Shown piece after piece: positions 1-64,000 of a stretch of 64,000 bases of DNA; positions within the stretch are counted from its first letter, which is position 1, and each line of letters begins with the position of its first letter. Below the pieces are notes generated by a model. The model was not told the origin of the DNA. It worked only from the letters and a program-made list of their open reading frames with translations, and made no database searches. The stretch spans positions 124,001 through 188,000 of the forward strand of contig NZ_JACSIT010000153.1 in the NCBI RefSeq assembly GCF_014349155.1. Direction: 5' to 3'. The position numbers were made by a program, and so were the translations under genes. This DNA is from Neolewinella lacunae (GTDB lineage Bacteria; Bacteroidota; Bacteroidia; Chitinophagales; Saprospiraceae).

Positions 1-1
1 G

Positions 2-622
2 CCCGGTGAACGCTGGTTCTACAGCGCCTCCCCCGATATCGAAGCCCTGCTGATCGAAAAGTTCTCCGGCCAAACGGTGGCGGAATTTCTTCAACAACGC
101 ATCTTCGATCCGCTGGGGATGAAGGACACGGGCTACAACCTCACGGCCGAACAAGCCGCCCGCCTGGCCAAACTCTACAAAATTGTGGACGGAAAGCTCG
201 TCAATGACCCCATGCAAATGGGCGCAATGGGCAACAAGGTCTTCGGTGGCACCCACGGCCTGCTGTCTACTGCAGACGACTACGCAAAGTTCTGCCGGAT
301 GCTCCTCGGCAACGGCCGCTACGCCGGGAAACGCCTGCTGAAAAAGAAAACCCTGGAACTGATGACCCAAAACCACCTCGGAGACATCCCCTACTCTCCC
401 GGGCAGGGCTTTGGGCTGGGCTTTGGCCTCGATACCGCCGTGCCGGAAGATGGCCTGGGAGCCGCCGGTCGCTACTACTGGAGCGGTGCCTACAGCACTT
501 TCTTTTTCGTGGATCCCGCGAACCAGCTCTTCGCCATCCTGATGACCCAACGCTCGCCTTACACCGGGCAGATCGGCGACGCGCTGCGGAAGCACGTTTA
601 CCAGGCGATCAGTAAGAAGTAA
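2..622 (+). CDS. Serine hydrolase, beta-lactamase / class C family (C-terminal part)
   Basis: The reading frame is open from base 2 and continues out of the left edge, so only the last ~206 residues are present. The visible start-like GTG at 77 is internal. The segment carries the YSASPDIEALL...SG block and a PLGMKDTGY block (FDPLGM), both typical of the beta-lactamase/AmpC-like serine hydrolase fold around and after the Tyr motif. The N-terminal SxxK nucleophile lies outside the window. The C-terminal part contains GFGLGFGLD and a FFVDP strand, as in esterase or D-aminopeptidase-like members. Substrate cannot be predicted. It ends just before a repeat-rich intergenic region. Confidence 0.8.
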   Translation, partial: PGERWFYSASPDIEALLIEKFSGQTVAEFLQQRIFDPLGMKDTGYNLTAEQAARLAKLYKIVDGKLVNDPMQMGAMGNKVFGGTHGLLSTADDYAKFCRMLLGNGRYAGKRLLKKKTLELMTQNHLGDIPYSPGQGFGLGFGLDTAVPEDGLGAAGRYYWSGAYSTFFFVDPANQLFAILMTQRSPYTGQIGDALRKHVYQAISKK

Positions 623-640
623 GGCTGGTTCTTTACCATG

Positions 641-785
641 GGAGTATCCCCGGATTACGGATGCGTTTATTCTGGTGGGAGTATCCCCGGATTGCGGATG
701 CGTTTGTTCTGTTGGAGTATCCCCGGATTACGGATGCGGGGCATCCTTCATCCGGGGTTATTGAGGTTCGACCCCTACCGGGGTC
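641..785. repeat. Triplicated ~26-bp repeat ending in a large hairpin
   Basis: Three direct copies of a unit beginning GGAGTATCCCCGGAT start at 641, 678 and 714, about 36 bp apart. The last copy runs into a near-perfect palindrome at 721-757: CCCCGGAT (721-728) pairs with ATCCGGGG (750-757), and inside it GGATGC pairs with GCATCC around a 3-base loop. A second small hairpin, GACCCC/GGGGTC, sits at 770-785. There is no U-run, so this is a REP-like or structural repeat rather than a clear terminator of the upstream hydrolase gene. Confidence 0.7.
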
Positions 786-871
786 ACGGAGCGTCGGTCA
801 CAGAGCGGTGCTGGGGATAACGCCTTTCTCCCTTTATCCTCTTCTTCCACCTTGCTCGTTCACTTTTCCCT

Positions 872-889
872 GCACCTGCGGCCGCGCCC
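872..889 (+). repeat. R18 repeat, exact copy (intergenic)
   Basis: Exact GCACCTGCGGCCGCGCCC, preceded by a pyrimidine-rich stretch. It lies between the hydrolase and the 3' end of the exonuclease gene. First of 21 copies in the window. Confidence 0.85.
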
Positions 890-917
890 AAAACAGGGAA
901 AGCCCCTTGGAAAAGCC

Positions 918-1460
918 TCAGTAGTTCCAGAGATCGATCAGGCCGCAGAAGATTTTGGTGGTATTGATGGCGTCGGTGAGGGCACGGTGGGCCTGGCCTT
1001 CCCAGAGGTAACCTTCGTGGCGGACGGCGGATTGGAGGCCGCGTTTTTTGGGCAGCTTGCGGATGTCCTGGTACTGCTCCTTGAGGTCAATGTGGTAATC
1101 GAGCCAGTAATCGTCCAGGCGGTGCAGGCGGCAATCGGCAGCCAACTGCCGGCGATCAAAACGACCCCAACTGGCGAGCGTGTACTCCTCCTCGTCTACC
1201 CCTACCCAGTCCTGAAACTCGCGGATGACGCGGGAAAAGTCCTGGGCCCGGTTGATTTCGGGCTGCTCGATTTTGGTCAGTTGCCGGCAAAAAAGGCTAA
1301 GCTGCGGGTGGAGGACAGGCTTGATCAGGCGGTTGAAACGGCCGCCAACGCGACCGTACTGGTCGACGGCGCAGGCCCCGATTTCAATGGTTTCCTGTAC
1401 CATGCCAGGCGGCTTTCCCTCCCAGCACGTGGCCTCAATGTCAAGTATAATGAATTTCAC
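918..1460 (-). CDS. 3'-5' exonuclease, DEDDh (ERI-1/KapD-like)
   Basis: The N-terminus KFIILDIEATCW carries the Exo I DxE pair. A central SWGRFDRRQL block carries the Exo II aspartate, and HRALTDA near the C-terminus is the Exo III HxxxxxD of the DEDDh class. About 180 residues is normal for the short KapD/ERI-1-like family, which removes nucleotides from the 3' ends of RNA or DNA. A GTG at 1460 is chosen as start because homologues begin right at this beta-strand (MKxIILDxEATCW). An upstream TTG at 1487 would add nine residues. Convergent with the hydrolase gene. The RNA or DNA substrate is unknown. Confidence 0.8.
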   Translation of the reverse strand: MKFIILDIEATCWEGKPPGMVQETIEIGACAVDQYGRVGGRFNRLIKPVLHPQLSLFCRQLTKIEQPEINRAQDFSRVIREFQDWVGVDEEEYTLASWGRFDRRQLAADCRLHRLDDYWLDYHIDLKEQYQDIRKLPKKRGLQSAVRHEGYLWEGQAHRALTDAINTTKIFCGLIDLWNY

Positions 1461-1593
1461 CCTTGGGAAATGCCCCGGGCAGGGCAAAAGGTTCAGGCGC
1501 GGTAGAATTAAACCTATCCGGCCGTGCTTCTCCCGGGGGCTGGACCGCTAAACCGGGCAATTACCCAACCCCGGGAGCGCAACGCACCCGGTC

Positions 1594-1932
1594 CTAGAGG
1601 CGAGGCATACGGCTTTTGATGTCGTTGTGGTAGGCCTTGCCCATTTTTATCTGGTGCTTGCCGATCTGGATGTTTCCGGTGGCAAAGCTGACCTTGGATA
1701 CCTGATCAAAATTGATGAGTACCCCGCGGCTGGCGCGCACGAAGCAGGGGGCTGAGAGCTCCTCGGCAATCGCGGCGAGGGAACGTTTTACGGCAAAGCG
1801 CTTATCGCTGGTCTGGAGGTAGGCGTAGTTTCCATCGGCCTCGATGAATTCGATTTCGGAGAGGGGAATCTTAATGTAGGTCGTCCCTTCGCGGAGAAAC
1901 AAATGGTCGGCAGTATCGTTAAGGTAGTTCAT
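1594..1932 (-). CDS. Stand-alone LytTR DNA-binding protein
   Basis: 112 residues made almost wholly of a LytTR domain. It shows the KIPLSEIEFIEADGNYAYL segment followed by KRSLAAIAEEL and FVRASRGVLINFDQV, the usual pattern of AlgR/AgrA/LytR DNA-binding domains. There is no receiver domain and no membrane segment, so unlike classical response regulators it is not obviously phosphorylated. An ATG at 1932 is used; a TTG two codons upstream also exists. It is transcribed divergently from the PhzF gene and could regulate that gene or itself, though nothing in the sequence proves this. Confidence 0.85.
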   Translation of the reverse strand: MNYLNDTADHLFLREGTTYIKIPLSEIEFIEADGNYAYLQTSDKRFAVKRSLAAIAEELSAPCFVRASRGVLINFDQVSKVSFATGNIQIGKHQIKMGKAYHNDIKSRMPRL

Positions 1933-2067
1933 TATCAATAAGTTAGTGTAAAGTTAGATAGCCACGTCAAAGTGTCTGGGTGGTGCACCATGCATCCGCA
2001 ATTGAAGGGTTGGACGGGAGGCCGGGATTTTGGTCACCGATAATAACCCCGTCCGATTTCCAGAAAC

Positions 2068-2075
2068 TACATTTG
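2068..2075 (+). promoter_or_regulatory. Candidate Bacteroidota -7 element for the PhzF gene
   Basis: TACATTTG matches the TAnnTTTG consensus about 56 bp ahead of the ATG. No well-spaced -33 TTTG is visible, so confidence is moderate. Confidence 0.4.
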
Positions 2076-2130
2076 AGGCCATTTTCTGCCTGTTTACGGA
2101 CCAATACACCCCATATCAATAAAAATATTC

Positions 2131-2940
2131 ATGCACAATCTTCCCCTGTACCAAGTAGATGCCTTTACCAGTAAACTCTTTGGGGGCAACCCCGCTGCCG
2201 TGGTTCCGGTGCCTGCTTTCCCTTCGGAGGCGCTGATGCAGTCCATTGCCAGTGAGAACAACCTATCGGAGACGGCCTTCGTCGTGGTAAAGGGGCCCGG
2301 CCGCTTCGACATCCGCTGGTTTACCCCCGTCATGGAGGTCCGCTTGTGTGGCCACGCTACCCTGGCGGCGGCCCACGTGATGCACCAGGCCAGCGGTGGG
2401 GGCACGGAAAAAATGCGCTTCCGTACGCGCAAAGCGGGCACCATTGTCGTCACCCCCCAGGGCCCCGGCAGTTTCACCATGGAATTTGCGGCCGACCAGC
2501 CCGAGAAAGCCCGCCACCCCAAAGGCCTCAAGGACATCCTGCGCGGCCAAAAAGCGGAGGAAGTGTGGCGGGGTACCGACGACCTCATCGTAGTACTCAA
2601 AAACCAGAAAGCGGTCGAGCGCTGCCGCCCCGACTTCGCCCGCCTGGCCGCCCTGAAAAAGTACCGGGGCTTGCTGCTGACGGCACCGGGCAAAGAGCAC
2701 GATTTTGTTTCCCGCGGCTTTTTCCCCGCCTACGGCATCAATGAAGACCCGGTAACCGGCTCGGCCCACACCCTGCTTACGCCCTTCTGGGCAGCGCGAC
2801 TCGGCAAGAACACCCTCACGGCCCGGCAGGTATCCCAGCGGGGCGGCGAACTGACTTGCTCCCTGCACGGCAAAAAAGTCAGGCTCACCGGCCAGGCCGT
2901 CACGTACCTCAGCGGGCAGCTACACCTGGAGGGCGAGTAG
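2131..2940 (+). CDS. PhzF family isomerase/epimerase-like protein
   Basis: 269 residues, the normal size for PhzF proteins. The N-terminus has QVDAFTSKLFGGNPAAVV and the hallmark NNLSETAF, with Glu47 matching the catalytic glutamate of PhzF. It continues with RWFTPVMEVRLCGHATLAAAH and ends with GSAHTLLTPFWAARLG. Members adopt a diaminopimelate-epimerase-like two-lobed fold and catalyse hydrogen shifts or isomerisations. No phenazine genes are nearby, so it is probably one of the many generic PhzF-like enzymes of unknown substrate. Single gene, divergent from the LytTR gene. Confidence 0.88.
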   Translation: MHNLPLYQVDAFTSKLFGGNPAAVVPVPAFPSEALMQSIASENNLSETAFVVVKGPGRFDIRWFTPVMEVRLCGHATLAAAHVMHQASGGGTEKMRFRTRKAGTIVVTPQGPGSFTMEFAADQPEKARHPKGLKDILRGQKAEEVWRGTDDLIVVLKNQKAVERCRPDFARLAALKKYRGLLLTAPGKEHDFVSRGFFPAYGINEDPVTGSAHTLLTPFWAARLGKNTLTARQVSQRGGELTCSLHGKKVRLTGQAVTYLSGQLHLEGE

Positions 2941-2989
2941 GGTGGCAGACAATCTCCTTGGTTGACCCCGCGTTCCGCCCCAAGGGCAC

Positions 2990-2997
2990 TATCTTTG
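2990..2997 (+). promoter_or_regulatory. Candidate -7 promoter element for the C25 peptidase gene
   Basis: TATCTTTG fits TAnnTTTG exactly and is followed about 60 bp later by the ATG at 3057. The nearest upstream TTG (2962) is slightly farther than the usual -33 spacing. Confidence 0.45.
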
Positions 2998-3056
2998 TAG
3001 GGTGGCCCCTTGGTTCCACTACCCGCCACCGCAGTGCCCCGTAAACATCCCACACC

Positions 3057-6000
3057 ATGTTCCGCGCCGTTTCCACCCTTTTGCTCGTTGCTGTTTCGTT
3101 TTTTTGCCTGGCCCAGATGCCCGGCTCCGGTGCTACCGTCCGCTACGGCAACGAATGGATTACTTACGACCAAAATTACCTCCGCGTCCTGGTGGCTGAC
3201 GACGGCGTGTACCGCATTTCCGGCGCACAACTTGCCGAAGCGGGAATGTCTTTCAGCCCGGAAAATGCCGACCGCTGGCAACTCTGGAACGGTGGTGAAG
3301 CCGTACCCATTGAGGTAAACGCGGATGGCATCGTCTTCGTCGGCCGCAAAAACCGGGGGGAAATGGACCGTTTCCTGTTCACCGATCCAGCGACCATGCA
3401 GCTCAACGACCGCTACAGCATGTACTCCGATACGGCGGTTTATTACCTGGCGCTTTCGGAAGGACTGGGTGGCCCCTTTTACCAGGAGACGGCCGCCGAA
3501 AATGCGGTGCCCACCACCGAAATCACCCGGGAAACGGAACGGGTGTTCAGCGATTTCCAGAGCAAGGAATATTACCGGCAGAGCCGATCCAGCATTTACT
3601 ATTCCCACTACGACGTCGCCGAAGGCTTCGGCAGCCGGAGCAGCAACGATTTGCTCTCTTCCAACGGTTCGGTGGAAAGCAGTGCCCAGTTGACCTTGCC
3701 CGCCGCTAATGGGGGCCCGGCGCTACTCGACCTCCGTTTTGGGGTCGGTTTTTCGCGCCACGAGGTGGAAATCAGCGCCGACGGGGCCGTCTTGGACAAC
3801 GTCAGCGGTTTCGGCTTCGGCGTCTTCCAACGGCAGTTGGCCTTCACGCCAGCGGGTACCGCAACGAATTTGACCCTTACCGGGCGCAGTGGCCCGCAGG
3901 ACAAGCCCAACCTGGCCTGGTTGCGGGTGCGCTATCCCGCCACGCCGGCCTACGATGCGGCCCTCACGCATTTTCTTCTTCCCGCCGCAACCGTCCCGCG
4001 CAGGGTTGTTTTGGGCGCGGCCGCAGGTGCCGGAAAGGTCTATTCAGCAGTGGACGCCCGGGTCAGCACCGCCGATGCCCAGGGCACTTTCCTCGTCTTG
4101 CCCACCAGTGACGAGCGCCGTTACGACCTGGTGGTGGGCAACGCCTACCGCACGGCCGCCACTAGCCCCTACCGTTTCCAGACGGCCCTGCCCGCAGGCA
4201 GCCAGACCAATTACCTGATCCTCACCAGCCGACGGCTCAACGGTCCGGCCATCGCCGAACTGGCCGCCTACCGCGCCTCTTCCGCCGGCGGAGGCTACCG
4301 CGTTCACGTGGCCGAAGTAGAAGACCTGTACGAAGAATTTGGCTACGGCATTGGCCGCCACCCGATGGCCATCCGCAACTTTCTGGCCGCCGCCCGCCGC
4401 GATCACCCCGGCCTGCAGTACCTCTTCCTCATTGGCAAAGGCCGGGAATACGACAACCTGCGTACCCCGCAGCAACTCGCTACGGCCAGCCCCACCTTCT
4501 TCCTGCCGTCCTTCGGCTGGCCCGCTTCCGATAATCTCCTTTCGGCGGATTTGGGCGATGTGGTCCCAACCCTTTCCACCGGCCGCCTCGCTGCGGTCTC
4601 CGACGGAGAGATCGCCATCTACGTCAAAAAACTGCGCGAAGTGGAAGAGCAGATTAACCTCGGCGGCCAGACCCTCGAAGACCGGGAATGGATGAAGCAG
4701 ATCATGCACCTCGGCGGCGGCATCACGGCCTGGGAACAAGCCACCATCCGCGCCAACCTCTCCACCATCGGCAGTAAGATGGTGAATTCTTCCTTTGGCG
4801 GCAACGTAACCTCGTTTTTTAAGACCAGCAGCGAACCCATCGAAGACAGCCGCCAGGACGAAATTTTCTCCCGTATCAACCGCGGCCTGGCCCTGATCAC
4901 TTTTTACGGCCACTCCAGTAGCCAAGGCTTCGACTTCAGCATTGACGACCCCGAAAACTACGCCAACGCCGGCCGCTACCCCTACATGCTCAGTTTCGGT
5001 TGCTACAGCGGCGATGCCTTTACCGAAGCGCGCAGTATTTCCGAACGCTTCCTGTTTTTACGCGATAAAGGAGCCATTGCCTTTGCCGCTTCCAAGGGCG
5101 TGGGCTACATCAGTTCCCTGAGTACCTGGGGCCAGAACCTCTACACCCTGATGGGCACGGAATACTACGGCCAAGGCATTGGCGACGCCATGCGGGCCAA
5201 CATCGCCCACTTCAGGGATACCCGCGACGGTTCGATGGCGATCCTCACTGAGCAATTCACCCTCAGTGGAGACCCCGCCTACCGGATGCACCCCCGGCCC
5301 GGGCCCGACGTTTTGCCCGACGTAGCTTCCATCCGCTTCACTCCCGAAGTGGTGCCCGCCCAGGACGCGGCATTTTCCGTGAGCCTGCGCATCGTAAACA
5401 TCGGCACCCAAACCGGGGCCGACAGCATCAACCTGCGCTTCCGCCAGCAACTGCCCAGTGGCGAAGTGCGCCCCCTGAAGACGGTGCGCATGCTCCGCCC
5501 CGCATTTGCCGAAACCCTTACCGTGGCACTGCCCAACCTGGGCCTCGACGCCGTGGGGCAAAACCGCCTGCTGGTCACGGTCGACGCCGACAACGAACTG
5601 GCCGAACTGCCCAGCCCCGCCGCCGAAAGCAACAACGAACTGGTGGGCAACAGCCAGCCGGGCGTCCCCTTCACCATCATCGCCAATTCCGCCCGCGTTG
5701 CCTATCCCCCACCCTACGCCGTCATTGGCGGCCCCATTACCCTGGTGGCTTCCAGCACCAATGCCCTGGCCCCCGAGCGCGACTACGTCTTTGAGGTGGC
5801 TACGCGCCGCGACTTCGCCAATCCCCTGGTGTCCGAAAAAATCAACAGCCGCGGCGGTGTGCTGCGCTTCCAGCCCGGCTTTACCCCCGTGGATAGTACG
5901 ACTTACTACTGGCGGGTGAGCCCCGACTCCACCACTACCCAAGGCGCGGGGTTCATCTGGAGCGAAAGCTCCTTTACCTGGTTGGCCGGGCAGTTCCCCC

Positions 6001-8030
6001 ACAAGGTCGGTTGGGCCATGGCCGACGCCGGGCAAACGATTGACGGGAAATTCAACAACGTCCGTGGCAACCCAACGGTGGAAGGCTGGCGCTTTGCCCG
6101 TACGGTACAGGACGTCAAAATTACCAACGCCGTCTACCGCAGCAATACCCTGCCCCGGCTGGAAGTTAACGGTCTGCGCTTCTCCGAACCCAATCCCTGG
6201 GCCTGGGTCGTCAGGGCTGGCCTTCAACTCATCGTCATTGACAGCACGGACTTTAACGACTGGCTCGACAACCCGGGCGGCCTGTACGGTACCCCGCCAC
6301 AGGCGACGGAATACTGGGCCTTCGATACCCGCTCCCGGGAAGGTCGGCAGGGGTTGATGGACTTTCTCACCGACGGCATCGAACCTGGCAAAAACGTCCT
6401 GGTGTTCTCCGCCCAGCGGGGGACCGACATTGAATACTACAACGAAGGCTGGCTGCAGGATTCCGTGGAACTGGGAACCAGCCTCTTCCAGCTCTTCGAG
6501 GCCCAGGGGGCCACCAGGATCCGCGGCCTGACCAATCTCGGGGCCGTACCCTACTGCTTTGCCTACCAGAAAAACGTGGGGGCCCTGGGTGAGGAGATCG
6601 CCCTGAGCCAGGACGGGGAGATCACCATGCAAGTCGGCATCCTCTCCAACTGGCAGGAAGGCGATTGGTCGACGCCACCCGTCGGACCGTCCCAGAACTG
6701 GGACGAAGTCAGCCTGGAACTGGCCAACACCAGCCTGACGGATGCCGATAGCATCCGGGTTCAACTCATCGGCATTGCGCCGGATTTCCGGGAGCAGGTA
6801 CTGGAAGAAACCAACCTTCAGGTTCCCGCCAGCCGCCGCGTTGTGCACAACCTGAACGGCATCATCCCGAGCCAGTATCCTTACTTGCGTATGCAGGTGT
6901 TCTTCTACGACCGCGCCCAACGCACGGTGGGCACCGTCAAACAAGTGTATTTTGAATACCTCCGTCCGGGAGATGTGGCCATCAGTCCGGCCATTGCCTT
7001 TAGCGCTGCCGATTCGCTGGAACAGGGCCAGGAATTCCAGCTCACGCTCGGGTACGAGAACGTATCCCCCACTCCACTCGATAGCTTGTTGGTGGAACTC
7101 AGCGTGTTGGACGTCAGCAACAACGAACGTACTTTTCAGGCCCGGCGCGCGCCTCTGCCGGGCAACGGACGTGGTGAAGTAAGCTTCAACCTGCCCACGA
7201 CCAACGAAAACGGGCAACTTCGCTGGCAGGTCGTACTGAACCCCCGGCAGGATCAGCCGGAAGACATCGTTTTCAACAACAACCTGAACGGTTCCCTTCG
7301 GCTGGGTCGTGACGTCATCGCCCCCGAACTGCAACTCTTTTTCGACGGGCGGCGCATCGTCGAAGGAGAACTGGTGAGCAGTGAACCGGAGATCCTGATC
7401 CAATTACAGGACAACAATCGCTACCTGCTGTTGAACGACACGAGCGCCTATACCCTGGCCCTGATTTCCCCGGCGGGTGTCCGGGAACGCATCAGTTTTG
7501 CCGACCCGCGCGTTGAGTTCCGCCCGGCCACCACCGAAGCTAACCTGGCGGAGGTCTTTTTCCGGCCGACCCTGACGGAGGACGGCATCTACACCCTGAC
7601 GATCAGCGGCACCGACCGCAACGGCAACGCAGCCGGCCGGCTGGAGTACCGCAAAACCTTTGAGGTGATCAACGCCCGCCGCGTGGCCAATGTGCTGACT
7701 TACCCCAATCCTTTCACTACCCAGACCCAGTTCGTGTATACCCTGACGGGCAATGCCCCGCCGGAGGTATTCCGCATCCAGATCATGACCGTTGCTGGCC
7801 GGGTGGTGCGCGACATCGACCTGATGGCCGTCGAAGACATTAAAATCGGCACCCACCGCACCAACTTCCGGTGGGACGGAACGGACGAATACGGCGACCT
7901 GCTCGCCAACGGCGTTTATCTCTACCGGGTCATCATCGGCGATCAGGACGGAACCGAGCTGGAGCACCACGATACGGGCACCGACCGATTCTTCGCCAAT
8001 AAACTGGGGAAAGTCGTCATTCTGCGGTGA
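3057..8030 (+). CDS. Secreted C25 (gingipain-type) peptidase, T9SS PorU2-like
   Basis: 1657 residues. A signal peptide (~1-20, ending CLAQ) leads into a beta-rich N-terminal region. The peptidase C25 domain lies at roughly 380-760, with the catalytic His in FYGHSSSQGFD (His619) and the nucleophile Cys in LSFGCYSGDAF (Cys649), 30 residues apart as in gingipains and PorU. Downstream are Ig-like and CARDB-like repeats, then a terminal module at ~1540-1657 (YPNPF..., FRWDGTDEYGDLLANGVYLYRV) of the FlgD-Ig type. PorU is the T9SS sortase that removes sorting domains; long C25 proteins of this layout are often annotated PorU2. Whether it is a sortase or a secreted protease is not settled by sequence. 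An exact R18 repeat lies in-frame at codons 319-325. It stands alone ahead of the glycosyltransferase operon. Confidence 0.82.
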   Translation: MFRAVSTLLLVAVSFFCLAQMPGSGATVRYGNEWITYDQNYLRVLVADDGVYRISGAQLAEAGMSFSPENADRWQLWNGGEAVPIEVNADGIVFVGRKNRGEMDRFLFTDPATMQLNDRYSMYSDTAVYYLALSEGLGGPFYQETAAENAVPTTEITRETERVFSDFQSKEYYRQSRSSIYYSHYDVAEGFGSRSSNDLLSSNGSVESSAQLTLPAANGGPALLDLRFGVGFSRHEVEISADGAVLDNVSGFGFGVFQRQLAFTPAGTATNLTLTGRSGPQDKPNLAWLRVRYPATPAYDAALTHFLLPAATVPRRVVLGAAAGAGKVYSAVDARVSTADAQGTFLVLPTSDERRYDLVVGNAYRTAATSPYRFQTALPAGSQTNYLILTSRRLNGPAIAELAAYRASSAGGGYRVHVAEVEDLYEEFGYGIGRHPMAIRNFLAAARRDHPGLQYLFLIGKGREYDNLRTPQQLATASPTFFLPSFGWPASDNLLSADLGDVVPTLSTGRLAAVSDGEIAIYVKKLREVEEQINLGGQTLEDREWMKQIMHLGGGITAWEQATIRANLSTIGSKMVNSSFGGNVTSFFKTSSEPIEDSRQDEIFSRINRGLALITFYGHSSSQGFDFSIDDPENYANAGRYPYMLSFGCYSGDAFTEARSISERFLFLRDKGAIAFAASKGVGYISSLSTWGQNLYTLMGTEYYGQGIGDAMRANIAHFRDTRDGSMAILTEQFTLSGDPAYRMHPRPGPDVLPDVASIRFTPEVVPAQDAAFSVSLRIVNIGTQTGADSINLRFRQQLPSGEVRPLKTVRMLRPAFAETLTVALPNLGLDAVGQNRLLVTVDADNELAELPSPAAESNNELVGNSQPGVPFTIIANSARVAYPPPYAVIGGPITLVASSTNALAPERDYVFEVATRRDFANPLVSEKINSRGGVLRFQPGFTPVDSTTYYWRVSPDSTTTQGAGFIWSESSFTWLAGQFPHKVGWAMADAGQTIDGKFNNVRGNPTVEGWRFARTVQDVKITNAVYRSNTLPRLEVNGLRFSEPNPWAWVVRAGLQLIVIDSTDFNDWLDNPGGLYGTPPQATEYWAFDTRSREGRQGLMDFLTDGIEPGKNVLVFSAQRGTDIEYYNEGWLQDSVELGTSLFQLFEAQGATRIRGLTNLGAVPYCFAYQKNVGALGEEIALSQDGEITMQVGILSNWQEGDWSTPPVGPSQNWDEVSLELANTSLTDADSIRVQLIGIAPDFREQVLEETNLQVPASRRVVHNLNGIIPSQYPYLRMQVFFYDRAQRTVGTVKQVYFEYLRPGDVAISPAIAFSAADSLEQGQEFQLTLGYENVSPTPLDSLLVELSVLDVSNNERTFQARRAPLPGNGRGEVSFNLPTTNENGQLRWQVVLNPRQDQPEDIVFNNNLNGSLRLGRDVIAPELQLFFDGRRIVEGELVSSEPEILIQLQDNNRYLLLNDTSAYTLALISPAGVRERISFADPRVEFRPATTEANLAEVFFRPTLTEDGIYTLTISGTDRNGNAAGRLEYRKTFEVINARRVANVLTYPNPFTTQTQFVYTLTGNAPPEVFRIQIMTVAGRVVRDIDLMAVEDIKIGTHRTNFRWDGTDEYGDLLANGVYLYRVIIGDQDGTELEHHDTGTDRFFANKLGKVVILR
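4013..4030 (-). repeat. R18 repeat, exact copy inside the C25 peptidase gene
   Basis: The reverse complement of R18, in the frame that reads GAAAGA, lies in a non-conserved linker before the C25 domain. Confidence 0.85.
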
Positions 8031-8064
8031 GCCCAGCCGCCATTGCCAAAGGCGGCCCTAACCC

Positions 8065-8979
8065 ATGTTTAAGCCGGAAGTCACCGTCGTCATTTGTACC
8101 TACCAGCGCCCGGACCTGCTGCGGCAGTGTCTTCGGGGGCTCCGGGAACAGACCGTGGCGACAGACTACTTCAGGGTTCTGGTCGTGGACAATGCGGGGG
8201 AGGCGGCGTGTGCAGCAGTAGTGGCGGAGTTTGGGGCCAGTTACGTACGGGAACCCCAGACTGGCCTGAGTCACGCCCGTAACCGCGGCTGGCGGGAAGT
8301 CACCACCGAATGGGTTTTTTACCTCGATGATGATGGCATTCCTGCCCCGGATATGCTGGCAGCTTTCCGCGACGTTGTTTCCCGGCCCGGTATTTCTGCG
8401 GTGGGTGGCAAATTCGGGCATTACTTCCGGGAAGCGCCGCCCCGGTGGGTGTACCATTACTATTCCGGCGAGGTTTGTCCCAGTGCGGCAACCAAGCTTA
8501 GCGTCCTGGGCCCGGAAGAATACCTCTTGGGCGGTATTATGGCTTTTCGCACGTCCCTGTTGCGGGAGTTGGGAGGTTTTGACACCCAACTGGGCATGCG
8601 CGGCCGCGCCATCGGTTACGGCGAAGAGAATGAATTGCAAGACCGCATCCGGGCCAGCGGAAAGCCGATCCACTACTGCCCCCAAATACGAATGGTGCAT
8701 CTCGTTGCCGCCAGCAAGTGCCGGGTCCGCCAACACCTGGCCATGGCCTACGCCCACGGTGCTTACCCGCAAAAAAGCACTGCCCCGCCGCCGGGGCTGG
8801 TCCGGGCGGGCGGGCTAATCATCCGCTCCCTGCTGGGGTCGGTGCCTTACGACCTGGCACGGGTCCTGTTCAAACCCAACTTCTACTGGCAAAACGGGGT
8901 CATCAGCAGCCTGGGTAAGGCGACTTTTACCTGGGGCCGGTACCGGGCCGGGCGGAACAGCAAAATGTCCGCCCCATGA
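8065..8979 (+). CDS. Glycosyltransferase family 2
   Basis: 304 residues with the GT-A start TVVICTYQRPDLLRQCL, a nucleotide-binding VVDNAG segment and the metal-binding FYLDDDGIP triad. RNRGW also appears in the donor-site loop. No membrane segment is evident, so a soluble or peripheral inner-membrane enzyme adding a sugar to a surface glycan is likely. The stop overlaps the next glycosyltransferase start (ATGA at 8976), and together with the GT10 gene it forms a three-gene operon. Sugar specificity cannot be predicted. Confidence 0.88.
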   Translation: MFKPEVTVVICTYQRPDLLRQCLRGLREQTVATDYFRVLVVDNAGEAACAAVVAEFGASYVREPQTGLSHARNRGWREVTTEWVFYLDDDGIPAPDMLAAFRDVVSRPGISAVGGKFGHYFREAPPRWVYHYYSGEVCPSAATKLSVLGPEEYLLGGIMAFRTSLLRELGGFDTQLGMRGRAIGYGEENELQDRIRASGKPIHYCPQIRMVHLVAASKCRVRQHLAMAYAHGAYPQKSTAPPPGLVRAGGLIIRSLLGSVPYDLARVLFKPNFYWQNGVISSLGKATFTWGRYRAGRNSKMSAP

Positions 8980-9962
8980 ACGTCAGCGTCATCATCCCCG
9001 CCTACAATGCCGCGCCCTTCCTGGCCCGGGCCATCGATTCGGTACTGGCGCAGGAGTATCCCGTAGCCCAGTTGATATTGGTGGACAACAACTCGGTTGA
9101 TGGAACCCTGGCGATCATGCACTCCTACCAACAACGGTATCCACAGCGCATCCTGGTAGCGCAGTGCAAAAGGCAAGGAGTGAGTGCTGCCCGCAACCGG
9201 GGCCTGGCTTTGGCAACCGGTGAGTGGGTCCAGTTTTTGGACGCCGACGACACGCTCGACCCCCGGAAACTGTCTGCCCAGTTGGCCTTAGTCCAGCCCC
9301 GGACCGAATGGATCATCGGCGGCTACCGCAATGCCTATGCCGACGGCAGCACGCTGAACAATATTCCCCATCCCGACCCGTGGCGAGGGCTGGTCTTCGG
9401 CTACCGCGCGGGCTGCACCCACGCCAACCTTTTCCGGCGGCACGTGCTGACCAGCGGCATCGCCTGGGAAGAGTCCCTGCCCGATAACGAAGACCCCACC
9501 CTTTGCTTCGCCCTCCTCCGGGCGGGGGTCCGCTGGCAGGTTATCCCCGAGGTCCTCTGTACCTACCACCACCACCCCACGCCCGGCCGGCTCAGTCTTC
9601 ACGATGCGGTAGGAGGCAAGGCCCGCGAGGTGGCCCTCCTGCGGGCCATCAATAGCCACCTGGCTGCCACCGCCCCCGCGTACTGGCAGGAGCACGCGGC
9701 CTATTTCCAGGCGGCCTTGCTCCGTGCCCTCCGCGTGCAGGCCACCTTCGACCTCACCGGGGCCACCGCCACCTTCCAAACCTGCTTTCCCCAAGGCTTG
9801 ACGGGAATTGACTGGGCGACGCAACAATTGCTGCCGAAAGTTTTCATCCAGGCTTACCAACTCTTTGGTTTTCATCGAAGTGAGGCTATTCGCTTAACGC
9901 TATCTCAGATCTTACCCAGCCGCCTCTTGCAACGGCTCAAACCGCGCAATCCGCAGCCATGA
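8976..9962 (+). CDS. Glycosyltransferase family 2
   Basis: 328 residues. The N-terminal 110 residues are a clear GT2 domain: SVIIPAYNAAPFLARAIDSVL, VDNNSVDGT, SAARNRGLALATGEWVQFLDADD with the DxD metal site. The rest contains histidine-rich YHHHPTPGR and an alpha-helical C-terminus. It overlaps its neighbours by 4 bp on both sides, indicating translational coupling in the GT2-GT2-GT10 operon. A role in capsule, O-antigen or glycoprotein glycan synthesis is inferred from context only. Confidence 0.88.
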   Translation: MNVSVIIPAYNAAPFLARAIDSVLAQEYPVAQLILVDNNSVDGTLAIMHSYQQRYPQRILVAQCKRQGVSAARNRGLALATGEWVQFLDADDTLDPRKLSAQLALVQPRTEWIIGGYRNAYADGSTLNNIPHPDPWRGLVFGYRAGCTHANLFRRHVLTSGIAWEESLPDNEDPTLCFALLRAGVRWQVIPEVLCTYHHHPTPGRLSLHDAVGGKAREVALLRAINSHLAATAPAYWQEHAAYFQAALLRALRVQATFDLTGATATFQTCFPQGLTGIDWATQQLLPKVFIQAYQLFGFHRSEAIRLTLSQILPSRLLQRLKPRNPQP

Positions 9963-10936
9963 AACCACGGGGGAGAGCAATAATCCGGGCCGCGAAACAG
10001 TGGACTAAAGACGGCCTGGCGGTGGCGAGGGGACTACAACAAGCCCAACGGTACGGCGTGGGCTACTACAATTTTTGGGATCTGGGTCCCGTGGAGCACA
10101 GCTGGTTTTACCGCTTCCTGCAACGGCCTGCCCTGGCCGCCCTGGCCAGACGCCGCAAGGTCGGTTTTTACTCCGTTTTCGGTCGGCGGAGACTCATCGG
10201 CTGGGGACGGGAACGGCGGAAAGTCTTTTTTACGGGCGAAAACCTGGCGCATTACCCCGCTTACCACGACCATGCCCTGGGGGAAGTGGAATTGGCCCTT
10301 GGTTTTGAATACCTCGACCATCCCCATTACCTGCGTTTTCCGCTGTGGATGCTGGACCAATTCGATCCCACTGCCGATTATCCCGGGCTCAAAAGCCAAC
10401 TTAGCGTCTACGAGCGGGCGGGTGAAGACGTCTCGGCCAGACCGGGCTTCGCCAGCCTGGTGGCCCGGCACGACAACAACGGCATCCGGGGGGCCATCGG
10501 GGATGTAGCCGCTACCCTGGGGCCGGTCAATTATCCGGGAGCCTTCCGCTGCAACCAGGAAAAGGGCCTGGCCGAGGGCAACGCGGCAAAGCTGGCCCAC
10601 CTGCGGAATTACCGCTACAATCTTTGCCCGGAAAACTCCAACGCTGCGGGCTACGTCACAGAAAAAGTCTTCCACGCCATCGCCGCCGGCTGCATCCCCG
10701 TGTACTGGGGAGCGGATAATGTCCCCGAACCCGAGGTGCTGCGCCAGGAAGCCATCCTGTTTTACGATCCCGCCCGACCGCTGGCCCTCCGGGAAGCACT
10801 TGAAGAACTGGAGCGGAAACCTGCGGCCCTGGCGGCTTTTGCCCGACAGCCGCGTTTTCAGCCCACTGCGGCCGGCTTTCTACACCAGCAATACCTGGCA
10901 CTGGAGAAGCAGTTGCTCCGGGTATTGCGAGGCTGA
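9959..10936 (+). CDS. Glycosyltransferase family 10 (alpha-1,3-fucosyltransferase-like)
   Basis: 325 residues. The C-terminal half has the family-10 signature: NYRYNLCPENSNAAGYVTEK followed by FHAIAAGCIPVYWGADN (residues ~217-255), the GDP-fucose-binding region of alpha-1,3/4-fucosyltransferases. The N-terminal acceptor domain is divergent. Last gene of the operon. Transfer of a fucose-like sugar from a GDP donor to a surface glycan is the family expectation; the actual sugar is unknown, and no GDP-fucose synthesis gene is present here. Confidence 0.82.
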   Translation: MKPRGRAIIRAAKQWTKDGLAVARGLQQAQRYGVGYYNFWDLGPVEHSWFYRFLQRPALAALARRRKVGFYSVFGRRRLIGWGRERRKVFFTGENLAHYPAYHDHALGEVELALGFEYLDHPHYLRFPLWMLDQFDPTADYPGLKSQLSVYERAGEDVSARPGFASLVARHDNNGIRGAIGDVAATLGPVNYPGAFRCNQEKGLAEGNAAKLAHLRNYRYNLCPENSNAAGYVTEKVFHAIAAGCIPVYWGADNVPEPEVLRQEAILFYDPARPLALREALEELERKPAALAAFARQPRFQPTAAGFLHQQYLALEKQLLRVLRG

Positions 10937-10972
10937 AGAGACGGACCATCCCAGCTCGTTTCACCTTTCCTT

Positions 10973-10990
10973 GCACCTGCGGCAGCGCCC
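10973..10990 (+). repeat. R18 repeat, one mismatch (intergenic)
   Basis: GCACCTGCGGCAGCGCCC between the convergent GT10 and DoxX genes, with the usual upstream pyrimidine tract. Confidence 0.8.
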
Positions 10991-11004
10991 GGATGAACGA
11001 AAGG

Positions 11005-11406
11005 CTAGATTCCTGCCTTAGCTACAAACAGGCGGTGGTCGAGGCTATAGCGCCCGGGGCCGGTGAGGAGCAGCACGATGGCGGCCACGGCGTACATAAG
11101 CGGGGTCGCCATTTTGCCCCAGGGGTCGCCCGCGTGGACGATGAAGGCGGCGACCAGCATGGTGATGAGGTAAGGAATGCAGGCAATGCGCGTAAACAAG
11201 CCAAGTGCAATGGCGATGCCCGCCACAAATTCGCCAATCACGGCCAAAATCAGGCTCGCTGGCTCGCCTACCCCGATGGGGTCGGCAAAGGACAGGTCGC
11301 CCGCAAAAATCTTCAGGAGCTTCGGCAAGCCGTGGGCAAAAGCCATTTCCAGGCCAAACCACAGGCGGAGGAGGAGTAAACCAAGGTCAATGTTTCCTTT
11401 CGTCAT
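11005..11406 (-). CDS. DoxX family membrane protein
   Basis: 133 residues with about four hydrophobic segments. The DoxX pattern is visible: GLLLLRLWFGLEMAFAHGLPK, then GEFVAGIAIALGLFTRIAC and a C-terminal LLLTGPGRYSLDHRL. Members are small inner-membrane proteins linked to quinone or thiol redox systems, with poorly defined function. Convergent with the GT operon, with no co-transcribed partner. Confidence 0.85.
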   Translation of the reverse strand: MTKGNIDLGLLLLRLWFGLEMAFAHGLPKLLKIFAGDLSFADPIGVGEPASLILAVIGEFVAGIAIALGLFTRIACIPYLITMLVAAFIVHAGDPWGKMATPLMYAVAAIVLLLTGPGRYSLDHRLFVAKAGI

Positions 11407-11531
11407 TTTTTCAATTTTTTAAGGGGTGGCAAGGTACACCACCCCGGGCATTTTGAGGGCGGGGCCAGTCATTGGGCACAGTCCCGGGATCCGCTATCGC
11501 TCATCGGGATCACCCAAAGTTGCAAGGCATC

Positions 11532-11549
11532 TTGCGCGGACGCAGGTGC
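11532..11549 (-). repeat. R18 repeat, three mismatches (intergenic)
   Basis: A degenerate copy between the DoxX and acyltransferase genes, recognised by the CGCAGGTGC half and its pyrimidine-rich flank. Otherwise the 168-bp gap holds nothing recognisable. Confidence 0.6.
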
Positions 11550-11574
11550 CGGGAAAAGACTTTCAAGCGCAAAG

Positions 11575-12666
11575 TCAGTCCGGCCGATAGCGGTCTTTCA
11601 GCCGTAAGAAAGGCCGTTCAACGGCGTAAAAACTCCCCACCGCCGCCAGGTAGGTGAACAGAAAACCCCAGGGCGGCCCCTGCCACCAGTAGTGTACCGT
11701 ACCCGTCCCGGTCGTGATAAAAATGCCGTGCCAGAGGTAAGTCCCGTAGCTGATGCGGCCCAGAAAAGGCAGCGGGCCCCAGGCCAGCAGGCGCACCAGA
11801 ATAGCTCCCTGCCGGGCGTGGATGCCGAGCAGCCAGAGGAGGACGCCGCAGGCTTGTAACAGTGGACCCAGCCCGTAATTCAACGGGAGCAGCGCGGGCA
11901 AAAGATAAACTGCCAAGCCCCAAAGCGGCCAGGCGGGATGCGCCACCCAGCCCTGCTTCCAGCGTTCAAAGTGCAGGGCACCGTAGCAGCCCACCAGGCA
12001 GTAGAGTCCGGCGGGCAGCAAAAAATGCCGCAGGTCAAACAAATCGTGCAGGGCAAAACCGGCCAGGTTATAGGCCTCCCCATCGTGGGTAAAGGCGATG
12101 GCGGGCAGCGGCAGCCAGTACAGCGCATTGGCCAGCACCAGCCCGATCACGGTAAACAGCAGCAAGCAGCGCGCGAGACGGGCTGGAGTGTAGGCCCGCA
12201 CGGCCAAGGGGTAAAGCAGGTAGAATTGTTCTTCCAGCGCCAGCGACCACAAGTGATTGGTGTACCCCGAGCCGAAGGCATAGGGCAGATAGTTGTAGAG
12301 GTACAAGAAGGCCGCCAAAAATGCCAGCGCGGGTACCTCAAACACACCGGTGCTGACCAGGACCAGCAAAACCAGCAAATACAGCAGGTAGGCCGGCACC
12401 AGGCGCAGCACCCGACGCATGAGGAAACGCCCGAAGGCCACCGTACCCGTAGCCGCCTTCTCCCGCAAAAGAATGTGGCCAATCAGGTAGCCACTGAGGA
12501 CGAAAAAGACCCGCACGCCCACGTCGTGGCTGGCGGTAAGGAGGTAAAAGTTGAGCGCAGCGCCCGTAAGGCAGGCCTGGGGGAGCCCGGAATGCCCCAC
12601 CAGAACAAAAAAGACGGCCAGGGCCCGCACCCCATCGAATCCGGCAATCTTTGGCAAGTGCGGCAT
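11575..12666 (-). CDS. Acyltransferase 3 family (OafA/YrhL-like) membrane protein
   Basis: 363 residues, about ten transmembrane helices. The N-terminus GFDGVRALAVFFVLVGHSG has the conserved histidine (FVLVGH), followed by VRVFFVLSGYLIGHILLREK and RRVLRLVPAYLLY, the RxxR-type block of acyltransferase-3 proteins. It ends with FYAVERPFLRLKDRY. The family moves acetyl or other acyl groups onto sugars of surface polysaccharides. The acceptor is not known; the nearby GT operon makes a surface glycan a reasonable guess. Confidence 0.88.
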   Translation of the reverse strand: MPHLPKIAGFDGVRALAVFFVLVGHSGLPQACLTGAALNFYLLTASHDVGVRVFFVLSGYLIGHILLREKAATGTVAFGRFLMRRVLRLVPAYLLYLLVLLVLVSTGVFEVPALAFLAAFLYLYNYLPYAFGSGYTNHLWSLALEEQFYLLYPLAVRAYTPARLARCLLLFTVIGLVLANALYWLPLPAIAFTHDGEAYNLAGFALHDLFDLRHFLLPAGLYCLVGCYGALHFERWKQGWVAHPAWPLWGLAVYLLPALLPLNYGLGPLLQACGVLLWLLGIHARQGAILVRLLAWGPLPFLGRISYGTYLWHGIFITTGTGTVHYWWQGPPWGFLFTYLAAVGSFYAVERPFLRLKDRYRPD

Positions 12667-12768
12667 GGGCGGAGCGGGTTAGGGCGGCGGCAGGAGCGAG
12701 CGAAAATCCACGCCATTTGGGCGGCGTGGCACAGTGGTCCGGGCGGCCATTACGAGCCGGGTGGGCAT

Positions 12769-12776
12769 AAAAAAAA
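12769..12776 (-). terminator. U-run after the SRP RNA
   Basis: Eight consecutive A on the plus strand (U8 in the transcript) directly follow the closing stem of the SRP RNA, so the RNA's own helix plus this run forms an intrinsic terminator. Confidence 0.6.
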
Positions 12777-12860
12777 GGCAAGCATACCGGTCGCTCAACT
12801 CCCTACCCTTGCTGCGTTTCCGCCCTGGGGGGATTCAGGAGGAGCTGACCGTATGCTGCC
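12777..12860 (-). ncRNA. ffs: Signal recognition particle RNA, short bacterial (4.5S-like) type
   Basis: On the minus strand AGCATAC-GGTC (12857-12847) pairs with GACC-GGTATGCT ending at 12781, enclosing a second helix. The apical domain reads CCAGGGCGGAAACGCAGCAAGGGT: the GGAA tetraloop closed by C-G pairs and the asymmetric AGCA internal loop that binds the Ffh M domain. A TAnnTTTG -7 element lies just upstream and a U-run just downstream. About 84-92 nt, the size of other small bacterial SRP RNAs. End positions are estimated. Confidence 0.85.
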
Positions 12861-12865
12861 CGGCG

Positions 12866-12873
12866 CAAAGGTA
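12866..12873 (-). promoter_or_regulatory. -7 promoter element of the SRP RNA gene
   Basis: The minus strand reads TACCTTTG, an exact TAnnTTTG match placed 6 bp before the predicted RNA start. Confidence 0.6.
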
Positions 12874-12961
12874 GGTTACCGGTGTGTTAACTGGTTAACC
12901 TTTCGCTCGCTTTTTTCCGTTGGGAAAAGTTTTATCCGCAGTGGAAGCAGGCCCCACTAGC

Positions 12962-13220
12962 CGTAGACTGTCGAATTAGCTAGGCTGCAACCGTATTCAC
13001 TTGGCCCGTTCGTTGGAGGGCTCAACCTCAGATCAACCGGGGGAGGCTCAAGCGCTTAATAGGTCGAGACCCTCTGGGCTTAGGAGAATACGCCACGGTG
13101 CTTAGCTGGATCGACCCAAAGGTTCTCAACCTAGGCTGGATCGACCCAGAGGGTATCAACCTAAGTTGGAACGACCCAGAGGGTATCAACCTAAGTTGGA
13201 TCGACCCAGAGGGTCTCAAC
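12962..13220. repeat. Decayed repeat element with 30-bp tandem units
   Basis: The left part (12963-13110) is clearly related to the MITE-like element at 30272-30515: matching TAG(A/G)CTGTC start, GGCTCAAGCGCTTAATAGG block and GAGACCCTCTGGG block. The right part is an exact 30-bp tandem array: units at 13111, 13141, 13171 and a partial one at 13201, core TCGACCCAGAGGGTATCAAC. No right terminal inverted repeat remains. The array ends on the stop codon of the next gene. Units are contiguous, so this is not a CRISPR. Confidence 0.75.
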
Positions 13221-13940
13221 CTAGCCGTTGTTGAGCAGATTCTTGTTTTCGTCCCAGGCGGCGATCTCTTCGCGGCGGTCCTGGTTGACGTAGAGCGGCA
13301 GGTACTTCGGGTCGTAGGCCAGACCGTGTTTGTCGAGGACTTCCTGGGGGACGCCATCCCAAACGTTGGGCTGATTCCCCTGGTAGCCTAAGACTTTCAT
13401 CATGCCGGCTTTGGAGGTGAAGTAGCAGGTCAGGGTCAGGAAGCGCAGGTGCTCGAAGAAGCGGGAGCCAAACTCCATTGGGGTACCCTTGGCTTCGAGG
13501 GGATAGGCGATGTCGTCAACGATGTTGATTTGCTCGGCGGGCAGGATCTCGGCGAAGGGTTTGCCAAAGCGGCGTTGGCTTTCGGAATTGATCCAGGCGA
13601 CACCACCGCGCAGACGGGTCTGGTGCTGGTCGGGCTGGTCAAGGGCCATGAATTCCAGGAATTCGCGCAGTCCCGTTTCGGTGGCCTTAGGGTCACCGGG
13701 TTCGCCGGGGGCGATGATGTCTCCCAGGATGCCGAGGGTATCGAGCTCGGCTTCGGTAAAGAAGCTTTCGTTGGCGATGCGTTTATCGTGGGCAATCTCG
13801 TGAGGTAGCCGCAGTCCGTAGCCCTGGGGTTCGGCTTTGAGGTCGGCAGTCTTGAGGTCGGCCGGGGAATCACAGCCGGCTACGAGGGTAGCGCCGAGGG
13901 TACCGGTGAGGAGTGTTTTGAGCGTTTTACGACGATCCAT
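13221..13940 (-). CDS. Gluconate 2-dehydrogenase subunit 3 family lipoprotein
   Basis: 239 residues. The N-terminus MDRRKTLKTLLTGTLGATLV combines a twin-arginine-like motif with a lipobox-like VAGC (Cys23), suggesting an exported lipoprotein. The body (FFTEAELDTLGILGDIIAPGE, TPMEFGSRFFEHL, DGVPQEVLDKHG) matches the small subunit family of membrane gluconate/sorbitol dehydrogenases. Its start shares one base with the stop of the GMC oxidoreductase upstream, so the two are translationally coupled and very likely form one periplasmic dehydrogenase. The usual cytochrome c subunit is not adjacent. Confidence 0.82.
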   Translation of the reverse strand: MDRRKTLKTLLTGTLGATLVAGCDSPADLKTADLKAEPQGYGLRLPHEIAHDKRIANESFFTEAELDTLGILGDIIAPGEPGDPKATETGLREFLEFMALDQPDQHQTRLRGGVAWINSESQRRFGKPFAEILPAEQINIVDDIAYPLEAKGTPMEFGSRFFEHLRFLTLTCYFTSKAGMMKVLGYQGNQPNVWDGVPQEVLDKHGLAYDPKYLPLYVNQDRREEIAAWDENKNLLNNG

Positions 13941-15661
13941 CAGATGTTCATTTTCTGGCGTTCGGAAAGGATGTGATCGGCCGCCCGCCAGGCGAGGGCC
14001 ATGATGGTCCAGGTCGGGTTTTTATCGGCCTGAGAGGTAAACGAGGCGGCGTCGGTGACGTAGACGTTGGGAACCTCGTGAAGGCGGCTGTTGCGGTCGC
14101 AGACGCCCTGTTTGGGGTCATCGTGCATGCGGGCAGTGCCTACCTCGTGGATGATGGCTCCCGGGGCCAGCAGGCCGTGGTCGGATTCGTAGCTAGGGAT
14201 TTCGGGCTCAAAAAGTTCTCCGCCCATGGCCGTGAGGATTTCCCGGATGGAAACGTGCATGTGCTTGGCCTGGAGGCGTTCGTGGTCGGTCCATTTGTAG
14301 TGGAAACGGAGCGTGGGGATGCCCCATTCGTCGACCTTGCCGGGGTTGATCTCGCAGTAGTTGTCGTAGAGGGCAACGCTTTCGCCGCGGCCGGACATGC
14401 CTACTACGGCACCGTACATCTGTTTTACTTCCTTGAGCATGGGGTTGCCGTAGCCCCCTACTTTGTAGCCCAGCATTTCCTGGACGCGGGTAAGCTGGCC
14501 GCCGAAGCCGTAGCTGGGCATACCGAGTCCACCCCACACTTCGAGGTGGTAGCCGCGGGGGAAGTCGAGTTTTTTGTTGTTGCCCCACCAGGGAGCGTAG
14601 ACGTGCATGCCGCCAACGCCGTCTTCGTTGTAGAGCTCGCGGTCGAGCAAGGAAGGAATCAGTGCGCTCGTGCCGGTGCCGGTACTGTCGTGGAGGTAGC
14701 GACCGAGGGTACCGGATCCGTTGCCGAGGCCAGCCGTCATGCCGGGGGCTTTGGAGTTAAAGAGGAGGCGGGCCGTTTCGCAGGCGCTGGCGGCCAGGAC
14801 GATGACTTTACCCTTCACCTGGTACTCGCGGCGGTCATCTTTAGAGATGTAGCTGATGGCGGTGGCTTTGCCGCTGGCGTCGGTGATGACCTCACGGGCC
14901 ATGCAGTTGGTGAAGAGGTCGATTTGCCCCTTGCCCTTCATGGCTGGGAAGATTAGGCAGGTGCCAGCGCTGAAGTCGGCGTACACCGAGCAGGCCCGGC
15001 TGCACTGCCCGCAGTAGAAGCATACGCCGCGGTCTTCGTTGATCTTCTTGGTGACCATGGAGAGGCGACCGGGGATCATGGGAATGCCCACTTTTTTGCC
15101 CGCCTCGGTGGTGTATAACTCGTGCAGGCGGGGTTTGGGCGGCGGGAGGAAGAAGCTGTCGGGGTCGTTGGGCAGGTTCTCGTTGGTGCCGAAGACACCG
15201 ACGAGCTTATCCACCTTATCGTAGTAAGGGGCAATGTCTTCGTAGCGGATCGGCCAGTTTTCGCCGAGGCCGTCGATGTCTTTGCGGTGAAAATCGTCGG
15301 GCCCAAAGCGCAGGCTGATCCGCCCCCAGTGGTTGGTGCGGCCACCCAGCATACGGGTGCGCCACCACTGGAATTCGGTGTCGCCCACGGTATCGTAGGG
15401 CTCGCCGGGAATCTGCCAGCCGCTCAACCCCGCGTGAAAATCCCCGAAGGACCGCAAGGTTCCCGCGCCGCGCCGGGGGCTCTCCCAGGTGCCGCGCAGC
15501 TGCGTGCGCATGTTTTTGTCGGCGGGGTCGAAGTAGGGCCCCGCCTCAATGATGGCGATGTTGAGGCCAGCGTCGGCCAATACTTTTGCGGTCATTCCGC
15601 CGCCCGCACCGGAGCCCACGATCACCGCGTCGTACTCCTTGCTGCTTTCTTTGATTTGCAC
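13940..15661 (-). CDS. GMC family FAD-dependent oxidoreductase (sugar/alcohol dehydrogenase)
   Basis: 573 residues, GTG start. The Rossmann motif AVIVGSGAGGGMTAKVLADAG is followed by the IEAG acidic strand end (~15-45). A cysteine-rich FYCGQCSRACSV segment lies in the middle. The C-terminus has HEVGTARMH (catalytic-region His) and NPTWTIMALAWRAADHIL, the standard GMC ending. No own signal peptide is seen; export with its Tat-like partner subunit is likely, as in gluconate 2-dehydrogenase-type complexes. The substrate (a sugar or polyol) is not predictable. Confidence 0.85.
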   Translation of the reverse strand: MQIKESSKEYDAVIVGSGAGGGMTAKVLADAGLNIAIIEAGPYFDPADKNMRTQLRGTWESPRRGAGTLRSFGDFHAGLSGWQIPGEPYDTVGDTEFQWWRTRMLGGRTNHWGRISLRFGPDDFHRKDIDGLGENWPIRYEDIAPYYDKVDKLVGVFGTNENLPNDPDSFFLPPPKPRLHELYTTEAGKKVGIPMIPGRLSMVTKKINEDRGVCFYCGQCSRACSVYADFSAGTCLIFPAMKGKGQIDLFTNCMAREVITDASGKATAISYISKDDRREYQVKGKVIVLAASACETARLLFNSKAPGMTAGLGNGSGTLGRYLHDSTGTGTSALIPSLLDRELYNEDGVGGMHVYAPWWGNNKKLDFPRGYHLEVWGGLGMPSYGFGGQLTRVQEMLGYKVGGYGNPMLKEVKQMYGAVVGMSGRGESVALYDNYCEINPGKVDEWGIPTLRFHYKWTDHERLQAKHMHVSIREILTAMGGELFEPEIPSYESDHGLLAPGAIIHEVGTARMHDDPKQGVCDRNSRLHEVPNVYVTDAASFTSQADKNPTWTIMALAWRAADHILSERQKMNI

Positions 15662-15699
15662 GTATCAAGCTAATTTGCGGGCAATATAGCGATAGGATG

Positions 15700-15921
15700 G
15701 GACCTGCGGTTCTTTTTTTACCACTAAGAACACTTGGCCTGTTTCGGGGACCTGCGGTCCTTTTTTTACCACTAAGAACACTGAGCGCACTTAGAACACT
15801 AAGTTTTCTTACCGCCGGATTCACGGCAGAGCATCTCTAGCATTTGATATGGTAAGGTACTCTTAGTGACTCTTAGTGCCTCTTCGTGCCCTTAGTGGTT
15901 CAAAAAAAGACCGAAGGTCTA
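15700..15921. repeat. Palindromic CACTAAG-rich repeat
   Basis: Two direct copies of GGACCTGCGGTYC-T7-ACCACTAAGAACAC occur at ~15700 and ~15747. An inverted arm at 15858-15921 (CTTAGTG units, CTTAGTGGTTC, A7, GACCGAAGGTC) closes a long imperfect hairpin. CACTAAG-type heptamer units recur through both arms. No ORF is supported. The whole 300-bp gap between the GMC gene and gldC is this element. Confidence 0.7.
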
Positions 15922-15958
15922 AACCAAACATTCGCCGCGCAGCGGCTCAACCAATTCC

Positions 15959-16309
15959 CTACTGCTTCGGGATGGCGCCGGTGGCCTGGCCGAAGTAAAA
16001 AACGAACTGCTGCATGTCGTTGGCCAACTCCTGGTTGCCAGTGGCGCGGTAGTAGGTTTCGGCCAGGCCACGCAGGGTCTGGTACATAAAGCGGTCCATC
16101 TCCACCACCTGCATTTCCTTGGTCCACAGGTCAATTTTCATCGTTTCCTTGCTCTGTTCGTTGAACAGGGAGAGCAACATGCCCTTACAACCCTCGGCGG
16201 GCCCGGGCTTATCGCTGGCTTTCCAGTGGAGTTCCACCGGCATCTGCTCGGCGTTGAGGCCTACGTTAACGGTGATGGTGCTGCGCTTTTTGACGATTTC
16301 CTTGGCCAT
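15959..16309 (-). CDS. gldC: Gliding motility protein GldC
   Basis: 116 residues from the ATG at 16309; upstream in-frame codons are non-homologous. Matching GldC features are TITVNVGLNAEQMPVELHWKA, the central MLLSLFNEQSKETMKIDLWTKEMQVVEMDRF block and a C-terminal FVFYFGQATG. GldC is a small cytoplasmic protein found with gliding and T9SS gene sets in Bacteroidota; its exact role is undefined. It stands alone here, which is common. Its presence agrees with the many T9SS cargo proteins in the window. Confidence 0.88.
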   Translation of the reverse strand: MAKEIVKKRSTITVNVGLNAEQMPVELHWKASDKPGPAEGCKGMLLSLFNEQSKETMKIDLWTKEMQVVEMDRFMYQTLRGLAETYYRATGNQELANDMQQFVFYFGQATGAIPKQ

Positions 16310-16360
16310 GGGGATATTTTCGGCGAAGGTAGGGCTTTTGCCGACTTTTGGGGTCCAATC

Positions 16361-16378
16361 GGGCGCTGGCGCAGGTGC
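16361..16378 (-). repeat. R18 repeat, two mismatches (upstream of gldC)
   Basis: GGGCGCTGGCGCAGGTGC, 52 bp before the gldC start and on the same strand sense as gldC, with a CTTTGCTCCTTATTCCCTT tract ahead of it. Confidence 0.75.
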
Positions 16379-16460
16379 CAAAGAAGGGAATAAGGAGCAA
16401 AGAAAGGGCAACCCCCGGCCTGGAGAGTTGCCCTTTCTCAATCTGTTTAATCAGGTGTGA

Positions 16461-17549
16461 CTAGCGCTGCACCTCGAACTTGCGGTGAATTGCCTTCCCA
16501 GCCAGATTAAAGCTGGCGAGGTAGAGCCCCGTGGGGAGATCAATGGTATTGAGCTCCAGTTTCTGCGCGCCGGCGGAGAGGTTCATTCGCTGGCTGCGGA
16601 GTTGCTGCCCGGCGAAGTTGGTGATTACGATGTCTACCTGCGTCGGGTTTTCCAGGAAAATCTCCAGGTTGGCGGCTTGGGCACTGGGGGCGGGGTTAGG
16701 GAATACTTGCCCCATAAACACGCCGTCTACGAGTGCTTGCTGGAGTTGGGCCTGGACGACTTCGGAATAGGTGAAGGTCTGGTCATAATCCATCTGCTTG
16801 AGCCGGTAGAAGTAGGTAGCACCGGGCATCACACTTTGGTCCATAAAGGAGTAGGTCTGCTCAGCTTCCTGTTCTCCTGCGCCAGTGACCCAGCCGACCT
16901 GCCGCCATTCCGTACCGTCGGTGGACCGCTCTACGGCAAAGCCTTCATTGTCCACTTCGTTGCTGGTTGCCCAGTCGAGCTGGATGTCCTTTTCCTTGGC
17001 CTCGGCGGTGAAGGCCAGCAGCGTTACGGGCAATAAGGTCTGACCGGTGGGGCAGCGGTAAAGCGTGACCATTCCACTGGTATAGGTGGCGTCGGCGGCA
17101 TTTGGGTTGTCGTCAAAATCCTCGAATAGTTGCCACAATACAGTTCCACTGGCATTAGTAGGGAAGACCAAGTCCTCCGCAACCAGATCAATGAATTCAT
17201 CAAATGGTAAATCCGTGCAGGGCCCCACATCATTTTGAAGTGAAGGAGTGAAGACCACCCCCTCAAGAGCTGAATTTTCCACCAGCAAGAGGGCTTCAAT
17301 ACAAAATGATCCACCAACCGTGTTGAAATTGTAATTGGCAAACTCAACAGCCACAATATCGCCCGCCTGGCTGAAAGTTAGCACGCCAGTTTGGTTATCG
17401 CCGTCGTCAATGCCATCGATAGATTGGCGGCCAGCCATATTCAGGGTGACCAGTTCCGGCGCAGAGCCGTCCGAGCAGGGTTGGGCCTGGAGCACCGCAG
17501 TGGCTGCCAGCCCGCCAAAAAACAGGGTAAAAAGTAAACGTACAATCAT
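16461..17549 (-). CDS. T9SS-sorted secreted protein of unknown function
   Basis: 362 residues. A signal peptide (1-22, ending VLQAQ) leads into a ~140-residue domain with paired cysteines (PCSDGS, FCIEAL, GPCTDL) that I do not recognise. A linker LLPVTLLAFTAEAKEKDIQLDW starts an Ig/fibronectin-like module common before sorting domains (~175-275). The last ~80 residues (QVFPNPAPSAQ..., LPTGLYLASF, HRKFEVQR) are a type A T9SS sorting domain. The protein should be exported across the outer membrane and anchored or released. The N-terminal domain is AT-richer than the conserved C-terminal part, suggesting domain swapping. Confidence 0.8.
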   Translation of the reverse strand: MIVRLLFTLFFGGLAATAVLQAQPCSDGSAPELVTLNMAGRQSIDGIDDGDNQTGVLTFSQAGDIVAVEFANYNFNTVGGSFCIEALLLVENSALEGVVFTPSLQNDVGPCTDLPFDEFIDLVAEDLVFPTNASGTVLWQLFEDFDDNPNAADATYTSGMVTLYRCPTGQTLLPVTLLAFTAEAKEKDIQLDWATSNEVDNEGFAVERSTDGTEWRQVGWVTGAGEQEAEQTYSFMDQSVMPGATYFYRLKQMDYDQTFTYSEVVQAQLQQALVDGVFMGQVFPNPAPSAQAANLEIFLENPTQVDIVITNFAGQQLRSQRMNLSAGAQKLELNTIDLPTGLYLASFNLAGKAIHRKFEVQR

Positions 17550-17869
17550 GTGAAAAAAATTGGGGAATGAGAAAATGTATTACCGAGTGGCTTTCGCTTA
17601 ATAGTAGAAAACGGACCAATCCGCGTCGCAAAAACGAAAGCGCTTCTGTAAGGTAACCGATTCCTTTCTTGATCTACGGAAGCGGGTACACATATATTTT
17701 TTCAATCTTTGAAGAGGGCGCCTTCCCTCCGCCCTCCTTTACCCGGCGCAGGGCGTCCAGCAAGGTGCAAACCGCACCAGGGGTAGCAAAGCGAGTACTG
17801 CCCTCCCCTACTGGTTTCCCGCAATAATTGGCGTCGGCCAGCACGGCGACCCACGTAATTCCCCCCCCT
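17550..17869. other. Intergenic region, no gene seen
   Basis: 320 bp between two minus-strand genes. It should contain the promoter of the T9SS protein gene, but no convincing TAnnTTTG element with a -33 partner, RNA or repeat could be made out. Confidence 0.4.
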
Positions 17870-18229
17870 TCAAATCTTTCCCGTCACCTCCGCCACGCGG
17901 AACAGCACCATTTCCCGGATCAAATCCAGCGGCAATGGTTCAGTGTAGGGAAACTGGATGGAACCTTTTCCGGTCACGTATTTTTTCAGTTCTTCCTGAA
18001 AAGCCAAATTCCCGGTCGGCAGTGCATAAAAGCCGATGTGCCGCTGGTGCGCAGCGAAATAGACCAGAATTTTTCCCTGCCGAAACGCAGGCATATGGTA
18101 ACTGATTACCTCTTTAGCTTCCGGTGCGGCGGCGCGGATGGTGTTGCGGATTTGCGTCAAGCGCTCCCCAATTTCCGCCGGAAATTCGGAGATGTAGCCA
18201 TCGATGGTGGTGTGTTTGGTTTCTTTCAT
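17870..18229 (-). CDS. DUF1801 (YdhG-like) protein
   Basis: 119 residues from the ATG at 18229. It shows the DUF1801 pattern: a helical start IDGYISEFPAEIGERLTQIRNTI, then APEAKEVISYHMPAF and ILVYFAAHQRHIGFYALP, ending with a lysine-containing FPYTEPLPLDLIREMV. The fold is a compact alpha/beta domain of unknown biochemical role. It lies 103 bp after the permease with an R18 copy between them, so it may be a read-through member of the rhamnose operon rather than a functional part of it. Confidence 0.82.
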   Translation of the reverse strand: MKETKHTTIDGYISEFPAEIGERLTQIRNTIRAAAPEAKEVISYHMPAFRQGKILVYFAAHQRHIGFYALPTGNLAFQEELKKYVTGKGSIQFPYTEPLPLDLIREMVLFRVAEVTGKI

Positions 18230-18261
18230 GGTGGTGTTGGGCTTCAGCCCGACCATTTTTT

Positions 18262-18279
18262 GGGCGCGGCCGCAGGTGC
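18262..18279 (-). repeat. R18 repeat, exact copy (intergenic)
   Basis: 33 bp upstream of the DUF1801 start, same strand sense. Confidence 0.85.
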
Positions 18280-18332
18280 CCGGGTAAGTTGGATGAGCAA
18301 AGTTAACCATCCCCAAAATAAGCCACCCTCCC

Positions 18333-19751
18333 CTACGCAGCAAGCGGCTTTTGCCACCGCCGACTAAACACCAAATACAACACCCCGCAGAGCAACCAGG
18401 CGGGCAAGGTGAAAAAGGAAAGGAACACGTCAAATTGCCAAGACAGCGCGTAGAACAAACCAAAACTGATGGCCCACGCCCACAGTACCGCCGGATTGAA
18501 GCTAATACCCGCCCACTCCGCGTAATTTTTGCGGATCCCCGCCCGCCGGTAAAAGAAATGCTCAAAAACGATGATGGCGCCCACCGGCGCCAGGATGAAG
18601 CCATACAGTGCCACAAAACCTAAGAGTTTCATTGCGAAGGCCGGGAAAAGACCAGCCACCGTTGCCACCGTCCCCGCAATAATCGTCACCCAGAACGTAG
18701 ATACTTTAGGCAGCAAGGTCTGGAAGGCAAGTCCGGCGCGGTAGATCGTCGGGTTAGCCGTCGTCCAGCCCGCCAGCACCACCGCGATGATGCCGAAAAA
18801 CCCGATGGCGTTGTAGGCCAGCGGACCGGGAGCGACGTCGGGGGCCTTGCCTCCGGCCAGGATGGCTTGGGCTTCGGGAGATTGCAGATAAACGGCGTAA
18901 AGCAGCGCTGCAGCAATCCAGGCCATATAGTGCCCCACGTACATGCCCGCCGCAGTAGTCCACCCCGCACTCGCCCGCTTTGCGAAGCGGAATACCGAAA
19001 GGTCAGACATGCCCACGTGCATCGCCGCGTTGGCAAACCAGGACCAAATCAGGACGTGCCAAAAAGTGTATTTGATCTGTCCCGGAAAAGGCGCACTCCC
19101 CTCCCCCCAGATGTTCCAGAAATCGCGCAGGCTCCCCACGCCCAGCTGGCCCAGGGCCACAAAGCCGCAGGCCAGAAAGGCCAGTACGATGATGGGAGAC
19201 ATCCAGTTAGCCGCCCGTGAAACCGTATCGTAGCCCCGCGCGGCAATCAGGGCAATAACCGCCCCCACGGCAATGACGATCCCAATAAAAAGTGGCCCGT
19301 TCGGCAGGGTATCATCCAGCGCCGGCATTTCCATGCCGAAGGGAACCCCTACCGCCGTAGCGGATACCGTAATCATGGAACCGGCCAGAAAACAAAAGAG
19401 CACGCCATTGGCTACGTTGTAGAATTTAACCAGGGATTTACCGCTGATTTTTTCCAACTGAAAATAAAGGGTAAGACGGTTTTTCACCGCAATTTCGGCG
19501 GTCAGGAAGCGCCAGCTCAGCACCGCCAAAAGGTTCCCCAGCAGTAGCCCGATGATGAGGTCAAATGCACTCACTCCAGCGGTCAAAAAAAGGGGCCCGA
19601 TCATAAATTCTGTTCCCGCCGCGTGCTCACCTGCGTACATGCCCAGGAAGCTCCCCCACCCCTTCCAGCGGGAGGCTGGCACGGGCTCTCGTTCAAACTC
19701 CCCGCCCGCGAGGTTCTCCAAATACTGTTCTTCCTGAATATTCTGTAGCAT
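18333..19751 (-). CDS. NCS1 / purine-cytosine permease-like transporter
   Basis: 472 residues, about twelve transmembrane helices. The N-terminus has WKGWGSFLGMYAGEHAAGTEF, followed by the paired helices and loops of the nucleobase-cation-symport-1 family (FWHVLIWSWFANAAMHVGMSDLS, GYDTVSRAANWMSP). The family carries nucleobases, hydantoins, thiamine precursors and related compounds with H+ or Na+. Here the gene is the last metabolic member of a rhamnose operon that has no other sugar permease, so its cargo may be rhamnose or a pathway intermediate; this is inference from context only. Confidence 0.78.
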   Translation of the reverse strand: MLQNIQEEQYLENLAGGEFEREPVPASRWKGWGSFLGMYAGEHAAGTEFMIGPLFLTAGVSAFDLIIGLLLGNLLAVLSWRFLTAEIAVKNRLTLYFQLEKISGKSLVKFYNVANGVLFCFLAGSMITVSATAVGVPFGMEMPALDDTLPNGPLFIGIVIAVGAVIALIAARGYDTVSRAANWMSPIIVLAFLACGFVALGQLGVGSLRDFWNIWGEGSAPFPGQIKYTFWHVLIWSWFANAAMHVGMSDLSVFRFAKRASAGWTTAAGMYVGHYMAWIAAALLYAVYLQSPEAQAILAGGKAPDVAPGPLAYNAIGFFGIIAVVLAGWTTANPTIYRAGLAFQTLLPKVSTFWVTIIAGTVATVAGLFPAFAMKLLGFVALYGFILAPVGAIIVFEHFFYRRAGIRKNYAEWAGISFNPAVLWAWAISFGLFYALSWQFDVFLSFFTLPAWLLCGVLYLVFSRRWQKPLAA

Positions 19752-19779
19752 GATGCGATACTGATTTTAATTATTTTCT

Positions 19780-19797
19780 GGGCGCGGCCGCAGGTGC
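19780..19797 (-). repeat. R18 repeat, exact copy (intergenic)
   Basis: 29 bp upstream of the permease start, preceded (minus sense) by CTTCCCTTGCTCCT, the second conserved block of the extended repeat. Confidence 0.85.
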
Positions 19798-19863
19798 GCG
19801 CTCCCGGACCAGGAGCAAGGGAAGTCCATTAAACCGCGTATTTCTCCTTTCCATCCTGAACTT

Positions 19864-21012
19864 TCAACGCACCAGATGCTGGGGCAAATCCGTCACCCGT
19901 TCGCAGCAAAGTTGTTCCATTACCTGCTGGAGTTGCCGCTTGAGCATGGCGATGGTATGGTTGCCGCCGGCTTCACCCAGCGCCGCCGTGCCGTACATGA
20001 AGGTCCGGCCCATCCAGGTAAAGGCGGCTCCGCTGGCGATGGACCGGGCGATGTCGGGCCCCGTCCGCAGGCCACTGTCGTGCATCACCACCAGTTGCTC
20101 GCCGTACTGCTGGGCGATGCGGCGCAGGGGGTGAATACTGGCCTCTCCGGCGTCGAGCTGGCGGCCACCGTGGTTGCTCACGATGATGCCATCCAGGCCC
20201 AGACGAACGGCCTCGGCCGCATCCGCTACGTTGGCCACGCCTTTCAGCACGATTTTGCCCTTCCAGCGTTCCCGGATGCGTTCCACCTTTTCGGCGTTCA
20301 TGCGGCCGCTGAAGGTCTGGTCCATAAACTTGCCCAGCTGCTGCATATCGAGTCCCTTAGGCATATAGGGCTTGAGGTTGGCGAACTCCGGTTGTCCGTT
20401 CGCCAGGGTCCGCAATGCCCAGTTGGGCCGACCAAAAATCTGCACAAAATTGCGTACCGACATTTTCGGCGGCATGGCCAGGCCATTGCGAATGTCGCGG
20501 GGCCGGAAGCCAAAGGAGGGTACGTCGCACAGCAGCACCAGTACCGGAACGCCGGCGTTGTGGGCCCGCTTGAGCAGGTCGTCCGTCAGCGCATTATCCG
20601 TCGGGTGGTAGAGCTGAAACCACGCTTTGCCATCGGTGATTTTGCCAACGGTCTCAATATCCCCCGTAGCCACGGTACTCAGGCAGAAGGGGATGTTGTG
20701 GCGCACGGAGGCGCGGGCCAGGATTTCAGTGGCATTGGGCCAGACCAGTCCTTGCAATCCAATCGGGGAAATGCCCACCGGCGCAGCGTATTCCACCCCG
20801 AAAAGCGTGGTCTTTAAATCCGCCCCGTTGAAGTTTCGCAGGTAATGGGGTATGAGCTGTACTTCGCGCAAGTCGGCGGTGTTGCGGTGCAGGTTGATGT
20901 CTTCGTTGCACCCGCCATCGAGATACTCAAACGCAAAACGGGGAATCCGCCGCCGGGCGCGCTCGCGCAGGTCTTCAACGGAAGGATATTGGCTATTAAA
21001 ATCAGTCAGCAT
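19864..21012 (-). CDS. lldD: FMN-dependent L-lactate dehydrogenase / alpha-hydroxy acid oxidase
   Basis: 382 residues from the ATG at 21012. Signature features: RRIPRFAFEYLDGGCNED at the N-terminus, PVGISPIGLQGLVWP, the catalytic stretch IIVSNHGGRQLD (His281) and the phosphate-binding HDSGLRTGPDIARSIASGA. The family oxidises L-lactate or related 2-hydroxyacids to the keto acid with FMN and usually quinone. In this operon it fits the last step after lactaldehyde dehydrogenase, turning L-lactate from rhamnose into pyruvate. It lies 109 bp downstream of the kinase gene. Confidence 0.85.
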   Translation of the reverse strand: MLTDFNSQYPSVEDLRERARRRIPRFAFEYLDGGCNEDINLHRNTADLREVQLIPHYLRNFNGADLKTTLFGVEYAAPVGISPIGLQGLVWPNATEILARASVRHNIPFCLSTVATGDIETVGKITDGKAWFQLYHPTDNALTDDLLKRAHNAGVPVLVLLCDVPSFGFRPRDIRNGLAMPPKMSVRNFVQIFGRPNWALRTLANGQPEFANLKPYMPKGLDMQQLGKFMDQTFSGRMNAEKVERIRERWKGKIVLKGVANVADAAEAVRLGLDGIIVSNHGGRQLDAGEASIHPLRRIAQQYGEQLVVMHDSGLRTGPDIARSIASGAAFTWMGRTFMYGTAALGEAGGNHTIAMLKRQLQQVMEQLCCERVTDLPQHLVR

Positions 21013-21121
21013 GGCGAAAGACAATTTTTTTGGAGAAGGGGGACGAAAATACGGGTACCTGCCCCGCCAACACAAACCCACCCCGGCGCTCAGTCAGGCC
21101 GCCGGGAAGCGCCGCGAATTG

Positions 21122-22513
21122 TCAGCCCGATTGCCGGTCCAGCTCCCCGACGATGAAGGGCTTGTGCTTACGCAGTCCATAAGTTTGCTTCAGGAATTTG
21201 GAATTCAACCTGGTATCAGCAATACAAAGGGCCGCCCCCAGGGCCGAACCCAGAGACGCATCGGTAGTGCGCAAATCCAAATCACGGAAGTGATGGGAGA
21301 GCAGCTTGACGTAAACGTCGTTGTCACTGAATCCACCGTCGATGAACAACTTCACCGCAGGCGTACCCCCCAGCGCACTCCGGATGCTTTGCGCCTGAAG
21401 GTCCAGCAACTCCATCATCAACTGGTGGTAGGCCTCCGGATAAGTCAGGCCAGCCAGGTTGGTCATCCCGGGCCCCTCGTACCCGGTAATCTCCCGGAAG
21501 TGAAAGCGCCGGCGGAAGTCCTTCATCAGCCGCTGGTATATGCCGAAATCGAAGCGGATGCTTTTGTGGAAGTCATCCGCGACCCCGTAGTGCTTAGCCA
21601 ACAGGCCCGTTTGCAGCTTGTATTCCTGCCCGAGAAAAAGGCGGGCAGCTTTAACGGGCTTGCCATTGATGCGCAGGTAATTGATGCAGCCATTGGCCAG
21701 GTCTTCCGGAGTCAATGGCCGTTTAGTGAAAGGATTGAGGGCGACGCTCCAGGTACCGGTGGAGACCAAAACAAAGGGTTTCCGTTCACTGCGAATGTAG
21801 GGTAAGAGGGCCGCTGAGCTATCGTGAATGCCTACCCCGATTTTTATCCGCCGACCGTTGTAGTTCATGTTGATGCTCGTTTCCGTCGATACAATGGCGG
21901 GGAGGACGCGGTGCAGGCCTTCGGCGTAGACCCAGCGGTGGTAGTCTTTTGCTGCATAGTCCCACAGCGCAGTATGGCAACCAATGCTGGTGTATTCACT
22001 GAGGGGTATGCCGGTAAAAACGTAGCTGAGGTACTGCGGCAGGTGCAGCGCATAACGCAGGCGCGCGAAAACTTCGGGCCGGGCGTATTTGAGCCAGTAG
22101 AGTTGCATACCCGCATTGAGCCGGCCGGCGTTGGTGGACCCGGTTGCCACGGCAAAAGACTCCTCCGGCCCGTACTTCGCGTAAAAATCGGCAATCAGCG
22201 CCGGGTCGAGCGGCTTGTGGTAATTGTAAAGGGGCGTCAGGACTTTGCCTTCATCATCCAGGTACACCAGGCTGGCCCCGTAGCTGGAAAAGTTGATGGC
22301 GCGCACGTCATAGGCCTCCGCCTCCAGAATGCGGTGAAAAACTTCGCGCAGCCAACTTTGCAGGGCGGGCAGGTCTTCGGTGGGGTAGCCATCTTCATCG
22401 ACGATCTCCGGAAAACTGACGTACTCCCGGTGGACTTCGCGGAAGTAGCGGTCGAAAAGGAAAAATTTCTTGTTGGTCTTTCCGATGTCGAATACGGCGG
22501 TAACTTTTTGCAT
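21122..22513 (-). CDS. FGGY carbohydrate kinase, probable L-rhamnulokinase
   Basis: 463 residues. The N-terminal phosphate-binding segment AVFDIGKTNKKFFLFD, the middle STGTWSVALNPF adenosine/phosphate region and the C-terminal FIDGGFSDNDVYVKLL are FGGY hallmarks. Position between the isomerase and LldD genes, with RhaEW upstream, points to phosphorylation of L-rhamnulose at C1. Its sequence differs from enterobacterial RhaB, as is common in Bacteroidota, so L-fuculose cannot be excluded by sequence alone. The gap to the isomerase gene is only 60 bp. Confidence 0.82.
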   Translation of the reverse strand: MQKVTAVFDIGKTNKKFFLFDRYFREVHREYVSFPEIVDEDGYPTEDLPALQSWLREVFHRILEAEAYDVRAINFSSYGASLVYLDDEGKVLTPLYNYHKPLDPALIADFYAKYGPEESFAVATGSTNAGRLNAGMQLYWLKYARPEVFARLRYALHLPQYLSYVFTGIPLSEYTSIGCHTALWDYAAKDYHRWVYAEGLHRVLPAIVSTETSINMNYNGRRIKIGVGIHDSSAALLPYIRSERKPFVLVSTGTWSVALNPFTKRPLTPEDLANGCINYLRINGKPVKAARLFLGQEYKLQTGLLAKHYGVADDFHKSIRFDFGIYQRLMKDFRRRFHFREITGYEGPGMTNLAGLTYPEAYHQLMMELLDLQAQSIRSALGGTPAVKLFIDGGFSDNDVYVKLLSHHFRDLDLRTTDASLGSALGAALCIADTRLNSKFLKQTYGLRKHKPFIVGELDRQSG

Positions 22514-22573
22514 GGCATGGAACCTGGGGGAGGAATAAGGGAAAAGTGCCGGAAGGCCGGGAACTGGCGGCAG

Positions 22574-23854
22574 CTACAAGCCTGAGGCCACGCTGTGTTT
22601 ACCACGCGCGGCCACCAAGCCCTGGCGGATGCCGAGACTCCGGTAGGCCGCCAGGGGATCGAGCGCCCCACCCAGCTGCAGGCGCGCCCGTTGGACCAGG
22701 GGCCGGACGTCGGTACGGTAAGCGCCCTGGAGGATTTCCTGACACAGAACGACGTCGTGGGCGTCTTGGGCGGCGGCCAGCGCGGCCTGGTCTACCAGCA
22801 AAGCCTTCGCGTAAGCTTCCTGGATGGCTTCGAGGCTTTGGATGAGGTCTTCCAGGGGGTCTTTGACGTTGTGGCTGGCGTCGATCATCCAGGCGGGGTA
22901 AGGGTTTTGGGGGTTGTTGCGCATGCCGTACACCAGTTCGTTGAAGATCAGGAAAAGGGCGTAGGGTTTAATGCTCCCCACTGTAAGATCGTCGTCTCCG
23001 TACTTGCTGTCGTTGAAGTGAAAACCGCCGAGTTTCCCTTTGAGCATGAGCGTGGAGACGATCTGTTCGATATTGCAATTGGGGAGGTGGTGGCCCAGGT
23101 CAACGAGCGTATAGGCCCGTTCTCCGCAGGCGTTGGCCAGCATAAAGGACGTTCCCCAGTCCTGGATGACGGTGCTGTAAAAGTTGGGCTCGTAAGGTTT
23201 GTACTCGATGAAGAGCGACCAATCCTTTGGCATTCCGGCGTAGATCTGCCGTAGGCTGTCTTCCGTATTCTGGAGGGCCCGCTGGAAGCTCCGCTGGCCC
23301 GGGAAGCTGGTACCGTCGGCCAACCAGACGGTCAGGCTTTTGGATCCGAGCTGATCACCGATGCGGACTACCTCGAGGTTGTGGGCGATGGCCTGGGCGC
23401 GGGCAGCTTCATCCGTACTGCACAATGAACCGTGCCGGTAGCTGAGGTCCTGACCTGCCTGGTCTTGAAAAGTGTTGGAATTGACGGCGTCGAAGACCAG
23501 CCCGTGGGCCTGGGCAAGTTGGCGGATGGAAGCATAGTCAGTGGGAATATCCCAGGGAATGTGCAGCGAGATGGCGCCAGCCGTTTGGGTGAGGGCATGG
23601 AGGATTCCAACGTCGGCCATCTTCTGCTCCAGGTTGGCGGGCTCGCCGTGAAAGGAAAAGCGCCCGAAGCGGGTGCCACCCGCCCCCAGGGCCCAACTGG
23701 GGATAGCAACCTGGAAATCGGCCAGGGCCTTGACGATGCCCTCCACGTCCGTCCCGTCTTCCCCCAGTTGGGCGGCCAGGAAGTCAAAACGGGCGGCGTG
23801 GCGGCTCAGGCCCGCCTGGTTGCTGGTATGAATTTGGTCTTTATTCAATTGCAT
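22574..23854 (-). CDS. rhaI: L-rhamnose isomerase, RhaI type (xylose-isomerase-like TIM barrel)
   Basis: 426 residues from the ATG at 23854; the upstream in-frame extension is not conserved-looking. Metal and substrate residues sit in FIEYKPYEPNFYSTVIQDWG, YTLVDLGHHLPN and GGFHFNDSKYGDDDL, the Glu/Asp/His set of the RhaI (Pseudomonas stutzeri type) isomerases. SLHIPWDIPTDY is also typical. It converts L-rhamnose to L-rhamnulose in the cytoplasm. It lies between the kinase and RhaEW genes, which supports this substrate. Confidence 0.85.
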   Translation of the reverse strand: MQLNKDQIHTSNQAGLSRHAARFDFLAAQLGEDGTDVEGIVKALADFQVAIPSWALGAGGTRFGRFSFHGEPANLEQKMADVGILHALTQTAGAISLHIPWDIPTDYASIRQLAQAHGLVFDAVNSNTFQDQAGQDLSYRHGSLCSTDEAARAQAIAHNLEVVRIGDQLGSKSLTVWLADGTSFPGQRSFQRALQNTEDSLRQIYAGMPKDWSLFIEYKPYEPNFYSTVIQDWGTSFMLANACGERAYTLVDLGHHLPNCNIEQIVSTLMLKGKLGGFHFNDSKYGDDDLTVGSIKPYALFLIFNELVYGMRNNPQNPYPAWMIDASHNVKDPLEDLIQSLEAIQEAYAKALLVDQAALAAAQDAHDVVLCQEILQGAYRTDVRPLVQRARLQLGGALDPLAAYRSLGIRQGLVAARGKHSVASGL

Positions 23855-23984
23855 GGTCGCTAAAATTTGTTCTCCGGAAACGGCAGCGGCCGGAGATAAA
23901 AACCGGGGGGGTATTTGCCGTGGGGCGCCCACGGTCCGCCGCACGGAGGGGAAGGACTTACTCTGCTGCTTAGTCCTTTCCCGG

Positions 23985-24002
23985 GCACCTGCGGCCGCGC
24001 CC
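23985..24002 (+). repeat. R18 repeat, exact copy (within the rhamnose operon)
   Basis: Lies in the 197-bp gap between rhaEW and rhaI, opposite in sense to the operon. The remainder of the gap has no gene. Confidence 0.85.
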
Positions 24003-24051
24003 GAAAAAATATGCCCGGCAAAACCGGGCCCTAACGTTACAAAAAATGGTC

Positions 24052-26160
24052 TTATCGAACGAAGGCGTTGGCCATCCCACCGTCTACGTTGATGATGTTT
24101 CCGGTGGTTTTGGTCAGCACGGCCACGCAGGCGAACACGCCATCGGCGATGTCCTCAGGCCGGATGATTTCGTTGAGCAGGTTGCGTTTGGCGTAGTGCG
24201 CGGGCAGGTCTTCGACGTTGATGCCGTAGGCTTTGGCGCGGCCCTCGGCCCAGGCACCCTCCCAGATTTTGGAGCCGATGATGACGCCGTCGGGGTTGAC
24301 GGTGTTGACGCGGATGCCGTCGGGGCCCAGCTCAGCGGCCAGCAGGCGGGCCATGTGCTGCTGGGCGGCTTTGGCCGTGCCGTAGCCTACATTGTTGGGC
24401 CCGGAAACCAGGCCGTTTTTGCTGGCGATGGAGATAAAATCTCCGCCTTTCCCCTGCGCGCGCATGATGGCAACACTCTGCTGGGCGAGCGCGAACTGCC
24501 CTTTTACGAGGACATTCTGGAGGAGGTCCCAGTCGCGCTCTGAGTGCTCTTCGAGCGGCTTGGAAATGGCCAGGCCGGCGCTGTGGACGACAATATCCAC
24601 CCCTCCGAATGCAAGGCAGGCTTTGGCCAGCGCCGCGGCGATGGATTCCGCGTTGGTGACGTCGCACACGGCGTAGGTGGACTGGTCCTTTTTATAAGTG
24701 GCGTTGGCTTCCTGCAAGCGCTCTTCGGCGATGTCGGATAAGACCACGACGGCACCTTCTTCCACCAGTTTATCGGCGATGGCCTTACCGATGCCGCCGC
24801 CCGCGCCGGTGACGAAAGCGACCTTGCGGGAGAGTGGTTTTTCCTTTGGCATGCGCTGCAACTTGGCCTCTTCGAGGAGCCAGTATTCGATGTCGAAAGC
24901 CTCCTGCCGGGGCAGGCTGGTGTATTCCGTGATGGCTTCCGCGCCCCGCATCACGTTAATGGCATTGATGTAAAATTCGCTGGCTACGCGCGTGGTCTGC
25001 TTGTCTTTGGCAAAACTGAACATGCCTACCCCGGGGTAGATAATGATGACCGGGTTGGGGTCGCGCACGGCCGGGCTGTTGGGCCGCTTGTGGGCGTCGT
25101 AGTAGGCCTGGTATTCAGCGCGGTAGTTGGCGAAGGCGGGGCGGAGTTTTTCCAGCACTGCAGGGGTGTCGCTCAGGTCTTCCCCGGGGTCCAACTCCAG
25201 TACGAGGGGCTGAATTTTGGTACGCAGGAAGTGATCGGGGCAGGAGGTACCCAGGGGGGCAAGCCGGGCCAGATCGTGGCTGTTGATGAATTGCAACACC
25301 GTATCGGTATCGGTAAAGTGGCCGACCTGCCGGGCTTCGGAGCTAGCCAGGCCGCGTAACAGGGGCATGAGGCGGGCGGCGCGTTCCAGGCGGGCGGTGG
25401 CGGGGAGGCTGGCAACTTTCTGGCCGCCAAATACACGCTCTCCCTGTTTTTTTACGCGCTGGGCAATGTATTCGGAGGCCATCTCAATTACCTCCAGGCT
25501 GTTGAGGTAACATTCGTAGGAGGTATCGCCCCAGGTAAAGAGGCCATGGCTGCCCAGGACGATGCCGCGGATGCCGGGGTTTTCGGCCAGGCATTTTTCG
25601 AGCTGCAGGCCGAGGTCGAAGCCCGGCCGCTGCCAGGGGACCCAGCCCATGGTGTCGCCCCAGATTTCGTGGGTAATGCGTTGGCTGTCTTTGGCGGCCG
25701 CCACCGCGATGAGGGCATCGGGGTGGAGGTGATCGATGTGCTTAAAGGGCAGCAGGCCGTGCAAGGGGGTATCAATCGAAGGAGCCTTGGAATCCAGGTC
25801 GTATATACAATGGTTAAAAAGGCCCACCATGCGGTCTTCATCGGCCAGGCCGCCGTAGACTTTTTTCAGATCGCGGAGCCGACCAGTGTAAAGGCCGGCA
25901 ATACCAGCACGGGTGAGGGTGCCGATGTCTCCGCCCGAGCCCTTCACCCACATTACTTCCACCTCCGCGCCGGTCAGCGGATCCTGCTCGGTGGTCTTGC
26001 AACTGGTGTTGCCGCCGCCGTAGTTGGTAATGCGCAAATCCGCCCCAAGGATATTGGAACGGTAGAGAAAAAGGGCGACCTGGTCGTTGCCGAGGGCGGT
26101 GGCCTTGGCTTCGTCCCATAGGTAATCCACGTGCTTGAAGCGGGTAACGGGGGTAGTCAT
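24052..26160 (-). CDS. rhaEW: Bifunctional rhamnulose-1-phosphate aldolase / L-lactaldehyde dehydrogenase
   Basis: 702 residues, the usual length of the fusion. Residues ~1-420 form a class II aldolase/adducin-type domain with NYGGGNTSCK, the metal histidine cluster HIDHLHPDAL and GSHGLFTWGD. Residues ~430-702 are a short-chain dehydrogenase with KVAFVTGAGGGIGKAIA, an active-site Ser region (FISIASKNG) and Tyr-Lys in GYGTAKAAQQH. The aldolase splits L-rhamnulose-1-P to DHAP and L-lactaldehyde; the dehydrogenase half oxidises the lactaldehyde to L-lactate. First gene of the operon, divergent from the GntR regulator. Confidence 0.9.
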   Translation of the reverse strand: MTTPVTRFKHVDYLWDEAKATALGNDQVALFLYRSNILGADLRITNYGGGNTSCKTTEQDPLTGAEVEVMWVKGSGGDIGTLTRAGIAGLYTGRLRDLKKVYGGLADEDRMVGLFNHCIYDLDSKAPSIDTPLHGLLPFKHIDHLHPDALIAVAAAKDSQRITHEIWGDTMGWVPWQRPGFDLGLQLEKCLAENPGIRGIVLGSHGLFTWGDTSYECYLNSLEVIEMASEYIAQRVKKQGERVFGGQKVASLPATARLERAARLMPLLRGLASSEARQVGHFTDTDTVLQFINSHDLARLAPLGTSCPDHFLRTKIQPLVLELDPGEDLSDTPAVLEKLRPAFANYRAEYQAYYDAHKRPNSPAVRDPNPVIIIYPGVGMFSFAKDKQTTRVASEFYINAINVMRGAEAITEYTSLPRQEAFDIEYWLLEEAKLQRMPKEKPLSRKVAFVTGAGGGIGKAIADKLVEEGAVVVLSDIAEERLQEANATYKKDQSTYAVCDVTNAESIAAALAKACLAFGGVDIVVHSAGLAISKPLEEHSERDWDLLQNVLVKGQFALAQQSVAIMRAQGKGGDFISIASKNGLVSGPNNVGYGTAKAAQQHMARLLAAELGPDGIRVNTVNPDGVIIGSKIWEGAWAEGRAKAYGINVEDLPAHYAKRNLLNEIIRPEDIADGVFACVAVLTKTTGNIINVDGGMANAFVR

Positions 26161-26320
26161 AATGAGCAGGATTGATCGTTAAGTTTTCGGTGGCTAAAGT
26201 AGCGGTGCTGGAAAGTGGCGGCGTCCTGTACTGTCCGGTGGAAGAGAACTTTATCGCCCGCGCCGCAGGCTGCGCGCTGGGGCAGTCAGGCAGAATTTTC
26301 CGTAGAGGCTGGGAGATGTG

Positions 26321-26338
26321 GGGCGCGGCCGCAGGTGA
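26321..26338 (-). repeat. R18 repeat, one mismatch (rhaEW upstream region)
   Basis: GGGCGCGGCCGCAGGTGA, with a CTTCCCCCGCTCC block on the pyrimidine side. Confidence 0.8.
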
Positions 26339-26601
26339 AAAGTGGGGTCTTCGGGGAGCGGGGGAAGGCGACTGGAACTGAGGCTAAGGTACGGAAGGAG
26401 GACAAGGATAGCTGGCTCTTTTCCTGCGCCGGACTGGCCTGGCACGGGAAGGGGGGAGGCCAGTTGTGGCGCGCCGTGGCAAGTATCCCCCCACCGGGCA
26501 TGATTGCACACCGAACCTTGACGCGGAGGCTGACCTTACCCTAGTTAGGTACGTCATTTATTGGCCTGACGCCCCCTGCGGCGTGGGGCAACGCCGTTCC
26601 T

Positions 26602-26622
26602 ACCCGAAAGTACAGGATGCCC
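26602..26622 (+). repeat. Copy of the ACAGGATGCCC repeat
   Basis: Contains CCCGAAAGTACAGGATGCCC, nearly identical to the 23-bp repeats at 50187 and 57249. All three are intergenic, upstream of PUL-related genes. Confidence 0.6.
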
Positions 26623-26752
26623 AATGCGCTGCCAGTGCCCAATTTTGGCACGACGGTGCGGGAGGCTGTTTCGCTGCAACGTCCTTAGTGTATAGTTGAA
26701 CCAGTCGATCACGTACTCCCGGGTCTTTTCTGCCCCCCTGACCCAGGTCAAT

Positions 26753-27817
26753 ATGAGCCGCAATCCCAGCATGGACATTCTCAAGCACATCACCATCAAC
26801 GAAGACTCCCGGGTGCCCAAATACCGGCAAGTTGTCGAGTCCATCATCGAAAACATTTCCAATGGGAAACTGAAAATCGATCAGAAAATCCCTTCCATCA
26901 ACGCCCTGAGCGAAGAGTTTTACTTATCCCGGGATACGGTAGAGAAAGCCTACAACATCCTCAAGGACCGCAAGATCATCACCTCCGTCAAAGGAAAAGG
27001 CTTTTACATTACGCGGACCAAGCTGATCTCCAAGGTCAACATCCTTTTCCTGCTCAATAAGTTGAGCAGCTACAAGATGCAGACTTACAATTCTTTCATC
27101 GACACCATTAAGGGAAATTCCCATACCGACCTGCACGTCTACCACTGCGATGAGACCCTGTTTCTGAACCTCCTCCGCAAAAACGCCCAGGCCTATGATT
27201 ACTACGTCATCATGCCGCACTTTACGACCCCGGGGCTGCGGCACGTCAGTTTTACGGATGCGGTAATTGCGGCCTTAGAGGAAATCCCGAAGCAAAAGCT
27301 GTTGATTATGGATAATAACCTGATCAAGCTCAGCGGCAACTACGCAGAAGTATACCAGGATTTTGAGGCCGACATTTATCAGGCCCTCCGCGAGGGCTTG
27401 GAGCACATCCGCAAATACCAGAAAATCATCTTTTGCTACCCGGAAAACGCAGTATATCCCTACCCCAAGCGGATTTTGCACGGCTTTCGTCGCTTCTGTG
27501 TGGAATTCAAGATTGAGTTTGAGGTCATCAACGAAATCTACGAAGACACGGTGCTGCGGGCGGGGGATCTGTTCATCACCATCGTTGAGGCCGACCTGGT
27601 GAATCTCGTCAAACAAATCCGGGATACGGAGATGCACCTGGGCCAGGACATTGGGGTAATCTCCTACAACGAAACCCCGCTGAAAGACTTGCTGGGCATC
27701 ACTACAATTTCCACCGACTTTTCTCAAATGGGCCGTACTGCCGCAGAGATGATTTTGGATAAGCGGGTGGAAAAAATCAAAAATCCTTTTCACTTCATTT
27801 ACCGCGAATCGCTTTGA
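26753..27817 (+). CDS. GntR-family regulator with LacI-like sensor domain, probable rhamnose regulator
   Basis: 354 residues from the ATG at 26753 (a second ATG at 26771 is possible). Residues ~8-85 are a GntR winged helix: VPKYRQVVESIIENISNGKL, KIPSINALSEEFYLSRDTVEKAYNIL, SVKGKGFYI. The rest resembles a periplasmic-binding-protein/LacI-type ligand domain (VIMPHF, LLIMDNN, DIGVISYNETPLKDL, TTISTDFSQMGRTAAEMI). Divergent from the rhamnose operon, so it is the natural candidate to sense rhamnose or an intermediate. The sulfatase gene begins 22 bp after its stop and is probably co-transcribed. Confidence 0.83.
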   Translation: MSRNPSMDILKHITINEDSRVPKYRQVVESIIENISNGKLKIDQKIPSINALSEEFYLSRDTVEKAYNILKDRKIITSVKGKGFYITRTKLISKVNILFLLNKLSSYKMQTYNSFIDTIKGNSHTDLHVYHCDETLFLNLLRKNAQAYDYYVIMPHFTTPGLRHVSFTDAVIAALEEIPKQKLLIMDNNLIKLSGNYAEVYQDFEADIYQALREGLEHIRKYQKIIFCYPENAVYPYPKRILHGFRRFCVEFKIEFEVINEIYEDTVLRAGDLFITIVEADLVNLVKQIRDTEMHLGQDIGVISYNETPLKDLLGITTISTDFSQMGRTAAEMILDKRVEKIKNPFHFIYRESL

Positions 27818-27839
27818 TGATCGGGTTGCCTTTCCTGCT

Positions 27840-29540
27840 ATGTTCCTTTCTCGCCTGCATTTTGTTTACTGGGTATTGGCCCTGGCTATGGTCGCTTGCT
27901 CCACTTCCCAAGTAGGAGAGGGGGCGGAGGAGGGTGCGCTGCCCAACGTAGTTTTCATTCTGGCTGACGACTTAGGCGTTATGGACATCCAGGGCTACGC
28001 CGCCCGCTTTACCGGAGCCGATACCTCCCGCATGTTTTACCAGACGCCGCACCTGAATCGGCTGATGGCCCGGGGCGTTTCCTTTTCCCAGGCCTACGCT
28101 ACGCAACTGTGCTCCCCTACCCGGGCGGGCTTGCTGACGGGCAAGTACGCCCCCCGACTGGGTTTCATGACGGCGATGCCACTGCGCGAAACCTATTACA
28201 ACCAAGCCCTGCCCGTCCCCGCAGGCTACTACGCCCATGATGTACTGGACCACCGCGACGACATCAACATTCCGCGGGCCTGGGACAATGCCACCTCCAA
28301 TTCCGCGCTGCCCACTGGTGCTCCGCCCGACGCTGGCCGGGATGTTCTGAGCATCGCCGAAGCCCTTACCGGGCACCATTCCGTTTTCCTGGGCAAATGG
28401 CACATTGGCGGCTTTGGTGCCCGGGGTTACCAGCCGGCCGACCAGGGATTCGAGCCCCTGGCCTGGTTCGATGGCGGCGGATCGGCGTACTACAATTGGC
28501 GCAAAAGCTGGGCCAACCGCAGCAAAGCCCGTTTCCCCGCCATGCCCCAGGAAACCTGGGCCATCGGCGACCCCGGCGACAGTACCGGACAAGATTATCT
28601 CACGGATGACCTCACCGCGCAGGCATTACAATTCCTGTCCACCCAGGCAGAGCACCCCGGGGAGAAGCCCTTTTTCCTGTATCTATCCCACTTCGCCGTG
28701 CACTCGCCTTACCAGGGGAAAGCCGCTGAAGTATCCCGCTACACTGACCACAGCACCCGCGGCTGGAATGGCCACCAGGACCCCGTTTACGCTTCCATGA
28801 TCCGGGGGCTGGACCGGTCCCTTGGCCAAATTCTCGCCCAACTGGACAGCAGTGGGTTGGCGGACAATACCCTCGTCATTTTCATGTCCGACAACGGCGG
28901 TATTGACCGTAAGATTACGCCCCAGGGGGACGGAACCGACAACGCACCGTTCCTGGGGGGCAAAGCCTGCCTGACCGAAGGGGGTATCCGGGTTCCCCTC
29001 ATCTTATACTGGAAAGGGAAAACTGCGGCCAACCAGTGGATTGATACGCCAGTAGATTATACGGATATTTTCCCCACCATCCTGGCCGCTGCTGGCTACG
29101 ATGCCCAGGCGGTGATTACCCGGGAAGATCTGGACGGGCAAAGCCTGCTTCCTTTCCTGCGCCCCCAGGCCGGAGTAATCACCGGTTACCATAAGACAAC
29201 CCGGTACTGGCATTATCCCTTCAACGTAATTTACAACAGCCCCTACGACGGTTTCCCGCTGACGCCCCACTCGGCCATCCGGGAGGGCGATGCCAAACTC
29301 ATCTTCGACTGGCACGGGCGGCTTCACCTCTACGATCTGGCCCGGGACCCCTACGAAAAAACCGACCTTGCAGCCCAGGATACACTTACCACCCAGCGCC
29401 TGTTCCGCAAACTGCACACCTGGCTGGTGGAGCACGTAGACGAGCGATACTGGCCCGTTCTGAACCCGGATTACGATCCGACCCAGGAAGTCCGTAAGGA
29501 TCCCTTTCAGAACCTGCTGGAGGAAACGGTGGGCCACTGA
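27840..29540 (+). CDS. Sulfatase (S1 family, formylglycine type), lipoprotein
   Basis: 566 residues. The N-terminus ends in a lipobox-like LAMVACS, suggesting a lipid-anchored protein. NVVFILADDLG holds the metal-binding aspartates, and LCSPTRAGLLTGKY is the C-x-P-x-R signature with Cys91 to be converted to formylglycine. SDNGGID and GKWHIGG are further alkaline-phosphatase-superfamily sites. The family hydrolyses sulfate esters of glycans. A maturase (FGE or anSME) is required and is not in the window. It is placed directly behind the GntR gene next to rhamnose catabolism, indicating sulfated rhamnose-containing polysaccharide as likely substrate. Confidence 0.9.
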   Translation: MFLSRLHFVYWVLALAMVACSTSQVGEGAEEGALPNVVFILADDLGVMDIQGYAARFTGADTSRMFYQTPHLNRLMARGVSFSQAYATQLCSPTRAGLLTGKYAPRLGFMTAMPLRETYYNQALPVPAGYYAHDVLDHRDDINIPRAWDNATSNSALPTGAPPDAGRDVLSIAEALTGHHSVFLGKWHIGGFGARGYQPADQGFEPLAWFDGGGSAYYNWRKSWANRSKARFPAMPQETWAIGDPGDSTGQDYLTDDLTAQALQFLSTQAEHPGEKPFFLYLSHFAVHSPYQGKAAEVSRYTDHSTRGWNGHQDPVYASMIRGLDRSLGQILAQLDSSGLADNTLVIFMSDNGGIDRKITPQGDGTDNAPFLGGKACLTEGGIRVPLILYWKGKTAANQWIDTPVDYTDIFPTILAAAGYDAQAVITREDLDGQSLLPFLRPQAGVITGYHKTTRYWHYPFNVIYNSPYDGFPLTPHSAIREGDAKLIFDWHGRLHLYDLARDPYEKTDLAAQDTLTTQRLFRKLHTWLVEHVDERYWPVLNPDYDPTQEVRKDPFQNLLEETVGH

Positions 29541-29550
29541 CTGGGAAAAT

Positions 29551-30144
29551 TCAATCGCGCAAATTTTTGGCCCAAAATTGCAGGACTTTCGTTTCCTCGG
29601 CGGGTTCTCCCACGTCTTGCCAGCGCATTTCGCACACCAGGCCCGGGCACATCTGAAAGCCCCGGTGCCGCCAAAAATCGTCGAGGGGCTGATAATCGTC
29701 GGGGCGTCGGGGATGATCCTCCGGGCGCACCACGGCACAGAAGGTGGCCAGGCCGTAGCCCCGGGCGCTGGCCCAGGCTTCGCGTTCGGTAAAAAAGCGT
29801 CGCCCGATGCCCTGACCGCGAAACTCGGGCAAGAGCACGGATTCGCTGAAATAGTAAATCCCGGATACTTGTTCGCCCGTCTGCTCCCAGGGCGTGCGTA
29901 CCGTGGCCGGCTCACCGGCCAGGGGCAAACCAGTGCTGACGCCCACCACTTGGCCGGCGTGGAAGGCTACTACTACGATGGCATCTTCCGCTTCCAGAAA
30001 GTGTTGCAGGTATTTTTCCTCGTAGGCCATATTGCCATCGTAGAGGTAGGGAAACTCCCGGAACACCCGGATGCGCAGGCGGGCAATGGCGGGCAGGTGC
30101 TCCGCAGCGGAAGGACCGGTGAAGGGGACAACTGAGAGGGACAT
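29551..30144 (-). CDS. GNAT family N-acetyltransferase
   Basis: 197 residues. The acetyl-CoA site is visible as SESVLLPEFRGQGIGRRFFTERE (R/QxxGxG/A motif A), preceded by IVVVAFHAGQVVGVSTG. The C-terminus FWRHRGFQMCPGLVCEMRW is motif-B-like. The acceptor is unknown. Convergent with the upstream sulfatase gene (10 bp between stops), so not part of its operon. Confidence 0.85.
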   Translation of the reverse strand: MSLSVVPFTGPSAAEHLPAIARLRIRVFREFPYLYDGNMAYEEKYLQHFLEAEDAIVVVAFHAGQVVGVSTGLPLAGEPATVRTPWEQTGEQVSGIYYFSESVLLPEFRGQGIGRRFFTEREAWASARGYGLATFCAVVRPEDHPRRPDDYQPLDDFWRHRGFQMCPGLVCEMRWQDVGEPAEETKVLQFWAKNLRD

Positions 30145-30271
30145 AGCGGGGGCTAAAGTAAGCCAAAGCCCACAGAAATCTCCCCCGGGGCCGCTATTCG
30201 CCCGCCGCAGGTTGGCGGATCCATTGGCTTTTGCCCTACCGCGCCCGGGGTTCGTCCTGACCGCCTAGTGG

Positions 30272-30515
30272 TAGGCTGTCTAATCAGCCAGGCCGCAGCC
30301 GTACTCACTTTGGCCAACCGGGGTGGCTCAAGCGCTTAATAGGTCGAGACCCTCTGGGTCGTAGGAGAATACGCCAATTTACTTAGCTGGATCGACCCAG
30401 AGGGTCTCAACCCAGGGGGCACCGTGATTAGCTGGATCGACCCAGAGGGTCTCAACCTAGGCGGTCTAGGCCCCTAAAGCGCGCACGGGTTAAACCCATT
30501 AGATTAGACAGCCTA
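30272..30515. mobile_element. MITE-like element with 14-bp TIRs and 10-bp target duplication
   Basis: TAGGCTGTCTAATC (30272-30285) is exactly inverted as GATTAGACAGCCTA (30502-30515), and both are flanked by the identical 10-mer CGCCTAGTGG (30262-30271, 30516-30525). Inside are CGACCCAGAGGGTCTC at 30393 and 30438, and its exact inverse at 30346-30361, able to form a 16-bp stem. No ORF, so it is non-autonomous. A related, decayed copy is at 12962-13220. Confidence 0.8.
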
Positions 30516-30586
30516 CGCCTAGTGGTTGGCAGCCGAGGGGCTTAGCAGCCATCAGCGGGTATTTGCGGCGCGCATGGCAACAGTTC

Positions 30587-32107
30587 CTACTTTCCGGCCT
30601 CCTCCAAAAAAAGTTCGTAGGGGCTCTTTGTGTAATTGTACATCCAGGTTTCCTGCGGGCGAATGTGCATAAAATCGTCCGCGCCCCAGAACTGGTCGTT
30701 GTACTGCGCCATCCAGCTGAAGGTCAGCTGCCGGAGTTCTTCTTTTTGTGCGGCATAGGCCGGGTCGTAAAACAGATTACGGAGCTGGTAAGGATCTTTG
30801 TGACGGTCAAAAAGAACATTAGTGATGGGAATAGAATCCACCCCACGGCCCATTGAAAATGTGAAATCCCGCGTAACGACGCCGCGCCAATTGTGGTTCC
30901 GGGCTACCCCGCGTTTGTACAACCACAGCGGTACGTACGCCACTGCATCCTGCGTGCGCGCCCGGATACTTTCTGCCAGGTTTTTCCCGTCGTATTGCTG
31001 TTCAGTTTCAATACCCAAAAGGCCAAGTAAAGTGGGCATAATATCGAGGGCACCCATCAACAAACCGGTACTATCGTCCGCCGGAACCTTACCCGGAAAA
31101 CGAATGATAAACGGTATTCGGCTGGAATAATCGTGGGCGTACTGTTTGGGCAAATCCGCGCCGTGGGACTCCAGCATATCACCGTGGTCAGCCGAAAAAA
31201 CGGTGAGGGTATTTTCTTCTAATCCCTTTTCGCGCAATTTATCCATGAGTTGCCCAAAAGCAATATCCACCCCCGTAGTAGAAGCCAGGTATCCGTGGTA
31301 CATCCTGCGCCGGTCGGGAGTAGGCTCGATGCCGGGCCGCAATTTCAGGGAGTCGCGATTATACATAGCCATTAATTCCTCCATCGTATCGTAGCGGTAG
31401 TGCATTTCCCCGTCCTCGCCTTTAAATTTTCCCCAATCGTGGGGAGGATGCCAGGATACCACCAGGGCGAAGGGCCGCGAAGAATCGAGCGTATCTAAAT
31501 AGGCGAGCGCCTGATCCGTCTGCCCGTATACCTCCCATTTATCAAAGTATTCTTTCTCTCCTTGTTCATTCCAGAAAAACGCCTTTCCCGGCCGGAAATC
31601 AACGTGGCAGTTGTTGGTCCATAATTTATCGAATCCGTAGCGCAATTCACCCGGGGGAACGGGCCGGTCTCTTTCCCCGCCCAGCAAGTGCCATTTGCCA
31701 ATGTAAGCCGTTTGGTAGCCACGCTCCTTAAGAATCTGGGCCAGTAATTGGGTTTTATTCGGCAGGAGTGGCGCGTCATTAATGAAAGCACCGTTTTTCA
31801 GGGGGTGCATACCGCTCAGAATCATCCCGCGGTAGGGCGTACATACGGGCTGATTAGCAAAAGCGTGGGTAAAGCGCAATCCCTGCGCCGCAAAACGATC
31901 CAGGTTTGGCGTAATAATCTGGTCATTTCCGTAGCTCCCCAGCATATCGTAGGAATGCTGATCAGAAAGTACGATGAGTAAATTCGGCATCCGCGCATCC
32001 GTCGCCGCCGTCGTGTTTTCATCGTCCGGGCTTTTCTGCGGGGCGCGGTCGCAGGTGCAAAGAAGGGCCAAAAGGAGCAAAGGCAGTATTAAGCGAGAGA
32101 TATCCAT
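30587..32107 (-). CDS. Sulfatase (S1 family), R18-type signal peptide
   Basis: 506 residues from the ATG at 32107. The signal segment LILPLLLLALLCTCDRAPQ ends in R18-encoded residues. Cys17 or Cys19 could be lipidated, but the site is not a canonical lipobox. NLLIVLSDQHSYDML carries metal ligands; NQPVCTPYRGMILSG is the C-x-P-x-R site (Cys89). SADHGDMLESHGADLPK completes the active site. C-terminal FYDPAYAAQKEELRQ is typical of sulfatases acting on polysaccharides. Last gene of a SusC-SusD-sulfatase unit, separated from SusD by 190 bp. Confidence 0.9.
   Translation of the reverse strand: MDISRLILPLLLLALLCTCDRAPQKSPDDENTTAATDARMPNLLIVLSDQHSYDMLGSYGNDQIITPNLDRFAAQGLRFTHAFANQPVCTPYRGMILSGMHPLKNGAFINDAPLLPNKTQLLAQILKERGYQTAYIGKWHLLGGERDRPVPPGELRYGFDKLWTNNCHVDFRPGKAFFWNEQGEKEYFDKWEVYGQTDQALAYLDTLDSSRPFALVVSWHPPHDWGKFKGEDGEMHYRYDTMEELMAMYNRDSLKLRPGIEPTPDRRRMYHGYLASTTGVDIAFGQLMDKLREKGLEENTLTVFSADHGDMLESHGADLPKQYAHDYSSRIPFIIRFPGKVPADDSTGLLMGALDIMPTLLGLLGIETEQQYDGKNLAESIRARTQDAVAYVPLWLYKRGVARNHNWRGVVTRDFTFSMGRGVDSIPITNVLFDRHKDPYQLRNLFYDPAYAAQKEELRQLTFSWMAQYNDQFWGADDFMHIRPQETWMYNYTKSPYELFLEEAGK
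32041..32058 (-). repeat. R18 repeat, one mismatch, in a sulfatase signal peptide
   Basis: Read in frame as CTCDRAP. CTTTGCTCC lies upstream in the same coding sequence, encoding leucines of the hydrophobic core. Confidence 0.85.
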
Positions 32108-32297
32108 TCGAAATGAGCTTAAATATTTTTTCTTATTTATTTGCCCTTCCCCTTTCCTACCCCATAGCGGGGAATGGAGCAAACATTGCGTACTGCTTCG
32201 AAATAAGGGGGGAAGAACAAATACGTCCCTGCCCCCCCTCTGAGTAGTACTAAAGTCGTTTTACAAAATCATGCGTCTTTACGCCGCCCTTGGCCAA

Positions 32298-33800
32298 CTA
32301 GTACCCTGGGTTTTGCACCAGGTTCTCATTGGTTTCCAGTACACCGCGTGGGATGGGCAGTAATTCCAGTTTCGGGGAGTAGCTTACGTTGAGCTGGATG
32401 GCATCGGGGTTGATGGCCATTGAGGCCTCCAGGTCTCCCCAACGTTGGAGATCGAAGTATTCAGTAAATTCCCCGGCCAATTCTTTTTTGCGTTCCGTTT
32501 TGATAATGTCCCGCAGTGCAGCCTGGTTGGTTTCCGTCACATCGGCCAGGCCGGCACGGTTACGGATCTGGTTGAGGTACGGAAGTGCAGCAGCAGCGTT
32601 GCCCGCCTCGTTGTGGGCTTCGGCCAGCATGAGCAGCACATCGGCGTAGCGCAGCAGAATCAGGTCGTTGCCGTGGCCAAAGGGGCTCAGCGTATTGTTG
32701 GAGTCGCGGAGTTTGCCCATGGGGATACCGTTGGGCCGGCGCGGACCACCAAACTGCAAACCTGCCGGGTTCGTCGGTGAATTGTAGGTCACCTCCTGCC
32801 CGTTGGCATTCGTGTACGTGTACAGGAAGGTGGCCGGAAGGCGCAGATCGGTGGAATCAAAGAGGTTGTAAAGCACCTCGGTAAAAGCAAACTGGTACTG
32901 GCCTCCGTTGAAGGCGAATGGCGTATTGGGAGCACCGGCGAAGAAAGTCAATACCGTACCGCTGCCATCAATATTGGTCAGGTTGGGCCGAACGAAAATC
33001 AGCTCTTCATTTTGCTCGTTGGCAATGGTAAATACGTCGGAGAAATTATCTTCCAGCGCATATTCACCAATTACTTTTTCCAGCGTCGTGATGGCATCGG
33101 CGTAGCGGGCCGTTTGCTGGAGCGGAAGACCGGCCATTTGCAGGTAAACTTTGCCGAGCAGCGTATTGGCAGTGCTGGCCTCGGCACGCCCGAAGGCGCT
33201 GGGTGGGCGGGAAGTTGGCAGGTTGGCCACCGCATAATTCAGGTCGTCCAGAATTACGGCGTACACTTCCTCAATGGATGCGCGGGGCTTTTTCACGGCT
33301 TCGTCGGAAAAGTCTTTGGTAGACTCCAGTTGCAGGGGAACCCCGCCAAACATCCGCACCAGGTGGAAATAGTAAAACGCCCGCATGAACCGTGCCTCGG
33401 CTTCCTTGGCACTGGCCAAGCCGGTATCAAGACCCGCCTGAGGAATGTTCTCAATGACCGTATTGGCCCGGTTAATGCCCTGGTAAAATGCCCCCCAGAA
33501 TGAGCCGTGGGGCGTGGTTTCGTCAAAATTGACCGAAGACATCCGCCCCTGCCCCTGGGGCTTGAGGCGGACCGTCACGTTTTCCGACGGGCCAGAAAGG
33601 GTAAGGAAATACCACAGGTCATTGGTGCCAGCGAAAAACAAGGTGTTGTAAATCCCCAGCAGGGCTTTATCAACGTCGTCTTCGTTCTGGTAAATGTTAT
33701 CGACCCCGATGAAGGTGAAGGGTTTTTCTTCCAGACTTTCGCAGGCGGAGAATACCGCTAAGGCGAAAAGCAACAGAATTATTTTGTACTTGGAATGCAT
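32298..33800 (-). CDS. SusD/RagB family glycan-binding lipoprotein
   Basis: 500 residues from the ATG at 33800. Lipoprotein signal ending AVFSACESLEEKP. The family layout is visible: N-terminal NIYQNEDDVDKALLGIYNTLF, helical TPR-like repeats (EAEARFMRAFYYFHLVRMFGGVPL), a GHGNDLILLRYADVLLMLAEA block, and a C-terminal RKKELAGEFTEYFDLQRWGD. It sits on the cell surface over the SusC pore and captures oligosaccharides. Directly downstream of susC (88 bp), confirming a PUL core. Confidence 0.93.
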   Translation of the reverse strand: MHSKYKIILLLFALAVFSACESLEEKPFTFIGVDNIYQNEDDVDKALLGIYNTLFFAGTNDLWYFLTLSGPSENVTVRLKPQGQGRMSSVNFDETTPHGSFWGAFYQGINRANTVIENIPQAGLDTGLASAKEAEARFMRAFYYFHLVRMFGGVPLQLESTKDFSDEAVKKPRASIEEVYAVILDDLNYAVANLPTSRPPSAFGRAEASTANTLLGKVYLQMAGLPLQQTARYADAITTLEKVIGEYALEDNFSDVFTIANEQNEELIFVRPNLTNIDGSGTVLTFFAGAPNTPFAFNGGQYQFAFTEVLYNLFDSTDLRLPATFLYTYTNANGQEVTYNSPTNPAGLQFGGPRRPNGIPMGKLRDSNNTLSPFGHGNDLILLRYADVLLMLAEAHNEAGNAAAALPYLNQIRNRAGLADVTETNQAALRDIIKTERKKELAGEFTEYFDLQRWGDLEASMAINPDAIQLNVSYSPKLELLPIPRGVLETNENLVQNPGY

Positions 33801-33888
33801 GTTTTTTTTATTTGCAATGATGACCATTGGGAGAAGAGGAAGCGGAGCAGCCAGCGTCCTTGCGCCAGCCTGCGCTGCTGGGTGGGCA

Positions 33889-36800
33889 TCAGAACCCGAC
33901 GTTCAAACCAAAAGTATAGGCCCGTTGCCGGGGGTACACCCCCAGGTCAACACCCGGTGCCAGCGGACTACCCAACGCACTCACCTCGGGATCGAAGCCG
34001 GAGTACTCCGTCAGGGTAATCAGGTTAGTGCCCGTTACGTAGAGCTGGATCGAAGAAATGGCGCGGTTCTGGAAAGGAATGCGGTAACGGAGCGAGACGT
34101 TTTTCAAGCGCAGATAACTGCCGTCTTCGATCATGAAATCAGCCACCGGAGCAGATGCACTGTTGATGGAAGGATAGCGGGGGTCATTCGTCGGATTTTC
34201 CGGCGTCCAGCGGTTGAGGTACCAATCGAGGGTCTGGTTTTTGTAAGACTCGTTGTTGGCAAAGCCTGAGTTGAGCACCGGGCGGATGGCGTTGAGTACG
34301 TCGTTGCCCACCGTCCCTTGGATGAAGATGTTGAGCGAGAAATTCTTGTAGGTGAAGTCGTTGTTCCAGCCCAGGATGAAATCGGGGTTGGGGCTGCCGA
34401 TCACCTGCCGGTCCAGATTATTGATGACGCCATCGGGCTCGCCGTTGGGGCCGGAGATGTCTGCGTACTTCCAGTGTCCCAGTTCGCGGTCGTTGTTGAA
34501 AGCAGGCAGCGGCACGCCAGCCTCCATGGCCGCGTCGAGATCACTCTGTTGGATCAGGCCGGTAGTTACGAGTCCGAAAAACTGCCCGAACTCCTCCCCT
34601 ACCCGATAGATATGGGCATTGCCGCCAAAATTGGCCGCAATCGCGGGCCCGAAAACCTCGCCATCGCCACCAAGTTCTAGGACAGTGGTTTCGTAGGTCG
34701 TAAAATTGAAGCCCGTATTCCAGGAAAAAGATGGACTATTGATGATGAAGGCGTTGACCCCCAGCTCAATGCCCCGGTTTTCAATACTTCCCAAGTTCAC
34801 CAGCGCCCCGCCGAAGCCCGACTGCGGAGGCAGGGGCGTATTGGCCAAAAGGTCTTCCGTCGTTTTGACGAAGTAATCGAAGATGAATTCCAGGCGGTTG
34901 TTCCACAGCCCAAGGTCTATCCCCAGATTGAGTTGCCGCGTGGTTTCCCAGCGCAGGTTGGGTGCCTCCACACTATTGGGTACGAAGCCCAGTGCAGGGT
35001 TATTCCCCACGGGGTACTGGATGGTTCCGTAGCGCGCCAGCGATTGGTAAGGGGCGATGGACTGCGTACCCGTCTCCCCCAGGGAGGCCCGTAGTTTGAG
35101 GTTGGAAATCGTCTGGCTGCCTTTGAGGAAGTTCTCTTCCGAAACCCGCCAGCCAATGGCCGCCGAAGGGAAGTATCCCCACTTTTCGTTCTCCGCAAAG
35201 CGCGAAGATCCATCCGCCCGCCCCGTCACCGTAAGCAGGTATTTGCCGAGGTAGCTGTAGTTCAACCGCAGGAACCCCGACTGTAAAACCGAAAGGCTGC
35301 GGCCCGTCCCGATGTTGTTCAGGCCCGTACCGATACCTACGTTATCGAGGCCCAGAATTTCCAGTTCGAAGTTGGAGACGCTGGTATTCGAAGAATAATT
35401 ATTGAATTCGCTGTACTCCAGTCCGGCCGTTGCCGAAAAGGTGTGGCGTTCGTTAAAGGTCTTATTGAAGTTCAGGTAAGTGCTCGATGTCAGATCATAG
35501 CCCCGGCCGTAATTGGAAGTTGCCGAGCCACGCGATAAAATGCCCGGCCCCACGGTGGAGGGAAAGAAGGTTTCCCGCAGTCCCAGCCGGATGTTGGCCC
35601 CTCCGTTGAAGGTAAAGGTCAAATCGTCCGTCAATTTCACGTCCATTTTGATGTTGCCCAGCAGGTCGGTGTTGAAGTTGCGGTCTTCTTTGGCCGTCAC
35701 TTCCAGGTAGGGGTTGTAAAATTGTTCGTTTTCGGCGGTCATGCCGGCGAAGGTGAGGCTCGGCACAAGGGGCTCAGCCAGCAGAGCATTGGTGATGGGC
35801 CCGAGGGCGGAGGGAAAGCCGCCCAGGTTGGAGACCGCGTTTTGTCCCTGCCGGTGGGAAGCATTGAAGCCTACCGCGAAAGTCACCCGGTCGTTAAAAG
35901 CATCCACGTCTACGTTCGCGCGGACGTTCCCCCGGCTGAAGCGGGAGTCCAGCACGATGCCGTCGTCCAACAAATAATCCCCGGAAACGAAGAAGCGTAC
36001 GTTGTCTTGTCCGCCCGAGATATTGAGGCCAACGTTGGTCCGCTGCCCGGCGGTGATGATTTCGTCTTGCCAATCAAAACCCTGCCCGGCAAATTCGGCG
36101 GGGTTGGGGAAGGGTTCGGGCCGGCCCTCCAGGCGGCTGGCCTCGTTGCGGTATTCGGCGTACTGCTGCCCATTGAGCACTTCGATGTCGGTAAGTACTG
36201 TCGAAGTGGTGGTATTGGCGTCGAGTTCAATAACGGTTTTGCCAGCGGTACCACGTTTGGTGGTAACCAAAATAACGCCGTTGGCCCCACGCGATCCGTA
36301 GATGGCCGTGGCTGAGGCGTCTTTCAAGACTTCCAGGTTGGCAATGTCCTGGGGGTTAAACGTAGGCGTGCCCGTGATGGGAATGCCATCGACGACGTAC
36401 AGCGGGCCGTTGTCCGCCGAAAGGGAGTTGTTCCCCCGGATGCGGATGGTGGAGGGGGATCCCGGGGCACCGTCGCCGGAGGTTACCAGTACGCCCGCCG
36501 TGCGGCCCTGCAAGAGCTGGTCTACGGTGTTGAACACCGCCTGCTCCAGGTCTTTACTGCTCACGGAGGCCACCGCGCCGGTGATGTCAGAGCGTTTCTG
36601 CGAACCGTAGCCCGTTACCACCACTTGTTCGAGGGTCAAGGCGTTATCGTCTAAGACAAAATCGATGGTATTGCGGCCAGCCACGGCCTCGCGGCGGGTT
36701 TCGTACCCCGTGTAGGAGACCACCAAAACGGGATTGGGGCCGCTCACGGTGAGGGTGTAGTTGCCATCAAAATCCGCCACGGTTCCCGTTGTGCTGTCTT

Positions 36801-36954
36801 CCTGTTGGACGGTTGCCCCCACGAGTGGCGTTCCATCCGTTCCGGCCACTTTGCCGCTCACCGTGGCTTGCTGACCAACGAGGGTGCCCCCCGCTAACAA
36901 AAGCCCTAAAAACCAGGAGCAGCGTAAAAAATTCGGTGGGTTAAATGCATTCAT
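33889..36954 (-). CDS. SusC/RagA family TonB-dependent outer-membrane transporter
   Basis: 1021 residues. After a signal peptide (ending LVGQQ) a carboxypeptidase-regulatory-like domain (~30-110: GTPLVGATVQQEDSTTGTVADFDGNYTL, VVSYTGYET) precedes the TonB box region and plug (LEQVVVTGYGSQKRSDITGAV, LLQGRTAGVLVTSGDGAPG, RIRGNNSL). The remainder is a 22-strand barrel ending RAYTFGLNVGF with terminal Phe. It imports oligosaccharides with the SusD partner using TonB energy. Its promoter should lie in the 595-bp region upstream. Confidence 0.94.
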   Translation of the reverse strand: MNAFNPPNFLRCSWFLGLLLAGGTLVGQQATVSGKVAGTDGTPLVGATVQQEDSTTGTVADFDGNYTLTVSGPNPVLVVSYTGYETRREAVAGRNTIDFVLDDNALTLEQVVVTGYGSQKRSDITGAVASVSSKDLEQAVFNTVDQLLQGRTAGVLVTSGDGAPGSPSTIRIRGNNSLSADNGPLYVVDGIPITGTPTFNPQDIANLEVLKDASATAIYGSRGANGVILVTTKRGTAGKTVIELDANTTTSTVLTDIEVLNGQQYAEYRNEASRLEGRPEPFPNPAEFAGQGFDWQDEIITAGQRTNVGLNISGGQDNVRFFVSGDYLLDDGIVLDSRFSRGNVRANVDVDAFNDRVTFAVGFNASHRQGQNAVSNLGGFPSALGPITNALLAEPLVPSLTFAGMTAENEQFYNPYLEVTAKEDRNFNTDLLGNIKMDVKLTDDLTFTFNGGANIRLGLRETFFPSTVGPGILSRGSATSNYGRGYDLTSSTYLNFNKTFNERHTFSATAGLEYSEFNNYSSNTSVSNFELEILGLDNVGIGTGLNNIGTGRSLSVLQSGFLRLNYSYLGKYLLTVTGRADGSSRFAENEKWGYFPSAAIGWRVSEENFLKGSQTISNLKLRASLGETGTQSIAPYQSLARYGTIQYPVGNNPALGFVPNSVEAPNLRWETTRQLNLGIDLGLWNNRLEFIFDYFVKTTEDLLANTPLPPQSGFGGALVNLGSIENRGIELGVNAFIINSPSFSWNTGFNFTTYETTVLELGGDGEVFGPAIAANFGGNAHIYRVGEEFGQFFGLVTTGLIQQSDLDAAMEAGVPLPAFNNDRELGHWKYADISGPNGEPDGVINNLDRQVIGSPNPDFILGWNNDFTYKNFSLNIFIQGTVGNDVLNAIRPVLNSGFANNESYKNQTLDWYLNRWTPENPTNDPRYPSINSASAPVADFMIEDGSYLRLKNVSLRYRIPFQNRAISSIQLYVTGTNLITLTEYSGFDPEVSALGSPLAPGVDLGVYPRQRAYTFGLNVGF

Positions 36955-37316
36955 AGCTAACCAGTTTCATTTTGTATGATCGAGCCCGGCCATACGCCAA
37001 GCCAGGCTCAATATTACCGGTGGCGGGTTGCCGAACGCATCCTGTACCTACCTGCTAGGGCAAATTCTTCCCTACTTTTTTTAGCCGACCCCTGCGTGCA
37101 TTGAGCGCATGATCGCACCCATTATACTGATTTACAGACACTTGCGCGCGCTACTGGGTAGCGACTGCCCGTGGCACCTCCCGTCGGGGGCAAAGCGGCC
37201 GCGAAGAGGTGCCCCCCGAAACTTGCGGTGGTGTGCTCAACTGCGGAAAGCGGGCCAGGGGGTCCGTTCGTGGCCGCCAGAAGGATACAATGCGGGCCAG
37301 AAGCGCCTCCTCAATT

Positions 37317-37334
37317 GGGCGCGGCCGCAGGTGC
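37317..37334 (-). repeat. R18 repeat, exact, left arm of an inverted pair
   Basis: Pairs with the copy at 37404-37418 over 15 bases (GGGCGCGGCCGCAGG with CCTGCGGCCGCGCCC) around a ~70-base loop. Confidence 0.85.
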
Positions 37335-37403
37335 CAGCAACGGATTAAATAGCCAGGGAAGTCCGCCGCCAACTTCCCCCAGCTCCTCCAACTTGCCCGG
37401 CAT

Positions 37404-37418
37404 CCTGCGGCCGCGCCC
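37404..37418 (+). repeat. R18 repeat, 15-bp exact core, right arm of the inverted pair
   Basis: CCTGCGGCCGCGCCC preceded by GCAT instead of GCA, a one-base insertion relative to consensus. Confidence 0.8.
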
Positions 37419-37548
37419 AGGGGAATATTGTGGTCATTAAACCGAAAAAGTGCCCTGCTAAACGCTGCCCAATTTCCTGGCCGCCCACTCCCCCATCCAG
37501 CCAAGCTCTCCAATTAACTCCATGCTCCACTCCATCGGCTCCTCCACC

Positions 37549-39417
37549 CTAAAACACCACCACCTTCCCCCGATAAAGCCCGCCGCTCCCCTGCCCTACC
37601 GCCAATACGACGTACGGCCCCGCAGGTAAATCCCCCAAATCTATTCCAGCTGCCGGCTCCTGGATTTCCCCGCGCCACACCCGCTGCCCCGCCAGGTTGA
37701 ACACCTGCACCGTCACCCGCTCCGCCACGCCCGCCAGCGTGAAACGCCCCCGACTCGGGTTGGGAAACAACTGCAGTTCGACCACCGGACGATCCCGTAC
37801 AAAACTGGAGGTCAGCCCCGCACAATCCCCCGCCATTTCTTCCAGCACCGCGCGGTATTTGGGCGCGGGAATCAGCGCCGTATCCTGGTCCATCGTCTCC
37901 AGCAGGCCCCAGCTGCCGTACTGCGCGCTGCGGTTGGCAACGAAAGAAAAGTTCATCAGCGGCAAGGGATCGGGCCCGCGCTGCAAACTGCGGATGCGCG
38001 CAAACCACTCCTTATACAGGTTGTACATCGCCGTGTCGCGTTGCACGTCCACCAGGGCCTGGGCGTACGTCGGTTCCACGCCAAAGGGGTTGGGCGTGAG
38101 GTGCTGCCCGCCTTCGTAGCAGGCAATGGGTTTGTTGATGCGGTCGGCCACCTCCGTTTTGATGTCCGAAACGTAGGCAAAGCTGCGGGGCATCGACTGC
38201 CGGGCCAGACGGGCCACATCCGCCGCCGTAGCATTAGTTCCCAGCCCGTCGAGCTCCGCCTCCGCTTCGTCGCTGAAGCCGAAGTAATAGGTCGGCGAAA
38301 CGTAATCGAACGAAGCGGTATCGATGTTGAAGGTCACGCGCTGCGCCACGTCCAGCCAGCCCGCCTGCACGCCCACTACCCGGCTGGTTCTTTCGGGCAC
38401 GGCAGCAAATTCTGCGGTCCAGACGTCGAGCATATTCTGAATAAACGTCGTGGTGCCCTCCGGCCACGGCACGCCGGGGATTTCACAGCCGTAGCGGTTG
38501 GCCCAGTGCGTTTGCGGGAAGATCCAGTTCCAGATTTCGTTGCTGTATTCCACGTAGATGTGGCGCCCGGGCTCCAGGTTATCGTGGAAAAAGCGGGCCA
38601 TTTCGCGGACGTATTCGGCGCTGGCCGTGTGCGGCACGCAGACCCAACCGTCTTTGTCGTAGTCGTTCATAAAGCGCACCATCATCTCGTAGGGCACCCC
38701 CTTGCTGTGGGCCCAGGTGTAGTAATCGGGCTGACTGCGTTCGGCCCAGTCGGTCAGGCTGCCGTCGCCAATGTCGCCGTCGCGGGTGCCCCAGCCGTTG
38801 GTGGAGCCCCAGTCCATGAAGCGGACGGTGGCAAAAATCCCGACTTTTTCGATCCAGAGCGGATTAAAGGGCTGCTCCAGGTAGGTGGCCTCCGCGCCGG
38901 GCATCAGCAGGCGGATGTTGTGGATGGGGTCGCTGGCGTTGCTGCGCACAATCTTAATTTCCACTACCCCATCGACGCGGCGGACGAGGTCGAAAGTGGC
39001 GCGGTGCGGGCCCGTAATCTGTAGATTTTCGTAGGTGCCGAAAAAATCCAGTTCGCCGTCGCCCTCCCAAAGAATGGTGTATTGGCCGAAGGGCCAGCCG
39101 TCAGTCCGGCCCCAGATCGTGGCCACGTGTTGGGGGTAAGGCGATCCGGCCACGCTTTGCGGCACGTGGGTCGGATAGCCATCGGGCCGCAGGCTGAGGC
39201 GGTCGGCGAAGCCCGAATTGAAGGGACTATTCGGGTCGCCGACCGACTTGGTATACCACTCCCGGCTGTTGCGCATCAGGTCCACGAAGGGCAGCTCCGT
39301 CCCCCAATCGGCCAGGCCGCCGAGGTTGGTGCCCATGGCCAGTTTGCAGCTGTCGGGAACCTGGGCGCTGACGCAGGTGCAGAGGAAAAGACTGAGGAGC
39401 AAGGGAAGTCTGGGCAC
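37549..39417 (-). CDS. Secreted glycoside-hydrolase-like protein with T9SS sorting domain
   Basis: About 622 residues if GTG at 39417 is the start (a TTG at 39480 would give 643 but has a poor leader). The signal peptide RLPLLLSLFLCTCVSAQ is R18-encoded. The central part looks like a clan GH-A barrel: HIYVEYSNEIWNWIFPQ has an Asn-Glu pair like the acid/base, and KPIACYEGGQHL offers a nucleophile Glu ~140 residues later. The last ~80 residues (LQLFPNPSRGRFTLAG, VFNLAGQRVW, LPAGPYVVLAVG) are a T9SS sorting domain. I cannot assign a CAZy family. It follows susC divergently spaced and may act on the same glycan. Confidence 0.72.
   Translation of the reverse strand: MPRLPLLLSLFLCTCVSAQVPDSCKLAMGTNLGGLADWGTELPFVDLMRNSREWYTKSVGDPNSPFNSGFADRLSLRPDGYPTHVPQSVAGSPYPQHVATIWGRTDGWPFGQYTILWEGDGELDFFGTYENLQITGPHRATFDLVRRVDGVVEIKIVRSNASDPIHNIRLLMPGAEATYLEQPFNPLWIEKVGIFATVRFMDWGSTNGWGTRDGDIGDGSLTDWAERSQPDYYTWAHSKGVPYEMMVRFMNDYDKDGWVCVPHTASAEYVREMARFFHDNLEPGRHIYVEYSNEIWNWIFPQTHWANRYGCEIPGVPWPEGTTTFIQNMLDVWTAEFAAVPERTSRVVGVQAGWLDVAQRVTFNIDTASFDYVSPTYYFGFSDEAEAELDGLGTNATAADVARLARQSMPRSFAYVSDIKTEVADRINKPIACYEGGQHLTPNPFGVEPTYAQALVDVQRDTAMYNLYKEWFARIRSLQRGPDPLPLMNFSFVANRSAQYGSWGLLETMDQDTALIPAPKYRAVLEEMAGDCAGLTSSFVRDRPVVELQLFPNPSRGRFTLAGVAERVTVQVFNLAGQRVWRGEIQEPAAGIDLGDLPAGPYVVLAVGQGSGGLYRGKVVVF
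39363..39380 (-). repeat. R18 repeat, two mismatches, in a signal peptide
   Basis: Encodes CTCVSAQ; preceded in the coding sense by CTTCCCTTGCTCCT. Confidence 0.8.
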
Positions 39418-39525
39418 AGGGAAACCGTGATTTTTGATGGCCCAAGGTAAGCACTTCGCTTTTTTTAATAACCCTGGCAAATCATCCTTGCCCCTCCAGA
39501 ACGGAGGTGCGCCTGAAAATTCACC

Positions 39526-40272
39526 TTACTCCTTCCGCCGAAAATCCAGGTTATAAGTTAACGCCGTTTGCAGGGTGTGGTTATTTTCCTGCCGCTCTCC
39601 GTCGGCCTTAATTACCCGGTGATTGAGGTAGCCGAGTTGCACGTTGAGGTCTTTGGTGAAGCGGTAGCCCAGTGCGCCATACAGCCGGTTTTGGTCGAGA
39701 ATATTTTTCACGATGCCGTTGCCGAAGCCCAGGAAAATCTCGTCGTAGGCCGCCAGAAAAAAGGTGTGGTCTTGCAGCTTGGGTTTACCCAGGGGGTAGG
39801 TGATTAAAAAGCGGTAGCGGGCGCGGTTTTTGAAGCGATAGCCCTCGTGCACCCGCTCGCCGGCGGCGTCGAGGCTTACGTTTTCCAGCCAGCGCTGCTC
39901 AATCCGGTAGCGGTGATGAAAGCCAAAGCGCCCCGCCCCGCCGCTGAGGGCCAGCTGCTCAAAAAGACGGTGTTCACCGAAACGCAGGGGGATGGGCTGT
40001 TCGCCGTAAGGATAGGAGACAATCCAGCCGTAGCCGCCCGTTACGGTGGTTTTATCGGCCACTTTCACGTCCAGGCCCACCCGTAGCAACGACTGCTGCC
40101 ACTCGCTGATCAAGCCACTGCGCCGCCACTGGTATTCTGTGTGCAGGGCCAGTTTATCGGTCAGTTGGTGGTTGCCGAAGTACATGTACCAGGCATTGGT
40201 CTGGCTGACGGATTGCCCGCGCAAGGGCAGGATTGCCAGCAGAAAAAAGAGGTTTAAGAGAAGATTTTTCAT
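39526..40272 (-). CDS. DUF2490 family outer-membrane-like protein
   Basis: 248 residues from the ATG at 40272. A signal peptide (MKNLLLNLFFLLAILPLRGQ) is followed by repeated amphipathic beta strands: NAWYMYFGNHQLTDKLALHTEYQWR, FHHRYRIEQRW, KNRARYRFLITYPLGK, QDHTFFLAAYDEIFLGFG, ENNHTLQTALTYNLDFR. This is the DUF2490 pattern, predicted to be a small outer-membrane barrel of unknown function. Lies between the glycosidase-like gene and the DAB locus, with an R18 pair upstream. Confidence 0.8.
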   Translation of the reverse strand: MKNLLLNLFFLLAILPLRGQSVSQTNAWYMYFGNHQLTDKLALHTEYQWRRSGLISEWQQSLLRVGLDVKVADKTTVTGGYGWIVSYPYGEQPIPLRFGEHRLFEQLALSGGAGRFGFHHRYRIEQRWLENVSLDAAGERVHEGYRFKNRARYRFLITYPLGKPKLQDHTFFLAAYDEIFLGFGNGIVKNILDQNRLYGALGYRFTKDLNVQLGYLNHRVIKADGERQENNHTLQTALTYNLDFRRKE

Positions 40273-40401
40273 TGTTTTAAGCAGTGCTTTTTTGCCCACC
40301 GTAAATCATTTAATTACGGAAAAAGGGGCAATATCCCTCCGCCTTTCCCGGCGCTGATGACCGGAAAAGACGGAGGAAATAAGGTTATTTAATGGACCGC
40401 C

Positions 40402-40548
40402 GGGCGCAGGGGCAGGTGCCACCAAACGGGTGATCCGGCGGGACCAGGACTAGGGCAGGACTTCCCCCGCTCCTCCCCCTTCGGGGGTTGGGGGGCCAAC
40501 CTACTCCCCCCTTTGGGGGGTCGGGGGGGAGCACCTGCGGCCGCGCCC
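40402..40548. repeat. Inverted R18 pair flanking two GC hairpins
   Basis: A degenerate R18 (40402-40419, minus sense, three mismatches) and an exact one (40531-40548, plus sense) face outward. Between them are CCCCC-TTC-GGGGG and CCCCCC-TTT-GGGGGG hairpins. It occupies the gap between dabB and the DUF2490 gene. No U-run follows, so a terminator role for the dab operon is possible but unproven. Confidence 0.7.
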
Positions 40549-40580
40549 AATGGCATACGCTGCGCGAAGAAATTGCGGCC

Positions 40581-42449
40581 TTAAGACGAGCGATACGCCA
40601 CCTCGTGGTAGCCTTTATCGTGCGGCCCGAGGAAGAGCCGCGAGTAGATGCGGAAAATGACCAGGCCATCGAGGATGATGTTCAGCACGATGAGGATGAG
40701 CAAGGGCAACTGGTTTTCGTGGATATGCCCCAGCATCAGGTCTTCGCCAATGAAGGTGGGCGTAATCGGGAAACCCGCCAGGCCCAAGGCAGCAATGACG
40801 AACACGAAAGCCAGCCGGGGGTGCTCGTAGGCGTGGCCGTGGAAACGGCTCAGCAGCGTGGATTCTCCGCTCCGGTACAATTTATTGATGCACCAGATGC
40901 CCAGCAGCCCCGCCGTGAAAATACCACTGAGGTAGATGTGGACCTGCGTAAAATCAAACTCTTCATTGAAGCCAAAAGCCAGAGACTGGTAGAGCTGGCT
41001 GACGATCACCAGCGCCCAACTCGTCAAAGCAGACCCCCGCTCGACGAAAGACTTGAGGATGAAAACCAAGCCCACGGCAGCAAAGGCCTCCGGCAGATAA
41101 CCCAGCAACCAGGCCGGCAGAAATTCCTGATGGTATACAGCGTAAAGCCCCATCAGAAACGGTGGCAGGGCCAGTACGTAGGTCGCCCGGTCGTCCAGAA
41201 AAGCGAAAAGCCGCCCCGCCTTTTTCAGCGGGTTCCACAGGAAATTGTACTGAAAACGATCGAGGTTAAATTCCCTGATGCCCAGCTGGAAAAAGGTGAG
41301 CTTCCACTTGTCCCAGACCGTAGACGTCCCCGGCTGCGCCGGCGCTTCGAACTGAAAGAATTGCTCATGGATTTTGTAAGCCAGCACCGAGGGGGAAACC
41401 AGCAGCTGGTAACACCGCAGTAAAGCATTGCCCACAAAGTGCAACATGGCCAAAGGATACCAGCCCAGCGCCACCCACACGAACATCAACCCGATCTGGG
41501 CCACGGAAGAATAAGCGATCTGCGTTTTCACCGAAGACTGCACACTGCCCGTAACCGTAGCGACGAAACAAGTCAGCAGCCCCACGCCCCCGATCAGGAA
41601 ATGAAACACCAGGTTTTCTTCCCAAAACGGCGCGGTACGGATCAGCAGAAATACCCCGATGTGCACCGATAGCGAGCCGTAAAAAATGGCACTCGAGGCA
41701 GTTGGCCCCTCCATCGCCCGCGGCAGCCACGAAGAAAAAGGAAATTGCGCCGATTTAACGAGCGCCGCCAACAGCAACAGCCCCGGAATGGCGTAAGCGT
41801 AAACGTTCTGCTGGAGAATGTGGGGCTGCGCATCGTGCAAACCCGTCATCTCCAAAAAATTTACGCTGTGCCCGAAGTAATGGTGGGTAATCCAGATGCC
41901 CAGTAATAAAGCCACATCGGCAACCCGGTAAAGCGATACCACCTTGAGGGCATTTTTCACCGGCAGGTATCGCTCGCGGTAGAACCCGATGAGGAAGAAG
42001 GAGGTAACCCCCAGCACTTCCCAACCCACGAACAATACTTCGAGGTTGCCCGCCAGCAAAACCAGCATGAGGCCGAAGTAGAAAAACTTGAGGTTGTTGT
42101 AAAAACGCTTGTAGCCTTTTTCGCGGTGGACGTACGTCCGGCTGAAAAACAGCACCAGCAAAGTCAGGAAGGTAGCCACCAGGGCGTAGCTGAACGAGTA
42201 GGCATCGAGCAACAGGTTGAGGTCAAACTCCATCTCTTCGGCACGGAAGAGCACCGGGCCCCGGTAATCCAAAGGCTCCAGGCCGCCCGCCAGCCAGCCC
42301 ACGGCCAGGCCCAGCAGGCCCAGCAGATTGAGCCCCACACTGACGACGGCCGCCAGAAAAATTGCCCGCTCCTCCCGGTTGGAAAAAGCAAAGCCAATGA
42401 GTAGCCCGACGAGCGGGATAAGGATAAGGAAAGGAAGTAATTGGCTCAT
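40581..42449 (-). CDS. dabB: DabB-like proton-conducting membrane subunit (NuoL/MrpA family)
   Basis: 622 residues, about 14-16 transmembrane helices. It has the antiporter-like core of the Complex I NuoL family: LEVLFVGWEVLGVTSFFLIGFYRER with the channel Glu, VKSAQFPFSSWLPRAMEGPTASSAIFYGSLSVHIGVFLL with the channel Lys, and VKTQIAYSSVAQIGLMFVW. It is preceded after only 8 bp by the DabA fusion gene, and no other Complex I or Mrp genes are present, so it is best read as DabB, which couples ion flow to DabA-driven CO2 hydration. Confidence 0.87.
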   Translation of the reverse strand: MSQLLPFLILIPLVGLLIGFAFSNREERAIFLAAVVSVGLNLLGLLGLAVGWLAGGLEPLDYRGPVLFRAEEMEFDLNLLLDAYSFSYALVATFLTLLVLFFSRTYVHREKGYKRFYNNLKFFYFGLMLVLLAGNLEVLFVGWEVLGVTSFFLIGFYRERYLPVKNALKVVSLYRVADVALLLGIWITHHYFGHSVNFLEMTGLHDAQPHILQQNVYAYAIPGLLLLAALVKSAQFPFSSWLPRAMEGPTASSAIFYGSLSVHIGVFLLIRTAPFWEENLVFHFLIGGVGLLTCFVATVTGSVQSSVKTQIAYSSVAQIGLMFVWVALGWYPLAMLHFVGNALLRCYQLLVSPSVLAYKIHEQFFQFEAPAQPGTSTVWDKWKLTFFQLGIREFNLDRFQYNFLWNPLKKAGRLFAFLDDRATYVLALPPFLMGLYAVYHQEFLPAWLLGYLPEAFAAVGLVFILKSFVERGSALTSWALVIVSQLYQSLAFGFNEEFDFTQVHIYLSGIFTAGLLGIWCINKLYRSGESTLLSRFHGHAYEHPRLAFVFVIAALGLAGFPITPTFIGEDLMLGHIHENQLPLLILIVLNIILDGLVIFRIYSRLFLGPHDKGYHEVAYRSS

Positions 42450-42457
42450 TTCCCGAA

Positions 42458-45400
42458 TTATTTAGAATGATAAACGTGGACGGGAAGGTTCTCCCGCGTC
42501 GCGTCCAAAAGGTGATTCGTAGCCATGGTGGGTGCCTCAACGATGACTTTTTGGATGTCGGCGCTCGTCCGGGGCGCACTCAGCGAACGGTAGGGCGCAA
42601 AACGGCCGTCGCGAAAAAGGTAGGTCTGCCCGTCGGCCGGGGAAAGAGCCACCAGGTGGATCCAGCCCTTCGCAAACCAGTCGTACACGGCCGGGTTGGC
42701 CCGGATGACGTCCAGGACGATGTCGGGCACTTGCTCAATGATCATCAGCAGGCGCACGGGGTCGTGGTTTTCCACCGTCTGGAGCGGAAGCCCCGTCCGG
42801 AGGTCGCCATCGGCACTGTTAACTACGCCAAACAGCCCCATCACGTGGTAAGGCAGTTTGGTGCCCGCCCCCATTTTTTCGTTGTCCATTCGCGAAAAGT
42901 AGTACTCCAGGTTGATGCCGCCGCAGACGATGGGCAGGGGGGCAATCACCTGCGCCAGCGTGCTGCCGGTGGGGTCCTGCCGGTAGTCGTAGGACTGGAG
43001 GAAGGCGCGGCGATCGAGGAAAAGTCCCTTGATTTTGGTACGGCTGCCCACGTAGCACAGCGCGTTGGTGCCGTGGCCGAGTTCCGCCCGGGGCTCGAAG
43101 TAGGAAACGGAGCGGTTTTTGATGTCCTGCCGGACCCGCCGGATATCCCGCGTATGGTCAATGGAGGCAAAGCGGCGGCTGCGTTCGCGCGCGTTGAGGT
43201 CCAGGGCCCTTTCGTAGGTCCCAACGTTGGCGCGGTGGCGGGCAGCGTTTTCGGGGTGGAGTACTTCCAGATCGTACCAGCGGATTTCGTCGCTCGCCGT
43301 ATCGTGCATCCCGCCGATGAATTGGAGGCCCGCAGGCAGGTGCAGGGAACGTTGGGCGAGCAGGGAACGGACCCCGGCGTGGTTGGCCATGAAGGCGAAG
43401 ACGCGGGCGTTGACCGCACCGGGCCGGCCACTGCAGGCCCCGCAATCGTAGGCACCGTGGTGGGGGTTATTGGCGCTGCTGCTGCCGTGGGCCACTACGT
43501 ACACCAGCGGGGCGAAGTGCTCCGTCAGGCCAACGTTGCGCAGCAGCCCCTCCACCACGTCGGCCATTTCAGCGACGGTGTACCCCACCTGCACCCCGTT
43601 TTCGCGGTGCCCGGGGTCTACGTTTTCGATCAGGAGTTTGCCGTTGATGTCCATGTGCGAGAAGGCATCGGCAATATCGGGGCGCATCTGGGGGCGGAAC
43701 TGATCGAGCACAAGCCGGATACCCGCCCAAAGACCCAGCGAAAAAGCCGCCAGTGCGCCCCGGAAGAAGGAATGGGAGGCCTTGCCATGGAAGTGTTCCT
43801 GACCGCGTTCGGTGGTCGCTTCAATTTCCTTGATCAGGTGACGGGGGGTAACGGGGGCCGGACAGTTTTTCTGGTAGAATTTACCGCCGAAGGGCTGGAA
43901 GTAGATGGCCGCACCGAAGAAGCCGGGGGCCCCCAGCGTCTGGCAGTTGGGGTCCACCTCCTCCAGGTGACGCCGCAGGGAGTCTTCCCGGTCGTCAATA
44001 CAGAACATGGCCTGGAAGCTGGGCCGGGCCGGTGCCGCCAGCCGGGGCGTGGCCGCAACGTGTTGAAGGGCACCGAGCACTTCGTCGTAGTAATCCAGTT
44101 CAAAGGCCATTTGCCAGAGGGCGAGTACCTCCTGGTGTTCGTCCAGCGGACTGGGGGCGAAGTAACTTTCCGGTACATCGGTCCGGTCTGCGGCCAACGC
44201 TTGCCAGCGGCTGCCCAGTTGGGTATCGAGGGCATCAATTTCCAACAGCAGCTCCAACACCACCAGGTCGTGGAGGGAGATTTTTTTGTGGTACAGGAGG
44301 GTTTCGGGGGTACTTTCCACGGCGGCCACAAAGCCGCTCCATCCCTTGTGGGCAAACTGCTGATCGAAGAGGTACTGCTCGTAGAAGGCAGGGTTGCCCA
44401 CTACCAGATCGAGCAGTTGCCGCAGCTCCAGCCCTTCGTCCAACAGCAATTCTTTCGCCCGCCGCGAGCGGAAAAAGCTGGTGTAGCTGCTGGCCTCCAC
44501 CGTGCGGATGGCCTTGAGCAGTCCCTGGTCTTCGAAGGGGAAGTGCCACAGGGCAATACCCTGATCGAGGTAACTGCCCAGGATGCGGAAGAGGAGGGGT
44601 TGGACCTGCCCATCCAGGTCAATGGCGTAGTAGTCTTGCCACAAACTGCGCAGCCGCCCGATGCGGGGGTTGTAAACGGTCTGGTAATCGGATTCCCGCA
44701 GTTTAGTCTCCCAGATGCTGGCCAGGGCTTCCCCCTTTTCCTGTACCAGGACGCGGTGCAGGATCTCAGGACGGATGCGGCCCAGGTCGTACAGGCGGCG
44801 GTATTCATTCAGGTTCAGGGTGACCTTCAGGCCAAAGACCTCGGCCGCCTTGAAAATCCCCGTAAAGAACGCTTCGTCCTGAAAGGCGTGGAGGGAATTG
44901 TGGTGGACAAAATCTTTGAGGGCCAGCTGACTGGGCAGGTAGTGGGCCAGCGCGTGGAGGGTGTGCGCTGCGTCAAAATGTTCCTCTGCTCCGCTCCTTA
45001 CCGCCTTGCCCGCCACGGCACCTTCCGCACGCCTGATCCGCGCCGACAGCGGGTGCGCAGAAACGGGAGCTAGGTGGTCTAAGCCCAGCAAGTGGACCTG
45101 CCCACCGCTGCGGGCGTAGTCTTCGGCGAACAAATGGAGGTTTTCCATTACCGAGTGATCCACCAGGCGCGCATCCTCGAGGTGGATGGTTACCTGCTGC
45201 CCGCCCGGGACGGCATCCAGGACCTTTTTGATGCCCAGGTAGTTGGTAAACAGCGCCGCGCTGCCGAGGTGAATGTGGACGCCTTCTTCCGTAGTCCTGA
45301 GCTGGGCACCGGAACGGAACAGCGTTTTCAGCGGAGCCCCGCGCAGCAGGTGCAGCACGATTTTGAGGGCCATACCGGCCGCAATCCCGATGAGCAAATC

Positions 45401-46618
45401 CTCGAACAGCGTAAAGAAAATGGTGGTGACGAAAATGGCCAGCTGCTCCGGGCCAATGTGGTAGGCGTGGAAAAATTCCTTCGGATGGGCCAGCTTGATG
45501 CCCACGGCAATGAGCATGGCGGCCAGGGCGGCGTTGGGAATCATCTCCAGCAGGGGATAAGCCAACAGGGCAAAGCCCAGAAGGAAAACGCCGTGGAAAA
45601 AGTTGGCCCAGCGGGTGCGTCCGCCCTGGGCAACGTTGGCCGAACTGCGCGCCACCTCGGAGATCATCGGCAAACCACCAATGAAGGCCGCCGCAGTATT
45701 GGCGACCCCCACGGCAATGAGGTCTTTATTGGGGTCCGATTTCCTTTTCCAGGGGTCGAGCAAATCGATGGCCTTCACCGTCAGCAAACTCTCCAGGCTA
45801 CCCACCAGCGCCACCATGATGACGTATTTGATGAAGACGACCGTGTGCTGAAAGACCGAAAAATCCACCTGGTAGCCCACCTGTTCCGCCAGGTTGCCCA
45901 CCTGCACCAAGGTGTAAGCCGGAGCGGTGCTGCGCAGGTCGAGGAAAATGCCGGCGGGAATGGCGAAGAGCAGCACCAGCAGCGGGGCGGGGATTTGCTT
46001 CAGCAAGGGGTGTTTCACCAGTTGCCATCCCAGCATGATGGCCAGGCTGACGCCGCCGATGATGGATACCCGGGGATCGAGGTGCAGGAAAAAATCGGGC
46101 AGGTGGGCGAAGAGCTCCAGCGGGCCTTTGCCCTTGGCCAGGGCAGGATCCGCGTTGAGCAACACGGGGATTTGCTTGGCAATGATGATCAAACCAATGG
46201 CCGCCAACATCCCGTGGACGGCAGACAAGGGAAAGAAATCGACGAAGCGGCCAAACTTCAGCAGGCCGAAGCCCACCTGCAGGAGGCCAGCCACCACCAT
46301 TACCCCCAGGGCCAGCTGCCAGCCGGGAATGCCACCCCCCAGTTCATTGACTGCGCCGGCCACAATGACGATGAGCCCGGCGGCGGGGCCCTTGATCGTC
46401 AGGCGGGACCCCGCGAAGAACGTTGCCAGAAGGCCACCCAAAATGGCCGTCACCAACCCCATCACCGGCGGAAATTCCGAGGCTTTGGCAATGCCTAAAC
46501 TCAGGGGAAGGGCGAGAAGAAAGACTACGAAACCCGCAGTCAGGTCGGAGATAAAGTTCTCCTTGAGTCCCGCCAGGCCGTCTTGGGGAACGGGCGGGAC
46601 CTTAGCTTGCTTATTCAA
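42458..46618 (-). CDS. Fusion protein: SulP anion transporter - STAS - DabA (DUF2309)
   Basis: About 1386 residues from a TTG at 46618 (the frame stays open to 46729, but the extra residues are not SulP-like and no ATG is available before the first helix). Residues ~18-438 are a SulP/SLC26 transporter (SDLTAGFVVFLLALPLSLGIA; VGSLESLLTVKAIDLLDPWKR; GGLPMISEVARSSANVAQGG). Residues ~446-528 are a STAS domain (RLVDHSVMENLHLFAED). From ~553 to the end it is DabA: FVHHNSLHAFQ, FCIDDREDSLRRHLEEV, VVAHGSSSANNPHHGAYDCGACSGRPGA. Candidate zinc ligands Cys873, Asp875, His1044 and Cys1059 keep the spacing of the characterised DabA site. DabA converts CO2 to bicarbonate vectorially with DabB, encoded 8 bp downstream. 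Ordinary DabA proteins lack a transporter domain, and the fusion is open across its whole length with no frameshift seen. Confidence 0.88.
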   Translation of the reverse strand: MNKQAKVPPVPQDGLAGLKENFISDLTAGFVVFLLALPLSLGIAKASEFPPVMGLVTAILGGLLATFFAGSRLTIKGPAAGLIVIVAGAVNELGGGIPGWQLALGVMVVAGLLQVGFGLLKFGRFVDFFPLSAVHGMLAAIGLIIIAKQIPVLLNADPALAKGKGPLELFAHLPDFFLHLDPRVSIIGGVSLAIMLGWQLVKHPLLKQIPAPLLVLLFAIPAGIFLDLRSTAPAYTLVQVGNLAEQVGYQVDFSVFQHTVVFIKYVIMVALVGSLESLLTVKAIDLLDPWKRKSDPNKDLIAVGVANTAAAFIGGLPMISEVARSSANVAQGGRTRWANFFHGVFLLGFALLAYPLLEMIPNAALAAMLIAVGIKLAHPKEFFHAYHIGPEQLAIFVTTIFFTLFEDLLIGIAAGMALKIVLHLLRGAPLKTLFRSGAQLRTTEEGVHIHLGSAALFTNYLGIKKVLDAVPGGQQVTIHLEDARLVDHSVMENLHLFAEDYARSGGQVHLLGLDHLAPVSAHPLSARIRRAEGAVAGKAVRSGAEEHFDAAHTLHALAHYLPSQLALKDFVHHNSLHAFQDEAFFTGIFKAAEVFGLKVTLNLNEYRRLYDLGRIRPEILHRVLVQEKGEALASIWETKLRESDYQTVYNPRIGRLRSLWQDYYAIDLDGQVQPLLFRILGSYLDQGIALWHFPFEDQGLLKAIRTVEASSYTSFFRSRRAKELLLDEGLELRQLLDLVVGNPAFYEQYLFDQQFAHKGWSGFVAAVESTPETLLYHKKISLHDLVVLELLLEIDALDTQLGSRWQALAADRTDVPESYFAPSPLDEHQEVLALWQMAFELDYYDEVLGALQHVAATPRLAAPARPSFQAMFCIDDREDSLRRHLEEVDPNCQTLGAPGFFGAAIYFQPFGGKFYQKNCPAPVTPRHLIKEIEATTERGQEHFHGKASHSFFRGALAAFSLGLWAGIRLVLDQFRPQMRPDIADAFSHMDINGKLLIENVDPGHRENGVQVGYTVAEMADVVEGLLRNVGLTEHFAPLVYVVAHGSSSANNPHHGAYDCGACSGRPGAVNARVFAFMANHAGVRSLLAQRSLHLPAGLQFIGGMHDTASDEIRWYDLEVLHPENAARHRANVGTYERALDLNARERSRRFASIDHTRDIRRVRQDIKNRSVSYFEPRAELGHGTNALCYVGSRTKIKGLFLDRRAFLQSYDYRQDPTGSTLAQVIAPLPIVCGGINLEYYFSRMDNEKMGAGTKLPYHVMGLFGVVNSADGDLRTGLPLQTVENHDPVRLLMIIEQVPDIVLDVIRANPAVYDWFAKGWIHLVALSPADGQTYLFRDGRFAPYRSLSAPRTSADIQKVIVEAPTMATNHLLDATRENLPVHVYHSK

Positions 46619-46808
46619 GGCAGTATTGTTTAAACCAGAAAAATTGCTTCGAGGGCGGGCGCAACGGCACCACCCGAAATCCACCGTCGACCACGCTACA
46701 AAGCGGGGCACAGTGGGGCGCCAGACCAACAGTCTGGGCCAGGCGGACGCACGGGAGCGGGGACCAACAGTATCAGCCCTCCCCTACCCGGCGGCAGCCA
46801 CAGGGCAA

Positions 46809-47168
46809 TTAACAATACACCTTGAGGGCGTGAAAGAGGAGGTAGCGCTTGCCACGGGGCAGCAACAGCGCAATATCCCACAACGGAGAACAGAAGACCA
46901 CGCGGTCTTCCGTGGGCCACCAGCGGGGCCTGTCTGGGGAGGGAACGGACTCGGCTTCTTTTTCCTGCAATTCTTCGGTATCGAAAAATTCCAGCAAATC
47001 AGAAGCAGGAGGCGCGAGAAAGTGGGGAGCAGTAGCCGTACCCGGGGCTTCGGCCAGGGCCGTATCCGCTGCGGAAGCGGGCAACACCGAAGCGGCGCTC
47101 AGCGGAGCTGCGGGGCCTGCCAGCAGCGTCAAAACGATTCCGAAAACGAAAACCCAGGCGGATTTCAT
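46809..47168 (-). CDS. Small secreted protein upstream of the DAB locus, unknown
   Basis: 119 residues. A clear signal peptide (MKSAWVFVFGIVLTLLAG..., cleavage near LSAAS) is followed by an Ala/Pro-rich linker, an acidic segment DLLEFFDTEELQEKEAE and a C-terminal hydrophobic WDIALLLPRGKRYLLFHALKVY. I do not recognise a family. It is on the same strand, ~190 bp ahead of the fusion gene start, with its own -7-like element, and may be co-transcribed with dab genes. Confidence 0.6.
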   Translation of the reverse strand: MKSAWVFVFGIVLTLLAGPAAPLSAASVLPASAADTALAEAPGTATAPHFLAPPASDLLEFFDTEELQEKEAESVPSPDRPRWWPTEDRVVFCSPLWDIALLLPRGKRYLLFHALKVYC

Positions 47169-47217
47169 GGGGGATTTAGCTACGGGCCCACGGCGCTGCG
47201 TGTGGCCTTACGGGATG

Positions 47218-47225
47218 CAAAAATA
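47218..47225 (-). promoter_or_regulatory. Candidate -7 element for the small secreted protein / dab operon
   Basis: The minus strand reads TATTTTTG, matching TAnnTTTG, 49 bp before the ATG at 47168. The -33 element is not obvious. Confidence 0.4.
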
Positions 47226-47326
47226 ACTAACTGCCGACGACGGAAGTTTTTTTATCTGTTTTATTTACGATGCCCGGGGAAAGTATCCTGCCCACGCTCC
47301 GGAAACTTTGCGAAGCAATTCCCCCG

Positions 47327-50089
47327 CTATTTTTCCACCCAACTGAAGGTGTAGCTCCCCGACCCGACCCGCAGTAGCGTCTGCCCGGCCCGCTCGCCGA
47401 TCAGCGGGGAGTCTTTTCCGGTTTTCAGTAGCTTACCACTCTCGCGCAGGGTGCCCGCACGGGCGAGCGGCAGTACCACCTCCGCCGTCGTATTCGGCGG
47501 CAGGGTGAGGGAAAAAGTGAGTTCATCACCCGACCATTTCCAGGCGGAAGAAATCGTACCATTGATGCTGTGGTAGCTGCCCTCCAGGTGGTCCATCTCC
47601 CGACTAAACGCGGGCTGGATGCGGAGCTTGCGGTAGCCCGGCCCGTCGGTCTCCAGGCCGAGGGCATGGAGGAACATCCACTCCGCCACCGAGCCGAAGG
47701 CGTAGTGGCTGAACGAATTCATCGCCGCGTTGATGGCGTCGTTGCTGTCGGCATCGCGCGTGTAACTGTTCCAGCGTTCCCAGATGGAGGTGCTGCCGTT
47801 GACGACCGAATAGCCCCAGCTCGGGTACTCCGTCTGCTGAAAAAGGCGGTAGGCCAGGTCATGGTGGCCATATTCAGAGAGCACCAGCATCACGTGTTTT
47901 GTCCCCAGAAAACCAGTGGAAAATTTGTCGCCGTTTTCGGTTATGGCTCTAGCCAACAACTGCGCGGCCTGCGGAGCAATCGCCTCGTCGTAAAGATCGA
48001 AATACAGGGCCAGGGCCAGGGCCGTCTGGGTTCCTTCGGTGGTACTGCCGTCTGGCCGGAGGTATTTTTTGGTAAAGGCCGCCTTGATGTCGTTAAACAG
48101 CGAGCGGTAGTGCGCCGCCCGATCCGTTTTGCCCAGTGCTGTGGCCATCCTGGCCATCAACAAAGCATCGTAGCCGTAGAAGGCCGAAGCGATGAAATCG
48201 TCGCTGGTCTTCGGTCCGGTCGTCAGCCAGTCGCCCCAGTTGTTGCCCGCGCCGGGGCGGAGGTGCCCCGTGGAAGCATCCGCTTGGAAGGCCATAAAAT
48301 TTTCCATCCCCGCCCAGGCTTTTTCCAGCACGCGGGTGTCGCCGTAGACTTTGTGCATGGTGTAGGGAATGATCACCCCGGCATCCATCCAGGCGGGGGA
48401 ATACTGCTCGGGGCGGCTGAAGGGCATGGGCGCAAAATTGGGGTAGGCCCCGTACCAGTGCTGGCTGTCGTCGAGGTCAATGAGCCACTTGGTGAAAAAG
48501 GCGGCTACGTCGGCCACGTAGGTCGCCGAACGGGCAAAAACGTGGGCGTCACCCGTCCAGCCCAGGCGTTCGTCGCGCTGCGGGCAGTCCGTAGGCACCT
48601 CAAAAAAGTTGGCGGCCTGGGTAGTTTTGATGTTCTGGAAAAGCTGGTCGTTCATGGTGTTGGACGAAGTGAATTCGCCCGCATCCGTGGTGATGGAACT
48701 CAGGGCAATGCCCGTCACTGCATCAGCGGCGGGCCGGGTGGGCAGGCCCGTGAGCTCTACGTACTGGAAGCCGTGGTAGGTGAAGCGCGGACGCCAGGTT
48801 TCGACGCCGCCGCCCCTGGTGACGTAGGTGTCCGTTGCCCGCGCCTTGCGGAGGTTGGCCGTCATCAGGCCGCCGTCTTCGTCGCGGAGCAGTTCGCCGT
48901 AGCGAATGGTGATCTTCGTGCCGGCGGGTGCTTCCACCTTCAGCTCAATGATGCCCGCAATGTTTTTGCCCAGGTCGTAGATGTAGGTGCCCGGGCTGGG
49001 CTCGGTCATTTTTACTGGTCGCAGCGTCTCGCGGGGCATCACGTAATCGCCGGGATAGGCCTGTAAACGGCCACTGGGAAAAGTGTAGCGGCGGGGCTCG
49101 GCCCAGGGGGTCGCTGGCGTAAATCCCGGGCGGTCCCAACCCACTTGTTCCAGGCGGGCGTCATAGTGCTCGCCCATCAAAATGTCAGCCTCCAAAATCG
49201 GTCCGGTGCTGCTTTGCCACGTCTCGTCGGTGGCGATGATCTCGGTGGTACCGTCCGTATATTCCACGTGGATCTGTCCCATGAAAGCGGGGTTGACGCC
49301 GTAAAATTCCCGGACTTTATCCTGGCGGGTGAGCAGCGCATAACCGATGTAGCCAGCGTACCAGCCGTCGGCCAGGATGACGCCAATGGCATTGTCGCCC
49401 TTTTCCAACAGGGCTTTTACGTCGAAGGTCTGGTAATACAGGCGCTGGTCGTAGTCCGTCCACCCGGGCAAAAACATTTCCTCGCCCACTTTCTGGCCGT
49501 TGATGCTCAGCTCGTAGAGACCAAGGGCGGTGGTGTAGGCCGTGGCGCGTTTGATCTGCTTGTCGGCAACGGTGAATTCTCTACGCAGGTAGCGGGCCGG
49601 CGGCAGGTAAAGGTCTTGGTACAGATCGGTAGTATCGTAACCGACATAGTGGCTGATGAACAGGCCTTGCCAGTCGGCGAAGCGCAGCAGGCCGGTCCGG
49701 AACATTCCGCCGGAGACGGTGGATGCCTGGTCGTTTTCGTCGTAACTGGTTACTGTCCAGCGGTATTGCAGGCCCGACTGCAGGGGTTGGCCGTTGTACC
49801 CGATCTGGTTGGTGGCGTTGGAATTTACCTTGCCGGAGTGCCAGACGACTTCCCGTTCGTTTAGCACTTTCAGCTCGTAGGCGGTCTGGTGGCGGTTGCG
49901 CCCCTCGCCGGTGAGTTCCCAGCTGAAGCGGGGTTTTTCTACGTCGATGCTGACGTTGCCGCTGCGGTATTCCACGCGGGGGTTAATCACCCGTAAGGCC
50001 GTTTGGCTTCGCAGTATTTCCTGCTGGGCGCGGACGCAGGTGCCCAGCAAAGTGAGCAAGAGCAAGGGAAGAAAAAAGCGCTTGAGCAT
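47327..50089 (-). CDS. GH78 alpha-L-rhamnosidase
   Basis: 920 residues from the ATG at 50089. The signal peptide FFLPLLLLTLLGTCVRAQ is R18-encoded. N-terminal beta domains (RVEYRSGNVSIDVEKPRFSWEL; RATAYTTALGLYELSINGQKV) and a concanavalin-like domain precede the (alpha/alpha)6 barrel with the GH78 catalytic block PTDCPQRDERLGWTGD (~497-512), then WMDAGVIIPYTMHKVYGD and SIWERWNSYT, and a C-terminal beta domain. It removes terminal alpha-L-rhamnose, supplying the rhamnose operon. Divergent from the DUF5722 gene. Confidence 0.92.
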   Translation of the reverse strand: MLKRFFLPLLLLTLLGTCVRAQQEILRSQTALRVINPRVEYRSGNVSIDVEKPRFSWELTGEGRNRHQTAYELKVLNEREVVWHSGKVNSNATNQIGYNGQPLQSGLQYRWTVTSYDENDQASTVSGGMFRTGLLRFADWQGLFISHYVGYDTTDLYQDLYLPPARYLRREFTVADKQIKRATAYTTALGLYELSINGQKVGEEMFLPGWTDYDQRLYYQTFDVKALLEKGDNAIGVILADGWYAGYIGYALLTRQDKVREFYGVNPAFMGQIHVEYTDGTTEIIATDETWQSSTGPILEADILMGEHYDARLEQVGWDRPGFTPATPWAEPRRYTFPSGRLQAYPGDYVMPRETLRPVKMTEPSPGTYIYDLGKNIAGIIELKVEAPAGTKITIRYGELLRDEDGGLMTANLRKARATDTYVTRGGGVETWRPRFTYHGFQYVELTGLPTRPAADAVTGIALSSITTDAGEFTSSNTMNDQLFQNIKTTQAANFFEVPTDCPQRDERLGWTGDAHVFARSATYVADVAAFFTKWLIDLDDSQHWYGAYPNFAPMPFSRPEQYSPAWMDAGVIIPYTMHKVYGDTRVLEKAWAGMENFMAFQADASTGHLRPGAGNNWGDWLTTGPKTSDDFIASAFYGYDALLMARMATALGKTDRAAHYRSLFNDIKAAFTKKYLRPDGSTTEGTQTALALALYFDLYDEAIAPQAAQLLARAITENGDKFSTGFLGTKHVMLVLSEYGHHDLAYRLFQQTEYPSWGYSVVNGSTSIWERWNSYTRDADSNDAINAAMNSFSHYAFGSVAEWMFLHALGLETDGPGYRKLRIQPAFSREMDHLEGSYHSINGTISSAWKWSGDELTFSLTLPPNTTAEVVLPLARAGTLRESGKLLKTGKDSPLIGERAGQTLLRVGSGSYTFSWVEK
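50026..50043 (-). repeat. R18 repeat, one mismatch, in the GH78 signal peptide
   Basis: Encodes GTCVRAQ. The coding sequence right after it (GAAATACTGCGAAGC) is shared with the GH78-like gene at 57326. Confidence 0.85.
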
Positions 50090-50186
50090 GGATCGGTAAC
50101 AATTGTGCGGACAAGCTAAGGAGGCCTTTTTGACTCCGCATCCTGTAGCATCCGGGTCTTGAAACAAATCCCGAAAGTAGCCCCCG

Positions 50187-50209
50187 CACCCCGAAGGTAC
50201 AGGATGCCC
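50187..50209 (+). repeat. 23-bp ACAGGATGCCC repeat
   Basis: Identical over 23 bp to 57249-57271 (core GAAGGTACAGGATGCCC). Lies between divergent GH78 and DUF5722 genes, 57 bp before the latter's start. GCATCCTGTAGCATCC at ~50138 is a partial inverse. Confidence 0.75.
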
Positions 50210-50265
50210 GGCCTGTTGCGAGGACCGGAAATTAGCCACGGATTCAAAACCAAGCGACTCCCGAC

Positions 50266-53200
50266 ATGCAAAAACTTTCCCCTTTCCTCCCCCTGCTCCT
50301 GATGGTGCTCCTCAGCACCTGCGTCAGCGCCCAACAGATCCCCCTCGTTTTTGAGGCCACGATCCGCAACCAGATTGGCATCACCCCGCAACCCGACGGC
50401 AGCCTGCTGATCAACACCCTCGGTGCCGACCCGTGGGTGCGGACCGTCCCCCTCACCCAATCCTACGACCACGAGCAGGTCTACGTGCTCAGTTTCGACT
50501 ACGAATCGGCCACCGGACTGGATAACCTGCAGGTCTTTTACGGCCTGCAGAGCGCCGCCCGCCGCGTGGATTTCGGGGAACTGCGGCCCACTACCAATGG
50601 CCCGCGCACCTTCAAGGCCTTCATGAAGCTGGAGGCCCCGATCTGGACCGAGGCCTACGACCGCTTTCGCTTCGATTTCGGTCGCTTCGCCGGGCAAAGT
50701 CTTACGCTGAGCAATCTACAGCTCCGCGCCGCCACCCCCACCGAAGTCATTCCCCTGACGCTCAACATCGACGAAAGATTGGGCACCAACGCCACCGTTG
50801 CCGCCGACGGCAGCGTGACCCTTACGACCAACAGCATCGATCCCTGGATCGCCACTTTTCCCTTTACCACCGCCTACGACCCGAGCCAAACTTACGTCCT
50901 GAGCTACCGCTACCAGGGGGATGCCCTGGATGATTTCCGCGTCTTTTTCGGCGAGCCTTACGATCCGGCACGCATGGCCCTGTTCGGTCCGCTGCCCAGT
51001 GCTGCTGCCTACACTGCTTTCAGCGGTTTTATGCCCGCCGGGGACCCCAACTGGCTCGATGGACCAGTGAATAAACTCCGCTTTGACTTCGGCCGCGAAG
51101 CCGGCAAAACCATCACCGTCAGCGATTTCTACCTGCGCGAACCCACCAACGCAGAAGCCAATGCCTACCAGCCACCGGTAGTAGTGGAAACGGTGGATCT
51201 GGAACTCGACGTCAACAACACCAGCGCAGGACTCAGCGGCACGGAAACCGCCCCGGGCGAGTACCTGCTCAACACTACCGGCAACGACCCCTGGATCCGC
51301 AGCAAAACGGTTACGGCCCTTTACAATATTGACTCCAGCTACATCATCTCCTTCGAATACCGTGCCCCCGAAGCCTACAATACCCTGGAAATTTTCTTTG
51401 GTCCACCCATCAACGCCACCCAACTCCTGACCACGGAGCAACTGCCTGCGGCGGCGGAGTGGACGACCTACGTGCTCAATCCCCGGCTGTACGTGGACAA
51501 TTTCCAGACCGCCGACTGGACGGATTTCCGCTTCGACTTCGGCCGGCAGGAAAACACCACTAAGCAGATCGAGATCCGCAACCTGAAACTGCGCAAGCCT
51601 ACGCCCCAGGAGCGGCTGGACGAAGAAAACAGCGACAAATTCCGCAGCCGCATCGTCAACCAGCAGTTCAATGCTTACCTGGCCAGCACCTTTCCCGACC
51701 GCGTGACGGAGGTGAAGGTGGATTCAACCCAGGTTACCATCCGCGGCGAACTCAGCGGCGGTACCGGCCCCTATTTCCTGGCCGAGATTAACCCCGAAGA
51801 CTATGGCTTCGACCTGGAAACCTTCGATCACCTCATCCCCCTGGCGGAAACCAGCGGCAGCTTCAGCGTGCAGCAGCCCCGCTTTGCCCCCCTGGCCGAC
51901 CGGCAAAAGGACCGCCTCTACGCCCGCTGGGCAGTGGTGACGCCAAACGCTGCGGGCACCTACACCAGGACCTCCGCCCTGCACTGGGCCACCCACATCG
52001 CCTACGCCGCCGAAAACAACCTGCCGGAAGACAAAGCGACCACCATCAAGGGGCTCGATGGCCTCACCCCCGGCACCCTCGGCAACTTCAACGACTTGCT
52101 GGATCTGGACATCAAGAGCATGAAAATAAACCTCGTGCTCAACGGTGTATTTGCCCTCAACCCGGGTGCCAACACCACGACTTACGACTTCAACGGCAAG
52201 ACCTACCACATCAACCAGACCTTTGTGGACAATCTGGATGCACGAATCAAAATTTGTAGCGACAACGGCATTAAGCCCGCCTTTGTCCTGCTGATCCCCA
52301 TCAGCTTCACGAATGCTTTTCTGGACAGCATCTTCACTCACCCCGACGCCCGCCTGGGGCTCTACAGCATGGCCAATGTTACCGACGCCCGCGGGGTGGA
52401 GCATTATACCATGCTGGTGGATTTCCTCAGCCGCCGCTATTCCCGTCCGGATCAATTGTACGGCCGCCTCGACCAGTGGATCATCCACAACGAGGTCGAT
52501 GCCCACACTTCCTGGACCCACGCCGGCGAAAAACCCGCTCCGCTCTACACCCAGATCTACGACCGTTCGATGCGACTCGTACACTACACCATCCGCAAGC
52601 ACAACCCCACGGCGAAGGTCTTCAGCTCCCTCACCAAGCACTTTGCCAGCAAGGTGGGGGGCGAAGCCGGGCCCAACTTCCGCTCGCGGGAAATCCTCAC
52701 CGTCCAGGGCAAACTCATGCAGCTGGAGGGCGACTACGAGTGGGGCATCGGCTGGCACTCCTACCCCACCAACCTGCGCAACCCCGCCGTGTGGCAAGAC
52801 GCCATCAGCGCCACGCCCCTGAGTTACGACGCCGCCCAGATCACCCCACGCAACCTCGAAGTGATCGATGGCTACGTGCGTCAGAAAAGTGTGCTGTACA
52901 ACGGCCGGAAAGTCCGCACCATCCTGTTGAGCGAGAACGGCTTCAGCTCCAACGTCAGTACCAACCCCACCTTCACGCAGGAGCGGCAGGCCGCCGCCGT
53001 GGCCTACTTCTGGAAAAAGACGAACGAGCGCCTGAGCGCCATCGAAAACATCCAGTACCACCGCTGGGTCGATAACCCCAACGAAGGCGGCCTGGAATTT
53101 GGCCTTTGGACGGTTTTGCCCGGCACGATCGAGGGCTTCAATGAGAAAAAACCGAGCTGGTACGTCTGGCAGGCGGCTGGCACGCCGGAGGAAGACGCCG

Positions 53201-54975
53201 TTTTTGCGCCCTACAAGGCGGTCATCGGCATCAGCGACTGGTCGGAAATCCAGTTTGCCTTCGCTACCGAAACCACACCCTACCGCGTGCTGCTCAACGT
53301 CGTCAACTGCGACGCCGATCTGACGGATGTGCTGGTTTCCTTCAACGGTGAGCACCGCATTCCGCAGGCCGATGGTACGGTGCAGTTTTTCAACGTTGCC
53401 TCCAACGTGGCCCAGCCGCTGGCCATCTCCAAAGGCGGCGTGCTGCTGGTGCAGGATACGCTGGCGGTGGATGCCGACCTGGAATTGGCTTACGACCTCG
53501 GTGCGGTGGCCGGCCTGAGTGCGGTGGGCAGTAGTCCGACCACCGTTACACTGAGCTGGACGGGCGCGGCCGCAGGTGCAGGGTACGTCGTGGAACGCAG
53601 TGTGGAGGGCGGGGCCTACAGCGAAATTGCGCGGGTGGATACGACCGTTTGGGTAGACAGCAACGTCGTGGCGGCCAACGACTACGCCTACCGCGTAGCT
53701 GCCGAGCTGGCCGGTGGATCGGCCCTTTCCTGCTTCTCCGACCCCGTGGCCATCACGGCCCCCTACATTGTCGTCGATTACCGCAATGCCGATCTCAACC
53801 AGCCGGGCAACAACAAAATTGCGCCCCAGCTGCGCCTGCGCAACGTCTCGGACCTGCCCGTAGCCATCAGTGAACTCACGGTACGCTACTGGTTTACGGC
53901 CGAGAACCTGGCGACGCTGAACTTCTTCGTCGATTACGCCGCCCTGGGCACTTCCGCCGTAGCGGGCACCTTTACCGCCCTGCCGGAAGCCCGCGACGGG
54001 GCCAGCCACTACCTGGAACTCGGCTTCAACACCGCCTACCAGATCCCCGCCAACGGCAACACCGGCGACATCAAGACGCGGATCGCCAAGGCGAACTACA
54101 GCAACTTCGCTGAGGCCGACGACCACAGCTACGCCAACGTGGGCAGTTACGTGGAAAGCAGCAGCATCACCGTTTACCGCAACGGCGTCCTGATTTGGGG
54201 TGCGGAGCCTGCCGTTAGTGCCGTCCAGGCCCCTGCCCTCCGCGTCGTTCACCGGACGACCGACAATGCCAACAACAACAGCATCAAGCCGGAGCTCAAC
54301 CTCGTCAACGACGGCAACGTGGGGGTGGACCTGGCGGACGTTACGCTCCGCTACTGGTTTACGCCCGAGGGCAGCGCGGCGCTGCAATACGCCCTGGATT
54401 ACAGTCTGCTGAATGCTTCCTTGATCGGTGGGCAGTTCGTTGCGGCGGGCGATCGGCCGGGTGGCAGCCACTACTTCGAGGTGGGCTTCGACCCGGCTTT
54501 GGGCCAACTCGCCGCCCGGAGCGAAACCGGGCCGATGAAGTTCCGCTTCTTCAAGCAGGATTGGCCCAACTTCAGCGAAGCCGACGACCACTCCTACCTG
54601 GCTACGGGTGCCTGGCTGGACAATGCCTGGATCACGGCCTACCTCGGCGACGAACTGGTGTGGGGCGAAGAACCGGACCTGGCTCCTTTGCCGCGCCCGG
54701 CTCCTTCCACCGCGACTACGGCACCTGCGTTCAGCGCCCAGGTGTTCCCCAATCCGGCCCGGGAGTATACTGATCTGGTTTGGGGTGGCGACGTGGAACG
54801 GTTCGAGAATGTACACCTGGTTGGGGTCAATGGAACGCGCCACGCAGTGACTGCTGAAATTGCTGGTCAGCGCCTGCGCCTGCGCTTCGGGGCCGGGCTG
54901 CCCGCCGGACTTTATCTGGTGGGAGGCACAGTGAACGGTGAGCCAGTCGTCAGCCGGGTGGTAATTCGGCGCTAA
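50266..54975 (+). CDS. Giant secreted DUF5722 glycosidase-like protein with CBM3s and T9SS domain
   Basis: 1569 residues. R18-type signal peptide (LLLMVLLSTCVSAQ). Then three tandem ~140-residue beta modules (~20-165, 165-305, 306-450), each with a DPW(I/V) motif and ending F(R/K)FDFGR..., likely carbohydrate-binding. Residues ~465-985 match DUF5722: a GH-A-like barrel with WIIHNEVDAHTSW (Glu ~742) and TILLSENGFSS (Glu ~889) as candidate acid/base and nucleophile. A fibronectin III domain (~1085-1165) contains an in-frame R18. Two CBM3 modules follow (~1166-1320, ~1325-1475; VRYWFT, YSNFAEADDHSYA and PNFSEADDHSYL), then a T9SS sorting domain. Probably a cell-surface enzyme that binds crystalline or cell-wall polysaccharide. 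The catalytic assignment is inferred. Confidence 0.82.
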   Translation: MQKLSPFLPLLLMVLLSTCVSAQQIPLVFEATIRNQIGITPQPDGSLLINTLGADPWVRTVPLTQSYDHEQVYVLSFDYESATGLDNLQVFYGLQSAARRVDFGELRPTTNGPRTFKAFMKLEAPIWTEAYDRFRFDFGRFAGQSLTLSNLQLRAATPTEVIPLTLNIDERLGTNATVAADGSVTLTTNSIDPWIATFPFTTAYDPSQTYVLSYRYQGDALDDFRVFFGEPYDPARMALFGPLPSAAAYTAFSGFMPAGDPNWLDGPVNKLRFDFGREAGKTITVSDFYLREPTNAEANAYQPPVVVETVDLELDVNNTSAGLSGTETAPGEYLLNTTGNDPWIRSKTVTALYNIDSSYIISFEYRAPEAYNTLEIFFGPPINATQLLTTEQLPAAAEWTTYVLNPRLYVDNFQTADWTDFRFDFGRQENTTKQIEIRNLKLRKPTPQERLDEENSDKFRSRIVNQQFNAYLASTFPDRVTEVKVDSTQVTIRGELSGGTGPYFLAEINPEDYGFDLETFDHLIPLAETSGSFSVQQPRFAPLADRQKDRLYARWAVVTPNAAGTYTRTSALHWATHIAYAAENNLPEDKATTIKGLDGLTPGTLGNFNDLLDLDIKSMKINLVLNGVFALNPGANTTTYDFNGKTYHINQTFVDNLDARIKICSDNGIKPAFVLLIPISFTNAFLDSIFTHPDARLGLYSMANVTDARGVEHYTMLVDFLSRRYSRPDQLYGRLDQWIIHNEVDAHTSWTHAGEKPAPLYTQIYDRSMRLVHYTIRKHNPTAKVFSSLTKHFASKVGGEAGPNFRSREILTVQGKLMQLEGDYEWGIGWHSYPTNLRNPAVWQDAISATPLSYDAAQITPRNLEVIDGYVRQKSVLYNGRKVRTILLSENGFSSNVSTNPTFTQERQAAAVAYFWKKTNERLSAIENIQYHRWVDNPNEGGLEFGLWTVLPGTIEGFNEKKPSWYVWQAAGTPEEDAVFAPYKAVIGISDWSEIQFAFATETTPYRVLLNVVNCDADLTDVLVSFNGEHRIPQADGTVQFFNVASNVAQPLAISKGGVLLVQDTLAVDADLELAYDLGAVAGLSAVGSSPTTVTLSWTGAAAGAGYVVERSVEGGAYSEIARVDTTVWVDSNVVAANDYAYRVAAELAGGSALSCFSDPVAITAPYIVVDYRNADLNQPGNNKIAPQLRLRNVSDLPVAISELTVRYWFTAENLATLNFFVDYAALGTSAVAGTFTALPEARDGASHYLELGFNTAYQIPANGNTGDIKTRIAKANYSNFAEADDHSYANVGSYVESSSITVYRNGVLIWGAEPAVSAVQAPALRVVHRTTDNANNNSIKPELNLVNDGNVGVDLADVTLRYWFTPEGSAALQYALDYSLLNASLIGGQFVAAGDRPGGSHYFEVGFDPALGQLAARSETGPMKFRFFKQDWPNFSEADDHSYLATGAWLDNAWITAYLGDELVWGEEPDLAPLPRPAPSTATTAPAFSAQVFPNPAREYTDLVWGGDVERFENVHLVGVNGTRHAVTAEIAGQRLRLRFGAGLPAGLYLVGGTVNGEPVVSRVVIRR
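50315..50332 (+). repeat. R18 repeat, two mismatches, in a signal peptide
   Basis: Encodes STCVSAQ at the cleavage site of the DUF5722 protein. Confidence 0.8.
53562..53579 (-). repeat. R18 repeat, exact, inside a fibronectin III domain
   Basis: Reads GAAAGA between strands SWT and YVVERS, lengthening a loop where FN3 domains normally have one or two residues. Confidence 0.85.
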
Positions 54976-55154
54976 TTCCGCAGGAATGGGCACCAGCGAA
55001 CTCCCCCTTCCGGTCGGTTGGCCTGGGAAGGGGGAGTTTGCTTTTACCCTGCGTGCTGCCTTTAGCGTTGCGCCTCGCTGGGCGCTTGAGGCTGGGTTTT
55101 ACTCAGGGAAGGAATTTTGGAAAAATGATCTTCTTGAAAGCTTTTTCAGGCTTA

Positions 55155-55307
55155 GAGCGTGTCTAAATTTTTACTTCCTGATAACCAAGCACTTATGAAC
55201 CTGGCGTCACAAAAAATGGCTTACGTAGTCCACTATGCGCGCAATTTTTTGTCTAGCCAGAACCATAAGTCATTGATTATCAGTTCTTAAAAATTTTAGA
55301 CACGCTC
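55155..55307. mobile_element. MITE-like foldback element (153 bp)
   Basis: GAGCGTGTCTAAA at the left is inverted as TTTAGACACGCTC at the right. The imperfect complementarity extends ~60 bp into both arms (CTGATAA..CAA, CACTTATG, CCTGG). TTA flanks both ends (55152-55154, 55308-55310), a possible 3-bp target duplication. No ORF inside. AT-rich relative to surroundings and inserted right after the stop codon of the following gene. Confidence 0.75.
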
Positions 55308-55310
55308 TTA

Positions 55311-56669
55311 TTAATTTCTCCAAATCCATTGGGATAAAACTATCTCATCACCGCGCGTAATTTGAAGTCCATACATACCTGTTGCTATTCCCCTCAGATC
55401 TAGTGCACTGTGTAAACCACTAAAGGCCTTGATTAAAACGCCATTCAAATCGTACAATCTAATTGCGTCATACTGCAAGCCAGGATCGTGGTCAACGTAC
55501 AAAGTTCCTGCGTTTGGATTGGGATAAATTTTTATTTCAGCATCCACCAGAATGCTACTTGTTGTTGCAACAGTTGGCAACATAAATTTGTAGAGAAAAG
55601 GCCTTGCTCTTCCTCCAACGTCAGTTACATTCCCTTGCCCACCAATCAGTACGCAGTTATTCTGACCTGAAACCGCCAGGACGGTATTCGCATAATTTCC
55701 CTCGTCAAACATCGCACTACGATCAGACCACAATGTTTCCCCTTCCGGCGAGAGAGATACGGCATAAGAATCCATGTCAAAGCCCCGACCGATCGAGCCA
55801 GCCAAAATAATTTGACCGTCAATAAAATCACCCCCAAAAAAATATATCTTATTATCAAAACCCGAAGGATAAAACACCCGTGACCATATTATTTCTCCAG
55901 TATAGCCTATTGAATACACTATTCCTTCTGATCCGTTAAAATCCCCCGTACGCCCCGCCAGGAATAAATTATCTGGGCCAAAAAAAACATCCGCTATCCT
56001 CTCTGGTATATTTAAAATCGTATCCAACATTATTTCTTCTTCAGGCCCGTAGACTACAATTCTTCCCGTACCCGGGGAATCCAAATACTCGATCCGCTGG
56101 TTTTGATCGTTAATATTCATTGAGACCGGGGCATCTGAAGAAATTTCAAGCTCGTAAGTGGCCAAAAGCGTGGAAACATCAAACTTCCCTCGTAAAAGGT
56201 AGTCTACGCCACCAATCTCAACTTCGCCAAATAGCTGAATTACATTATCTTTAAACAGCGCGTCAGCAATATACCCAAATCGGCTGTTTACTGAAGTATC
56301 GCCGGTTATATTTGTTACGAATCGGGAATTCAAGCCATCCGCATCCGTCAGATAGACTTGCCCATTTTTAGTCAAATGGACTAAATCCCCAGAAGGATTC
56401 TCCACACTAATTACCACCCATCCATCATTGCAATTACAGATATCTCTACCCCAAAGCAGTTCCCCATTCGGGTTCAGTCGATAAACCCGACTATTGCCGG
56501 TAGTGGCAATTAACAAATCAGCATTCTGAGTTTCGAACACCTTGGAGGTTTGGCCTGCGACGTCTCCTGCAAACTCCCACCCCAGCTGGCCTGACAATTC
56601 AGCTCCATTGCAGAGCACAAGAAACACACTAATAGCCATTAAGGCAGTCTGCTTTAAATTTATTTTCAT
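55311..56669 (-). CDS. T9SS-sorted beta-propeller-like secreted protein (AT-rich)
   Basis: 452 residues. Signal peptide (MKINLKQTALMAISVFLVL..., ending LSGQ). The body has repeating blades with YRLNPNGELLWGRD, VYSIGYTGEIIWSR, YAVSLSPEGETLWSD, as in WD/PQQ-like secreted propellers. The end (IKIYPNPNAGTLYVDH, RLYDLNGVLIKAFSG, ATGMYGLQI) is a T9SS sorting domain. Base composition is visibly more AT-rich than the flanking PUL genes, and a MITE abuts its 3' end, so recent acquisition is plausible. Function unknown. Overlaps the next gene by 4 bp. Confidence 0.8.
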   Translation of the reverse strand: MKINLKQTALMAISVFLVLCNGAELSGQLGWEFAGDVAGQTSKVFETQNADLLIATTGNSRVYRLNPNGELLWGRDICNCNDGWVVISVENPSGDLVHLTKNGQVYLTDADGLNSRFVTNITGDTSVNSRFGYIADALFKDNVIQLFGEVEIGGVDYLLRGKFDVSTLLATYELEISSDAPVSMNINDQNQRIEYLDSPGTGRIVVYGPEEEIMLDTILNIPERIADVFFGPDNLFLAGRTGDFNGSEGIVYSIGYTGEIIWSRVFYPSGFDNKIYFFGGDFIDGQIILAGSIGRGFDMDSYAVSLSPEGETLWSDRSAMFDEGNYANTVLAVSGQNNCVLIGGQGNVTDVGGRARPFLYKFMLPTVATTSSILVDAEIKIYPNPNAGTLYVDHDPGLQYDAIRLYDLNGVLIKAFSGLHSALDLRGIATGMYGLQITRGDEIVLSQWIWRN

Positions 56670-57076
56670 GGCGCTTTATTAGGACCTATTTCTAAAATCT
56701 CGACAGTTACAATTCGACCACCAAAACCGCTTATGCTCAGATCACAGTGAAAATCGTTTTGCTGAATAATGGAACTATCGGCCTTGTAAAGCATAGTACC
56801 GATACAAGCTTTAACAATTGGAAGCTCATCATCTGCCCAGGTGCCTATGCCTAAGAATAATTCCGGCCCCTTTACAGTTGACAAAAAAGACAGGTAGGTT
56901 GTGTCCGCTCCCAACAAAACCTCTTCCTTTATGAATGGGCAAGTGTTATGGTCAATCTTTAGCAATAGCCGTTGCTTACTTAAATTGGAAAACCTGATTA
57001 CTTTAGCTGGGTCACAGGTGAAAAATGACAAAAACAATGACACCGTAAATAAAATGCGCGTGCAAATTTTTATCAT
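56666..57076 (-). CDS. Small lipoprotein, unknown function (AT-rich)
   Basis: 136 residues. N-terminal ILFTVSLFLSFFTCDPAK reads as a lipoprotein signal (FTC). No family recognised; there are three further cysteines (NTCPF, KACIG, FHCDL). It overlaps the start of the propeller protein gene (ATGA), so the two are one transcription unit with this gene first. Its composition matches that of its partner, unlike neighbours. Likely co-acquired. Confidence 0.7.
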   Translation of the reverse strand: MIKICTRILFTVSLFLSFFTCDPAKVIRFSNLSKQRLLLKIDHNTCPFIKEEVLLGADTTYLSFLSTVKGPELFLGIGTWADDELPIVKACIGTMLYKADSSIIQQNDFHCDLSISGFGGRIVTVEILEIGPNKAP

Positions 57077-57248
57077 CTTTCTTGCTTAAACTGTTCAATA
57101 AAATGCGGAAGCCCGATTGTTTGGCAAGACAATGCCGGTGCAGGCCTTCTTCACCGACCTTGGTAAGGTAAAGCATCTTGAGCGCATAGACAAGTCCACC
57201 GCCCCATTCGGAGCCTTTCCCTGGGCAGAGAGGGCCTTACTCCCCCCC

Positions 57249-57271
57249 CACCCCGAAGGTACAGGATGCCC
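57249..57271 (+). repeat. 23-bp ACAGGATGCCC repeat
   Basis: Second identical copy, 55 bp before the GH78-like gene start; the same distance and orientation relation as the copy before the DUF5722 gene (57 bp). The rest of the 250-bp gap shows no gene. Confidence 0.75.
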
Positions 57272-57325
57272 CCTACCCTCACCCTTTCCTACCTTTCCCC
57301 ATCATTAGCCTTCCTACCTACGATC

Positions 57326-59122
57326 ATGCCAAAACTGTTTTTTCTCTGCTCCCTGTTCCTGCTCTGCACCTGCGTCAGCGCCCAGCATGAAATACTGCGA
57401 AGCAAAAAGGAGGTGGGGAATGCCCAACTCCCCCCCGTCTTCAGCTCCGCCGAAAACGCCGCAGCCCACCGTTCGCCTACTGTGAAAAGCTACCTGACGC
57501 CCAACCGCATCGTGTGGCAATCGGACAGCACCGGGCAGTTCATCCAAAACCCCGAACTGCTGCTGCAAAAGAGCAACGGACAGGTGGCGGTGAACGACCC
57601 CAACCGCCTGCGCCTGATCAGTACCGCCGATCACCGGCCGGGCGTGTTGCTTGATTTTGGCCGCGAAATCCACGGCGGCATCAAGATTGCCATGGGCATC
57701 AAACCCAGCAAAGATCCCGTCCGGCTACGCATCCGCTTCGGCGAATCGGCCATGGAGGCGATGTCGGAGATCGGTGGCCAACAAAACGCCACCAACGAAC
57801 ACTCGCTGCGCGATTTTCAGATTGAGGTGCCCTGGCTGGGCAGCATCGAAGTGGGCGAAACCGGCTTCCGCTTCGTGCGCATTGACCTGGTGGATGCCGA
57901 CGTGAATATGCCCCTGTACGCCGTGCAAGCCGCTTTCATCTACCGCGACCTGCCTTACCTGGGCTCCTTCGAAAGCAACGACGCGCGCCTTAACGCCATC
58001 TGGCTGACCGGTGCCTACACCGTCCACCTCAACATGCAGGACTACCTCTGGGACGGCATCAAGCGCGACCGCCTCGTTTGGGTAGGCGACCTCCACCCGG
58101 AAATCATGACCGTGGCCTCCGTTTTCGGCAACAACGAAGTGGTGCCCCGCAGCCTCGATCTGGCCCGCGACCAGCACCCCCTGCCGCAGTGGATGAACAC
58201 CATCAGCAGCTACTCGATGTGGTGGCTCATCATCCATAAACAGTGGTACGACAACTATGGCGACCTGGACTACCTGCGCGAGCAAGAACCCTACCTGATT
58301 GCCCTGCTGGCCCAGCTGGCCACCTTCATCGACGAAGACAACGCCGAAAAACTGAACGGTGGCCGCTTTCTGGACTGGCCCACCAGCCCGGACAAAGCCG
58401 CCGTGCACGCCGGTTTGCAGTCGATGATGGTCCTCACCTTCGAGGCGGGTAGCGCGCTGCTGACTACCCTGGAAAAACCGGAACTGGCCAAAAATTACGC
58501 CGCCGTCGCCGCCCGGCTGCGCAAGCACCTGCCCGAGGGGAACACCAGCAAACAGGCCGCCGCCATGATGGTCCTGGCCGGCCTGGCCGACGCCAAGGCC
58601 ACCAACGAAGAAATCCTGAAAAAAGACGGCGTCCAGCGCATGTCCACCTTCTACGGCTACTACATCCTCGAAGCGATGGCCCAGGCCGACGACTACACCG
58701 GAGCCCTCGACGTGATCCGCAATTACTGGGGAGCGATGCTCGACCTCGGGGCCACCACCTTCTGGGAAGATTTCGACATCAACGACAGCCGCAACGCCAC
58801 GCCCATTGACGCGCTTGTGCCGCTGGGCAAGGACGACATCCACGGAGATTTCGGGGAGTTCTGCTACGTCGGCTACCGCCACAGTTTTTGCCACGGCTGG
58901 GCCAGCGGACCCACCGCCTGGCTGAGCCAACACGTGCTGGGCATCACCCTGGTGGAAGGGGGCGACGCGGTGAAGATCAATCCCCACCTCGGTGATCTGG
59001 AATTTGCGCGGGGCACCTTCCCCACCAAATTCGGCGTCCTCAAAATCAGTCACGAGCGCAATGCCCTGGGCCAGATAAAAACCTCCCTGGAAATTCCCGA
59101 AGGCCTGCGGGTCATCCGCTAA
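57326..59122 (+). CDS. GH78-like alpha-L-rhamnosidase
   Basis: 598 residues from the ATG at 57326. R18-type signal peptide (FFLCSLFLLCTCVSAQ). A beta domain with LLDFGREIHGGIKI and RIRFGESAMEAM (typical GH78 N-terminal module) is followed by the (alpha/alpha)6 barrel with QDYLWDGIKRDRLVWVGDLHPE (~239-260), the variant catalytic block of a GH78 branch, and YRHSFCHGWASGPTAWLSQHVLG. Shorter than the GH78 enzyme at 47327 and lacking its extra N-terminal domains. First gene of a five-gene operon with RhaM and two sulfatases, which supports rhamnose release. Confidence 0.85.
   Translation: MPKLFFLCSLFLLCTCVSAQHEILRSKKEVGNAQLPPVFSSAENAAAHRSPTVKSYLTPNRIVWQSDSTGQFIQNPELLLQKSNGQVAVNDPNRLRLISTADHRPGVLLDFGREIHGGIKIAMGIKPSKDPVRLRIRFGESAMEAMSEIGGQQNATNEHSLRDFQIEVPWLGSIEVGETGFRFVRIDLVDADVNMPLYAVQAAFIYRDLPYLGSFESNDARLNAIWLTGAYTVHLNMQDYLWDGIKRDRLVWVGDLHPEIMTVASVFGNNEVVPRSLDLARDQHPLPQWMNTISSYSMWWLIIHKQWYDNYGDLDYLREQEPYLIALLAQLATFIDEDNAEKLNGGRFLDWPTSPDKAAVHAGLQSMMVLTFEAGSALLTTLEKPELAKNYAAVAARLRKHLPEGNTSKQAAAMMVLAGLADAKATNEEILKKDGVQRMSTFYGYYILEAMAQADDYTGALDVIRNYWGAMLDLGATTFWEDFDINDSRNATPIDALVPLGKDDIHGDFGEFCYVGYRHSFCHGWASGPTAWLSQHVLGITLVEGGDAVKINPHLGDLEFARGTFPTKFGVLKISHERNALGQIKTSLEIPEGLRVIR
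57366..57383 (+). repeat. R18 repeat, two mismatches, in a signal peptide
   Basis: Encodes CTCVSAQ, then continues with the same CAGCATGAAATACTGCGAAG-type sequence as the other GH78 gene. Confidence 0.8.
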
Positions 59123-59143
59123 TCAACCCGCAAATTTCGTCCG

Positions 59144-60964
59144 ATGATGCTCCCATTTTTGCGCTTTCTACTCTGTCTTTGGCCCGGTCTGCTCCTGGCC
59201 CAGCTCAGTTCACCGCCGCAGGTATCGCCGCAACGGGCCGATACCTGGGCGGCAACCGATGCGCTCGGGCGCAGCCTGCCCGACAACGCCGCAACGGGAG
59301 ACCTGAACGAAAACAAACACGTCGGCATTTTCTATTTCCTCTGGCTCGGCGCCCACGGGCACGACGCGCATACCAAGCCTTTGCCCGACGAGGGAGTGAT
59401 GGTCCCTACCGACACCGCCTACCGCAGCCCCTACGACATCAGCCGGCTGCTGGCCGAAAACCCGGCCAACCCGGCTTACGGTCCGGACAAAGCCTTCCAC
59501 CACTGGGCGGAATCCGTGTTTGGCTACTACCTTTCGGACGACGACTGGGTAATCGTCAAGCACGCCCAACTGCTCTCCGATGCGGGCGTCGACGTGATTG
59601 TCTTCGACGTCACCAACTCCCTAGTTTACCTACCCCAGGCCCTGCGGGTGTGTACTTTGTTTGCGCGCCTCCAGCAAATGGGCTGGGCGGTGCCCCGGGT
59701 GGCTTTCCTGACCAACTCCCAGCACGTAAAGACAACCGAGCGGATTTACGCCGAATTTTACGCGCCGGGGCTCTACCCCGATCTCTGGTTCCGCTGGAAG
59801 GGAAAACCCCTGCTGATGGGCAACCCCGAAGGCCTTTCGCCCGAAATCCAGGAATTTTTTAATTTTCGCCGCTCCTGGGCCTGGACGAAGGGGCAGGAGT
59901 GGTTTGGGGATGGCAAGGACAAGTGGCCCTGGATCGACCACTACCCCCAGCAGTACGGCTGGCACGACAGCCCCGGCGTACCAGAGCAGATTGTGGTGGC
60001 CTCCGCGCAGCACCCCGTTTCCAACATCGGGCGGAGTTTTCACGCGGGGCGACAGCCGGCGCCGGACAGCATCGACCCGGGGCGGGGTCTCTTTTTCGCC
60101 GAGCAGTGGCGGCGGGCCTGGGAGGTCGACCCCGAATTCGTCTTCATCACTGGCTGGAACGAGTGGGTGGCGATGCGCTTCACCGACGGGCGGGCCAAGC
60201 AAATTATGGGCAAACCCGTGCAGCCGGGCGATACCTACTTCGTCGATCAGTACAACGAAGAATTCAGTCGCGACATCGAACCCATGCGCGGTGGATTTAC
60301 CGACAACTACTACTACCAGATGGTGGATGGCATCCGCCGCTACAAGGGCACGCGGCCACCGCAGCAGCGCCCCGGCCAAACGGCGGCAATGACCATTGAC
60401 GGTAGCTTTACGGAGTGGGAAAGCGTAACGGGCGTGTACTACGACCACCTGGCCGATACGCGCCACCGCGCGCATCCCGGCTGGGGACGCACGGGCGTGT
60501 ACCGCGATAGTTCCGGGCGCTACGACCTGGTGGAAGCCCGCGCCGCCGAAGGGGCTGACCATTTTTTCTTCTATCTGCGCAGTCACAACGACTTTGCGGC
60601 GGGGCAGGTGCCGGAGGGGCTGGAGCTCCTGCTGGTGGCGGGGGCGGCGGAAATGCCGGCGTCCCTCGGTTACCACTACCGCGTGGTGCGGGGCGCGGCC
60701 GCAGGTGCCATGGAAGTCCAAAGGAGCAGAGGCGGTTGGGAGTGGACATCCATCGGGCAGGCGGCCGTGGCTCTGCGGGGCAATCAGCTGGAACTGAGTC
60801 TCCCGAAAGCCCTGCTGGGCGACTATCCCCCGGTGCTGGAATTCAAGTGGATCGATAACGTCTACCCCGCCGGCGATGCCCTGCGCTTTTACACCCACGG
60901 AGATGCGGCACCGAACGCCCGCTTCAACTACCGCTTCCAGACCGCAAAAACCGACGACCGATGA
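59144..60964 (+). CDS. Secreted GH71/99-like glycosidase with C-terminal carbohydrate-binding-like domain
   Basis: 606 residues. Signal peptide MMLPFLRFLLCLWPGLLLAQ. The barrel shows GIFYFLWLGAHGHD, LSDAGVDVIVFDVTNS and VFITGWNEWVAMRF, which resembles GH71/GH99-type and WbsX-like proteins where the Glu in WNEW is functional. Residues ~420-600 form a beta-sandwich (MTIDGSFTEWESV, FFFYLRSHNDFAAG, LEFKWIDNV) like CBM9/DOMON domains and contain an in-frame R18. The stop overlaps the rhaM start (ATGA). Family assignment is tentative; a role in the same rhamnose-rich glycan is inferred from the operon. Confidence 0.7.
   Translation: MMLPFLRFLLCLWPGLLLAQLSSPPQVSPQRADTWAATDALGRSLPDNAATGDLNENKHVGIFYFLWLGAHGHDAHTKPLPDEGVMVPTDTAYRSPYDISRLLAENPANPAYGPDKAFHHWAESVFGYYLSDDDWVIVKHAQLLSDAGVDVIVFDVTNSLVYLPQALRVCTLFARLQQMGWAVPRVAFLTNSQHVKTTERIYAEFYAPGLYPDLWFRWKGKPLLMGNPEGLSPEIQEFFNFRRSWAWTKGQEWFGDGKDKWPWIDHYPQQYGWHDSPGVPEQIVVASAQHPVSNIGRSFHAGRQPAPDSIDPGRGLFFAEQWRRAWEVDPEFVFITGWNEWVAMRFTDGRAKQIMGKPVQPGDTYFVDQYNEEFSRDIEPMRGGFTDNYYYQMVDGIRRYKGTRPPQQRPGQTAAMTIDGSFTEWESVTGVYYDHLADTRHRAHPGWGRTGVYRDSSGRYDLVEARAAEGADHFFFYLRSHNDFAAGQVPEGLELLLVAGAAEMPASLGYHYRVVRGAAAGAMEVQRSRGGWEWTSIGQAAVALRGNQLELSLPKALLGDYPPVLEFKWIDNVYPAGDALRFYTHGDAAPNARFNYRFQTAKTDDR
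60691..60708 (-). repeat. R18 repeat, exact, inside the GH71/99-like gene
   Basis: Reads GAAAGA in a loop between two strands of the C-terminal sandwich domain. Confidence 0.85.
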
Positions 60965-61275
60965 TCCGCAAAGTATTTACCATGCAGGTCTACCCCGATA
61001 AAGTGGCGGAATACATCCAGCGCCACAATCCCGTCTGGCCCGAAATGGTGGAGATGCTGAAGGCCCACGGGGTGAACAACTACTCCCTTTTCCTGGCGGA
61101 GGATGGCACGACCTTATTTGGCTACGCCGAGATTGAGGCCGAAGACCGCTGGCTGGCCATTGGGGAGACCGACGTTTGCCAGCGGTGGTGGGTCGAGATG
61201 GCTAGCCTGATGCGTACCAATGATGATAATAGTCCGGAGAGCAAGCCTCTGCGCCAAATTTTCCATTTACCATGA
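60961..61275 (+). CDS. rhaM: L-rhamnose mutarotase
   Basis: 104 residues, full length for the family. Tyr18 and His22 in EYIQRHNPVWPEM match the catalytic positions of E. coli RhaM, and NNYSLFL, LFGYAEIE and CQRWWVEMASLM complete the pattern. It interconverts alpha- and beta-L-rhamnopyranose so that the isomerase gets its preferred anomer. Overlaps both neighbours by 4 bp, so it is translationally coupled between a glycosidase and a sulfatase, tying this operon to the rhamnose operon 35 kb away. Confidence 0.93.
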   Translation: MIRKVFTMQVYPDKVAEYIQRHNPVWPEMVEMLKAHGVNNYSLFLAEDGTTLFGYAEIEAEDRWLAIGETDVCQRWWVEMASLMRTNDDNSPESKPLRQIFHLP

Positions 61276-62789
61276 TCCGACTTCCTTATGCGCGCCGCAC
61301 CCGAGCGGTTACGCTGGCTACCACCATATTGGCGGGCTTTCTGCTGTTGGCCTTTGCCTTTTCGCGTTGCGCCACCCCGGCCACTTCCCGTGCGCAGGCG
61401 GCACCATTGAACATAGTCTTGATCCTGGCCGACGATCAGGGGGCCCACCTCTCTGCCCTCGGGACGCCGGGGATTGCTACGCCAAATGTGGATGCCTTGG
61501 CCGACCGGGGGATCCTTTTCACCCAGGCATTTGCCGTGGTACCTTCCTGTTCCCCCAGCCGCAGCTCGATCAATACAGGAATGTACCCCCACGCCAACGG
61601 ACACTGGCGCAATACCATTACTCCCCTGCTGGGTGACCCCGCCAGCCAGTTTGGCCGCGCCTCGACCCGGGTCGACCAAGTGGGCATTCACGAGTACATC
61701 CGCACCCTGCCCGAAGTGCTGGCCGAACGGGGCTACTTTACGGCCATTACCCAGAAGTTCCACATGTCGCCGCCCTGGAAATTCCCCTACTCCGTGCGGA
61801 ACCCGGTGCACAACGACCCTGCGGAATACGAGCGGGTCATTGGGGAATTCATCGAGCAGGCGGGGGAGCGACCGTTTTTCTTTCAAGCCAACGTGAGCCC
61901 GCCGCACCGGCCGTTTAAGAACGACATTGCCGGCCGTCCGGAGTTGTTGCCCGACACCAGCGCGTTGATGGTACCGGGATACCTGCCGGCTGTGCCGCTG
62001 GTGCAGCTCGATCTACAGGAATACTTCGCCGCCGTGCAGTTGGCGGATGCCTGCGCCGGAGGCATCATTGCGGCCCTGCGCGCCAAGGGAAAGCTGGAAA
62101 ACACCTTGATCATCTACACGTCCGACCAGGGAGCGCCGTACCACCGGGCCAAGGCTTCGGCTTACGCGGCGGGCTTGCACGTACCCTTTGTGGTGGCTGG
62201 ACCGGGGGTGGTGCACGGTCAGCGTTCGGATGCCCTCATTTCCCTGATTGATCTGATGCCAACGGTGCTGGATTATTTCGGGATTCCCGTGCCGGAAACG
62301 GTGCAGGGACGGTCGCTGCGCAGCCTCTTTGCTGGCGAAGCGAAAAAGGTAGCGGGGCGGGATTACCTCTTTGGCGAGCACAACTCCCACGGGCCGCCGC
62401 GCTCGGAGCACTACCCGACCCGGATGGTCTACGACGGGCGCTACTACTACCTGAAAAATTTGTTGCCCGGCAAAAGCTATCTCCTGCCCGCCGACCTGAG
62501 CGAAGAAAAAGGCTGGGGCAACCGTGCCTACCGGGGCACCGTGGAGGCGGCGGCAACCCATCCGCGGGCTTATGCCTTCCTGCGGGAGCTGGAATCGGGC
62601 CGGCCGGCCGAGGAACTTTATGATATGGCCAACGACCCGGAGCAACTGCACAACGTTGCCCAGTTGCCGGCCTACCGCCAGGAAAAAGCCCGGTTAGCGG
62701 CAGCCCTGGAGGCGTGGCGAAAATCCTCCGGTGATGCCTTTGACGACCCGGCGCAGATCCCCACCCGGCAGGAAGCTCCTTTGCGCTAA
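61272..62789 (+). CDS. Sulfatase (S1 family)
   Basis: 505 residues. An N-terminal hydrophobic segment (TLATTILAGFLLLAFAFSRC) acts as signal or lipoprotein leader (Cys33, non-canonical). NIVLILADDQGAHLS carries metal-binding Asp pairs; PSCSPSRSSINTGMYP is the C-x-P-x-R site (Cys93). FHMSPPWKFPYS and YTSDQGAPYHRAK are further active-site blocks. Ends with a typical EELYDMANDPEQLHNVA. Resembles heparan N-sulfatase-like (S1_8-type) enzymes, though the subfamily is not certain. Coupled to rhaM and followed after 17 bp by another sulfatase. Confidence 0.9.
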   Translation: MIRLPYARRTRAVTLATTILAGFLLLAFAFSRCATPATSRAQAAPLNIVLILADDQGAHLSALGTPGIATPNVDALADRGILFTQAFAVVPSCSPSRSSINTGMYPHANGHWRNTITPLLGDPASQFGRASTRVDQVGIHEYIRTLPEVLAERGYFTAITQKFHMSPPWKFPYSVRNPVHNDPAEYERVIGEFIEQAGERPFFFQANVSPPHRPFKNDIAGRPELLPDTSALMVPGYLPAVPLVQLDLQEYFAAVQLADACAGGIIAALRAKGKLENTLIIYTSDQGAPYHRAKASAYAAGLHVPFVVAGPGVVHGQRSDALISLIDLMPTVLDYFGIPVPETVQGRSLRSLFAGEAKKVAGRDYLFGEHNSHGPPRSEHYPTRMVYDGRYYYLKNLLPGKSYLLPADLSEEKGWGNRAYRGTVEAAATHPRAYAFLRELESGRPAEELYDMANDPEQLHNVAQLPAYRQEKARLAAALEAWRKSSGDAFDDPAQIPTRQEAPLR

Positions 62790-62806
62790 AACACAATCCT
62801 TGTGAA

Positions 62807-64000
62807 ATGATGAAAACGAACATGCGGTACTGCCGTGGCGGAATCCTTGCCTTGCTTTGCAGCTTGCTTTGCACCTGCGGCCGCGCCCCCGAAAACGAAA
62901 AGCGGCCAGCGGAAGTGGGTGCTGACCCGAGACCGAACGTAATTTTGATCATTGACGACCAGCACCGCTACGACGCGCTCGGCAAGGTGAACCCCCAGGT
63001 TTTGACGCCCACGCTCGACAGTTTGGCCGCCAGCGGGATTCACTTTACTCAGGCCGTGTGCCAGGCCCCGATGTGTGTGCCGAGCCGCAACTCCGTGATG
63101 TTCGGCCTCTACCCCAGCCAGACGGGCGTATTTCGGAACAGCGATGGGGTGCCCGATACTGCACTGCCGGGCAAAACCATGGCCCAGTACTTTAGCGATG
63201 CTGGCTACGAGACGGCGGGCTTTGGCAAGACCCACTGGGGCAAGCACCGCACGGGAACGCGCGGCTTCGAAACCCGCTATTCCTCAGAGATTCCGGAAGA
63301 CGGCGGCATTACCATGGCGATGGCAGACAGCGCCGCCAAGGCCCGCTACGACGCCGAGATTGGCCCCATGGGCCCCGGCGAAGAAAACAACATTGGCTAC
63401 CTGGGTTTCACCAGTGCGCTGCCAGAAGAAGACCACCGCGACGGCTGGATCAACCAGCAGGCCCTGCGCTACCTGCGCGAGCGCGAAGACGACCGACCGC
63501 TGTTCTTCTACCTTTCTTACATGAAGCCCCACGCTGGCCACAACCCTCCGGCTGGCTACGAAGACCTGTACCACACCGACAGCATCCGCTACGCCGTGCA
63601 ACCGCCCTGGGACCTGGACTATTCCCCCCACGCCAGCGGGGTCAACCGCCGGGAACTCTACGAAGGCTTCTGGAAAACGGCCACCCCGGAACAGTGGCGG
63701 CTGATGACGATGCGCTACTACGCTAACGTTACCTGGATCGACGATATGCTGGGCCGGGTGCTGTCTGAAATGAAACGAGGGGGCTTACTGGACAACGCCA
63801 TAGTGGTGTATACCTCCGACCACGGAGAAATGCTGGGGGAGCGCTACTATCGCTTTAATAAATACTGCCTCTACGACGCCAGCGTGCGGGTGCCGCTCAT
63901 CGTGACCGGAAGCGCAGTGGCAAATGGCGTAGGGACGGAAGATGCACGGCCGGTGGATTTGGTGGACGTGCTCCCTACCCTACTCCAAGCCGCTGGCATT
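62807..64000 (+). CDS. Sulfatase (S1 family), truncated by the window end
   Basis: 398 codons are visible and the frame is still open at base 64000. Start ATGATG at 62807. The signal peptide GGILALLCSLLCTCGRAP contains an exact R18 repeat. NVILIIDDQHRYDALG holds metal ligands; QAPMCVPSRNSVMFGLYP is the C-x-P-x-R site (Cys90); GFGKTHWGKH and YTSDHGEMLGERYYRFNKY follow in order. Probably acts with the preceding sulfatase to strip different sulfate positions of one glycan. Confidence 0.9.
   Translation, partial: MMKTNMRYCRGGILALLCSLLCTCGRAPENEKRPAEVGADPRPNVILIIDDQHRYDALGKVNPQVLTPTLDSLAASGIHFTQAVCQAPMCVPSRNSVMFGLYPSQTGVFRNSDGVPDTALPGKTMAQYFSDAGYETAGFGKTHWGKHRTGTRGFETRYSSEIPEDGGITMAMADSAAKARYDAEIGPMGPGEENNIGYLGFTSALPEEDHRDGWINQQALRYLREREDDRPLFFYLSYMKPHAGHNPPAGYEDLYHTDSIRYAVQPPWDLDYSPHASGVNRRELYEGFWKTATPEQWRLMTMRYYANVTWIDDMLGRVLSEMKRGGLLDNAIVVYTSDHGEMLGERYYRFNKYCLYDASVRVPLIVTGSAVANGVGTEDARPVDLVDVLPTLLQAAGI
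62871..62888 (+). repeat. R18 repeat, exact, in a sulfatase signal peptide
   Basis: The only exact copy that is itself signal-peptide coding: reads CTCGRAP. Confidence 0.85.

Follow-up and report, generated by a model that had tools for sequence, protein, structure and literature searches.

The question raised by this locus is why one 18-bp sequence, here called R18, recurs throughout the window (the whole 64-kb stretch of Neolewinella lacunae DNA that was analysed). An earlier note had listed 10 exact sites and 11 variants, all of which are found again where it placed them; its variant at 37404 is the shortened core of a match at 37401. Allowing up to 3 mismatches we obtain 21 matches against 0.35 expected in shuffled sequence (100 shuffles, largest count 4), which rules out chance as had been claimed. 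The 5.8-Mb genome contains 596 exact copies against 0 for the reversed-pattern control, so that the excess over composition holds, and the claim that both strands are used is borne out by 288 forward and 308 reverse copies. Nor is R18 confined to the window: besides these hundreds of genomic copies, a slightly degenerate motif is found in 20 of the 21 members of the window's genus, which belongs to class Saprospiria, and in 0 of 177 other genomes (198 searched). The repeat is confirmed as real.

In G000 the core reads GCACCTGCG-NNN-GCGCC(C); it is accompanied by an arm rich in pyrimidines and, some 21 bp upstream, by a TTGCTC box. A second block had been reported at 15-30 bp upstream; its existence is upheld, but the distance is tighter: over 863 kb, TGCT[CT] starts 18-22 bp upstream at 62 of 266 sites with a peak at 20-21 bp, placing this helper box two helical turns from the core. 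At a further distance of 42-43 bp the same box is seen for 24 of the 266 sites (again in 863 kb), 22 of these 24 with an intervening G/C hairpin. The core carries approximately 31 bits of information and the upstream part approximately 8 more. Beside known uptake signals, among them the 31-bp USS, the R18 core is long and information-rich, which counts against an uptake role. Rfam yields no match at R18; its sole RNA match is the small SRP RNA at 12772-12868.

Within the window, intergenic copies are present at 872..889 (+, exact, TTGCTC box 20 bp upstream), 10973..10990 (+, 1 mismatch), 11532..11549 (-, 3 mismatches, with a GCGCAA ending), 16361..16378 (-, 2 mismatches, TTGCTC 22 bp upstream), 18262..18279 (-, exact, TTGCTC 21 bp upstream), 19780..19797 (-, exact, between 18333-19751 and 19864-21012, TTGCTC 21 bp upstream), 23985..24002 (+, exact, between 22574-23854 and 24052-26160) and 26321..26338 (-, 1 mismatch, GCTCC box 21 bp upstream). 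When the gap that holds 23985..24002 is compared with that of 17 other genomes, 7 of them also match the core there with no more than 3 mismatches. Two inverted pairs are formed by 37317..37334 (-, exact, left arm) with 37401..37418 (+, 3 mismatches, right arm), and by 40402..40419 (-, 3 mismatches, left arm) with 40531..40548 (+, exact, a G/C hairpin immediately upstream). Three exact copies lie antisense in genes and read GAAAGA: 4013..4030 (-) in 3057-8030(+), 53562..53579 (-) in 50266-54975(+) and 60691..60708 (-, CTGCTC box 21 bp upstream) in 59159-60964(+).

The remaining copies coincide with signal-peptide-like sequence. At 32041..32058 (-, 1 mismatch, TTGCTC 22 bp upstream) it is the signal-peptide-like start (CTCDRAP) of a sulfatase gene, 30587-32182. 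Signal-peptide-like ends are found at 39363..39380 (-, 2 mismatches, CTCVSAQ, TTGCTC 22 bp upstream), at 50026..50043 (-, 1 mismatch, GTCVRAQ in a rhamnosidase gene, TTGCTC 22 bp upstream), at 50315..50332 (+, 2 mismatches, STCVSAQ, CTGCTC 22 bp upstream), at 57366..57383 (+, 2 mismatches, CTCVSAQ, CTGCTC 20 bp upstream) and at 62871..62888 (+, exact, CTCGRAP, TTGCTT box 19 bp upstream). A reading frame opens at 62810, and this last copy falls close to its beginning; the automatic gene calls gave 13 intergenic and 8 genic copies, and the 12 to 9 split given previously is correct once 62871 is counted as part of that frame.

To see how copies arise inside genes, codon alignments are available for HisD, DprA and 3-hydroxybutyryl-CoA dehydrogenase, all three picked for presence of the motif in G000. 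In each of them R18 is made by substitutions and no indels are seen; in DprA, G015 has the motif at the same spot in a different frame. A looser comparison of orthologues (up to 2 mismatches to the dialect pattern, matches below 45% identity excluded) covers 18 of 76 in-gene sites and 63 pairs, 36 of which come from HisD and DprA and 10 from the dehydrogenase; 4 of the 63 have a gap at the site. Among the high-copy relatives (nine genomes grouped by protein identity and copy number, without a tree) silent-codon identity at the motif is 0.93 for HisD (6 codons, gene mean 0.52), 0.89 for DprA (6 codons, 0.48) and 0.83 for the dehydrogenase (3 codons, 0.47). For low-copy relatives the corresponding values are 0.73 against 0.54 in HisD and, over 2 codons, 0.42 against 0.41 in DprA. 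These alignments show that, in the genes examined, R18 has been made and kept in place at the DNA level by base substitution.

Considering the genome as a whole, R18 is depleted in coding sequence (76 of the 227 classified sites are in genes, against a coding fraction of 0.815), and 151 of 234 sites are intergenic. The in-gene copies favour four of the six frames (22, 17, 16, 15, 4 and 2 copies; chi-square p 1.7e-4). Copies are spread over the genome more evenly than chance: the coefficient of variation of the spacing is 0.65, against 0.88 (sd 0.056) for uniformly placed copies and 0.93 (sd 0.069) for copies placed so as to preserve the genic/intergenic split; none of 500 nulls came out that low in either case. 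Any depletion in foreign DNA would be weak: counts climb with the GC content of genome windows (rho 0.32), and the mean of 1.5 copies per 10-kb window in the 8 low-GC windows against 2.84 in the 76 others is confounded by GC. The longest R18-free gap is a 20-kb region of low GC with a Schlafen-type helicase gene inside, the second-longest is a cytochrome oxidase region; mobile DNA as the cause of such gaps gives a mixed picture. Two virus-labelled contigs bear R18 repeatedly; of 83 stretches, the 7 that were viewed come from the two copy-richest contigs.

As to orientation, 112 intergenic copies are aimed at the nearer gene and 38 are not. The outward-pointing fraction is 0.747 against 0.611 (sd 0.039) for a null in which the 48-bp unit is placed wholly within the same gap; since the null alone yields 0.611, only a modest excess is left, which is not predicted by a model of DNA uptake. 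A terminator role was considered as well and rejected: the sequence to the right of intergenic copies is rich in A (0.40-0.49 at each of its first four positions), not in T.

Across the genus the motif keeps R18's layout while its letters change. The dialect is GCACCCGCGaCCGCGC in G019, GCACC(T/C)GCGGCAGCGCC in G013, ACCTGCGCTCCGcCGCC in G001 and GCACCCGCGCtCCGGCGCC in G006, and those of G017 and G011 contain CCCCGCC; the central spacer differs by about 2 bp. A second-dialect pattern occurs 422 times in G001 and 329 times in G006, whereas the R18-type spelling, with 990 copies in G000, has 0 in G001. The signal is weak in G004, G008, G012 and G015, and in the small sample of G010 no dialect was seen (1 R18-type copy, 0 second-dialect copies). 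Each consensus was derived from 93-157 kb per genome (less for G002, G014, G016, G020 and G010), and at this depth they show that the spelling of R18 varies between species as dialects.

Taken together, R18 is probably a dispersed bipartite recognition motif that works like the USS and DUS uptake sequences. The way in which the motif evolves lends good support to the DNA-uptake-like role put forward in the earlier note: R18 shares with USS and DUS its abundance, presence on both strands, origin by substitution, depletion in coding sequence, tolerated frames, dialects and even spread. Uptake sequences are described in the literature as arising by point mutation, being rare in constrained coding sequence, spreading evenly, forming dialects, occupying permissive sites and occurring as inverted pairs (PMC7811141, PMC3630211, PMC2346458). 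On this reading the machinery of natural transformation would include a surface receptor that prefers DNA in the local dialect, and better-matching fragments would be taken up and recombined more often; favoured in this way, the motif would accumulate by molecular drive. R18 sits largely in permissive sites, and the signal-peptide copies are probably such sites too: there the motif, by coincidence, encodes a suitable end for signal peptidase, and it is probably no signal-peptide element in itself.

It might be argued instead that R18 is a genome-wide site for a chromosome-organising or global regulatory protein, directly selected at each position. This reading, which takes in the nucleoid-protein site named in the earlier note, is the main rival, and we regard it as rather unlikely. 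A long bipartite motif with boxes two helical turns apart, DNA-level conservation at silent positions, even spacing and the intergenic location of two thirds of the copies all agree with it; a spelling that shifts genome-wide within one genus, so that the 990 copies of G000 have no counterpart in G001, is however hard for a regulator that has hundreds of sites and natural under uptake drive. The orientation of R18, in addition, is unrelated to GC skew (rho -0.02) or gene direction in 84 windows on draft contigs.

Far less probable is the mobile palindromic repeat (REP/BIME or MITE) suggested in the earlier note, in which a transposase inserts R18, the pairs are whole elements and the singles decayed halves. 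Correia elements are an example of MITEs. It was the gap 23855-24051 and its relatives, with their inverted pairs of variable interior, that first suggested transposition, which was dropped on the codon alignments: inside genes R18 swaps codons without indels, in contrast to MITE insertion, and the looser comparison has a gap in just those 4 of 63 pairs. Close inverted pairs do exist, as -+ neighbours within 150 bp amount to 18 of 67 against 4 of 68 for +-, and in the gap 23855-24051 an inverted pair is present in five relatives, while among the ten relatives that lack a core match the gap measures only 8-37 bp in six and 96-266 bp in four. Most copies, though, lack a good inverted partner, and R18, mostly single and in genes at 76 of 227 sites, departs from the intergenic palindromic unit of REP/BIME. 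RAYT genes, the transposase whose presence nearby was to be checked, occur in 20 of 21 genus genomes, yet their number does not correlate with that of the copies (four RAYT and 0 copies in G001, no RAYT and 436 copies in G018), and both RAYT genes of G000 are more than 2 kb from the nearest R18.

If R18 were a Chi- or KOPS-like signal for recombination or replication, it would likewise be abundant, act at the DNA level and occur in genes and between them, but the strands are equal (288/308), the correlation with GC skew is nil (rho -0.02, a weak test on draft contigs) and Chi-type sites are shorter than R18; we consider this reading still less probable. Least probable of all is a signal-peptide-coding module spread by gene conversion among secreted-protein genes: 12 same-strand copies lie no more than 90 bp from a called gene start, and each of these 12 uses the frame that encodes a signal-peptide end (judged by eye, without a predictor, on calls of a hexamer scorer that truncated starts and missed 55311-56669), but they are a small share of 234 sites, of which 151 are intergenic, and the remaining in-gene copies are mostly in other frames.

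Returning to the uptake-sequence reading, the inner transformation machinery (ComEC, DprA and a ComEA-like protein) is present. ComEC is found in 21 of 21 genus genomes, DprA in 20 and HHH_3 (ComEA-like) in 20; DprA scores 190.1 bits, the curated cut-off being 191.15. Given the observation that control genomes also match ComEC (10 of 14) and HHH_3 (11 of 14), presence of these genes is no proof of competence. With PF00437, the one pilus family searched, none of the 21 genomes gave a convincing type IV pilus ATPase. Matches to this family occur in 20 of them, 11 above the cut-off; the highest-scoring ones (24.9 bits), however, are confined to positions 139-222 of 370 and belong to ORFs about 950 aa long; since only this short part is covered, a nucleotide-binding stretch is indicated rather than a pilus ATPase. 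The receptor, consequently, would not be a pilin of the ComP/ComN type; it may be a protein of the outer membrane or the cell surface, in line with what has been proposed for the pilus-free transformation of Riemerella. DUF5689, the one specific Riemerella uptake domain looked for, is present in 1 of 21 genomes, namely G010 with its 1 R18-type and 0 second-dialect copies.

Overall, the evidence leans somewhat towards an independently evolved, sequence-specific uptake system in Neolewinella that would operate without a type IV pilus, with a two-box motif read in helical phase and drifted dialects that channel DNA exchange within groups. Among the open-licence papers listed, none deals with natural transformation in Lewinella and none describes such a motif in Bacteroidota or in the genus. 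Two families are named as preferring short-motif DNA in the relevant part of PMC7811141 (2020), both with pilus-based uptake. If true, uptake sequences would have arisen here for a third time and, on the literature found, for the first time in Bacteroidota; such a case, located in another phylum and apparently pilus-free, would make self-specific uptake a convergent outcome of biased receptors and drive. The bipartite motif predicts the geometry of the receptor, and co-variation of dialects and proteins over the 21 genomes would offer a handle on the outer-membrane step of Bacteroidota transformation; correlation with protein families has already been applied to the USS receptor (PMC12616744).

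Compared with known systems, R18 resembles REP/BIME with RAYT and MITEs in its hundreds of copies, some inverted pairs and a variable interior, but it is made by substitution in genes, mostly single and without a link to RAYT. The USS of Haemophilus and the Pasteurellaceae is described as genome-wide, relatively even, evolving by point mutation and extended to about 31 bp (PMC7811141), with orientation and position biases inside genes (PMC2346458); R18 is alike in all these respects, and differs in its unrelated sequence, GC-rich core, box two turns upstream and host, a member of the Bacteroidota with no convincing type IV pilus ATPase. With the DUS of the Neisseriaceae it shares dialects among related species, permissive positions and intergenic inverted pairs (PMC3630211); DUS are 12 bp long (PMC2346458) and are read by the pilin ComP, whereas R18 is bipartite with a spacer that shifts by about 2 bp between dialects. 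Riemerella anatipestifer, whose DUF5689 family is rare in the Neolewinella genus (1 of 21 genomes) and for which the main text of the paper does not use the term "uptake sequence" (PMC8459023), is similar in lineage and machinery: it too belongs to the Bacteroidota, and it is described there as transforming pilus-free, with no pilus homologues in the account given, by means of ComEC, DprA and a multi-HHH protein (PMC8459023), a combination that R18's host resembles.

R18, an 18-bp dispersed repeat, is found at 21 sites in the window, against 0.35 expected by chance and a maximum of 4 among 100 shuffles; each of the 21 sites claimed in the earlier note was recovered where it had been described. 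The genome-wide count to which that note had looked for confirmation agrees with it: the window's whole genome, G000 (154 contigs totalling 5.8 Mb), holds 596 exact copies of the 18-mer, 288 of them forward and 308 reverse, against 0 copies of a control pattern read backwards. With two central positions left free the repeat reaches 990 copies in G000. Among 198 genomes scanned, this degenerate form is present in 20 of the 21 members of the window's genus (from 0 copies in G001 up to 990) and in 0 of the 177 others. A scan of named genomes shows R18 in Neolewinella agarilytica, N. persica, N. aurantiaca, and Lewinella-type and other Bacteroidia MAGs; among the 80 matches listed, of at least 89 stretches, 10 are lone copies in unrelated taxa. 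By the broad definition that the database applies, the R18-bearing genus is Neolewinella.

The anatomy of the motif was derived from 863 kb of G000 containing 234 R18 sites. The core consists of GCACCTGCG, three looser bases and GCGCC(C), about 31 bits in total; upstream of it stands an arm rich in pyrimidines that contains a TTGCTC box. Box distances were counted with a slightly shorter core (266 G000 sites): TGCT[CT] starts 18-22 bp upstream of the core at 62 sites, the distances peaking sharply at 20-21 bp, and 42-43 bp upstream at 24 sites. A G/C hairpin lies between box and core at 22 of the 24 sites with the long distance and at 0 of the 62 with the short one. Both distances (20-21 and 42-43 bp) are whole helical turns, and the longer may be a mere reflection of one insert length. 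A GCTC[CT] box is located within 12-45 bp upstream at 82 of the 151 sites between genes and at 30 of 75 inside genes, as against 6% of intergenic background windows. The same distance peak is seen in G005 (14 of 46 sites), G019 (11 of 35) and G017 (5 of 19), with just 0 to 2 such sites each in G001, G006, G008, G011 and G013.

A G/C-rich hairpin (CTCCCCCCTTCGGGGGGTCGGGGGGGA-like) directly precedes the core at about 40504-40530 of the window and at 45 of the 266 G000 sites; where hairpin-bearing sites have a TGCT[CT] box, its distance is mostly 42-43 and not 20-21 bp. Another common stretch (AGCATGAAATACTGCGAAGCAAA-like) follows the core (window 50000-50025 and 57384-57410), trailing coding and non-coding copies alike. 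Other features were seen as well: a second family of dispersed repeats (CTGGATCGACCCAGAGGGTCTCAACCTA and neighbours), which has sub-copies in tandem, at 13040-13253 and 30320-30461 of the window, a 22-base part of which occurs once each in the fetched stretches L033, L040 and L106; a 37-bp unit (TGGGAGTATCCCCGGATTACGGATGCG...) three times in tandem at 639-748; a Bacteroidales small SRP RNA (Rfam RF04183) at 12772-12868; and the 12-mer CATAGTTCATAG, with 35 copies against 0.01 expected in the 863 kb of G000 loci.

The 234 G000 sites fall inside called genes in 76 cases, between genes in 151 and at edges in 7, a genic share far under the coding share of 0.815. Copies within genes are distributed over the six frames as 22, 17, 16, 15, 4 and 2: the four common frames translate as GAAAGA, APAAAP, CTC(V/G)(S/R)AQ and ARPQV, whereas LHLRPRP and GRGRRC come from the two rare frames. 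Every one of the 12 same-strand copies at most 90 bp from a called gene start uses the CTC..AQ frame, whose product looks by eye like the end of a signal peptide. Consecutive copies are more regularly spaced than chance: the coefficient of variation is 0.65, against 0.88 (sd 0.056) under uniform placement and 0.93 (sd 0.069) under a null that preserves the genic/intergenic split; in either case none of 500 null placements reached so low a value. Some copies form inverted pairs, neighbours within 150 bp being arranged 18 times in -+ and 4 times in +- order, but most G000 copies have no good inverted partner. Intergenic copies show a modest outward orientation, which we count against reading R18 as an uptake signal.

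Three genes with R18 in G000, and picked for that reason, were aligned across the genus: hisD and 3-hydroxybutyryl-CoA dehydrogenase, identified by curated models, and dprA, which scored slightly under its model's cut-off. Seven high-copy genomes, G000 among them, spell the HisD site GGC GC(G/A) GAC GCA GGT GC(A/C) amid variable codons; the residues ADAGA are kept in the remaining genomes, with looser spelling in the low-copy ones, except in G010, where they differ. At the DprA site G000 has RARPQV and eight relatives have (R/Q)AR(T/P)QE; G015 has GADAGA, which is R18 in another frame at the same spot and fits an independent gain. The dehydrogenase reads APA(A/S)AP in nine genomes (G000 included), in motif or dialect spelling, and APADAI in G015. 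All three alignments run through the motif site without a gap. Silent positions were measured as codon identity to G000 at conserved amino acids. For high-copy relatives, identity at the motif against the gene mean is 0.93 against 0.52 in HisD, 0.89 against 0.48 in DprA (6 codons scored each) and 0.83 against 0.47 in the dehydrogenase (3 codons); counting the window of the motif itself, 4 of 353, 1 of 246 and 5 of 303 windows, respectively, equal or exceed these values. Low-copy relatives give 0.73 against 0.54 in HisD and 0.42 against 0.41 in DprA. A wider check found orthologues within the fetched sequence for 18 of the 76 in-gene sites; the resulting 63 pairs show a gap in 4 and a loosely defined motif in 45. 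From these comparisons we conclude that selection or drive works on the DNA, via substitution. How intergenic copies arise is less clear than in genes: in the gap at 23855-24051 of the window a core match is present in 7 of 17 relatives, five of them with an inverted pair; in the ten others the gap measures 8-37 bp (six relatives) or 96-266 bp (four).

Genomes poor in R18 mostly carry such motifs in another spelling. Dialects derived by k-mer enrichment and alignment read GCACCCGCGaCCGCGC in G019, GCACC(T/C)GCGGCAGCGCC in G013, a form with CCCCGCC in G011 and G017 (less clearly in G008), ACCTGCGCTCCGcCGCC in G001 and GCACCCGCGCtCCGGCGCC in G006; weak dialects are seen in G004 (near GCTCCCGCG), G012 and G015. 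The G001/G006 pattern gives 422 copies in G001, 329 in G006, and 0 to 54 in the 19 other members; of 99 genomes from outside the genus, two hold 3 copies between them (reversed control: 1 copy overall). G010, whose DprA diverges furthest within the genus (47% identity), has 1 R18-type copy and 0 of this second dialect, and motif-like k-mer enrichment is absent from the 70 kb of it sampled. Recognition of R18 by a chromosome-binding protein would account for most of the sequence facts, but not for the way the spelling changes across whole genomes from one species to another.

Two contigs labelled as viral (44.6 and 38.7 kb; pieces L288, L302, L313, L316, L317, L346 and L351) also carry R18, several copies having a TGCT/CGCT box. 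These pieces hold 7 exact-pattern copies for IMGVR_UViG_3300009467_000002, near a collagen-like tail fibre gene, and 3 for 3300012037_000001, with more at one mismatch in both. These could be host sequence, long-resident prophages, or phages gaining from uptake.

Most likely, R18 acts as an uptake signal, read on DNA by a receptor that would be other than a pilus; uptake of R18-bearing DNA, its receptor and the drive are what we infer. ComEC is found in 21 of 21 genus genomes, and DprA and HHH_3 (the latter in several stretches per frame) in 20, the exception being G009 (55% complete). Because control genomes also match ComEC (10 of 14) and HHH_3 (11 of 14), these two indicate capacity and not competence. 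A profile search gave no convincing type IV pilus ATPase in the genus. Among the matches listed from the open-licence literature, none describes an R18-like motif for Bacteroidetes, Bacteroidota, Lewinella or Neolewinella, which does not establish its absence from print.

Natural transformation without a pilus is described for Riemerella, also of the Bacteroidota, in an excerpt of PMC8459023, which implicates a DUF5689 protein along with one of the outer membrane. Neolewinella differs in that DUF5689 matches in only 1 of 21 genomes, G010 (L407-L409), which is also nearly free of both spellings. Excerpts of published work name Pasteurellaceae and Neisseriaceae as the two families with such DNA preferences (PMC7811141), and describe uptake sequences as abundant across the genome, subject to point mutation in place, rare where coding sequence is constrained, evenly spread and split into dialects within a clade (PMC7811141, PMC3630211, PMC2346458). 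R18 shares these traits.
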